Part shown: positions 1 to 64,000 of the stretch, in pieces
Position numbering within the stretch: position 1 is the first letter of the stretch
Layout of the letters: each line of letters begins with the position of its first letter
Origin: Patiria pectinifera
Taxonomy: Eukaryota > Echinodermata > Asteroidea > Valvatida > Asterinidae
Length of the DNA stretch: 64,000 bases
NCBI GenBank assembly: GCA_029964075.1
Contig: CM057136.1
Span: 13,008,381-13,072,380, forward strand
Direction: 5' to 3'
Made by a program: the position numbers and the translations under genes
Notes under the pieces: generated by a model
What the model saw: the letters and a program-made list of their open reading frames with translations, nothing else
What the model was told of the DNA's origin: nothing
Databases searched by the model: none

Positions 1-601
1 CTTGATTTTGGGGCTTCCATCTGAGGGAAGGCTTGATAAAATCACGGACGAAAAAATGGGTCCTATTTGCCTGTGAAAGTGGAAGGGTGCCACTCTTAAA
101 ATGGCTACATGCAGGCTCGGGAACTATCACTTTTCGGCAGGTGATTTTATTTGGGTGTGAATATTTAAAAATGTAATTGGCTACGGTACGTAAAATTGAA
201 AAGAAATGAAAAGATGAAAGACAATTAAGACAATAATTAAATTTTTGTTTCAGAAACCCCAGTGATGTTGGCTTGCATGTTACTTGGCCCTGAACTTTGT
301 TGATTTTACACTGTTTTCAATGGGGCTTGAATTAGTACAGTGGACCCTATATATTTCAAAATGGCGGCCTCCAGTACTCATGCGGGCGGGGGACTTGAAT
401 ACAGTTTTTTTTTGTTTACGTTCGTCGTAGAAGTCGATAGAGAGACAAAAACTAGCTTTGGGAGACAGTTTTCTGGATTGTGAACAGAATATATAAGGCC
501 TGGATAGGGCATAGCCTCATCCAAAGTGCATTATTGATGTACATGTACATGATATTCAGACTTAACTGGCTACAGTAATATAACCCTAGCTCAGGCCGAC
601 T
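1..601. other. Left edge of window, no gene seen
   Basis: No open frame or family motif is recognised here. If copy A of the VAMP7-like gene has a C-terminal exon, it would have to lie here or beyond the left edge; none is visible. Confidence 0.4.
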
Positions 602-800
602 TCCACCCTAACGGAGGGTATAAACCTAATGGAGAGCACCCCTAACGGATCGTAACCCTAACGGGAGGCAACCCTACCGGATCGTAACCCTAACGGGAGG
701 CAACCCTACCGGACCGTAACCCTAACGGTAGGCAACCCTACCGGATCGTAACCCTAACGGGAGGCAACCCTAACGGATCGTAACCCTAACGGAGGGCAAC
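602..800. repeat. Tandem repeat of about 32 bp containing AACCCTAAC
   Basis: Roughly five to six copies of a unit built from CGTAACCCTAACGGGAGGC and AACCCTACCGGAT. The inner AACCCTAAC resembles the animal telomere repeat, but each unit is interrupted by GGGAGGC or GGATCGT. It is followed at 829-925 by G/T-rich simple sequence. Confidence 0.85.
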
Positions 801-828
801 CTTTGTGAAACGTAACCCTCACTGGAAT

Positions 829-925
829 GGTGGTGGTGGTGGTGTGGGGGGGGGGTGTTGTTATTGTTGAAGGGGGTACTCGGTGTGGGTGGTTGGTTAG
901 GGGTGGGGATGGGGTGGGGGTGGAT
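829..925. repeat. G/T-rich simple sequence
   Basis: Runs of GGT followed by G-rich tracts. Frames read through it are low-complexity artefacts. Confidence 0.7.
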
Positions 926-1424
926 GGGGGTATCCTTTAAAGACATGAGCCTTCTAAGTAAAACCTTCAATGACCAAGAAACATTTCCTCCCCACCCTTT
1001 TCAACATAACCACGCCCACCCCACACAAAGGAATTTAATATTTAAATAATTAAAAAAAATCAAAGAAAACAAGCGAACAAAATAAAAATGCTCCCATGCG
1101 CTCAGCCAACAACCCATACACCCACACCCACGCACATTTGGCAACAATAAAACTTTATTAAAATGATGCTATCATTATTTCTGAAGACATTGCAGATTCC
1201 GTGTGTGTGCTGGTTTTCTCCACGACCTTGGATTTCTTCTTGTGATTATAATCCTCCTTGAATGTGTTCTTTGAACAAAAGGGACATTAATTTGCAAATC
1301 AAAACACAATTTTTAATACAGGGGCCAGGCAAACCCTGCTTTGGCTAAATGGGCCGAGGAGTGTGCTTTGAAATCTAGCTGCTTTCTCCTATGGTGTTCC
1401 ATATGTGCCAACGGCCTCGCATTT

Positions 1425-1576
1425 TATTATTTTTTTGGCGTCGCCCTTTTTTTTTTTGTCGCCTTTTTTTTTTTTGGTCGCCTTTTTTTTGGCGGCGCCC
1501 TTTTTTTTTGGCGTCGCATTTTTTTTTTGGCGGTGCATTTTTTTTTTTTGGTCGCATTTTTTTTTGGCGTCGCATT
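1425..1576. repeat. T-rich tandem repeat (T-run plus GGCGTCGC)
   Basis: About seven or eight units of a 7-12 base T run followed by GGCGTCGC or GGTCGC. The flanks (GAAATCTAGCTGCTTTCTCC on the left, ATATTTTAGAGAGTCTGGTA on the right) match sequence at 21617-21670, where the run is absent. The repeat has therefore expanded inside a dispersed element. Confidence 0.75.
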
Positions 1577-1892
1577 CTGGCGGATATTTTAGAGAGTCTG
1601 GTAGTTTATGAGTAGACCGAAACCTGACCAATCCATAGTGGGGGTGGGGAGGGGGGAGGGGACCACTAACACCCCCGCCCCAGGTACATGTAGACTTGAC
1701 TCAAGCCGGAAGTGCTTTCAGTCGATATATTAAAAATCGCAAAAATCTCTTAGTTTACGTCTTTCCAGAAGCACGACAAGGCTCACTTCAGCACGCGTTC
1801 CACTTCAGTGCCGTATGCGCACACACTTGTACGTTCATTGTGCAGCACGCATACGTGCATGAGCAGATACACAATTTATACATTCAATTTAT

Positions 1893-2504
1893 TTATTCCG
1901 CCTCATCGGTCCGACGCCTCATAAGTCCGACGTCGGAATAACAAGGCTTTTAAATTTGTCGGACCTAGGCCTACGAGACGTCGGAGCTATGACGCATCGG
2001 AGCTTATGAGGCCAGGCGCGGTTCTACAGGGGGGGGGGGGGGCTTTAGCCCCCCAAAAATTTGTCTAGCCCCCCCCCCCCAAATAAATTCCGTAAAAAAA
2101 AAAAGAAGGATTGAAGGATTGTGATGTACATGCGAACGATCTCCCCCTAAAGAAATAGTCGTGACAAGGGTGCATTTGTAGTTAATATAGTGTGAATGAT
2201 TTTAGGATTTCATTGGCGGTCTCCATTGAAAATATGGCATGAGCCCCCATTGATTTTCGGAGGCCTAAGTGTCTGGAGAAAATAACCGGTCTACATTTCA
2301 GCACGCCTCCTGAAAAAAATTCTGGATCCACCCTGCTAGCCCCCAAAAATATTGGTTTTAGAACCGCGCCTGTATGAGGCGTCAGACTTATGAGGCGTCG
2401 GACCTATAAGGCGTCGGACTTCTGGGCCTTTAATTGGTTAGGTGATGCGATTTTGTCGGACTTATGAGGCGTTGGACCTATGAGGCGTTGGACTTATGAG
2501 CGGA
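1893..2504. repeat. Short repeats of a TATGAGGCGTCGGACC-like unit
   Basis: Repeated copies of GGCGTCGGAC(C/T)TATGA occur on both strands (inverted at 1893-1935), interrupted by the element at 2013-2372. Confidence 0.65.
2013..2372. mobile_element. hAT-like non-autonomous element, copy 1
   Basis: The ends are inverted: CAGGCGCGGTTCTA on the left and its reverse complement on the right. The direct repeat TATGAGGC flanks the element at 2005-2012 and 2373-2380. The interior matches 27740-28131 in opposite orientation. An 8-bp target duplication and CAGG-type ends fit the hAT superfamily. There is no coding capacity. Confidence 0.8.
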
Positions 2505-2812
2505 CCCCCTTGATTTGTACAGTGAGTTGTATGCTGAATTTGGTGCCGATGGCTAGGGCGGATTAGGGCCTACGGAACACTGGTGCCTAGGGCCTACGAA
2601 ACACTTAATCCGGGCCTGGGGAAGAGGGGGATGCAAAAGGAAAAGAAGCAAAAATGTATGGAATTAGCCCCTATAAAAAGAAAAAAATAGTGAATAGATA
2701 AATTGCCAAACTGATGGGAGACAGACCAACCTAGATGCAAGTCTGACAGCTCTTGGTACAGTATGCAAGAAGTCACAATCTAAAATCCAAAACCATAAAT
2801 CTTATATTGATC

Positions 2813-3046
2813 CAGGCGCGGATCCGAGGGGGGGGGGATAAAAAAAACCCCAGCTTTGTCAAAAAAACAAAACTCTCGTACAAATTCCTAAAAAATAAGT
2901 CGAAAATCCCCCCCCCCTGCTGTGACACCCAAAAAAAATTATACTGGTATAATGTCTGCCTGGTCAAAATACGGTACAAAATTCTGTAATCTAGTGTTAA
3001 TAATCGTCGAAATATTGTACCAGCCCCCCCCCCCCCTCCGCGCCTG
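2813..3046. mobile_element. G-rich MITE with CAGGCGCGGATCC ends
   Basis: It starts CAGGCGCGGATCC and ends CCGCGCCTG, flanked by TGATC on both sides (2808-2812 and 3047-3051), a 5-bp target duplication. G and C homopolymers lie just inside each end. The interior resembles 4389-4786. Confidence 0.72.
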
Positions 3047-3070
3047 TGATCTCAAGACTTAGTGGGTCGT

Positions 3071-4149
3071 ATGTATAAAAACGAGTAAATGCTAGGAAGT
3101 TTAAGCAAAAAGTAAAAGCATTTACTTTGGAGTACAAGCATTAAGGAAAAGCAAATCCTTGATTTTGTATGAATAAAAGTTTTCCTTTACTGTTCAGCAT
3201 ATAGACAACTAGCAAATGCTTATTACTGTTGTTTGTTTTCATGGACGAATGATTGCCAAAAATAGGGTTTCTTTTGTGTGTATGAACTGCCGCACACACA
3301 CAGGGTTTACACGTGGTGTAGTAGTCCAAATCAAGGTGATGCATACAGTACATGTAGTAGTACATACATTTTGATCCTCAAATTCAGCAAAAATGATGAC
3401 ACTTTTTGCCAGTTGCAGAATACAAAAGGTATAATTTCATCATTTACGAAAATGGTAAAGGTCCACAGTGTCCTGTAGAAGTCAGAACTGCATAAAAATC
3501 ACAGACGTGTTGAAGTGGGTAAAATCATACCAATATTCGATACACAACGAGTTGTGTTTATTGAAATATTAAAACAAAAATAGTTTGCAAAGATTGATGA
3601 CCTAATAGACTAAAAAAAAGGATTTCATTTTGTTCAGTCCCCAGGGTGCCGTTGGATAAAATTTCTCCTTAATCATTCTGTGCCGCACTGAATTTTACGC
3701 TATAACTTCTCATATCGTGAACAAAATGCGAAATTATCGTTTCCAATTCTAGTAATAAAATACATAATAAAAAATAATTTGTTTAAATGTTAGTCAAAAT
3801 ACAGTGTATGGTATTATATGGAGTTTATTAACGTTTTGTGTCAATTTGATTAATATTAATAAATGCGGCAGTTTTTACACAGAAGTATTTGCTTTATATT
3901 TTCAAGGTTGCCCCAACCCAGCCTTGAAAAATAACAAGTAAATGCTTGAAATCTGAAGCATTTACTCCTTTTTATTCATACGAAACGAAGTAAACGCTTC
4001 TAGTCTAGCGAAAGCTAACGAGTAGAAAGTAAATACTTTTAGCTTTCAGCAAATGCTTTCCAGTAAAAGCATTTGCTTCATTTTTATTCATACAAATGCA
4101 AGTAAATGTTTAAAATGGGTAGTAAAAGCAAATACTAATTTTTATACAT
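3071..4149. mobile_element. About 1.1-kb terminal-inverted-repeat element with subterminal AGTAAATGCTT motifs
   Basis: The left end ATGTATAAAAACGAGTAAAT is inverted at the right end (AATACTAATTTTTATACAT). AGTAAATGC and AAGCATTTACT recur near both ends, as subterminal transposase-binding repeats do in some DNA elements. No transposase frame is present. It lies 3' of exon A3 on the minus strand. Confidence 0.55.
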
Positions 4150-4214
4150 TAGTGTATCAGTTAGTTTTATTTTGTTGTATATTTCAAATGTTGACGGGAC
4201 AAAATGAAACTCAC

Positions 4215-4361
4215 CGTCTCTTCCTGCAGACACTTGGACCTCTCCATGACATCTTCAAGTTGCTCTGCTGTAATCAGCTCATCGAGTTTCATGGTAACGA
4301 GGTTTTGCATGTCATACTTCAATTTCAAACGTCCTTGAATGCGGATGTCGGAATAGAAGTT
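4215..4361 (-). CDS. Copy A exon A3, diverged SNARE helix
   Basis: Forty-nine codons between the acceptor AATATACAG and the donor GTGAGT, starting NFYSDIRIQG and ending KCLQEET. Its phase matches exon B3. Alignment on LDDLM/LEDVM places Thr where copy B has Arg. Confidence 0.65.
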
Positions 4362-7300
4362 CTGTATATTAATAACAGATACACGTGTCAGGCGCGGATC
4401 CAGGAATTTTCGCAGGGGGGGGGGGGTCATCAGCCAACAAATCTGAAAATGTACAGAGGTGTTTTTTCTCCGGACACTTGGCCTACGTAGAATCAAAAAC
4501 TGGGTTGGGGTGGGATGGGGGTGGGTGAGTGGGTGGGTGGGTGGGGGTACCATATTTTCAATAGGGGGCGCTGTTCAAATTAGACGATTATTAACACTAG
4601 ATTACAGAATGGTGTACCGTATTTTGAACAGGCAGACATTATAGGCCTACCAGTATATTTTACAGCAGGGGGGGGGGGGGGGGGGGGGTTGGACTTATTT
4701 TTTAGGAATTTGTATGAGAATTTTTTTTTGGACAGAGCTGGGAAGGGGGGGGGGGGGGTTGCCAACCCCCTCTGGATCCGCGCCTGCGTGTATGATGAGC
4801 TTATGCAAAGTCTCATCCTGGTTAAAATATAATCAATTTTCTTTGATCCACTAAAACCAAATGCATGCATTTTCTTCAACAAATCCGACTGTTTACCTTC
4901 TCCGATTCCACCATCAGCATCGACAACGCCTCCATTTCTATTGTTCGTTCTACGAAATTATAGGTGTCATTGTTCATGATAAACTCACATGGAGTGACCA
5001 TATTCATCGGTCGCCAAGGTCGTTTCTCGAAACATCGGCATCCTATCTAAATTTCGCTGTTTTATTCTACCTTATAACACACTTATCTTGCCTTATCTGA
5101 ACTATTGCAACATTGTTTGGGCACGTGCCAGTCTTAACAAACTTCATTCACTCATCACTATCATTCGAAAACAGAATCTGCACCCTTGGCCTTTCACGCC
5201 CATGAGATACAGCACCCCTCTTAGCGAAATTTGCACAGTTACTAAGGGAATAAATGTGTGCTCGGGAGGTCTTAATCACTCTGTTTAAGACCGTTTGAAA
5301 TGGGTAAACTGTCTTAGGTATTTAGGAATAGTCAATATCGTGTACTTATGAATAGGTTTTTTTTTAATGAAATGGAGCGAGTAGCAATTTAAAAAAAATA
5401 TTTTCTCTAATTTGGTCACTTTCTTTTTGACTTACCCTGTAGTCCTATTTTAATGCCCTAATAAACCCGGTACCGGTCAGTTCAAGCGGGACCAAGGAAC
5501 TGTGCCAATATATGAGGCACCATGTGTAAATAAATTATTTAAAAAAATATTTATATATAATGCATTATTTATTATATAATTCAGTTTTTCGGCTTATCGG
5601 AGTTAGACTTACTTATTTATATAAAATGCATTATTTACATATCATAAATTTCTTCTCGGACAATATTTATATGTAAATAATTGTTTGGCAGTTTGCATTA
5701 TATGTAAATGAATTATTTGCCACTGCATTATTTATATATGTATTTTTGGCAACATATTTATTTAAAAATAATTGTTTGCAAACTATAATCATTTATTATA
5801 TAATTCATTATTTATTATATAATTCACTTTTTATTATATAATTCATTATTTATTATATGATTGATTGTTTATTATATAATTTTGCGCCACACACATTATT
5901 AATAATTAATTGGTTCGGTACGAAGAGAACGAGGCTGTGATTTATATACATGTATAATGGTTTTCAGCAAACCATTATATATTATATAATGGTTTTCTGA
6001 GCTAAATAATGAAACTCGCATGCAAATTACCTACTCAAGGACACGCCTATGTTTTAAATATTCATATCACGTAGCACACAAAAACACCGCACTATAGAAA
6101 CATGCAGTATTGTGTATTTTGAGTCTAAATTATTTTTATTTGCGCCACGAAAGGTACAGGAAATGAAAATGTCTCAATTAATGTAATTGGTGAATTCAAG
6201 TCGATGATTCTTAAAAATCACGGATAATTTATGCACAACGTACGACGGCCATCGATCGCGCAGTATATCGCCTCTGACACTGCACTGTAGCCACCCATGT
6301 ACAGTACCTGCAGCTAGCTGCGCGCGGCAGAAGTTTCAGGAAAACACGCTGCTGCTGCGCGAGCGGTACAATCAGTACGTATATACCTCGAAAACCGAAC
6401 CAAATAAATACTTCAAAATGGAAAAAGTTAACCATAGAAATTACATACACAAAAAGATAGATCACGTTCTGTGAATCAAATTACACAATTTTTTTTCCTC
6501 CATCTATTTTTGTTTGGCACTAGGAAGTTGGAACCAAGTTGAATTGGGACCGAGTTGACTAGGACTAAGTTGCTTTCCAGTCCACTCGGTCCCAACTCGG
6601 TCCCAGGTCAACTCGGTCCCAAGTCAGTCCTAGGTCATTGTTGTTTCTTTTTCAGTATTTTTTGCCCATAGCATTTGTACACGTTTTTTTTGTTACCGGC
6701 ACTTTGGGCACTAAAATCAATCCGATTGAGTTTATACTTTAGTGGTGAGTAGACCCTTTTGCTGGTTGTCATCCTTGGCAAATGTCTTGAGGTCGTCCAT
6801 ATAGAAGAGGTGGTTAAGTTTCCCATTCTTCTTCCAAAAGATCAGTCACTTGAATGATTAACAACATTTCGTGATTTCCTCAAAATGACAGCGAGTCAGA
6901 TGGAGTAATTTCACAGGGTGCTTAGTACCAGTACGGTATACGATCTTTAGTAAGCTTCTTGATGATAATTTGGTGGGTTACTTTTGGGGATAAATGCAAA
7001 TGATTCTATTTAATATTTACCATTTTTCGTTCGAGCACCGGGTTGAGGTCCGAGTCCAGCTCATGTTCGCCAGCGTCTTGGAGGCGCTGTTCCAACCTGT
7101 TGGTGGTCCTGACGTATTGGATGATCTCTCTCAAGAAATCAAACGATTTCGCCGTGATAAAATCTTCACGACTGGCCACACAGATGTATGCGATGTTCTT
7201 GCGTACTATCACCATGTACTCGTACCTGTACCTGTAAGCACAGTCATGTAATTTCAAATGAGCTTGAGCATGGCCAGTCTTATCCAGCTTTTGATGTGGG

Positions 7301-10300
7301 GGGGGGGGGGGGCAACCGCACTCGCAGTCTCGCACATCCGCCACGATATGTAGACACTTTTTTCTCCGGACACGTCGCCTCCGCAAATGCAAAATAAAAA
7401 AAAGGGGGGGGGATGTCACGTACCCATCTTCCAAAATGGGGACGCTCCTCAAAACGTACAATTATCATATGCAGACTGGAAAGTATAGGACGATTTTCCC
7501 AGCGCATTGTAAGGATTTTGGAGCTTGTTTTCCCCATGTCAGAACTCTGTAACCACTTATGGAAATAATTACTGAAAAAGTACCTTTAAATAAATCGTCG
7601 CTTTGCTCACGAAGTGAAAAAAACCTCAAAATTTGACAAAAGTTTATTCTGAGATCATCGCATTTGAAGTTGTTCATTTTTTCAAAAGACAATTTCGACC
7701 ACTTTGCAGTAACAGAATTCGGACGTTTTTGCATTGTCCGATAGGATATGATTTGCTATTTGTTAATTCATAGTTGTTTGTTAAAAATAGTTGGTAATTA
7801 AACAGTAATTCATTAATAAAACTTTTTTGCACTTCGTGAGAACATCAATAATTTGGGTACCATATTTTACCAATTACTTTGTACACAGTTCGTGGGATCA
7901 TTGAATCGCGGAGGCTTTACTAATAATTATTTTGTACTTTTTTCGACGCAACAAACTTGTTAACTTTGCGCGTCACGACAGTTGAGCGAGGGCGCGTGTG
8001 TTCTTTTTCAACATCGTTCGCGCGCGCGTGTATGCTCCCATCCTGCCGCGTGTAGACCATTGTATAATTTCTGTGTTCTGGCCACTGATCTCTATATAAA
8101 GACTGGATAGCGGATATGCATACAACATTCACACAGAAGACTTTGCATATTGACCAATTCGCCCCGGTCTCACGAAGATGGCCGCGTATAATACGAAAGT
8201 TCAACGCGTAAATACGCGCGCGTTGTATAAACAGTTGACGCGCATTTTGGTCACGTACACATATTATGATGTTCTAAAAGGGACACATTTCCGTAGTGAT
8301 TATCATTGCAAAACGCCGAAAAAGTGATATTTGCGGTATTTTAGTAACCACGACGTTAAAAAAAAATTGTAGTTAACCTGGCCTTGGTCAGTGGTGGTGG
8401 TCAAAATATAAGTCAAGTGAACCGCGACGTTACAAAAGAAATCATGCTGTCTATAAAAACGGCAACTTGTCCTTTGTAGGTCACCAGCCGGTCTCACCAA
8501 TATGGAGTCAAATTCGTTCATTGTGCGGCTCTTTATTAGCTATCCAGTCTTTATATAGAGATCAGTGGTTCTGGCCACTGATCTCTATATAAAGACTGGA
8601 TAGCGGATATGCATACAACATTCACACAGAAGACATTGCATATTGACCAATTCGCCCCCGGTCTCACGAAGATGGCCGCGTATAATACGAACGTTCTACG
8701 CGTAAATAGGCGCGCGTTGTATCAACAGTTGACGCGCATTTTGGTCACGTACACATATTATGATGTTCTAAAAGGGACACATTTCCGTAGTGATTATCAT
8801 TGCAAAACGCCGAAAAAGTGATATTTGCGGTATTTTAGTAACCACGACGTTAAAAAAAAATTGTAGTTAACCTTGGTCATTGGTGGTGGTCAAAATATAA
8901 GTCAAGTGAACCGCGACGTTACAAAAGAAATCATGCTGTCTATAAAAACGGCAACTTGTCCTTTGTAGATCACCAGCCGGTCTCACCAATATGGAGTCAA
9001 ATTCGTACATTGTGCGGCTCTGTATTAGCTATCCAGTCTTTATATAGAGATCAGTGGTTCTGGCCAGGCCCTGCTCACGAGCTGACTCTTTGTCACTTCG
9101 GATCGTGGAAACATGAATCGCGGAGGCTTTTACTTGTTTGTACTTTTGACGACATTTTGTTACTTTTGCGCGATGGGTGAGCACGCGCGCGTCTGTTCCT
9201 TTTCAACATCGTTCGCACGCGCGCGTATGCTCCCATCCCGCCGCGTGTAAACCAATGTATAATTCCTCCGGCCCTACTCACGAGGTGACTTTTTGGCACT
9301 TCGTGAGAACATTTTACACTTTTTTACACTTCGTAAAAATGAAAATGTCCGATTTCAGGCTTTTTGTCAATTGTTTGTTTACAATAATAAAGAAAGTAAA
9401 CAAGATTTTGCCTTGAAACTTGGTGAAATTGTTCCTTGAGACAACTATAATAAAATGGCCAGTAAAACTCAAAATCGAATAATTATCGATTTTCGAGGTT
9501 TTTGTCACTTCGTGAGCAAAGCGACGAAATATGAGACAAATTGTCCACAAATTGCATTCAGTGAAGTGATTGCGACTTACAAAATTGGGTCGTGGTTAGT
9601 GGCGTATCCGGGAGGGGGGGGGGAAGGGAAGGTGCCACCCTGCCCCCTCCCCATCTGGATGGCCCAATTTTATAAGTCGCGATCACTTCACTAAATAATA
9701 GATGCACTTTGTGGACAATTTGTCTCATAAATAAATTTGTCATAAATTTCCTGAGTGCACTACATCATCTTTTTAGTTAAAGCCATTTTTTCGTGTATTT
9801 TTTTTTTACCGATCATTCATTCAACTTTTGAAAACCCTATTCACTGGAATTTTAAACCACAAACTATTTCAGGTTCAAATATACAATTTAAAAAGTGGAA
9901 AGTTGAATGTTTAGTTAAAAGTGAGTGCTTTTTGTTTTGATCGGTGAGTTTGAACAACTGTACATTATATCTGAAATAAATAAACCATTTTACAGATGAA
10001 ATCTGACGCATGAATTGAAAGGAATTCAATTTCATTCCTATTAGCGCCGTGCACTACATTGTGTTTATTCATAAAAACCATAAGATAGCGTGGGTGTTTT
10101 CGGGCGATACAGTGACTACAGGGCCGCCCGGCCAAGCCCGGAGCCACTACGGTCAAATGACACTTGCTGGTTCCAGATTTACAGTATAAAGTCTATCTTC
10201 AGGTCAAATCACAAATCAATCACAATTCAATCAAAACTAGAATTACACTTAATAAGTAACAAGGGGATGAGCAATGATAAAGGAATGCCTTTCCTTTCAC

Positions 10301-10571
10301 TTAAAGAGTTTGCGATGAATTGTGACTGGCTTGTGATGATTTGGGATTTGCTTGCGATAACTCCTGATTGGCTTGTGATGACGTATTAAAAGTCTACTAT
10401 GGCCCTAGCTGGTTCTTACTCATCTGATTGGTATAACGTTTCGGAGTTAGAATTGAATGATATTTTTTGCAGCATGGACCGACACACGCTGGAGAAGTTG
10501 TGCCCATCGCTGGCTGAGCGTTCCACCAGGAGGGTAGCCTCCCTGGCTATACAGCTGTACAAGATTGTCAT
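4215..10571 (-). CDS. VAMP7-like longin R-SNARE, copy A (3' end not found)
   Basis: Minus-strand gene with three recognised coding exons: A1 10420-10571, A2 7021-7225 and A3 4215-4361. They join in frame (introns of phase 2 then 0) to 168 residues without a stop. Residues 1 to about 118 form a longin domain (start MTILYSCIA; core AYICVASREDF), and A3 corresponds to the SNARE helix. VAMP7 proteins are vesicle R-SNAREs that pair with target Q-SNAREs during late endosomal and lysosomal fusion. No transmembrane exon was found between 1 and 4214. The position that should hold the zero-layer arginine reads Thr (about residue 150), and A3 is five codons shorter than its copy-B counterpart. This may be a diverged functional paralogue, a longin-only protein or a decaying copy. 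The start is set at 10571 by comparison with copy B; an in-frame ATG 13 codons upstream also exists. Confidence 0.72.
4389..4786. mobile_element. G-rich MITE with CAGGCGCGGATCC ends, in copy A intron 2
   Basis: It has the same ends as 2813-3046, flanked by CGTGT at 4384-4388 and 4787-4791 (5-bp duplication). The left boundary lies only 28 bases upstream (minus sense) of the A3 acceptor. Confidence 0.78.
4930..5215 (+). pseudogene. Non-LTR retrotransposon reverse transcriptase fragment
   Basis: One frame reads IGVIVHDKLTWSDHI and another reads TLILPYLNYCNIVWARASL. These match the conserved C-terminal reverse transcriptase pattern (GV.LD..LTW..HI and LPYL.YCN.VW) of Jockey/CR1-type LINEs. The parts lie in different frames, so the copy is frameshifted and dead. 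No 5' region or endonuclease was recognised. Confidence 0.7.
5515..5900. repeat. A/T-rich repeats of TTTATTATATAATTCA
   Basis: Many degenerate copies of ATTATTTATTATATAATTC occur on both strands, with extensive self-complementarity. The block lies in copy A intron 2. Confidence 0.7.
6528..6637. repeat. Cluster of AACTCGGTCCC repeats, partly inverted
   Basis: GGGACCGAGTTGACTAGGAC on the left is answered by three copies of (A/G)ACTCGGTCCCA and GTCCTAGGTC on the right, so the block can fold on itself. Confidence 0.65.
7021..7225 (-). CDS. Copy A exon A2, longin domain second half
   Basis: Encodes 68 whole codons plus one base, YEYMVIVRKN through VLERKM, then the donor GTAAAT. It aligns with exon B2 ([14 protein letters not shown]). 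Two acceptors stand six bases apart, at 7231 and 7225; the inner one gives a copy-B-like register around the join, the outer adds two residues (Tyr-Arg). Confidence 0.8.
7885..8070. repeat. Left copy of a duplicated block around the MITE pair
   Basis: Shares TGAATCGCGGAGGCTTT, TTTTCAACATCGTTCGC and TATGCTCCCATCC with 9100-9264. The MITE pair 8082-9057 lies between the two copies. Confidence 0.75.
8082..8568. mobile_element. 487-bp MITE, first of two head-to-tail copies
   Basis: The terminal inverted repeat CCACTGATCTCTATATAAAG (extending to about 30 bp) is present at both ends. It is flanked by TTCTGG at 8076-8081 and 8569-8574. No transposase is encoded. Confidence 0.88.
8575..9057. mobile_element. 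483-bp MITE, second head-to-tail copy
   Basis: Nearly identical to 8082-8568, in the same orientation and with the same terminal inverted repeats. TTCTGG follows at 9058-9063, so one 6-bp sequence separates the copies and one flanks each outer side. Confidence 0.88.
9100..9264. repeat. Right copy of the duplicated block around the MITE pair
   Basis: Homologous to 7885-8070 in the same orientation, ending CCGCGTGTAAACCAATGTAT. CACTTCGTGAG words follow at 9297-9520. Confidence 0.75.
9530..9730. repeat. Inverted repeat with about 70-bp arms
   Basis: TGAGACAAATTGTCCACAAA through TTACAAAATTGGG on the left is inverted at CCCAATTTTATAAGTCGCGA through TTTGTGGACAATTTGTCTCA on the right. A G/C-rich centre (9600-9658) may be a second insertion. 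Confidence 0.8.
10270..10390. repeat. GTGA(T/C)TGGCTTGTGATGA minisatellite, copy A intron 1
   Basis: About five degenerate units of a roughly 22-bp repeat, ending 30 bases from the exon A1 donor. The same unit abuts exon B1 at 24240-24835. Confidence 0.8.
10420..10571 (-). CDS. Copy A exon A1, longin domain start
   Basis: Fifty codons plus two bases, [15 protein letters not shown] through ETLYQSD, then the donor GTAAGA. By eye, nine bases differ from exon B1 over the first 37 codons. The sequence upstream of the ATG also matches copy B, so the duplication includes the 5' flank. Confidence 0.82.
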
Positions 10572-11320
10572 TCTGTCGAAGGGCTCGAGGGGAATGCTGT
10601 CTGGCAGCAATCCAGGGGTGCCCCTACAACGTGATGAAAGGGAATGGGTTCAAGTGAAGTATTGGGGAAAAACATTAACAAAAGATACAACATTTCGAGG
10701 ACAACAAGACAAATGTATGACTTCATCAAGTGTCCCTATTTGTACAATGTATGTTTCAAATACAGAGCAAACATCATAAACAAAATGGTTGGAAATTGCC
10801 CACATCATGTATACACTTAATTAAGGTCAGTCACTGCAGCAAACTATACATGTACAGAATATTTAGAAAGAACACCACAATTGCAAATTAGCCGAAAATA
10901 GTTCTTATATAGGAAATATGTTTTTTTCTTTTTAATTTTCAAAACTAACGAATAACCACAGAGAAGGGAATATAGAAGGAGAGAGCAAAAAATCAAATTC
11001 TAAGGTCCAATGATGACCGCCGCGGTAATGAACAGCGGTGGTCGAACCCACCATAGTTGACATATGTGGACGGTTTAACGCATTCAAATTAACGAACTTT
11101 GGCGAACATATGACGTATTCTGTGCTTTCCTTTTTTCATTTGATTGTGGGCAATCATTTTCATCGTTTAGTCATTCAAATTGAGAAAAAAAACCTGTAAT
11201 TGGTATATTTTCATATTTTCCTCCGAAGCTCACTTTTATTACAAAATCTCTGTGACTGTAAAATTTAGATGCAAGAAAATAACTGATATGCGGGATGTGG
11301 GGTATGCCATTTTTAACCCC
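10572..11320. other. 5' flank of VAMP7-like copy A
   Basis: Stretches at 10572-10800 are homologous to 24995-25350 upstream of copy B and probably contain the 5' UTR and promoter. No TATA box or other definite element was picked out. The remainder is unremarkable. Confidence 0.5.
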
Positions 11321-11323
11321 ATC

Positions 11324-12940
11324 GGGGCGCTTCGCCTCGGGTGCTATGCACCACTTGGGTGTTCAAAATGTCATATCCTATTCCTACATCACAGCAGTCA
11401 ATGTTAAATTTTCAAAGTTTGGTGCATGCAATGGATCATTCGGTCAAGATTCCGACCACAAAGAGCCACCTGACTATACTTGGACAAATCAGCGACCATA
11501 ATCTTGACAAATAATAATGCGATACAGAATGTTGTTTGTGTTTTCTTTTTCATGTTGTTTATTGCCTGTGGGAAAATAAACTGAATTGATTGAGAACTTT
11601 TAAAGCCATGACAACTGGGTGCAGGTGCAAAAAAAAAAGGAAACTCATTTTTGGCAGCAATGTTCATAAAAAAGAGGATTTTTTTCGGGTAACACCATGT
11701 GGAAAGAAATCTCTTCTGGGAAGAAGTGTGGTTCTGAAAGGAAGCGGTTGGTTGAGTGTAGAACTCGACGATTTTATCACATCCACCATGCAAAGCTTCA
11801 AGTCATATTTCGTAATGTTCATCTATATTTTGTAGAGCATCAAAATTCAATTTATTGTTATTAAAATATTGATCATCATATAATAAAAGCGCCAAAATGA
11901 TTGCAACTGCATATTTTGTTTAATACATAATATTATGGTAGTTAAAGACATTTCATGTGCCCAACCTGTTTGTCCACGGAGGGCTATATTCCATCCGCTT
12001 GACTGAGCTCCGGAGCTTGATTTGAAGACAAAAAACACTACACTAGACTTACACATTGACAACAGTGATTTTGGTGACTTTTATTGAAATTAGCATAATA
12101 ACACTATTCTTGCGATTTTTAAAAGTTTTACACTACATTCTACAAAAAGCAGTTCAAATATTAAAGTAAGTAGGTTAAAATTCCTGCCAAAAATGGGTTT
12201 CCTTTTTTTGCACCACCCTTTAGAAACGTAAGAGCTCCATAAAATCGAAATTGACACTTTTTGCGGCATTAGCTTGTGCTGGTTAATCACTGGAGAGAGG
12301 GAGATCATGAACCTGTAACTTACACGAACACATTTCACATGCAAACGAAAAAGAGATATGTCTTTATTTCACATGTAAATAATACAAAATAGTCCAACAT
12401 TGATAAAAAAATGTGGCCGCTGATTTGTCCGGTCCCGCTGTTTCTGGGACACACTGTATGGAGACGTAGGGGCCGGCCCAATGAAAGAAAACTAAGAATC
12501 ATGGTTTATACTCACCTGCTGATGTCAAACTCAAATAAAATATAAGCTTTTTCTTGTAACTTTTCTTCGGGAAACACTGCGTCACACGTAGTCAAAATAA
12601 TTACGGGAATTCCCGTACACTAATTAGGCCTACACGGAGCATGCGCGAGCATGCGTGTCGCTTATTTACACAGTTAACAAATCAGTGGTATATATTGATT
12701 GCTAATACAGCGTACTCGGACTTACGTCTGAGTGCGCGTGAGATAGGTCCCCGCCTACCCTACACCCGAAGTAAAAATAGAGGGACAGGGAACTAGTCTC
12801 AGTCAGCTGTTGATTATTGTTGTTAATTATTTACCAAAGTTCATACCCCAAAAAGCATACAAGTAACTAAAAGCCATGTTTTGTCCGAGTTATCTCTGTG
12901 AAGTATTTTCCTTGGACTGTCAGACGTGAATTGGCCTCGG
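11324..12940. repeat. Segmental duplication, copy 1
   Basis: 11324-11465 and 11911-12940 match 13811-13845, 14117-14213 and 14218-15262 in the same order and orientation, with high identity over about 1 kb. The 445-bp stretch 11466-11910 is absent from copy 2; it holds an AACACCATGTG and CCACCATGCAAAGC fold-back-family fragment. Confidence 0.85.
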
Positions 12941-12956
12941 CCAGCATTGACATGGC

Positions 12957-13140
12957 CAGGGGCGGATCCAAGAATTTTTGCACGGAGGGGGGGGGGGGTC
13001 ATCAGCAAAAAAAATCTGAAATGTAGACATTTTTTCTTGGCCTCCGTAACAAAATAAACGGGGGGGGGGTTACTGTATGTTAGTAGGGGGCGCTGTTCAA
13101 ATTCGACGATTATTAACACTATATTACAGAATGGTGTACT
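12957..13140. mobile_element. Truncated G-rich MITE of the CAGGCGCGGATCC family
   Basis: Starts CAGGGGCGGATCCAAG and follows 4389-4786 as far as ATTACAGAATGGTGTAC, then stops at an unrelated repeat. No right end is present. Confidence 0.7.
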
Positions 13141-13146
13141 CCCTAT

Positions 13147-13512
13147 CTCAGGCCAAAAAAAAAAGTCTCCGGTTTCTGGTATGGAGCTTGTCCAAAAGGT
13201 GGTGCGGCGACACGGCTTTTTTTTTTACCTGACTTTTTTGCTTCAAAATGTCGGCTGATGACTGCAAATGGTGCCCGACTAAACTTAGTGCAAATATATG
13301 GGAGTCCAGAGAGGCCACATAAAGCTTATTCTCGATCATAACCCCATCTAAAAACACGTTAAAATTGTGCAGCAGTAGGATTCAAGTCAAACCAGTGAGT
13401 TTGGCGGTTTTGAGACATCATCTTTCATTGAAAAAAAAAGTTTTTCATTTTGCCGACGCGCATGGCTACGGCGACGCGCGCGCATACCAGAAACTGGAGA
13501 CTTTTTTTTGGC
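13147..13512. mobile_element. Dispersed element, related inverted copy at 62125-62400
   Basis: AAAGTCTCCGGTTTCTGGTA near 13163 is inverted at CATACCAGAAACTGGAGACT near 13485, suggesting terminal inverted repeats. The segment 13160-13410 matches 62125-62400 on the other strand. Confidence 0.65.
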
Positions 13513-14093
13513 CTAAGCTGTCTCTGTCCGTATTTTTGCACGGGTCGGAGATTTTTTTTGGGGGGGGGGGGTCAGAGTAGTCTGGCTGTCACCCGTTATC
13601 CACGGAGAAAATAGGCCCATGGCATTTGCCATGGGTCTTTTACATAAACTAGTGTCAGAGCGGGGGGCTCGCATTTTTTCAGGAATTTCAATGATTTTTT
13701 TTTGACAGAGTTGGGGGGGGGGGGGTTGGACCCCCAACCTCCCCCTTTCCTTTGGAAGTTGGAATTGTAGGCCACTTGTCATGAAAAACTCTTAAGTACT
13801 TACTTAAGTAAGGGCGCTTCGCCTCGGGTGCTATGCACCACTTTGGTGCACAATTGATTGCAACACAGTCTGTAACAATAATATGTATTTCTCTATATAG
13901 ACAATTTTCTTTAGTCAGATCTGTATGCACAATGTTTAAACCTTTTCTAATATTAGTATTTAATGTCATATTTTGTTTTTTAACTCGGTAGGCCTTTAAC
14001 AGACTTTTTAAAAATGCATTTAAAAAAAAAAAATGTAAATCACGTGCAATTCAGCTATGGCTGCCATTCGTGATTTGTTAATAAACCATGTTG

Positions 14094-14116
14094 AATGAAT
14101 GAATGAATGAATGAAT
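14094..14116. repeat. (GAAT)n microsatellite
   Basis: Five to six perfect GAAT units, lying inside segmental-duplication copy 2 but absent from copy 1. Confidence 0.9.
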
Positions 14117-15262
14117 GGTGTTCAAAACGTCATATCCCAAGTCACAGCAGTCAATGTTAAATCTTCAAAGTTTGGTGCATGCAATGGATCATTCGGTCAA
14201 GATTCCGACCACAGAGCCATATTTTGTCTAATACATAATATTATGGTAGTTAAAGACTTTTCATGTGCCCAACCTGTTTGTCCACGGAGGGCTTTATTCC
14301 ATCTGCTTGACTGAGCTCCAGAGCTTGATTTGAAGACAAAACACACTAGACTAGACTTACATGTGGACAACAGTGATGTTGGTGGCTTGTATTGAAATTA
14401 GACTAATAACACTATTTTTGCAATTTTTAAAGAGTTTTACACTACATTATACAAAAAGCAGTTCAAATATTAAAGTAAGTAGGTTAAAATTCCTGCCAAA
14501 AGTGGGTTTCCTTCTTTTTGCACCACCCTTTCGAAACGTAAGAGCTCCATAAAATCGAAATTGACACTTTTTGCGGCATTAGCTTGTGCTGGTAAATCAC
14601 TGGAGAGAGGGAGACCATGAACCTGTATCACACACGGACACATTTCACACGCAAACCAAAAGAGATATGGCTTTATTTCACATGTAAATAATACAAAATA
14701 GTCCAACATTGATAAAAAAAATATGGCCGCTGATTTGTCCGGACCCGCTTTTTCTGGGACACACTGTATGGAGACGTAGGGGCCGGCCCAATGAAAGAAA
14801 ACTAAGAATCATGGTTTATACTCACCTGCTGATGTCAAACTCAAATAAAATATAAGCTTTTTCTTGTAACTTTTCTTCGGGAAACACTGCGTCACACGTA
14901 GTCAAAATAATTCCCGTACATTAATTAGGCCTACACGGAGCATGCGCGAGCATGCGTGTCGCTTATTTACACAGTTAACAAATCAGTGGTATATATTGAT
15001 TGCTAATACAGCGTACTCGGACTTACGTCTGAGTGCGCGTGAGATAGGTCCCCGCCTACCCTACACCCGAAGTAAAAATAGAGGGACAGGGAACTAGTCT
15101 CAGTCAGCTGTTGATTATTGTTGTAAATTATTTACCAGAGTTCATACCCCAAAAAGCATACAAGTACTTGTGCCATCACACTCTAGTGATAAAACTAAAA
15201 GCCATGTTTTGTCCGAGTTATCTCTGTGAAGTATTTTCCTTGGACTGTCAGACGTGAATTGG
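14117..15262. repeat. Segmental duplication, copy 2
   Basis: Second copy of the block at 11324-12940, continuous where copy 1 carries the extra 445 bp. No intact gene is seen. Further fragments occur at 15265-15330 and 16222-16545. Confidence 0.85.
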
Positions 15263-15829
15263 CACGGAGCATGCGCGAGTATGCGTGTCGCTATTTACAC
15301 AGTAAACAAATCAGTGTATCAATGCGCGTCAAAACTACCTTTACGTCTGGGGTTCACTTGTACAATCAATTATAAGCCTACTAAATTTAAAATAACAACC
15401 ATACGCCTAGCCAGGATTTTTTCAGAGGGTGGGCAGGGGATCTGGAGGGGGTGCACTAGCATGTTATGAGGGGCACTTATAGGTCGTATGAGATGGCCGC
15501 TTGCATGCAAGCTCTGCACACGTAAAGAGCGGACCCAGACTAGCCCAGGTTGGACGACGTGAGGGTATTCGAATGGAGTAAAAAGTCATTATATACATTC
15601 AGCTTCTGTTTAATCTAATTAACTCACTAATGAGATACTTTAAAAAGACACTCCATGAGCAAGCGAAAAATTAGGTCTGTCGGTGCTCGGGGGGGGGGGC
15701 ACCTATGTCTAAGTATCGCCGATTGTCCAACGAAGCTCGATAATGATGAACATTTTATGCGACCCCGCGTCAGCCAATCGGAACGGAGTTTTGAAGCTGT
15801 GAAGTCGGTCGATCAGAAATGTAAATCTA

Positions 15830-16093
15830 CATGGGCGTCGCGGGGGGGGGGCAAGGGGGCACTTCCCCCCCCCTGGAAAAGCAAAAAAAAAAAAAAAAAA
15901 AGGAAGAAAAAAAAGAAAAGAAAAAGAGGCGCGAAGACAAAGTGGTGTAAAGTTAATGAGTTGGGGGGGGGGGGGGCAAAATGTCCCTGTCCCCCTCTAA
16001 AACTGATAAATCGAGAATGTGTTGAGAAATACAAGCATTTTTGGGCAAATTTTTTTTTGCCCCCCTCTAGAAAAAATCCTGGCGACGCCCATG
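15830..16093. mobile_element. 264-bp hAT-like non-autonomous element
   Basis: The ends CATGGGCGTCGC and GGCGACGCCCATG are inverted, with TAAATCTA at 15822-15829 and 16094-16101 as an 8-bp direct flank. The interior is homopolymer-rich (G, A and C runs). The lysine-rich frame through it is an artefact. Confidence 0.75.
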
Positions 16094-16221
16094 TAAATCT
16101 ACTGCGTCTTACTCCAAAATGACATTAATTAGCCTCCAGGGACGTGAAATAAGTTGTAAAATATTTTATTCCTCGAAGCTATTACTAGTACATTCGTGCT
16201 AGGGACTATTTGACGGGCCTA

Positions 16222-16545
16222 CTCACTGACGTGACGTGCGTCTGAGTACGCGTGAGACAGGTCACCGCCTACCCTACACCGAAGTGTAATAATAGAGGGA
16301 CCGGGAACCAGTGAAGGTCGTCAATGAGACCATGGAGAAATAACTCATTAGAGACACACGCTTGGAAAAAAATGATGAGAGTGTGCCCGTAATGATGAGA
16401 CGCTCGTCAGCTGTTGATTATTGTTAATTATTTACCAAAGTTCATACCCCAAAAAACATACAAGTACTTGTACCATCACAATCTATTGATAGAAAGCCAT
16501 GTTTTGTCTGAGTTATTTCTGTGCAGTGTTTTCCTTGGTCGGTTG
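16222..16545. repeat. Third, partial copy of the segmental duplication
   Basis: Matches the right part of both larger copies, from GTGCGTCTGAGTACGCGTGA to GTGTTTTCCTTGG, with more divergence and a local insertion near 16310-16395. Confidence 0.75.
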
Positions 16546-16574
16546 CCAGACGTGAATAGACGCTTTAGGCTATA

Positions 16575-16800
16575 TCATTATGTTGCCACCATTTCAGTTA
16601 TGTTCCCCGTATCCAATAACAGTACGGAATGATGTTTTTGGTGCTTAAGGAACCAGTCCAATTTTCCTTCCAGCCTCGCCTTTGGTGACGTTGATTTGAA
16701 TGGGAAAAATCAAGATGGCCACAACATGATAATAGTGTATTGGCCTCGGCCAGCCAGCGTTGACTTGGCGTGCTGCAATTGGAATTTGAGGCCACTTGTC
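16575..16800. repeat. Dispersed repeat, inverted copy at 52690-52890
   Basis: CAGTTATGTTCCCCGTATCC through CATTCAAATCAACG-type sequence (its inverse here) recurs in reverse at 52690-52890. The tail AGCGTTGACTTGGCGTGCT also recurs near 26446. Confidence 0.7.
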
Positions 16801-16899
16801 ATGAGAAATTCGTATATAGGTAAGATACTCAGAAAACTTATCATCATACGCAAGTTTTTTTCCTCTGAGATTATAGCGCTGCCTCAGTCAGTCAGTTGA

Positions 16900-19800
16900 T
16901 CAGTCAGATAAGTAAAAATGGACACTAAACTGGTCCTCTGGAACCAGCTCAAAAAAGTAAACCTTTTTGAAGTTAGGGAGGAGACTACTGGGGTGCTTGA
17001 GGGGCTGAGGGGGGAGGGGTTGCTGTTCCAGCGATCTTTTGCAGATCAAGCAACATCTTGCATTTTTTACTAAAGATGCTATGAAAAATGCATGCATAAA
17101 AATCTTGGTAATGTTCCTGGGAAATATTAAAGGTTAACAGTTTTAAAGTAATGTGACTGATTGAAGATTTCATTTTCAATATTTTGTTTTTATTATTTAT
17201 TTACACGATTGTTCATTGAATAAGTCGTCAACATATATTTATTTTTATTTTGAGAGTTGTTACATTCATCATCAAGTCTATGCAAATTAGTCTAGATTAA
17301 ATGAAATCCGGTTTAAACATAGAAAATACACTATAAACATTGACACTAGGCCTACATGTAACTCGATACATCTTTTCATAATGTCCACAATGCAATTTAA
17401 AGCAAGTATTACATAATTATTTGTCTTCCTACACAATTACTTTACAAATGAAGTTACTGTATGTGCCATGTAAATATATATAATTTTGTTTCTGCAATAC
17501 ATACATGTACGCAGAGTCAGTAATACTATTTGAAATGAAAGAATACGGAGCAGAGGTACGTTGAGGAATGTAAGAAGAAATGAAAGTTCATATTTAGATG
17601 CGTTTTATCATTTATACAATGTAACTGCATTTTCAAATGCGGCACCAGATTCTACAATATCAGTCAGTACTTCGACTTTGAATATTGAGGTTTTGAAAGT
17701 AGAGTACAAACAGAGATTACAAGAGTAAAGTTATGCCAACTTGGTACAACTTCGCCCATCCAGTGGAGAAGTTTTCTTAAATAAACATGCATTTTGATGC
17801 AAATTGCAGTTTCAAAAGGCAATTACATAATACATGTACATGCTTAAAATTATGTATTTGAATCCTTCATTTTAAAGAAGAAAGAAAACCCTTTACTTAC
17901 TGAAATTTTGCTAATAAAAAACATATACATATGCTGATAATACATGTACAATATTTTGAAAACATAACACAATTTAAGTAGCATTCAAATTTAAAGGAAG
18001 TTTTACAGATCAAAAATAACAATATACAGTATTCATAATAAATTTGCCTTTTTTTTTTAAACATAAAGATTATATTCTCCCAGTCTGGCTTCATTATTTT
18101 TCTTTCCATGTACAAATGAAAGCTCATTGTTTTCAGTGATGGATCTAACACCGCCTGGGAAAAATTAGTGAAAAAAATAATTATTGACAATAAAGTTAAC
18201 CCATTAGCACTACATTGTATTACATTGTGTTTATTCACTGTAGAATCAATAAAACCATAGAGGGCGGTTCTTGGGCGGTTTGGAGAGCTACAGTGACTAT
18301 TAAGGGTTTGCGTTAAGGAAAGGTCATGAAATGTAAGAAAGGGCCGGCATTGCTTAAGGACATGTGGTACCTTTATTCTTTTAAGGTGAGTTATATTACG
18401 GCGGGTTAATCCATCACTGTTTATGAAAGAAAGTTCTTTTTTAAGAATTCAATTGTGTTTTTTTTTTGATAATTAAATATGACTTCTCTGTGCCTTTAAC
18501 ACGGAACCATTTTTTCTATGCCACAACTTTTTATTTTTTTTTGTTTTTGAGGGAATGGGACAACAACTTCCAAAAAGAAGCAACAGTATGGTACAGGAAA
18601 AAAGAACATGCTTGAATTGCTACAAATGTCTGTTCAAGGTGATCTTTGACATTGACAAGTCATTAAATTTTGAAAAAAATCTCAAAGGCACTTACAGATA
18701 CAAGCATGGTTCTTTATCAATTAAAATATATTAGGCCTATAATATGATCTCATCATGTGCTTCTAGTTCTAACACAATATAAGTTTATAGCTATAATGCG
18801 TTCATTACAAATCATGTGATTGGTTTGCATGTATCTTCTATTTAGTTCAAGGTATTTTCGGACATAATATTTGCTTTCAGATATAACAGAACGAAGAATG
18901 AGAGTAAAACTGCGTTCAACCACTCTATTTCTTATAACTGTCAATTTACAATTGCTGTGCATGCATTTAATATTTGTTTGTGCAGGTATTACACATACAA
19001 GTTAAAACAAAGAAACCAAAACGTTCATTAGATTGGACCTTCTTTGTCAGAAATTGTTTGGGTTCAAAATTGTTTGGGTTCACGCAAAGCTAATCCTAAT
19101 CTTTCCCAGGCACATACATGTATCAGATCATGGAATATTCATTCAATGTTAATCAAAGCAGTCAAGATTTTGGCAAGGTTTGGACATAATCACTGATAAC
19201 TGATTTCAATAAAAATGGGAGTTCACTTCCTATTTTTAATAATTACTAAATTAAAAGCTGCAGAAATATCCAATTTCACATTTATTAAAATTTGCCTACT
19301 TATATCGATAAACAAATGGTATATATTCAACTAATTGTTCCCACACTATCGGATGCTTTCCCCTCTGGATCTTTTTTTTCTGAGTATATGAATTTTTAAT
19401 TTTTTTTATTAAAAAAAAAAATCCACAATTTTTCTCCTACGTAGTATACAAATTATCTTAATGCTTTTCACTCACCACGTAACCCTTAACTAAGACTTTC
19501 AGTATTATTGGCTCACAAATAACCCAAAAAAAACGGCCCCTACAAAAAAAAATAATAATGTATAAAAAAATGTTAAACAACAAAAATTTAAAAAGGGCAA
19601 AATAGCCACTTCACACAACAGACAACCTAACATAAATTTAAAATGTCAAATTCAAATGCTCACAATTAAATATTGAATTGAATATTTCTCAAAGTGGACA
19701 ATTTAGCACCTTCTGTTTTCCCGTCCAATTTAGAACCAAGAATTTTAATGGGAAGACAATCACGACAGAAAATACAAAATACAATCACAACAAAATAGTT

Positions 19801-20360
19801 TCAGATTTCAGGACATCAAAGCTTTCAAATTTCTTTTCAAGATCAATTTTGGGGGGAAAATCAAGGAGCACTAGATCGTTCAACGTATATTGTGTAATAA
19901 CTTTACATTTCTGTGATTTTTAAAAGAAAAATTGGTCCAATAACGAATAAGTTAGCTTAATACTACATTATAGTCAAAGTTGTCTTTGCTTGAGCCAGGC
20001 TTTCATACAATCTAGGGATGAAATTATCAATTTCAAAAACGAAAACAAAGGTCTAAAAATTTGGGTGTAAGGTCTAAAAGATGCATTTCTTTCTATACTG
20101 ATAATGTCTTTCTCTCAGATTCAAAAAGTCTGACTTAAGACTCAAGTCTGAAAAAACTCCCGCCTGTACAATCTCAGAGAAACCCCCATCAATATCAAAA
20201 ACATTTAGGCTAACCGACTGGTCTTGACCACTTCTCAAAAACATACAAATACATTACGTTTTACATATATGTCTACTGTAAAGTTGGCCATAGTGTTTTG
20301 CTAATATACAGTTGTATGTTGTGATGTTGTCTATGATGTCTAGTATTTTTCCCAACGATG
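16900..20360. other. A/T-rich intergenic stretch, no gene recognised
   Basis: Only short frames without family motifs. A sequence near 18230-18310 (TACATTGTGTTTATTCA, TACAGTGACTA) also occurs near 10055-10115, so a dispersed repeat is present. Otherwise I see nothing. Confidence 0.5.
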
Positions 20361-20404
20361 AAAAATTAAAAAAAAAATGCAACCCTAAAACATTTGCCAT
20401 AACA

Positions 20405-20635
20405 AAAAAGGGATTGATGGATTTTTATGTTTTGGGTATCAGATTAAAGCTGAGAGCTTTTTCTTTCAAATACTAAAACAAATCATGAAAATGTTTCACT
20501 GTTTGAAGCATTTGTGTACAGGATGAAAATGAAAACCCAAAGTGCTATTTTCATATTGTTTAAGTATTTTAAAGAAAAAACTCTCAGCTTTAATCTGGTG
20601 CCCAAAACATCAAAATCCACCGATTTTTAAAAAAA
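20405..20635. repeat. Inverted repeat with about 65-bp arms
   Basis: TCAGATTAAAGCTGAGAG on the left arm is answered by CTCTCAGCTTTAATCTGG on the right, and the match continues outward to GATGGATTTTTATGTTTTGG. The spacer is about 90 bp. It lies downstream of copy B. Confidence 0.8.
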
Positions 20636-20859
20636 AAATGCAAATGTATAGCCCTAACAGTTCTGAATCCTCCAATTTTAATATAATTTTGCACACCCCC
20701 TCGGGAGTTGGGGTTAAGGGTTGCATTTTTGGGGGGTCACCCTGTACCGGGGGAAAAGGGATTTTATGAAAAAATTCTGAAATTACCAGAAAAGTCATGA
20801 ATTCAGATAAATATGAAAGTTTTTTACAAACGAATCCGGGCACGTGATCACTGTACACT

Positions 20860-20980
20860 CACGAGGCCCCCTTCAATGGAGAATCCATTGTGCATGCTAT
20901 TGTACAAAGCAACTGCCCAGTGACGATTATCTGAACAATAGCTAGCACAATGCTTTGGCCATTGAAGGGGGCCTTCGTGA
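20860..20980. mobile_element. Small MITE with GGCCCCCTTCAATGG ends
   Basis: TCACGAGGCCCCCTTCAATGG at the left is inverted as CCATTGAAGGGGGCC at the right, then TTCGTGA. Total about 121 bp. It carries no coding sequence. Confidence 0.75.
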
Positions 20981-21059
20981 TAGAATTGATAGCGTGATCT
21001 GGATTGGTCTATACAAAATTTAAATTCTCAGATTTTCAAATTCTGCGCGTAATCGATCA

Positions 21060-21240
21060 TACAAATTTAAAGTCCTTAAATTTCAGAGTTCTTGCTTATG
21101 TTTTTTATTCAGGGGAGAGAAATGTGGTATGGGAGGTTGCTTGTTACTTTTCATTTAAAGTCCTTAAATTTTAGAATTCTTGCTTATGTTTGTATTCAGG
21201 GGAGAAAAATGTGGTATGGGAGACTGGTTGTTACCTTTTA
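21060..21240. repeat. Tandem duplication of about 95 bp
   Basis: AAAGTCCTTAAATTT through GGTATGGGAG occurs twice, starting near 21068 and 21158, with a few differences. It sits just 3' of the copy B stop codon and probably in its 3' UTR. Confidence 0.82.
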
Positions 21241-21331
21241 ATGCCCTTCAGAACGGATCCAAGTTTGAACAGGATTGATCGAGCCGTTGCGGCAAGCACA
21301 AATGTGGAGCAGTGACATTGGGATATGGCGA

Positions 21332-21478
21332 TCAGATGACCTGGGCGATCTTCAGGATGATGACAATCAGCACTGCTACGACGATGATGATGACTACAGC
21401 TAGGATGATACCCGTCTTGCGGTTCATCCATTTGTACTTGTTGCTGACCCGCTTGGCCGTCTTCTGGAAAGACTGGGC
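21332..21478 (-). CDS. Copy B exon B4, basic linker and transmembrane anchor
   Basis: Begins [13 protein letters not shown] after the acceptor CCTTCAG and ends KIAQVI then TGA. The hydrophobic run is about 22 residues with only four residues between its Lys and the stop, so the protein ends almost at the membrane. Confidence 0.85.
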   Translation of the reverse strand, partial: AQSFQKTAKRVSNKYKWMNRKTGIILAVVIIIVVAVLIVIILKIAQVI

Positions 21479-24400
21479 CTGAAGGGCGAGCGAATTTGAA
21501 TGGAAAGAGATGTAAAATGTACAATTCAAAACACAATTGTGGATACAGGGGCGGATCCAGGGTTTGGCTCATGGTGGGGGGGGGGGCAGTACATGTAGCT
21601 GTGAATGTAGAAGTTTGAAATCTAGATGCTTTCTCCTGCATTTGGGGGGATATTCAGAGAGGCTGGTAGTATATTATAGTATATAATAATAATAATAATA
21701 ATAATTTGGGAGGCTAATCATCCTTACTCGCAGCTGGTATGCTGAATTGCGACGTGACGGCTACACCGTGGGGCCGCCGGGGGCGTAGGCGCGCCTGGCT
21801 GCTGCCGGCCATCGATGACCACAGAGCACAGCCTGAGATCGAAAGTGTTTGATTGTTCCGGGGAGGAAAACCGGAGGTCTGAGAAAAAACCTCGTGGCAC
21901 AGGAGAGAGGCCAGGATTCGAACCGCGGTCACCTTGGTGAGAGGCGAGTGCTTTACGCACAAGCCATCCATGCCACCCATATGAGTAGCAGACTAAAACC
22001 AAACCCATCTGGGTGGGTATTGTTGTGGTGATGTTTTTGTTGTTGTTGTTTTGGCAGCCAGAGGGGAGGGGTTGGGAGGGCTGGGGAGTGGGAGGAACCA
22101 CTAATAGCCCACGCCCAGGTAGATCCGTCACGCACCGGGGGAAGAGGGTTGGTGGGTGGGGGTGCAAAGGAAAAGAAGAAAACACGCATGACCTTAGCCC
22201 CACAAAGGAGAATAATCTGCCGCCATAAATATGCCTGGTGAATAGATATATTGCCAAACTGGACGTCTGCCAACCTACATGTAATTCTGATACCTCAGTT
22301 GGTACAGCGCCGGAACAGTAATAGAAGTCAGATATTAAATATCCAAAGCGGATTTTGGATCTAGCTTTCAGGAAATGGGGGAGGGGTTTGACATGACAGG
22401 GGATGGGGGGGGCAGGTTGAGCAAAGTAACAAAGGTCAGAAATCAAATATCCAAAATGGATTTTGGATCTAGCTTTCAGGAAATGGGGGGGGGGGGGGGG
22501 GGAAGGGTTTGACATGAAGGGGGAGGGGTGGGCAGGTTGAGCGAAGGTGTGCCCGGAACGTCTTGTTAGGGAGGGTCCGGGGCATGGCCCCTCCCGCCTT
22601 CCCGGACATTTGTGAAATCTATGATGCTTTCTCCTGCATTCTGAGGCACTGTGACAATAAATTCCGGAATTTTAGCATTCCATTTATCATTTTTGACCCC
22701 ATTTTACTGGTATCATAACATTAGTCAGCGGCTGACCAACCAGGGGACTTGCAACCCCCCCAAACTCCCCCTCTAGATTTGCCACTGGCTTATGAAAGTG
22801 TACTTTCTGAGTTTCCTTCTGTAACATATTTGATGGGAAAGAATGCAACTCACGCTTGCTTCCAGATCCTCGGTTTTCTGCATGAGGTCATCCAGTTTCT
22901 CCCCTCTGCTCAGAACCTTGTCAATGTTCTGGATCATAATGCCTTTGACCTCGTCCACTTGACTCTGAAGGTTATCAATGTTGCTGGCCGACTCCTTCAA
23001 GTGGGAATAGTGGTCCTGCAAAGGAAATATACATAATAGATATAAACGTGCATGTACATGTGTGAGATAGTTACAAGTGTGTCGAAGCATCAGGAACAGA
23101 TGCTTCAGCTGGATTATAGCACAAGTGAGGTACGTGTAATCCTAGATGCTCGGAATTTCCCAATACTGGATTTGATTCAATCTCGTTGATAGCATCCTCT
23201 GTGCTTTTTACATGACTTTTCCTGGACAAAATTAGGGCTTTCTGTGACCAATGCCGATGCTGTTTTTTTTTTGGCATCTTAGGAGCCTATTTACAACACA
23301 CATTGAGATATGGTAGATTAAAATGTCATGTATCAAACCTGGTGGTCCATGGACGGCTTTATTCCATCTGCCTGAAGCCCTGTTCATACTCGGCACGAAA
23401 GCGAAAGCGAACGTGAATTTGTGACGTCATTGCAGGTATTCGCGCTGCGAATTCGTAAAAGTTGAACACATTTCAACTCGGGCGAAGTTCGCAGCGAACG
23501 TGCCATGACGTCAAATTCGCTTCGCATTCGCATTCACGTGGAGTATGAACCAGGCTTAACTGAGCTCCAAAGCTTGATTTGAAGACCAAAAACACACAAT
23601 CCAAATCCAGTCTGGCAGCAATTGAAAAAAAAATATTAGGAGGGTTTATTACCATTTCCTGGCTGAGTACAATACTGAGGTCCCTGTCCAATTCATGTTC
23701 GTCGGCGTGCTGGACGCGCTGGTCCAGGCTGGAGGTCGTGACGCGTCGGATAATCTCGTCCAAGAACGCATACGACTTCTTCTTGCTGAAATCTTGACTA
23801 GTCGCGCAGAGGTAGGTGATGCCGTTACGCACTATCACGGGGAACATATACCTGGGACAAAGCAAGCACAGGTAGACCACGGAACAACTTCAGGAGTTTT
23901 CTCATTAAATAGCACGGATACGTTAAGGAAACTTCCTCTGTAATGAAGTTAGTACCTTCATTGCAGGAAGATTCATGAAAAGTAGATCTAATTTCACTGC
24001 TCTGTGGATTACTGAATTGATGTCGTTGGCTATTTCTTGGGTTGGGGAATGGCAAATTCATCCCTGATTCATAAAATAAATAGGACAATGAAGCAATATT
24101 TTGAACCTTTAGAAGAAAGGAAAGAAAAAAATGTACATATTTCATGAATGTGCTTTATCATCCTTGCAGTAGAGCCATTTGTCTTGTATTTCTTATCCAT
24201 CTTTTCTCAACTTTGGATTATTTCAAAAACCACATTCATTGGGATTTTGGCTCGTGATGATTTGTGACTGATTGGCGATGATTCATGATTGGCCTGCGAT
24301 GACTTGTGATTGGCTTGCGATGACTTGTGATTGGCTCACGATGACTTGTGATTGGCGTGTGATGATTTGTAACTAGCTTGTGATGACTTGTGACTGGCTT

Positions 24401-24994
24401 ACAACGACTTGTTATTGGCTCACGATGTTCTACGATTGGCTCACAGTGACTTACGATTGGCTTGGGATGATTTGTGATTGGCTTGCAATGACTTATGACT
24501 AGCTTACGCTGACTTGTGACTGGCTCGCGCTGACTTGTGACTTGCTTGCGTTGACTTGTGACTGTCTTGCGATGACTTGTGACTGGCTTGTGATGACTTG
24601 TGACTGGCTTGTGATGACTTGTGATTGGCTTGCGATGATTTGTGATTGACTTGCGATGACTTATTATTGGCTTGCGATGGTGTATGATTGGGTTGCGATG
24701 GGTTGCGATAGGTTGCGATGACTTGTGATTGGCTTGTGATGACTAGTGATTAGCTTGTGATTGCTTGTGATTGACTTGTGATTGGCTTGTGATTAGCTTG
24801 TGATTGACTTGTGAAGACTTCATTATGACCCTAGCGTGTTCTTACTGATCTGACGTGTAGACCACTTTGGAGTCTTTATACGGTATGTTCTGCAGCATGG
24901 ACCGACACACGCTGGAGAAGTTGTGTTCATAGCTGGCTGAGTTTTCCACCAGGAGGGTAACCCCCCTGGCTATACAGCTGTACAAGATTGTCAT
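21332..24994 (-). CDS. VAMP7-like longin R-SNARE, copy B (complete)
   Basis: Four coding exons, B1 24846-24994, B2 23653-23851, B3 22854-23015 and B4 21332-21478, give 657 bases or 218 residues, close to the 220 usual for VAMP7. Residues 1 to about 115 are the longin domain that regulates VAMP7 folding. Residues about 120-180 are an R-SNARE helix with the zero-layer Arg near residue 153 (VLSRGEKL). A basic stretch (NKYKWMNRK) precedes a C-terminal anchor of Ile and Val at about 193-214, typical of tail-anchored vesicle SNAREs. Every junction has GT-AG signals and keeps the frame. An in-frame TAG seven codons upstream supports the ATG at 24994. The protein should act on late endosomes, lysosomes or secretory vesicles. 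The closest named family is VAMP7; an invertebrate-specific branch is possible. Confidence 0.88.
21683..21985 (-). repeat. tRNA-derived SINE-like element
   Basis: On the minus strand a tRNA-like head contains a box B, GGTTCGAATCC, near 21912-21922 and a box-A-like GGATGGCTTGTGCG near 21970. A (TTA)n tail lies at the other end, at 21683-21705. A tRNA-like head plus simple-repeat tail is the SINE layout. Confidence 0.6.
22244..22330 (+). repeat. Degenerate SINE fragment
   Basis: CTCAGTTGGTACAGCGCCGGAAC resembles the D-arm region of the tRNA-like sequence at 55224-55296. A related but more decayed copy lies near 2716-2790. Confidence 0.5.
22327..22545. repeat. Tandem duplication of about 110 bp, copy B intron 3
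   Basis: GATTTTGGATCTAGCTTTCA and GGGTTTGACATGA recur in two successive units (22327-22437 and 22438-22545); the second carries a longer G run. Confidence 0.85.
22854..23015 (-). CDS. Copy B exon B3, R-SNARE helix
   Basis: Fifty-four codons starting [12 protein letters not shown] after the acceptor TTTGCAG and ending KTEDLEAS before GTGAGT. It holds [13 protein letters not shown] and the arginine of VLSRGEKL, both diagnostic of VAMP7-type SNARE motifs. Confidence 0.9.
23330..23600. repeat. Fragment of the segmental repeat in copy B intron 2
   Basis: GGACGGCTTTATTCCATCTG and GAGCTCCAAAGCTTGATTTG match 11975-12030 and 14280-14335. Here a MITE splits it at 23376-23556. Confidence 0.75.
23376..23556. 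mobile_element. 181-bp MITE with AGCCCTGTTCATACTC ends
   Basis: The left end AGCCCTGTTCATACTC is inverted at the right as GAGTATGAACCAGGCT. The uninterrupted host sequence at 14297-14335 shows the empty site. Flanks suggest at most a 2-3 bp target duplication. Confidence 0.75.
23653..23851 (-). CDS. Copy B exon B2, longin domain second half
   Basis: Encodes [10 protein letters not shown] through VLSQEM after one split codon, between the acceptor TTGTCCCAG and the donor [16 protein letters not shown] and [10 protein letters not shown] align with the VAMP7 longin fold. Confidence 0.9.
24240..24835. repeat. GATGACTTGTGATTGGCTTGC minisatellite, copy B intron 1
   Basis: About 27 degenerate units of roughly 21 bp. 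The array ends 11 bases from the exon B1 donor. The same unit borders exon A1 (10270-10390) and appears in inverse orientation in GFPT1 intron 12 (47530-47960). Confidence 0.9.
24846..24994 (-). CDS. Copy B exon B1, longin domain start
   Basis: Forty-nine codons plus two bases, [15 protein letters not shown] through KVVYTSD, then GTAAGA. Aligned codon by codon with A1, six of seven differing codons in the first 37 change the amino acid. Confidence 0.87.
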
Positions 24995-25242
24995 TCTGTC
25001 GAAGGGCTAGAGTGGATAGTTGGTTAGCTGTAACCCGGGGGTGGTCCTACAGCTTGGAAGGGAAGGGGATCAAGTCAAGTACTGCGGGGAAAAAAAGAAA
25101 CGAAGGAAACAACAGTTAGGATGAAATTTTGAGGATGATGGGGAAAAAACAAATAATTATGGAATTTGGATGAAATCAACATGTGGTTAAAAACGAACTT
25201 TATCAAGTCTCCCTATTTTCTTACAATGTTGTTTTAAAACTT

Positions 25243-25282
25243 ACCTGTAAACATGGCGGTGTATACCGCCATGTTTACGGGT
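25243..25282. repeat. 40-bp near-perfect palindrome upstream of copy B
   Basis: ACCTGTAAACATGGCGGTGT is followed at once by its near-complete inverse ending CCGCCATGTTTACGGGT. It lies about 250 bases upstream of the copy B ATG, in its probable promoter region. Confidence 0.85.
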
Positions 25283-26640
25283 CTAGTTAAAGTTGAAATA
25301 GGCCCTACACTTCAGTGCAAATAATTCAGATCATAACAAAATGTTTGGAAATGATCCAGTAAATAATAATATTGTACGTATATGTACTCTTGCCACTTTT
25401 TGTCACAATGAATGAGAAATAGTGATGAGCAATATGTTAAATTGCAATATATCTTTTTAAAATTTACAATAACGTTTATTTTGCAAACTATATTATACAA
25501 TGGGCTTGAACTCGACCACGTCATGCCCCCCCCCCCCCCGACAGTGACCACAATTCTTAAATAAGGTCACTTTTCATTAGAGAGCACTCCCCCCCCCCCC
25601 CCCTCCCCCCGGCACCCCCTCACAGTCACCCCCCCCCCCTGCATTAACCTCTTTGGATCCGCCTTGATTATTTACTGTTGTGTTAGTGTTATATTACTAA
25701 ACCAAAAACTGGTACATTGTTAGTGGTAGTACTAAACCAAACACGTATAGTAGTGGTAGTACTAAACCAAACACGTACTACTAGTAAGCCTATTTATACT
25801 AAGTTAGTGCAGAGTAAGTAGGCTGAATTTTTATGATAATTAATAACAAAAATATTAACAACATCCAAAATGAAAATTGAAATCAAATGTGCACACGAAA
25901 TTAGAAAATGATGTCCTCTTCTTAATTTCAACTAAGTTATAGTTAAAACATTTTTATATTTTCGTCGATTTTACCTGGATGTCAGTGAATCCTGTCTTCG
26001 GAAAACCACAACGCACTTCCAGTGGAAAAGTTAACAATTTTTTGCCAGTTTTCAATGGACTCTATTCTGGCGAAAATAAGGTCAAATGTTGTTTCCGCAA
26101 TTACAAATTTTAAGAAACACATCGTCATCTGACATGCAAAACGGGCGTGTGAACCTCGCGTATTTCAGCCGCGTGGTGGCGTATGTGGTCGCAGCCAATA
26201 CGCAAACGTACGAAGTCGGAGATTAAAAAACGGCCAAATCGTCTAAAAAGACAATGGCATGGCTTTCTATTGTATCTGCAATTTTAGGCCTCTTGTCATA
26301 AAAAGTTCCCGGATATTTTTACATGAATAGAAAGCTGGATAGTGTGACTACCACGTGCAACATATTTGAAGTCCGCAGACTAAATATTACTGGAGAAAAC
26401 GTTATTTCTGTACATGCAGTATTTCCTTTTTTTCTCACACTCGGCCAGCGTTGACTTGACGTGCTATATTTGGAATTTTAGGCCTCTTTTCACGAGAAAT
26501 TTCAATTCGATTCAATTCAAAATAGAAATTAACATTTATTTACATGCTTTTCACAAGCAACTTAAATTAAATTTGCAAATAAAAAGAAGGAAAATTATAT
26601 TTCATTAATTATCATAACGACTGGAGAAAATAAAGGAGGG
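25283..26640. other. Intergenic, no gene recognised
   Basis: Contains C-homopolymer tracts at 25525-25640 ending near CTTTGGATCCGCC, probably a remnant of the G-rich MITE family, and a TAGTGGTAGTACTAAACCAAA duplication near 25700-25770. Confidence 0.5.
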
Positions 26641-26957
26641 TAAAAACTGAGTGTATATATAGCAGAGTTGTAACGAGTCACTGATTTTTGTGACTCGAGT
26701 CGAGTCGAGTCATTTTAAAGAAGTGACTCGAGTCGAGTCGAGTCATTTTAAAGAAGTGACTCGAGTCGAGTCGAGTCATTAGGTCGAAAGGTCGAGTCGA
26801 GTCGAGTCGAGTCAAATATTTAGCTCGAGTCAATTCGAGTCACGAATATTTGAACACTATATACCAACATTTATAAAAGGAGGCCATAGGTTTAGCCAGC
26901 GTTCGAATCCAAGAGCTTTATAAGAAATCGCCTAAAGCCAATGATGAAACAGCGAAA

Positions 26958-27093
26958 AATCTATTATAAGATGTAATTTTGCGTCGGGTGATATAAGTCA
27001 AATTAGATTTGCCCTTCTTGCGTTTATACGTCGGTGAAGGGCAAACTAATTTGATTTATATCACCCCGACACAAAATTCCATCTTATAATAGT
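26958..27093. repeat. Hairpin element nested in the hAT-like element
   Basis: CTATTATAAGATG...GGGTGATATA and its inverse TATATCACCCCGAC...CATCTTATAATAG form arms of about 65 bp. A related hairpin is at 40884-40963 and a partial at 27268-27300. Confidence 0.8.
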
Positions 27094-27150
27094 TTATGCG
27101 GTACCCGCTGCTATGTACATCAGATTCGAACCAGCCAACCGATCCCGTTT

Positions 27151-27217
27151 GCTCGGTCGAGTGGTAAGACATCTGCACTAGAAAGCAGGAGGTCGTGGGT
27201 TCGAGTCCCAACCGAGT
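27151..27217 (+). tRNA. tRNA-like sequence, probably tRNA-derived repeat
   Basis: GCTCGGT pairs with ACCGAGT over seven positions with one G-U; a T arm GTGGG-TTCGAGT-CCCAA follows. The anticodon stem can form, but with an eight-base loop if five pairs are allowed. Its position inside a transposon favours a tRNA-derived relic over a working tRNA gene. Confidence 0.4.
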
Positions 27218-27739
27218 GATTTTTTTTTCAACTTTCACTGGGGAGGTAACACACTGAGTAAACAGTATTTATACGTCGGTGAAGGGCAAACCTAATTTGA
27301 TGAAGCGAAAAATCTGGTTCCTGGATAGTATTTTGTGCGTTCTAGAACCATGAGGTGGGAGTCTGTGACACGTTGTATATTTATACATGACTAATTCGCA
27401 AAGCGAAGTGAGCATAAATTTTGCACTGTAAGTCATTGCAAATACTTATCGCAAAGTTGTGCTTTTATTTTTGGGACTCGAGTCTTATTAGCCTCGGTTC
27501 GAGTCGAGTCGAGTCTTTTGATGAAGGACTCGAGTCGAGTCGAGTCATTTGCTCGCAGTGACTCGAGTCGAGTCGAGTCATTTACCCTTAGGGACTCGAG
27601 TCGAGTCGAGTCACCAAAAATTGTGACTCGAGTCGGACTCGAGTCGAGTCATTGACTCGAGTCATTACAACTCTGATATATAGGGCTGTTCATAAAAACT
27701 GAGGTTTGGAAGTAAGATATGCTACGAATATGAAACACT

Positions 27740-28131
27740 CAGGCGCGGTTCTAGAACCAATATTTTTGGGGGGCTAGCAGGGTTGATCCAAAATTTTTTT
27801 CAGGGAGGCGTGCTGAAATGTAGACCGGTTATTTTCTCCAGACACATAGGCCTCCGAAAATCAATAGGTGGGGGGGGAGGGGGCCGGGGGGGCTCATGCC
27901 ATATTTTCAATGGGGAGCGCCAATAAAATCCTAAAATCATTCACACTGTATTAACTACAAATGCACCCTGGTCACGACTATTTCTTTAGGGGGAGACCCT
28001 TCGCATGTACATCGCAATCCTTCTTTTTGCTAATGCAATTTCTTTTTTACGGAATTTATTTTGGGGGTGCTAGACACAATTTTGGGGGGCTAAAGCCCCC
28101 CCCCCCCCAGCCCCCCGTAGAACCGCGCCTG
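27740..28131. mobile_element. hAT-like non-autonomous element, copy 2
   Basis: CAGGCGCGGTTCTA ends are inverted, and GAAACACT flanks both sides (27732-27739 and 28132-28139). It is the opposite orientation of 2013-2372, with shared interior sequence such as TCATTCACACT and GACCGGTTATTTTCTCCAG. Confidence 0.88.
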
Positions 28132-28139
28132 GAAACACT

Positions 28140-28810
28140 AAGAAAACTTTTGATATGATCTTGAAGGAATAAGAAGGATATGTATTATGTAGCTATATTA
28201 TATGCCTACGCGGGCATCGGACACCGTACGGGTGAGTCATCCGTGGCTAAATCATCATGGAGCTAAAAAGCATGAACGTGGAAATAATTGTGTTGGCATA
28301 AATGTATTGCGCCCTCTTGAGTAACTTAAGTGTCCTGCCAAAACGGCCGGATCGGCCGAAAGCGCCTGCTGGTACCCGGTACCCAACCTCGTACCCAGGG
28401 TGTCGAGCAGTACGCGCCCACCACTACCGGCTCTCTAAACGCGGTTGGAAATAAAGTAAGCACTGGGGACGAGGTTGCCCGGTACCCACCATCGTGAGTT
28501 CATTTTCCAAGCAAAATAAATTAAGAAACCAGCGAAATAACTAACAGCAAACTTAACTGTCTCTGTGTTTTGTGGACTACCTCAACGGGAAAAAGTCTGC
28601 ATTTAAGGTGCCTTTTTTTAGTTGTTTTCTTGTCAGTATAAAGTTTATGGAAAGCCAAGTTATTTTGGTATTGTTAGTAAGATTGTCTGAGTGTCAGACT
28701 TGTAAAATATTTTGTTTTGCAGGCCTTTAAAATAGCCAGTATCCGTAGTCCGTCATGTCCGTTTCGCTTGGGCCGTTCGTAAAAAGCCTGACAAAACAAA
28801 AAAGTAACAA
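28140..28810. other. Intergenic, no gene recognised
   Basis: No frame with family motifs. A GGTACCC-rich patch at 28370-28490 is the only notable feature. The SKP1 promoter and non-coding exon could lie between here and 30868. Confidence 0.4.
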
Positions 28811-29350
28811 TAAGGCAGTGGATATTTTGCCGGAGACGGCAAACCTTTAGTAAACGTTAGTTTGCCGGATATGCACTGAACATGCGCAGTTACTTTTTTT
28901 TGGTACTTTTTTAGTCTGGCTCCATGCCAATATTATCGCTGGGCAAGATTACCATATGCGAAGTTCACTAATTTTCCTCTGTATTGACTAACAAGCCCCA
29001 AGATAGCAATTTCATGTCTTAGTTAAAAGTCAATTTGAGCATGGAGAAAATACAAGGATTTTCTTAGAAAACACTTAGAATTTTTCAGTCCACCCTCATA
29101 GGGTTTGTACACAGAGTGTTGAGTGAACTTCGTATATGGAAATCTTTCCACCCGAGTCATCCCGCTCACCAAAGCCTTTGCTTAACCACTACACCAAACG
29201 TGCTACACAACTTTTGATGGGAATTTAATACATCTTATAATTCAGCCCTATCTTAGTACAGCGCCCTCTGTAGATATGGATTGCCGCCGGCAAACCTTTA
29301 GTAAACGTTAGTTTGCCATCATTACCTCCGGCAAAGTATCCACTATCTAA
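28811..29350. mobile_element. MITE with AGTGGATATTTTGCCGGAG ends, copy 1
   Basis: AGTGGATATTTTGCCGGAG on the left matches the inverse of CTCCGGCAAAGTATCCACT on the right. CAAACCTTTAGTAAACGTTA recurs inside each end. The interior holds a minus-strand tRNA-like stretch near 29153-29215. Copy 2 is in GFPT1 intron 15. Confidence 0.85.
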
Positions 29351-29479
29351 CAATAACATGAATATAACTAAGTAGGCCTAGGCTAGCGCCTAACATAAGT
29401 AAAAGTAGGCCTAGGTCATGTGACTTAGTTAGTCCAGTTGGTTTAACTCTATCTCCATTCTCTATGGTATCAAACAATA

Positions 29480-30221
29480 AGCCAGTTCGGTCTGTCGGTA
29501 TTCCAGTATGCATGTGCACATCACAAATTGACAATTTCTTTCAGCCTTCAAATATTGCCGTGCGTAAAAAAGCATAGGCCTATTAATTATTAGTCCGAGT
29601 AACTTGGACCCAACTTATTGCCTATTTTTAACATTCGGACATGGTCTGGCGACATGTCCGAATGTTAAAAAAGGCAAACATTTATCAAAAAAGGTTTGGA
29701 CAGCGATGTGTTTTTAATTTTAGGTGTCTTGTGTCTCCAACTTTTGTGTGAAGGAAAGTTCCCAGCTCCTTTTGATAGCACGAAAAATTGCACAGAATGC
29801 AGATTCGGTTACAACATACATTTATGAGTCCTGGTACCCGACTCGATCTTGTCTCTCTCTTATGTCATGCCATGACAATGCGCATGCTCATGACAGAGAG
29901 AGACAAGGTCGAGTCGGGTACCACGACTTGGGAACATGTCGTAAGTAAACCTCAGTACCTCGATCTGAATCATAGATCTCTACTTGTGTCTCAGGTGGTG
30001 TATTTAGTAATTCTGTGGCAGATTTGAGGGTGAAATAAGGTGAAATCTGATGGTTTTGGTCAAATATATGGCTTGTTGATTATTTGAAACGCCATGACGT
30101 CTACATTCAACTTGGACCCTACTAATTGCCAGACCATGTCCGAATGTTAAAAAAGTGATAAGTTGGGTCCAAGTTAATCGGACTAGTTGTGCACATGCGC
30201 AGTTGGAATACCGAACTGGCT
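29480..30221. mobile_element. 742-bp composite inverted-repeat element
   Basis: AGCCAGTTCGG and GTATGCATGTGCAC at the left are inverted at the right end as GTGCACATGCGCAGTTGGAA and CCGAACTGGCT. Inside, TTAGTCCGAGTAACTTGGAC through ACATTCGGACATGGTCTGGC (29590-29652) is inverted at 30120-30185. A third inverted pair, TACCCGACTCGATCTTGTCT, lies around 29836-29925. Fragments recur at 44867-45240. Confidence 0.8.
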
Positions 30222-30454
30222 AAAAAAACTTTTTGACATTTTTAAAATGATTGTTGTATCTGTCTTTGCGGTCCTTGGTTTAGAAAGGGTAAAATAAAGG
30301 GAATATATGTGTTTTTCGATTTCAGTCTTAAATGTAAATGGTAGGCACTTTCATCACCATCACGTGACTTTTCCCGTCATGCCTCAGATGCCCGTAGAAA
30401 AGAATACACGAAAATTGCTTAGAATAAAAAAAATACACAAACAACGTTGTCTAT

Positions 30455-30792
30455 TAACCCCAACCCCTTGGGTATATTTACTAGAAATTATCCTGAATCC
30501 GCCAAAATCCATCAATTTTGCCATTTCAAAAAATGTTGGTGGCCAGTGAGTCCATCAGAATCCATCAGTTAGCTGGGAGTAAATCTGTTGAGATTCTAAA
30601 TCCATCGAAGTCCCCCAAGTGCTCAGTATGGAGGTATCCTGAATCCATCAAAATCCTGCAGTACTGCTAGGCTTCATATCCTGAATCCATAAAAATCCCC
30701 CAACTTTTTCAATATGGAGGTATCCTGAATCCACCGAAATCTCCCGAAAATGGGGTTTGGATTTTGATGGATTCAGGTACGTCAGGGTTAAC
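30455..30792. repeat. Repeats of TCCTGAATCCATCAAAATCC upstream of SKP1
   Basis: Five or six degenerate copies, one inverted at 30755-30775 (GATTTTGATGGATTCAGG). It ends just before the SKP1 acceptor region. A related block lies in SKP1 intron 3. Confidence 0.75.
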
Positions 30793-30868
30793 TATTAACT
30801 AATTATTAAATGGCTGAATCCTGCAACTGAACCATTCACTGCATCATTTCAACTCACTCCTCTCACAG

Positions 30869-33080
30869 ATGCCCACAATAAGGCTATCGAGCTCAGATGG
30901 GGAGATCTTTGAGATGGAGGTGGACATTGCAAAGCAGTCCGTCACAATCAAAACGATGTTAGAAGGTAAGAAAACAAACAAGATGGGAATAGATCGGAGC
31001 TTTATGTCTCAGCAGTGGAAGTGCCAACAAGAGAAAAGTTCCTCGTAACGCGGAGCCTGCCGGGGCAGCACTACTCGCTGTTCAGTTATCATATTGTGTA
31101 TGCATTATTGTCACATCCTGTGAAATTATAAATGAAAAAAATGAAATGGATTGGACTTTCCGATCGCTAATAGATCTTGGAGTGGATGAGGATGACGACG
31201 AGCCCATCCCCCTCCCCAACGTCAACTCGGCCATCTTGAAGAAGGTCATCAAGTGGTGCACCTACCACAAGGAGGACCCCCCGCCACCAGAGGACGACGA
31301 GAACAGGGAGAAGAGGACGGATGACCTCTGCGGCTACGACCTGGACTTCCTGAAGGTGGACCAGGGCACGCTATTTGAGCTGATCCTGGTGAGTCTTCCT
31401 TGGCTTTTCAATTTTCATCCTTTATTTGTCTCAATTCCATGTCAACTTTTTTTTACTGATGGTCTGGAATATTCTTCCTGTATGTAGTTTTCATCTTTAA
31501 AATGATCACACAATAAATTCTTCTTTTCTAGGCGGCAAATTATCTGGACATCAAAGGGCTTTTGGATTCCACCTGTAAGACCGTGGCTAACATGATCAAG
31601 GGCAAGACCCCAGAGGAGATCAGGAAAACATTCAACATCAAGAACGACTTCAGTCCAGCCGAGGAAGAACAGGTAAAAAAGAGTTTTGGAAATGCGATTA
31701 AACTTGTGTTCTTGAGCAGGACACTTTACTACAATTGCCTAGTTCCATCGAGGAGTGTAACTGGGGCAGCTGTGAGGGCAGAGACCAGATTGCGCTGATC
31801 TCGAGCTGGTGCTCAGAAAACTGGTCTTGTGGCTCTGCTAGTCACAGAATTCCGTGCTTACGCTCACCTTTTTGTGCTAACCGGAAAAAAAAATCTGTGC
31901 TAACCCTGTAAGTACAGAATCCTTACTTACGGGATGTACGCATGTGGAGAAGCCAACATTCCTCGCTAACCCTTGAAATGTGCTTACTGTAAGCACAGAA
32001 TTTTCTGCTACAGTAAGCAGAGTCATGAATTTCGGTCCTGGTCTTGTGGCTTGATGAACAGGGGTAAAAATTGTAAAAGACTTTGAGGCCTTGGTACAAC
32101 AAAGAGCCACGATATTATGATTATTAACCCTAACTCCCTAGGCCTTTTTGCTAGGATGTAGCCTGAATACTGCAAAATCCTCCAATTGGCCTCATGGAAA
32201 AATAGCATATAGCCTCTATCCTGAAAATTCCTCCATTATTTCTTGAGTATGGTCCATGGAGGGGTGAATACTGCCTGAATCCTGCAAAATGTTACGGCCG
32301 TGACTGTCAGTATGTTGAGGCTTGGCCAGTGACATCCTGGAGCAGTACGGAGGCTTTCAAGCATAATCCAGGCCTATATTAATACATGGCTGAGCAAAAA
32401 AGACGCAAGGTCCGGCCCAAGACCTTGACAAAGTGCATCCTTAAAGTGCATCAGTAACGCACTTTTGCAGTAGTGTAACCTCAATCCTCCAAATTCCTCC
32501 ACTTTGGCAAGGAGGAATTTTAAGGATTTAGGGCGCTTAAGGTTAACGGAATGTGTATAAAAAGGGAGTGCCTGTGTAAGAGGAACACAACCTTACCACG
32601 GATGCAGAACAGAAATGCCATCAGTAACAGTTAACTGCCAAGGGCGTTGTATTTTACAACCGACTTGCTGCAAATCAGCAAGTGTACACAAGCCACCAAA
32701 GTGCCTTCACATACTGTCATAAATAGGCCACATTCTGTGTCCAAAATGTCTTGCACGGAGCCACCGGCAGGCTCAGAAACTTCGTTCAAACAGGGGTTTG
32801 AAATCTCAGCTTTAAAGCTGATTTCAGCTTTTTTTGTTTCAGATTTCAGCTTTTTTTTCAGCTTTTTCCCTCACTTGCTGTGTACAAAAGTATAGAAAAT
32901 ATCCAAAGTTCAGCTTTTTTTACACTTTTTTTTCAGGTGTTTTCAGCTATTTTTATCAGTGGTCACTCACACCCCTGTTTAAAGCTGAAAGCTTTTCGTC
33001 TTCACCGATAGTATCAACTCAATTTTCCTTGTCTTTGCCTTCAGGTCCGGAAGGAGAACAGCTGGTGTGAAGAGAAGTAG
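30869..33080 (+). CDS. SKP1: SKP1, SCF ubiquitin ligase adaptor
   Basis: Coding exons 30869-30965, 31174-31388, 31532-31672 and 33045-33080 total 489 bases, giving 162 residues against 163 in the human protein. SKP1 links the cullin CUL1 to F-box proteins in SCF ubiquitin ligases in nucleus and cytosol. Visible hallmarks are the start [15 protein letters not shown], the acidic loop [29 protein letters not shown], the BTB/POZ-fold part [20 protein letters not shown], the F-box-binding [20 protein letters not shown] and the C terminus [11 protein letters not shown]. All junctions have GT-AG signals and keep frame. The ATG follows a good acceptor directly, so an upstream non-coding exon is likely, as in vertebrate SKP1; I did not locate it. 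Local changes such as LCGYDLDFL instead of the usual IPVWD are conservative in context. Confidence 0.96.
31700..31800. repeat. SINE tail fragment, SKP1 intron 3
   Basis: GGACACTTTACTACAATTGCCTA matches the inverse of the SINE tail at 44128-44165, so this is a truncated copy of that family. Confidence 0.55.
32120..32555. repeat. TCCTGAATCCTGCAAAATCC-type repeat block, SKP1 intron 3
   Basis: CCTGAATACTGCAAAATCCTCC and relatives recur on both strands. It is related to 30455-30792, so two family members bracket SKP1 exons 1-3. Confidence 0.65.
32815..32960. repeat. T-rich TTTCAGCTTTTTT repeats before the last SKP1 exon
   Basis: At least six CAGCTTT or TTTTCAG words lie in T-rich sequence, each looking like an acceptor, 85-230 bases before the real acceptor at 33044. 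Confidence 0.7.
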
Positions 33081-34445
33081 AGCACCTCCCATCAGATAAG
33101 CCGCCCCTTACCCACGCACCTCTTAGAAAAACTGCCCAACTTTTGTTTTGATACCCTGAGTCAAATGAAAGCGCATCATCAGTTCTTGCGAAATTCTAAG
33201 GCAGAAAATGCTGCTCTTTTCCAATGGGATCCAAGTTTTGACTCGTATATTGGTGATATCTGTTGTTCATTTCCAGAGCCCCATCTTTAAATTCAAGTAA
33301 GAAATCGTAATCTTAAAATTGGTTAAATCCTTTCACCGGAAATGTTTGATAAGCGGATAGTTAGCTTTATAGTTCAATGGCAATTTGATTCTTTCTTGCT
33401 TGTAAAGTTTGAAAAAAAGGGGATAAAAAGTATTTTAAAAAGTCGAGCATGGATTCATCGATATTTGAGGTTGACTGTACGCTAAATTTATGAGGAACGA
33501 GAGACGGAACTTAGGAGAGGACATGGGGACCCAACTTTGACTGAAATCTGCCCCCCCCACAAAAAAAACCCACTGTGGTGACAACAATTTTAATATTACA
33601 GGTCTTAATATCTTAGGATTGTGACATTTTGACCCGGTGCTTTCTGAAAAGGAGAGTTCATTACACAAATGCCTATTTATTCTCATACAATGTCTGGGAA
33701 AATTACATGATCAACGTATGAATTGTTCAGTGGTTTCGTGTGTTTGTTTCACTTCAGTAGGTTGTGGGTAGACAAATTCGCGTGGGACCTTGACAATTGA
33801 TTCTGTGACATTTGTAAACCCATTTTACAAAAAGCACCAAAATTAAAGAAAACCTTCAACTAGAAACCAGTATGATTGCCAAGAATTGTTTTGTCATTGG
33901 CGTAATAATGAATATTCATCTGCTGTTGGCGCCTTTGTTTGATTGATTGTATAAAATTGTAACTTGTTAGCGTTTTGGTATATTTTTTAGAAGTGATGAT
34001 TTGTTGTTGAAATCCTATTTCTGTATTTCCAGAATTTGTCGGCGTACTTTTCGTTTATCTCGATCTATTGCCGACTGTACAACTAATCATTGCATGAGGC
34101 TGCACAAGCGAATAGTTGGTGTTTTTTTGTGTGTAAAATATTGATGGTATTTGTAATCCCTTGTGTTTTGTGAGAGTTGAGCATATTTTTGAAGGTTATT
34201 AATAATCCTTTGCATGTGGGTGCAACATGAATATACTACAGCACGATGTCGGCAGCCAACTTGGATTGTTCACTTCCCCTGAGTGGACATAGATAAAATA
34301 TACATATCTTCAAGATGTACATGCATTATAATAAAAAAAAATGTTTCAAAGTTTAGCCTTAAGTTCCCATACAGTATATCCCCCCAAAATGTGTCTGTTT
34401 CAATATCTTTGAAATAACCAAAACAAAAACACATTTTGAAAATGT
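33081..34445 (+). other. SKP1 3' flank, probable 3' UTR
   Basis: A/T-rich with no coding signal. No canonical AATAAA was confirmed, so the transcript end is not set. Confidence 0.45.
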
Positions 34446-35128
34446 TTAATTGTGCAGATACTCCTAATCCTTGGCCTAAACTCGTTTGAGTGTTATTTAT
34501 TTCATCACGCCTCACTGCACAATGGTCAATTGATCACAATGTTTCTGGACACTGTGACCAAGTTCCTTGCCTTAATCAATTTCGGTGCTCTGTTATGTAA
34601 GCTGTGTAAAATCCTTCATGTTGTGAAAAAAAGGGTCGTGGTTGGGGATTGGAATCATTTGCCCTTGAGCAAAGTCAAGGTCTTGAGTAAACTGAGGTCA
34701 TGCCATGATGACCGTTAGCCTGGCAAATGATTCCAATCCCCAACTGCAGCCCTTTTTCATAATAAACATGAAGGATTTTACGCAGCTTACTAACAAAGTA
34801 CTGAAATTGACAAGGAACTTGGTCACAGCATCCTTTTTATAGCTCCATGGTCACAGCGTCCGAAAATGTTGTTGTGATCAATCAATGGACCGATCCAGTA
34901 AGCCCCTCCCACTGCACACGTGGGCAAATTAACACGTGCTCCTCTAGCTCTCCAATGCCACACTGCATTTTCCTGCTGCGCACATCATACGCGCGTGCAC
35001 GCATATCGACTTTTGTGCACGCATGTCGGACACATAAATCACGGCTGTGATTGGTCAGAATACCATGGGGCGGTGCGTACTGGATCGGTTCATTGACCAA
35101 GGATTAGGAGTATTTGCACAATTAAAAA
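34446..35128. mobile_element. 683-bp element with about 30-bp terminal inverted repeats
   Basis: TTTAATTGTGCAGATACTCC...AATCCTTGG at the left is inverted at the right (CCAAGGATTAGGAGTATTTG...CAATTAAA). Inside, a second inverted pair (GTGACCAAGTTCCTTG at about 34553 and CAAGGAACTTGGTCAC at about 34812) flanks TTGGGGATTGGAATCATTTG and its inverse. Confidence 0.85.
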
Positions 35129-36879
35129 CATGCAAAATTTACTGTGTGGTTTTGTTGTTATTTGAGGAAATATTTAGACGGACATTTGTTGGGGACATGT
35201 AGTCATGCGCTCATGCTCCATTTTTCAAAGGAATTAGTAAAGTTCTCAACTGTTTTTCTGCATTTCTTATCAACTGCACTGTTAGCAATAACCTAGAATC
35301 ATCTTGTGTTACCTGGCATTTTTTCATGTTGCAAATGATTTGCTCCAATTTTTTTTGCCAGTAATCTTCGTTTACATCCCATAATATGCAGAAACCATTG
35401 TGTACAGACCTGTTTCATAAAATGTGTTGATAATTTTTGAGAATATTGTTAGAGCTAAATATTGCACTTAAGAGTTGCTAAATTTAGGGTGCACGGGTAA
35501 CTAACTTGTTGGCAGTTATTGTAGCGACAAACTAATTGGTTAAACAAAAATCGTAACACGTTTGTAAACATTCATTAGCCTATGTGGAACCAGTATCTGG
35601 CTATAAGCCAAATTGCATACCCTTGTATAGTGTGATAATGTTTAGTATTGTTTGCGTAACGGATTTACAACAGTGGGCATTTTCGTGCAGCAAATGAGTG
35701 GAACTTTTGAGATTTTGAGTAATGACATAATTACCAAGGGTTTTAATTCACTGTTGCACATCTTTAAAGCCAATACGAATAAGTTTATTATTTAAATGTA
35801 ATTTTTTTAAAGCAGAGCAGGGAATACTGAATCCAGATAAATTCAAAACGGTGTAAAAAAAAACAAAAAAAAAAAACGGGTTGAAAACGGTCCTCAGAGC
35901 AATGTTATGCATAGTTATGGCTTACATATCTTGTTACAATTATGGTGTCATTCTTGGTGCCATATTGAAAAAAAAATGTACTCTACAACGGTAGTACAAA
36001 TATTTCGTCAGAATCAATTTTAAATTGGTATTGAAGAGTGCCTGCTATTGGTTTGCACCATTCAGTCAGTTGGTGAATGATTGTGTCCATAATCCGAAAA
36101 CAAAAATGTGGTTTAGTTGTACAAAAATATTGCACCATTCTGGTTTGTGTACTGCATAAATAACATGCTACTCACTTCACAGTTGTGTGGATTAGATTAA
36201 AAAAAAACAAGCCTAATTTTGTGAATTGTTATTGTGTGTTATTCTTCCCTTATGTTGTACGAAGTAGGCATGATCATAAAAACATTGCTCTTGGTACCAT
36301 GGTTACAAATAATTCACATAATAATTAACTTTTTTTCTAAACCGTTGTTAATGACAAAGATTTGTGTAAAGACGATTCTAAATTCTAACCACATGTATAG
36401 AATATATAGGCCATGTCATCGTTTTAAATGGGGATATTTTAGGCTAAGGGAGAATTTGAAATTTATAAAAAAAATCTAAGGGACTTCACTCGCTTCACTA
36501 AATTCCCAATAGCCTTTACTCGATCATTTCAACCCCTTTTTAGTTAGATTTACTCATTTCAACCCCTTTTTTGGTTTTTGTCAAGAAAAATTCCCTTTTG
36601 AAAAATAAACTAGTGCACTGTGCCACGTAAAAAATAGTGCAGGCCACAAAAATGATGACAGAAAATGCAAATATTTCGTCAGTGCAGTGATTTGTGTGAA
36701 CGCCCACATCTGCCTTTTCATATTTCTATCAAACGGGTGGCGCTATTCACCTGCTGTACACATGGGACAAGTGATTTTGCAGTCCGGTACGGTACATATC
36801 AACCTGGATAAGACAGCCTCGGTACTTACAAACTCGGTACAATATACATTGTGCATTCACTTCGCGTTGCACTGACTAT
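35129..36879. other. Intergenic between SKP1 and GFPT1
   Basis: A/T-rich, with no gene recognised. ATTTCAACCCCTTTTT is duplicated at 36525-36575. Confidence 0.5.
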
Positions 36880-37118
36880 TGTATTGAACGAGTGCCGAGC
36901 AGGTTAGCTTCGACTGTGGTACCGAACTGCTAGGAACCGGATCGGTAGTGCGTGCTGTTTACGGATTTACACGGGTTTTACTTTGGTTTGACACGTTGCT
37001 TCTCTAGCTCTGTGTACATCGCGTCGCTCGAAGCATTTTCTCGGTAGCGAGTGCGGTCCAAATAAGATCTTTGATTCATCACAGATTCCCGGAGCTCGGA
37101 GTGTGTTCTGCTCTCAAG
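36880..37118 (+). promoter_or_regulatory. Probable GFPT1 5' UTR and promoter region
   Basis: The stretch is richer in G+C and CpG (TCGGTAGCGAGTGCGG, CATCGCGTCGCTCG) than its surroundings and runs into the first coding exon without a splice acceptor. No TATA box is obvious, and the transcription start is not defined. Confidence 0.45.
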
Positions 37119-54262
<17,144 letters not shown>

Positions 54263-55223
54263 GGGCGCCAGATGTCGATGCTGTTCTTTTTGGGCCAACG
54301 GGATCATGTGCAAGTGTTATGGTGACATAAGCTTCCTGACTTTCCCCAATCAAATTTTAAATAGAGAATCATCGTTACAGCCAAGTGTTTTTGGAGTACC
54401 GAGTTATTTGCCAAATTTTTTTAAAGGTATTTAGGTGTGTATACCAGCCGGAAAACATTGACAAATGAAAAGTAAACGCTTTAAAGATGGATACCGAAAT
54501 AAATGTGAGATTTAAAAAAAAATTAAGCTTTTTGAAAAATTTCAGTAGTCCAAAAGTTCTTCGCTACAACTCTGATCACAATATGTCATTTGTAGCGATT
54601 AGGTTATCGGACATATTTTCTATTCCAAAGATTGTAACAAAACTAAGGTTAGAAACAAGTTTTAGCAGTGAGCGGCTTGGATGCAGGGTGAGCGATTTAC
54701 GGGGAAATGTACTTAATATTTCTTTGCGTGACTTAAAGCGTATTTTCTGGGCCAGTAATTTCACTGTTGTGAGTGGCGATTTTGACTACATTTGTATCTG
54801 GGCATTTGTGATTTTCAAAACAAGTAGCAAATATTCTATATGACAATACTTAAAGTACTGAAAAATTCTTTGGGATTTTTTTTTTTACATAATAAGCTTG
54901 GCAAACCTAGGAATTTAATCTCCACAAGTAAAAAAAACACACCAACATCTTGATAAAGAAATTCTTGTTATAGGATCAATTAATAAATGGCATTATATAT
55001 ATTTTTTTCTTGTTACTCAAAAAGTATTCCAAGTGTTATATTACATTCCATGAAGATTTTCTCACACGATACGTTAAAATTTCATTCTTAATTCAAGGAA
55101 AGAGATTTCAATGGTTTTAGTAACTTGATACCGTAGCTAAATTCCAAAATAATGAAATATTGTTGTTATTGTTTTTATGTCTTTAAACAAAGACATTGAC
55201 TGAGTGGTGAACCGCCAACATAG
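54263..55223 (+). other. GFPT1 3' flank, probable 3' UTR
   Basis: No coding signal. AATAAA at 54982-54987 is one possible polyadenylation signal. Confidence 0.45.
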
Positions 55224-55296
55224 GGCTGGATAGCTCAGTTGGTAGAGCACCGGAACGGCAATCCGGAGGTCGCGGGTTCAAACCCCGCTCCAGTCA
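55224..55296 (+). tRNA. tRNA-like cloverleaf, probable pseudogene or SINE head
   Basis: All four arms form: GGCTGGA with TCCAGTC (one G-U), D stem GCTC/GAGC, anticodon stem CCGGA/TCCGG and T arm GCGGG-TTCAAAC-CCCGC. The seven-base loop is ACGGCAA, giving anticodon GGC but with C instead of U before it. It lacks the G3-U70 pair of alanine tRNAs. Related fragments at 22290 and 2740 suggest a SINE family. Confidence 0.55.
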
Positions 55297-55323
55297 ATTT
55301 CTTTTTTCAAACTTAAAATAATA

Positions 55324-55827
55324 ACAGGGTGAGTAAAAAAATGAAACCCAAATGTCGCGACCATTTTTTTAAAGTAAAGTTCTGCATGTAGCACTTTCAA
55401 ATTCTAGGATTAAAAAGCCCAATTCATAAGCTTTCGTTTAGTACAAGAATCATTCAAATCACTCATGTACTTTTCAAGTTACGGAGTTTTAAACACAGCC
55501 GCCGTTTTAAGGTTCTGTCCACGGATCACAAAAAAGTTCAGTGTTCTTTCAGCAAAACGAAAACAAATCACATAAGGATGTGTGTGAATTGTTTTCGTTT
55601 TGCTGAAAGAACACACACCTTTTTGTGATCCGTGGACAGAACTTTAAAACGGTGGTTGCGTTTAAAACTCTGTAACTTGAAAAGTACATGAGTGATTTGA
55701 ATGATTCTTGTACTCAAAGAAAGCTTATGTATTAGGCTTTCATTTCCTAGATTTTGAAAGTGCTACATGCAGAACTTCTCAAACAATTGTCCCGACATTT
55801 GGGTGTTTTTTTTCCCACTCACCCTGT
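55324..55827. mobile_element. 504-bp fold-back element with ACAGGGTGAGT ends
   Basis: ACAGGGTGAGT at the left is ACTCACCCTGT at the right. Long arms carry GTTCTGCATGTAGCACTTTC and GATCCGTGGACAGAAC with their inverses. A partial second copy is at 56788-57085. Confidence 0.88.
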
Positions 55828-55984
55828 ATAATGTACCTAGTCAGTTTCCCTAGGTGGTTTCTTTTAAAAAAAAAATTGTTATTTTCCAATTTATTCATGT
55901 TGTCTTTCATGCATGCCAGTAGTAAATGATAGTAGTTTCAACATGTAAATTGAGAAATTGTATACTTATATTTTATCGCTTGTG

Positions 55985-56155
55985 AGCCAGTTTTGTACAT
56001 AGATTGATTGCATTGAGCAGCCATGTTTGAGGTGTGCTTTGTTATGTGAAGTCATTAACAATGAATGCACAAGATGGCTACTCATGCGTACCCCTGTTGA
56101 ACAAAAGCACACACCTCAAACATGGCTGCAATGCAATCTGTCTATACGCATGCTT
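55985..56155. repeat. Inverted repeat around AGCCATGTTTGAGGTGTG
   Basis: GATTGCATTGAGCAGCCATG and TTTGAGGTGTGCTTTG are answered by AAAAGCACACACCTCAAACA and TGGCTGCAATGCAATC, a MITE-like fold-back of about 170 bp. Confidence 0.8.
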
Positions 56156-56787
56156 TGCTATTCATGTACCTATGTACTTTTCCTTGTGTATTGTATGTTG
56201 ACATGCTGATTGTCTTACAATGTACATCTATATTCCTTCTAACAAAATTGTCTTGTGTTTAGAAATAGCTTGACGTTGACGGTTTCAGAAATGTTTTAAT
56301 TTGAATTTTTTGTTGAAATAGAATTTTGTAGTCCCTAGTATAACCTCATGTTTTATAGAGAGTTAAATAACTTTATTTAAGTAAACAAATGAGTTTTCTA
56401 AATCTTTTTGTTTCAAAATTAGGGATTATTTGATGTGCCTTTTTCCATTTTTTTGGACCGGCTGACATTTTGAATATTCATACGCTCTCGGCAAATTTAG
56501 ACAGTGTTTGGTCACAAAATCGACATTTCCTTTATAGAAGATGTCTTTTATTGCTCAACTGTGGTACTTTGTACTGCCTGAAAATGCTAGAAAATATTAC
56601 GATTATCTCGAGGTGCCTTGTTCTTTGCAAAGCTAAATTCTTGGCCCCCCTTCCAAAAATGATCTCAGCGTTACTTTGATTTGTTTTGGGTCATCACGTT
56701 GGTTTTTGTAGATATTGCTTTAGTTACGTTTGGATTTGTCATAGAAAATACTTGATGGCTTCTGTGAAGCACGTTTTAGTGTATAAT

Positions 56788-57085
56788 GTACATAGTGAGT
56801 CAATGAGAAGGAAACCCAAATGGCAGGAACCAATTTTTTGAATGAGGTTTTACTGAAAGAACACACACCTTTTTTGTGATCCGTGGACAGAACTTTGAAA
56901 CTGTGGTCCGTTGTGTTTAAAAATTTCGTATTAACCTAAAATGTACATGAGAGGTTTGAATGATTCTTGTACCAAAAGAAAGCTTATTAATTAGGCTTTC
57001 ATATCCTACATTATGAAAGTGCTGCATGCAGAACTTTATTAAGAAAATGGTCCCGCCATTTGTGTTTTTTTTTTACTCACCCTGT
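56788..57085. mobile_element. Partial second copy of the ACAGGGTGAGT fold-back element
   Basis: Matches the right arm of 55324-55827 and ends ACTCACCCTGT. Its left end is short and diverged, so it has lost most of one arm. Confidence 0.8.
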
Positions 57086-58006
57086 ATGTTTAGTGGTTTA
57101 GTTCGATAGCATGACGTCACATGACATTACCGATTACCACATAGATTTAAATGAACTCCCAAAAAAATGTTTTAGGAAGGAAATAACTTTTTTATCCAAT
57201 GCTCGTGTTGGATTTTTATTTTAGACCAGAATTTCTTTTTTTCCGACCATTTTTTTTTTTTTGTGATTGACGGGTATTATATATTCTTGGTTCTAAATTT
57301 GTTTTATTTTCAGGTTAAAGGTTAACATTTTAGTTAGCTGAATCAATTTTGTGACTGTCTGTTAAATCAGTATCATCATTTGTAATTTAGCATTTTGTGT
57401 GTTTGCTAACACAACGTGTTTCAAATCTAATGATGGATAACTAACAACTAACCTGATGAAGAAGTTCAGCTCAGCTTGTAGCTGTATATTCCGAGAAAAC
57501 AGCATTCTAAGATCAAATCAAAAATCAAAGTTACTGAATCATAAATTGTTTTGAATTGCAGCTATACGCGACGTCGCGCACTGATCCGACGAATTATAAC
57601 AACCGCGCGCGCCGCGCGCGCGTTCCAAATACTCAATACTTGTGCGCGCCGAAAAAAAAAACAACTAACTAATATTTTCCCCCGGTGCTTCTCGGTGCTT
57701 AAATCACTGTTGGACCCTTTTTCTTTCGTTGACAGAATGAAAGCTTCCCAGAAAGAATAATTTCACAGGGAGTTTAGTCCCCTTAATATCTTTCAACCAA
57801 GTTTGTTTTTCAACAATAATTACGCCAGTTACTTTTCGGATGGCTGCAAATGATGGACTATAGCTTTAAGGACATCGCAAACACCATAATAATGTTATAC
57901 ATGATATGCTGCGATATTTATAAGCATGTACGGTGTATATCTCGAAAATAAATATGTAGGATATTAAATCGTACGACTGATATCTGTGTGGTCACAAACT
58001 CAATTG
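57086..58006. other. No gene recognised
   Basis: Contains a CpG-rich GCGCGCGCCGCGCGCGCG patch near 57603-57622. AAATAAA near 57945 could be a distal polyadenylation signal. Confidence 0.45.
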
Positions 58007-58215
58007 GGAAAGAATGTTGCAACCTGACGCTGCTTTTTTCCTCTTCATTTATCATCTCAATGAAGATCAGTCATTGCAAAAATGATGATAAGACATGAAT
58101 CTAGGACTGAAAATCATTTCCAATGTTGTTAGGAAATACTTGGGAAAATGTTCTTGATTCTCCATAGACTTTGAACACAACCGCCGAAGTAGCGTCAGGT
58201 TGCAACATTCTTTCC
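58007..58215. mobile_element. MITE with GGAAAGAATGTTGCAACCTGA ends, copy 2
   Basis: Terminal inverted repeats of about 24 bp, GGAAAGAATGTTGCAACCTG and its exact inverse. The interior matches 37361-37617. Confidence 0.9.
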
Positions 58216-61200
58216 GATGCAACCAGCATGGTATGGGCAGTTTCATGGATACCGCCATCTTTGTGGTCACCATGGTAACGGGTCTTTTCATTGAAAAATA
58301 TGTCATTGTATGTCGTCATGCCATTGTATCATGAGCATGATGGAACGTACATGTATTTTTTTACTGACGCGTATATCCTTGAAAAGGGTATAGATGGGAG
58401 CGGACATCCGGGAGCTTTTTACACGGCTTGTCTAGTTCCTAGACCTATTTACTTAAATCTCAATGGTTCTTGAGTCTGGAGTGTCGAATGATAACTCGTA
58501 TCAACCGGTGAAATCAGCTGGTGTGCAAATGAATAGAAGTTTTCAGAGGACGTAAATCCCGCCCCAGGAGGCCAAACGCATTTCACGGTGTGGGCATTTA
58601 GGGTAAGTTTGTTTCTTATGCGCCAATTGTGAATTCTGCCTGGGGCTGTATCCCAGCGTGTTTACATTTCATTTAGGCCTACACTAGCGAAGCTACACGA
58701 TAATGTTTTTGAGGCCTTTTATACTCGTAGTATTATTAACGCTATGGTATTCCCTAACGTGTTACACTTCGAAGTTTCCCGCGAATTTCCTCATGCAGTG
58801 TTACCAAGCCTCTCAGTTTTTGAAAAAAAACCTTCAAATTCATTCAGTTAAATACTGGTGCTATTACCTAAATAATGCTTGCCGTCGGTTGAACCTTTGT
58901 GAGCAAAAATAGTGTCTTGTTCGAAATTCAAAAACGGTGGCGTCCGGAATTTGGGCACAAATTCGGCCGAGTGTTCCCTAATGTGGCGCACTTGAACAAA
59001 TCTCGGAAAATCCCACGTTAACATCAAAGAATTTCTTAAAAGTTGATAAATTTTGATAAATCATTATTATCTCCACTCACATACCCAAGCAAAAGTTTTG
59101 TCAGAAAATTATTTTCGTATTTTTGGGCGCATTTCAAAAGGGTTCAATGTGCACTTCGGAATAAGGTCCATGCATATGACGTCATCAGAGGCTAGAGAAA
59201 TAGTAGAGAGACATGTACAACTTGACCTCACTGAGGTCAAATCTCGCATATAAGTTTACTGTGGGAAACGGCCGTGCATTGCCTCTATAGAATCGGAAAT
59301 TCACGCCCAAAATTGAATTTCTCTGGATTTTTGTAGCGGCTACGCAAACTCAAGATTAATGAACGGGAGTGTCTGGAGCTTGATGGAACTTCACCTACTG
59401 AGAAATTTGAGGTAAATATTGCTCTAGCAAGACACTAGAGGTGAAAAATCAAAGTGCGCCACGTTAGGGGCCGCGCCAAGTTAGGGTACATCAACAATAC
59501 AACGTGGCGTCGTGCCATGTGACGCCATGCCGTCAGACTACCGCTGAGCAACCCAAACATTTAACATGTATCGTTTGCATGATATTTGGCCCAGATATTA
59601 GACAGTTTCTCTCAACATTTCAAGAGATATACAGGCAGTGCAGATGAGAACCGTTTGTTGAAAGTTGGCAATACGGTGACCCCAACATCCAATATAATTT
59701 TGTAAACAATGTAAAGAATGGTCTGTGTAGTTGGGACGGTGTTATAGGCCTACTTGGGACATAAAAACACTACCAGAATCCTCAAACTTACATCAAAGTT
59801 CAAGTCACAAGTAACAATTATTTCTTTACATTCTTTAGATAATATAAACTGTGTTCATAATATACACCAAACTTACAGACTGTCTTTCCCTTCCAACCCA
59901 CATTTGGCTGCGTCTCAGCGTCAATTAAATGCACTTAATTTTCACCCATAGATATTTGGCCATTAAGGACGTACATGTTTCATTAGTCCAACAATTTGGA
60001 ACTCTTAATGCTGTGTACCCAAAACTGAAGGTACTGAAAACATGCAATACAAGAAAGTAGACTGGCACGTGAAACAACCAGTCCAACACCCCTACTGCAT
60101 CAATCAACTGTGTCAAAAGAAACATCTGGTACCTAGTCTCTATTTCTTAACATGTATGCATTCTCTCCATAGTCATGCCACCAGACCACTAATGCTAGGG
60201 ACAATCTTTTCAAAAAGTCTAGTCTTAGGCTTCAAATGAAATCACTTGGCTTCACTCTCAGGTGACAAAATGTTGAAGAAAGTGTCCTTTTAAAATTGAA
60301 TTCAGAGCTCAAACTTGCTGGTAAAATACTGAGGACCTTGTCTTTGCCTCATGAAAACGTTGAAGAATTTTGTTAGCTAAAGAGTGAGTAAAGTTGGCCT
60401 CATTTTATAACTTTTTGCATGTTTTTTTCTGCACTCAATATCCCAGTCTGGCCCCAACTGTAGCAATGCACCCGACTATAGCAATGCGCCCAACTACAGC
60501 AATGGCCCCAAACTATAGTTGGGTCGGGGCTATAATTGGGGCCTAACAACACTATACCAGAAATTCTCATGGGAACATCAAGTCACCACTTACAATGATT
60601 TTTTTACATACACTATGATAGATATTATCACAACTTCTTGGTAACCACCTTTTTTCTTAATTGATACCTAAGTTTGAGAGATTTTGGATGTTTGCACAAG
60701 ATTTTAGAGAAATGTTTATGATTCTTTCGTCTTTTTTTCTGCTTTTATCTTTTTCTGGGCTTCCCCTCCCTTTTTTTGAGGAGGACTTGTTTCTTAAATA
60801 CCGTAACACCATGTCAAACCTTGTTTCCACCTGTTACCATGGTTTCCATTGTCAATTTTGCCCGTGAAATGTAGCTTGTATACAACATCGACCACACCAT
60901 TACACCAGCATTGGATACCAAACTCCAATGTCTATCTCAAAAATATCAACTTTCCAGAAAGGAAAAAAAATCATCATCGATTTGAAACTTGTGGCCTAAA
61001 CTGGCGAGGCAGCGGTCCGTCGGATAATAAGCGCGCTTGGCTCGCCGAGTTAATTGCGATGGCTAGATTTCAAGTGGAATTAATTAGTCCTGATGATGCC
61101 GAACTGTCGTCGACTTTCTTCGTGGCTATGCCAGAGCGTCGTTTGCACCCCAACGACAGTTTGCAATGAAAGACAGTCGATAATGTTTTAAATAGTCCCC

Positions 61201-62124
61201 TCGGTTGTTTATGGCCTTCAAAAACCTCGATGTTGACGGCCCACGGCCGTGAAATTAATTGATATTTTGTAATTTGTGTGTGGGTGTGGAAGAGGGGCCA
61301 TCTTTTGCAACCGGAGCTTCGAATTAGACGCTTTAGTTAACAACGAGGGAAAGAGACAAACGGTTAAGTTTGGAGTGTGGCCAAGCATGCACGGCGCACG
61401 CACGCCTCTCACAAGGCGCGCGTTGTGTGGCATCATGCACCACCAACGGGAATCTGATCCGTTATCAAAATCGCGCCAAAATTGCAAACGGTCCTTGAAT
61501 TTGGCGGGAAATCTCTAAAAACAAAGTGAAGCTGTTCCCTTTATAAAATCCCCGCCACGTCACGTGTGAGGTGGTGTAGGCCAGTTATGTTGTAATATAA
61601 CATGGGACCACTTTTTCCCAGCCAATGTCATCGATCGTCATGATACGATGCTGCTGTAGTAGCTGTATTTTTAAACCACTCCTGGTTACCCTCTCCACTG
61701 GGTTTTTTTCTTAGCAAAAGCAGGAAATCAATGAATAATTTTCTTTTTTTTCCAGCGAGGTTGTGTCGTATCGGTGGAAAAAAAATCGTTCGATTGTTGA
61801 TGCGTGATGAGTGAGATGGCTCCTTTGTTCGGAATCTGGTCGCCGATGGGGCGTGTAGGGGGAAAATAAACGCCGTTAAACGAAGACTAATTATCGGCGC
61901 CAAAAACGGCCATGCTGCGGTGAATCGGTATCTCAGCCGTGCCCATAAAAAACGCATCAACACATCAAATCAAAGAATATTGTCTGATTTTCTTATATGT
62001 TTTGTGCTATTGCTCTGTTTACTGCCAGCAATATCCTGGAACGACATGAACCTTATTACTAATGACATAGAAACTGCCGGCAGATACTAATACATGTATG
62101 TGAAGTTTTGAGGTGTACACCCTA
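58216..62124. other. No gene recognised
   Basis: GTGGCGCACTT-type words at 58750, 58983 and inverted at 59453 hint at an inverted-repeat element over 58743-59490. AACTATAGCAATG-like words repeat at 60455-60540, partly inverted. No exon with family motifs was found. Confidence 0.45.
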
Positions 62125-62400
62125 TCTGAATTGCCAAACTCACTGGTTTTACTGGAATCCTGCTGCTTCACAATTTTAACGTGTTTTAGATGGGTTTTTG
62201 ATCGAGTATAAACTTTATGTGCCCTCTCTGGACTCCCGTATATTTTGCACTAAATTTAGTCGGGCACCATTTGCAGTCATCAGCCGACATTTGAAGAGAA
62301 AAACAAAGTTAAAAAAAATAAATAAAAGCTGCGTCTCCGCACCACTTTTGGGGCAAGCTCCATACCAGAAACCGAAGACTTTTTTGTGGGCTTAGGCAAT
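62125..62400. repeat. Inverted copy of the dispersed element at 13147-13512
   Basis: CACAATTTTAACGTGTTTTAGATGG and GCACCATTTGCAGTCATCAG correspond to the reverse strand of 13260-13390. Confidence 0.75.
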
Positions 62401-64000
62401 TTTTTTTTTATCAAAATGTTTCATTCCTTTGTAAAGTTTCCCCGAATTTGCACTGTGGTGCTGTTATAGAGTAACTGCATGCAAGTGGAAAGGGTTATTT
62501 TTATATAAGATCAAAATTACTTTCCAATCGATGCAGTTACAAATTGATTGTTGTAAATGTTGGTTTACTGGAGCAAACCTTTCATAATCATTAAAAGTTC
62601 AGGGACTTCACATTTAAGCGCACTTGACATTGAACATTTTACACTGATCTGAAATACCTATTCCTTATTTAGTTGTCAAACCCCGTCAACTATGTGTTAC
62701 TCCCTGTACAGTTTGGCACCATTAAACTTGTTGCCCGAGGCGGGACGCGCGAGCCGATTTTAAGGCAAGAAATCGGCGCAATGCACGCTAAGTCTTGAGA
62801 TCGCCCTTTTATGTTTTCCACATATTTCCCTGAAATAAGTTTAGGCCTACACTCGGAAAAGGTGTGGCCTTTGCACACGTATGTCTGTGGAAATTTTAGT
62901 AAATTATCGTCCAGGTTGGTATTGTACCATTGCGATAACAACTTACAAAATTAAATAGTTTTCTGAAACATTTGGATCGACGCACATGCGCACTTCGAAC
63001 TAGAGTTTTCTGGGCGTGGGTGTAATTGTATTTGTAAAACCGTGTCAAGTGGTCTGAACATCAACGGATGACCCAAATGATGGAGACAGTTGGTGCCTTA
63101 ACTTGTTCATTGTTTCACATCTACGCCACGCCCGGGTGAACAAGGTGGTACGTTTATAAAAAGATTGTTAGAGTGCGATTGATGACGCAAACTTTAATTC
63201 AATTTTGAGCGCAGGAAGGGAGAACTTTTACCGTTATTTTCCTTTAGCAAAAATAAAAAAAGGAAGAAGACCACTGGCGACAGTTTATGGCCAGCCCCGG
63301 TCTGGAGAAAATCGTTGGTAATGTGATATGGACGCGGATAGCGCGGAACCATCACCGTCTCAACCCGGTTACATCTTCAGCGCGTTTCCCCGTCACCAGT
63401 GAGCCGAGAATCGCGTCGTACGCCCCGCCTAATAGGAACGGATAGTCGCGGTGACTCCTCCCGTCTCCGTGCGTCGACGCATCCTCTAATGGATGCGACC
63501 TCATTACACTTTTACCAAACTACAATACTCGGTTTGTAACGAGATAATGACACACCGGGATCGTTTTTTCCGATGCCTGTGTATTGCCCCTACTTGTCTG
63601 AAAATTAGGGCTACTTATAAAATTAGGAATCAAACGACGCTCGTCTCGTCTGTATGCTCTGAATCACATACTGCCGTCACTATGTATGCACACTAGTCTT
63701 CACCTCGAGACGAGTCTTGAATTAACAACAATCAAATAGGAAATACACATAAAGACTGTCGACGCCACTGAGTGACAAAATTACGAAGAATATTGTCCAA
63801 CAAATAAATAGTTCATTTTCCTTTATTGACTTAGTTCCTGCATGCTCTTTGAAGAACGATCATTATCGAAAAAATGACGTCTGCCCCTGAATTAAGCAAT
63901 GCTGCACCGCATCGCATTGCGGTAGATTGACGTAAATGAGTTCTCCGAGTTATTTACTATTGCCCATGATTTCTACGTGGTATCTGTCTCCAGTAAGTTG
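62401..64000. other. Right edge, CpG-rich patch at 63300-63490, no gene recognised
   Basis: The CpG-dense stretch (GGACGCGGATAGCGCGGAAC, AGAATCGCGTCGTACGCC) stands out from A/T-rich surroundings and could be the promoter or first exon of a neighbouring gene. No protein family is visible. Confidence 0.35.

Follow-up and report, generated by a model that had tools for sequence, protein, structure and literature searches.

Organization of the Longin Gene Pair

Two related longin genes, here termed copies A and B, lie in tandem on the minus strand of the window, a 64,000-nucleotide stretch of contig CM057136.1 from Patiria pectinifera (Table 1). Each copy is comprised of four exons with intron phases 2, 0, 0, and GT-AG borders are found at the introns joining exons A1–A3 and B1–B4. 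An earlier examination of the DNA that made no use of databases (the sequence-only reading) had claimed a common gene structure and common intron phases for the two copies, and the matching phases and exon boundaries support this. It had described three exons; a fourth is present in both copies, intact in B and split in A. A possible extra A exon near positions 4898–4978, which is open and has a donor-like GT, was set aside, since its acceptor was unconvincing by eye.

Table 1. Positions of the features of copies A and B within the window.
Feature	Position	Strand	Description
A exon 1	10420..10571	-	codons 1–50 plus 2 nt; codons 1–37 close to B1, remainder diverged
A exon 2	7021..7225	-	remaining longin domain; exon start 7231 if an alternative acceptor lying 6 bp upstream is used
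A exon 3	4215..4361	-	degenerate SNARE region without zero-layer arginine
A exon 4, first part	1217..1268	-	52 nt, acceptor ttcaaag; interrupted by inserted repeat
A exon 4, second part	180–277 bases left of the window's left end	-	beyond window
Inserted dispersed repeat within A exon 4	1..1216	-	runs on to 179 bp left of window
High-identity tract in A	10468..10585	-	from 14 bp upstream of the ATG through exon 1 base 104
Wider A 5′ block	10400..10695	-	79% identical to B over upstream region, exon 1 and beginning of intron 1
B exon 1	24846..24994	-	
B exon 2	23653..23851	-	remaining longin domain
B exon 3	22854..23015	-	R-SNARE motif including zero-layer arginine; PF00957 above cut-off
B exon 4	21332..21478	-	SNARE motif end, membrane helix, stop; intact

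Copy B and Related Genes of the Genome

Copy B matches the longin profile PF13774 at 44.3 bits (cut-off 26.2) and the R-SNARE profile PF00957 at 96.9 bits (cut-off 26.4). Its third exon encodes VLSRGEKL, whose arginine we take to be that of the zero layer, and the fourth supplies a C-terminal membrane anchor in the form of a hydrophobic stretch and a stop, within the PF00957 match. As predicted from these features, B is an intact, normal membrane-anchored longin R-SNARE. It resembles VAMP7 (TI-VAMP) in its longin domain, R-SNARE motif with zero-layer arginine, and C-terminal helix, and its best match in the PDB is VAMP7 (4b93). In contrast to VAMP7, it ends in a short C-terminus that lacks the VAMP7 tail. 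The SNARE half alone scores higher against VAMP8 (62.8 bits) than against VAMP7 (44.6 bits).

The closest match of copy A in the genome is B. The genome's own VAMP7 is located on contig 7, is 69% identical to the human protein over the first 68 residues and, unlike A and B, has no cut at codon 50. The same genome encodes a synaptobrevin, pieces of whose exons are 86–96% identical to human VAMP2. Both similarities fit an animal genome. Mitochondrial COX1 gave no match in the assembly.

Divergence along the Pair

The sequence-only reading had counted nine base differences over the 111 bases of codons 1–37, a figure that was reproduced exactly (102/111 identical), and its estimates of roughly half and a quarter of residues in common for exons 2 and 3 agree with 36 of 66 aligned residues and 10 of 47, respectively. 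For exon 4, with A4 read as two parts, the value is 9 of 47. Identity therefore falls from exon 1 to exon 3, as claimed, but the proposed gradient takes the shape of a step rather than a slope. Since divergence is already evident over the last ~14 codons of exon 1 (24 of 39 bases identical), the break in similarity lies inside this exon and not at the intron.

Synonymous divergence is likewise unequal among exons, contrary to the equal divergence that would have told against that reading. The pS between A and B is 0.08 in codons 1–37, 0.45 in codons 38–51, 0.50 in exon 2, 0.62 in exon 3, and 0.55 in exon 4. Exon 2 shows a dS of 0.81 and a dN of 0.34, the resulting ratio being an average across both copies. 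Among codons specifying the same residue in A and B, 28 of 29 are identical in codons 1–37 versus 20 of 35 in exon 2 (Fisher P = 3e-4). When degenerate codons of this kind are compared with those of the remainder of the gene, the counts are 28/29 versus 34/57 (Fisher P = 2e-4), and the longest identical run spans 27 of the 86 codons, a length reached in 43 of 100,000 shuffles. Within codons 1–37, dN equals dS at 0.09 each, corresponding to 7.0 nonsynonymous changes over 86.3 sites and 2.0 silent changes over 24.7 sites; silent counts in the tract are small (about 25 sites with 2 differences). The silent deficit is weaker (P = 0.016) when measured against the upstream noncoding rate (30/108).

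Probable Gene Conversion at the Start of the Coding Region

The best two-rate segment of the 5′ region is a 118-bp tract that starts 14 bp upstream of the ATG and ends at codon 35, with 111 of 118 bases identical versus 134 of 192 around it; none of 300 shuffles matched it. Both flanks are moderately similar (78/108 upstream and 21/27 over the first bases of the intron), a pattern better suited to a conversion tract in the interior than to a join with one breakpoint. Of the two events that the sequence-only reading had entertained for the 5′ end, conversion is the better supported.

An interior gene-conversion tract is most likely the best fit for the near-identical start. Gene conversion is known between tandem duplicates. 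Here, the distribution of silent differences and the abrupt edges of the tract in these two sequences suggest that one copy donated about 118 bp to the other, beginning shortly upstream of the start codon and ending at codon ~35. Equal dN and dS in codons 1–37 are expected under drift following homogenization rather than under constraint. As in other tandem duplicates that have undergone conversion, neighbouring genes share a short, sharp-edged patch of low silent divergence; unlike the usual pairs, the patch is limited to the coding start and the remainder is highly diverged.

A search of the 613.5-Mb assembly with 501 bases surrounding A exon 1 gave only two matches, A itself and B, the latter covering query part −124 to about +171. 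At the sensitivity of that search, a dispersed repeat as the source of the A 5′ block is unsupported. In exon 1, neither human VAMP7 nor the genome's own is nearer to B than A is, with A and B sharing 31 of 37 residues and each copy sharing 14–15 of 36 with either VAMP7.

Two other accounts of the near-identical start can be considered alongside conversion. In one, exon 1 is constrained at the nucleotide level by a splicing or translation-start element, such that silent sites evolve slowly in both copies without any conversion. The tract does span the start codon, the upstream flank is partly conserved, and the silent deficit relative to the upstream rate is only moderate, yet such constraint should not spare nonsynonymous change, and codons 1–37 differ equally at both kinds of site. 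The edge of the tract also falls within exon 1, with codons 38–51 at background divergence, and we regard this account as quite unlikely. Very unlikely is a single recombination joining a 5′ piece of B (or A) to an older, different longin gene. Such an event would explain why similarity drops so far in exons 2–4 relative to the 5′ end, but codons 38–51, the donor site, 27 intron bases, and 108 upstream bases can all be aligned at an intermediate level, and exon boundaries and phases match throughout, which a single breakpoint does not yield.

The SNARE and Longin Regions of Copy A

Alignments of copy A lack the zero-layer arginine, where a one-residue gap also shifts the two halves of the SNARE helix out of register. 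With the genome's own VAMP7 as outgroup (assembled from tblastn exon hits), exon 3 carries 14 A-derived and three B-derived changes, or 13:4 in another alignment; with human VAMP7 (a manually entered sequence), the counts are 20 and one. Both outgroups are very distant, and the sites behind these rates are few, numbering 17 and 21 for exon 3 and 11 and 8 for exon 2. In codons 1–37 and exon 2, A- and B-derived changes are near equal, again at few sites, and in exon 4 the relation is reversed, with four changes in A and eight or nine in B, depending on the outgroup. Acceleration of exon 3 in A alone, together with loss of the arginine, points to relaxed or changed constraint there and lends support to the relaxed constraint that had been suggested for A's SNARE half. 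Conversion and relaxed constraint had been put forward as alternatives; the evidence supports both, in different exons.

PF00957 has no match in A exons 1–3, and none of its 14 matches genome-wide lies at A. When the parts of exon 4 are joined, A reaches 26.5 bits (cut-off 26.4) from profile position 30 on, and by this 0.1 bit the loss of the Synaptobrevin motif is not total. The longin domain scores 26.2 bits against PF13774 (cut-off 26.2) for exons 1–3, and 24.8 and 25.0 bits with letters of exon 4 added; the PDB structure of the VAMP7 longin domain (2dmw) matches A with an E-value of 5.9e-11. No convincing match to a replacement SNARE exon was found in the A locus and 20 kb beyond. The SNARE exon of A would seem to have lost constraint, whereas change in its longin half does not clearly exceed that in B. 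Copy A has probably left ordinary SNARE bundles and, through most of its past, served as a membrane-anchored protein with longin-domain roles such as binding and sorting.

A Recent Repeat in the Last Exon of Copy A

A dispersed repeat of ~1.4 kb splits exon 4 of A, with the SNARE remnant on one side and the membrane helix on the other. The sequence of the helix is present, but the repeat separates it from the first part of the exon; together, the two parts amount to 49 codons versus 48 in B4. A query of 1216 bases from the repeat matched 43 other places, and the edges of the element are common to other copies in the genome. Since the closest copy is given as 100% identical over the 1216 bases, the insertion is very recent. 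A reading of A4 as one continuous piece (−277 to −128 relative to the window) was dropped once its start proved to be inserted repeat. The protein from that reading gave 51 genome matches, of which 44 lay elsewhere and shared only the first ~20–29 residues of the piece; by this limitation the repeat was recognized and A4 re-read as two parts.

Straight read-through of A ends inside the repeat, where the stop codon and an AATAAA overlap. As assembled, copy A is predicted to lack a membrane anchor, unless splicing rescues it. The recent landing of the repeat would leave a soluble product, or A may now be dying.

Origin and Fate of the Pair

A likely explanation for the pair as a whole is that a longin R-SNARE gene other than the genome's own VAMP7 was duplicated locally in tandem long ago, and that conversion at the start, loss of constraint on A's SNARE region, and recent insertion of the repeat in A exon 4 followed, with B remaining normal. 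It is possible, if somewhat doubtful, that A is simply a pseudogene, in which the fast SNARE exon, the lost arginine, and the split last exon all reflect neutral decay. Disruption of exon 4 by the repeat fits such decay, as does the equality of dN and dS in codons 1–37 and exon 4. However, exons 1–3 of A are open and have kept their splice sites at a silent divergence of 0.5–0.6, whereas simulated neutral drift, scored for stops only, left the frame open in 29 of 3000 runs at K 0.4 (147 of 3000 at K 0.2). In the longin exons, moreover, A has not clearly changed more than B, albeit at few sites, and because the insertion is very recent, any loss of function that it caused must be recent as well. 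Alternatively, splicing could remove or use the repeat, from a GT shortly before it or from the exon 3 donor to an AG near its end, so that A is still anchored. Within the final ~100 bases of the repeat, AG sites do precede an open frame into the helix part, but the candidate sites are weak by eye and a frame match arises by chance about one time in three, making such a rescue unlikely.

Under the duplication, conversion, and insertion scenario, the A/B pair adds a further case of processes already known. Different exons of one tandem pair would have been affected by conversion and by loss of constraint, such that a gradient of similarity along a gene need not stem from one event. If A is expressed, it offers a natural test, in an animal, of what a longin domain does when no functional SNARE motif accompanies it.

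Comparison with Non-SNARE Longins

Phytolongins are non-SNARE longins of land plants that form a VAMP72-derived family (excerpts of PMC2779197; PMC4861013). A resembles them in possessing a longin domain, an unconserved zero-layer arginine, an encoded membrane helix, and descent from a VAMP7-type R-SNARE. If the insertion is left aside, its layout also resembles theirs, a longin domain and membrane helix with the SNARE motif replaced. Since A resides in an animal genome and phytolongins in land plants, the origins would be separate. Compared with phytolongins as those excerpts present them, A differs in that the C-terminal half of the motif is still faintly recognizable and the helix is severed by the repeat in the assembly. 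Keyword searches of titles and abstract starts in the open-licence literature found no report of a non-SNARE gene of VAMP7 type in echinoderms or other invertebrates. That A is an animal counterpart of phytolongins in the making, having given up SNARE pairing, had its longin start refreshed by conversion, and become a soluble longin regulator through the stop and polyadenylation signal of the repeat, is an improbable scenario.

Other longins without a SNARE motif include mammalian Sec22a and Sec22c, a longin-only Sec22 of rice, and isoform b of VAMP7 (excerpt of PMC2779197), as well as a Sec22-like longin of kinetoplastids (excerpt of PMC5399786). As characterized in these excerpts, they are Sec22-related genes or a splice isoform, whereas A arose through tandem duplication of a VAMP7-like gene.

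Gene Structure and Family Identity

The window covers 13008381–13072380 of contig 8 in the 613.5-Mb assembly searched, which comprises 1020 contigs. The tandem VAMP7-like longin genes A and B both lie on its minus strand, and they share intron phases of 2, 0, and 0. The two parts of A exon 4 amount to 49 codons, versus 48 in B exon 4. In neutral simulations scored for stops only, the A frame stayed open in 147, 29, and 6 of 3000 runs at K of 0.2, 0.4, and 0.6, respectively, so chance alone would rarely have kept it open. A pair of acceptors 6 bases apart (7225–7231) at A exon 2 would permit a two-residue length variant.

Exons of the tandem longin genes and the repeat within copy A (window positions; negative values lie left of the window)
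Feature	Position	Strand	Remarks
A exon 1	10571–10420	minus	GT-AG splicing
A exon 2	7225–7021	minus	GT-AG splicing
A exon 3	4361–4215	minus	GT-AG splicing
A exon 4, first part	1268–1217	minus	52 bases; acceptor ttcaaag
Repeat in A exon 4	1216 to -179		edges common to other copies
A exon 4, second part	-180 to -277	minus	membrane helix and stop
B exon 1	24994–24846	minus	GT-AG splicing
B exon 2	23851–23653	minus	GT-AG splicing
B exon 3	23015–22854	minus	GT-AG splicing
B exon 4	21478–21332	minus	GT-AG splicing

B scores 96.9 bits with the Pfam profile Synaptobrevin (cut-off 26.4) and 44.3 bits with Longin (cut-off 26.2), and it also matches VAMP7 in the PDB (4b93, E 1.9e-33). It is distinct from the genome's own VAMP7 on contig 7, which shares 69% identity with human VAMP7 across 68 residues; exon pieces of a synaptobrevin in the same genome are 86–96% identical to human VAMP2. 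These similarities, along with the presence of introns in the genes, point to an animal genome. Taken alone, the SNARE half of B scores 62.8 bits with VAMP8, 61.3 with VAMP2, and 44.6 with VAMP7. B has a longin domain, yet its SNARE half (21332–23015) is nearer VAMP8/VAMP2 than VAMP7, and it is possibly a longin-bearing relative of endobrevin. Exons 1–3 of A match a longin chain of VAMP7 in the PDB (2dmw, E 5.9e-11) and score 26.2 bits with Pfam Longin, exactly at the cut-off, with no Synaptobrevin match.

Stepwise Divergence and the 5′ Tract

The sequence-only reading held that divergence rises from exon 1 to exon 3, and this is confirmed. Codons 1–37 are identical at 102/111 bases and 31/37 residues (pS and pN both 0.08), while codons 38–51 share 24/39 bases (pS 0.45). 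Residue identity is 36/66 in exon 2 (pS 0.50, dS 0.81, dN 0.34), 10/47 in exon 3 (pS 0.62), and 9/47 in exon 4 under the two-part reading of A (pS 0.55). Degenerate codons for the same residue are identical in 28/29 cases within codons 1–37; the figure is 20/35 for exon 2 (Fisher's test, P 3e-4) and 34/57 for all later codons under the two-part reading of A exon 4 (P 2e-4). Their longest identical run, 27 of 86, was equalled in 43 of 100000 shuffles. Together with pS per piece, these tests show that silent divergence steps rather than slopes.

The A/B nucleotide alignment has 310 columns without gaps, and the segment that best fits two rates begins 14 bases 5′ of the ATG and ends at base 104 in exon 1, with 111/118 positions identical versus 134/192 elsewhere, a likelihood gain matched by none of 300 shuffles. 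Identity is 17/18 at -18 to -1, 78/108 at -130 to -19, 23/38 across codons 38–51 in this alignment, and 21/27 at the start of intron 1; similarity fades farther upstream, except over ~43 bp near -149 to -189. In a genome search that passes over simple repeats and words of very high frequency, a query of 501 bases around exon 1 matched only A and B.

Tandem duplicates are known to undergo conversion over short tracts, and gene conversion, one of the explanations proposed for the 5′ end, probably produced this one at the start of exon 1. Nucleotide constraint is an alternative; silent differences in the tract are as frequent as amino-acid-changing ones, which speaks against constraint and favours homogenization with later drift. 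How strong the case for conversion is hinges on the yardstick, since two or fewer silent changes in 25 have a P of 1e-5 at the exon 2 silent rate and 0.016 at the upstream noncoding rate.

Accelerated Change in the SNARE Exon of A

Relaxed constraint on the SNARE half of A had been offered as the other explanation, and it fits exon 3. With the genome's own VAMP7 as outgroup, A- versus B-derived residues number 1:1 in codons 1–37, 2:1 in codons 38–51, 6:5 in exon 2, 14:3 in exon 3 (13:4 in another alignment), and 4:8 in exon 4; with human VAMP7, the respective counts are 1:2, 2:1, 5:3, 20:1, and 4:9. The exon 3 asymmetry has a two-sided P of 0.013 and 2e-5, respectively. At the resolution of these counts, the excess change sits in exon 3, on the A side. 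Each of the two proposed explanations is supported, for a different part of the gene pair.

The motif centre aligns as VLSRGEKL in B and LIT-AEQL in A, so A lacks the arginine for which R-SNAREs are named; if the gap is correctly placed, its SNARE halves would be one residue out of register. With its exon 4 parts joined, A scores 26.5 bits with Synaptobrevin (cut-off 26.4) in a match that begins only at profile position 30, and the B arginine falls at about position 29, counted by hand. A genome-wide Synaptobrevin search (24 candidates scored) gave 14 matches with E up to 1; exons 3 and 4 of B are among them, whereas A has no match in the set. SNARE pairing has probably been lost in A.

A Repeat in Exon 4

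The split of A exon 4 by an insertion adds to the sequence-only reading. The ~1.4-kb repeat, a very young dispersed element, shares 98.4–99.2% identity with copies at three loci (L037, L039, and L049) and about 88–94% with the other 11 of 14 loci compared (L036 across 632 bases only). Its start is the same sequence as in the L039 and L040 copies, whose left flanks differ, and its end lies within two bases of that of the L036 copy, where the right flank differs. Inspection by eye showed no clear target-site duplication. Window positions 1–1216 have at least 43 other matches in the genome, a lower bound with 40 of 660 candidates scored; the closest among the matches listed, on contig 21, has a printed identity of 100%, and several others 99%. 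At least ten copies form an array on contig 21, ~1.6 kb apart, and inverted copies of a ~35-bp sequence flank many repeat copies. Read from A exon 4 into the repeat, the frame reaches a stop at 1160 that overlaps an AATAAA.

Longins without a SNARE Motif

In its present state, A may be soluble, rescued by splicing, or dying, and it could serve in a longin-only role. The L43S/Y45S changes in the VAMP7 longin domain abolish AP3 binding (PMC3549491). The aligned residues are V and Y in B and T and Y in A, which makes groove binding by A plausible, not assured. Longins lacking a SNARE motif include phytolongins, Sec22a/c, a rice Sec22-like protein, and VAMP7 isoform b (PMC2779197), as well as a kinetoplastid Sec22-like protein (PMC5399786), and A may work by analogy with these. 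A is not classed as a phytolongin, since phytolongins are described as a land-plant family of VAMP72 descent.

Other Features of the Window

Tandem arrays of related 21/11-bp units occur in intron 1 of both genes, with 27 copies in B (24247–24814) and 3.4 in A (10310–10381); an array of similar look (period 55/11) lies far along the window at 47535–47938. By eye, 12000–12960 is nearly identical to 14150–15250, and 8050–8560 to 8570–9070, probably as repeats. Pieces of Skp1-like (31005–31484) and glutamine amidotransferase (42152–42451) genes lie on the plus strand, the latter presumably of GFPT type.
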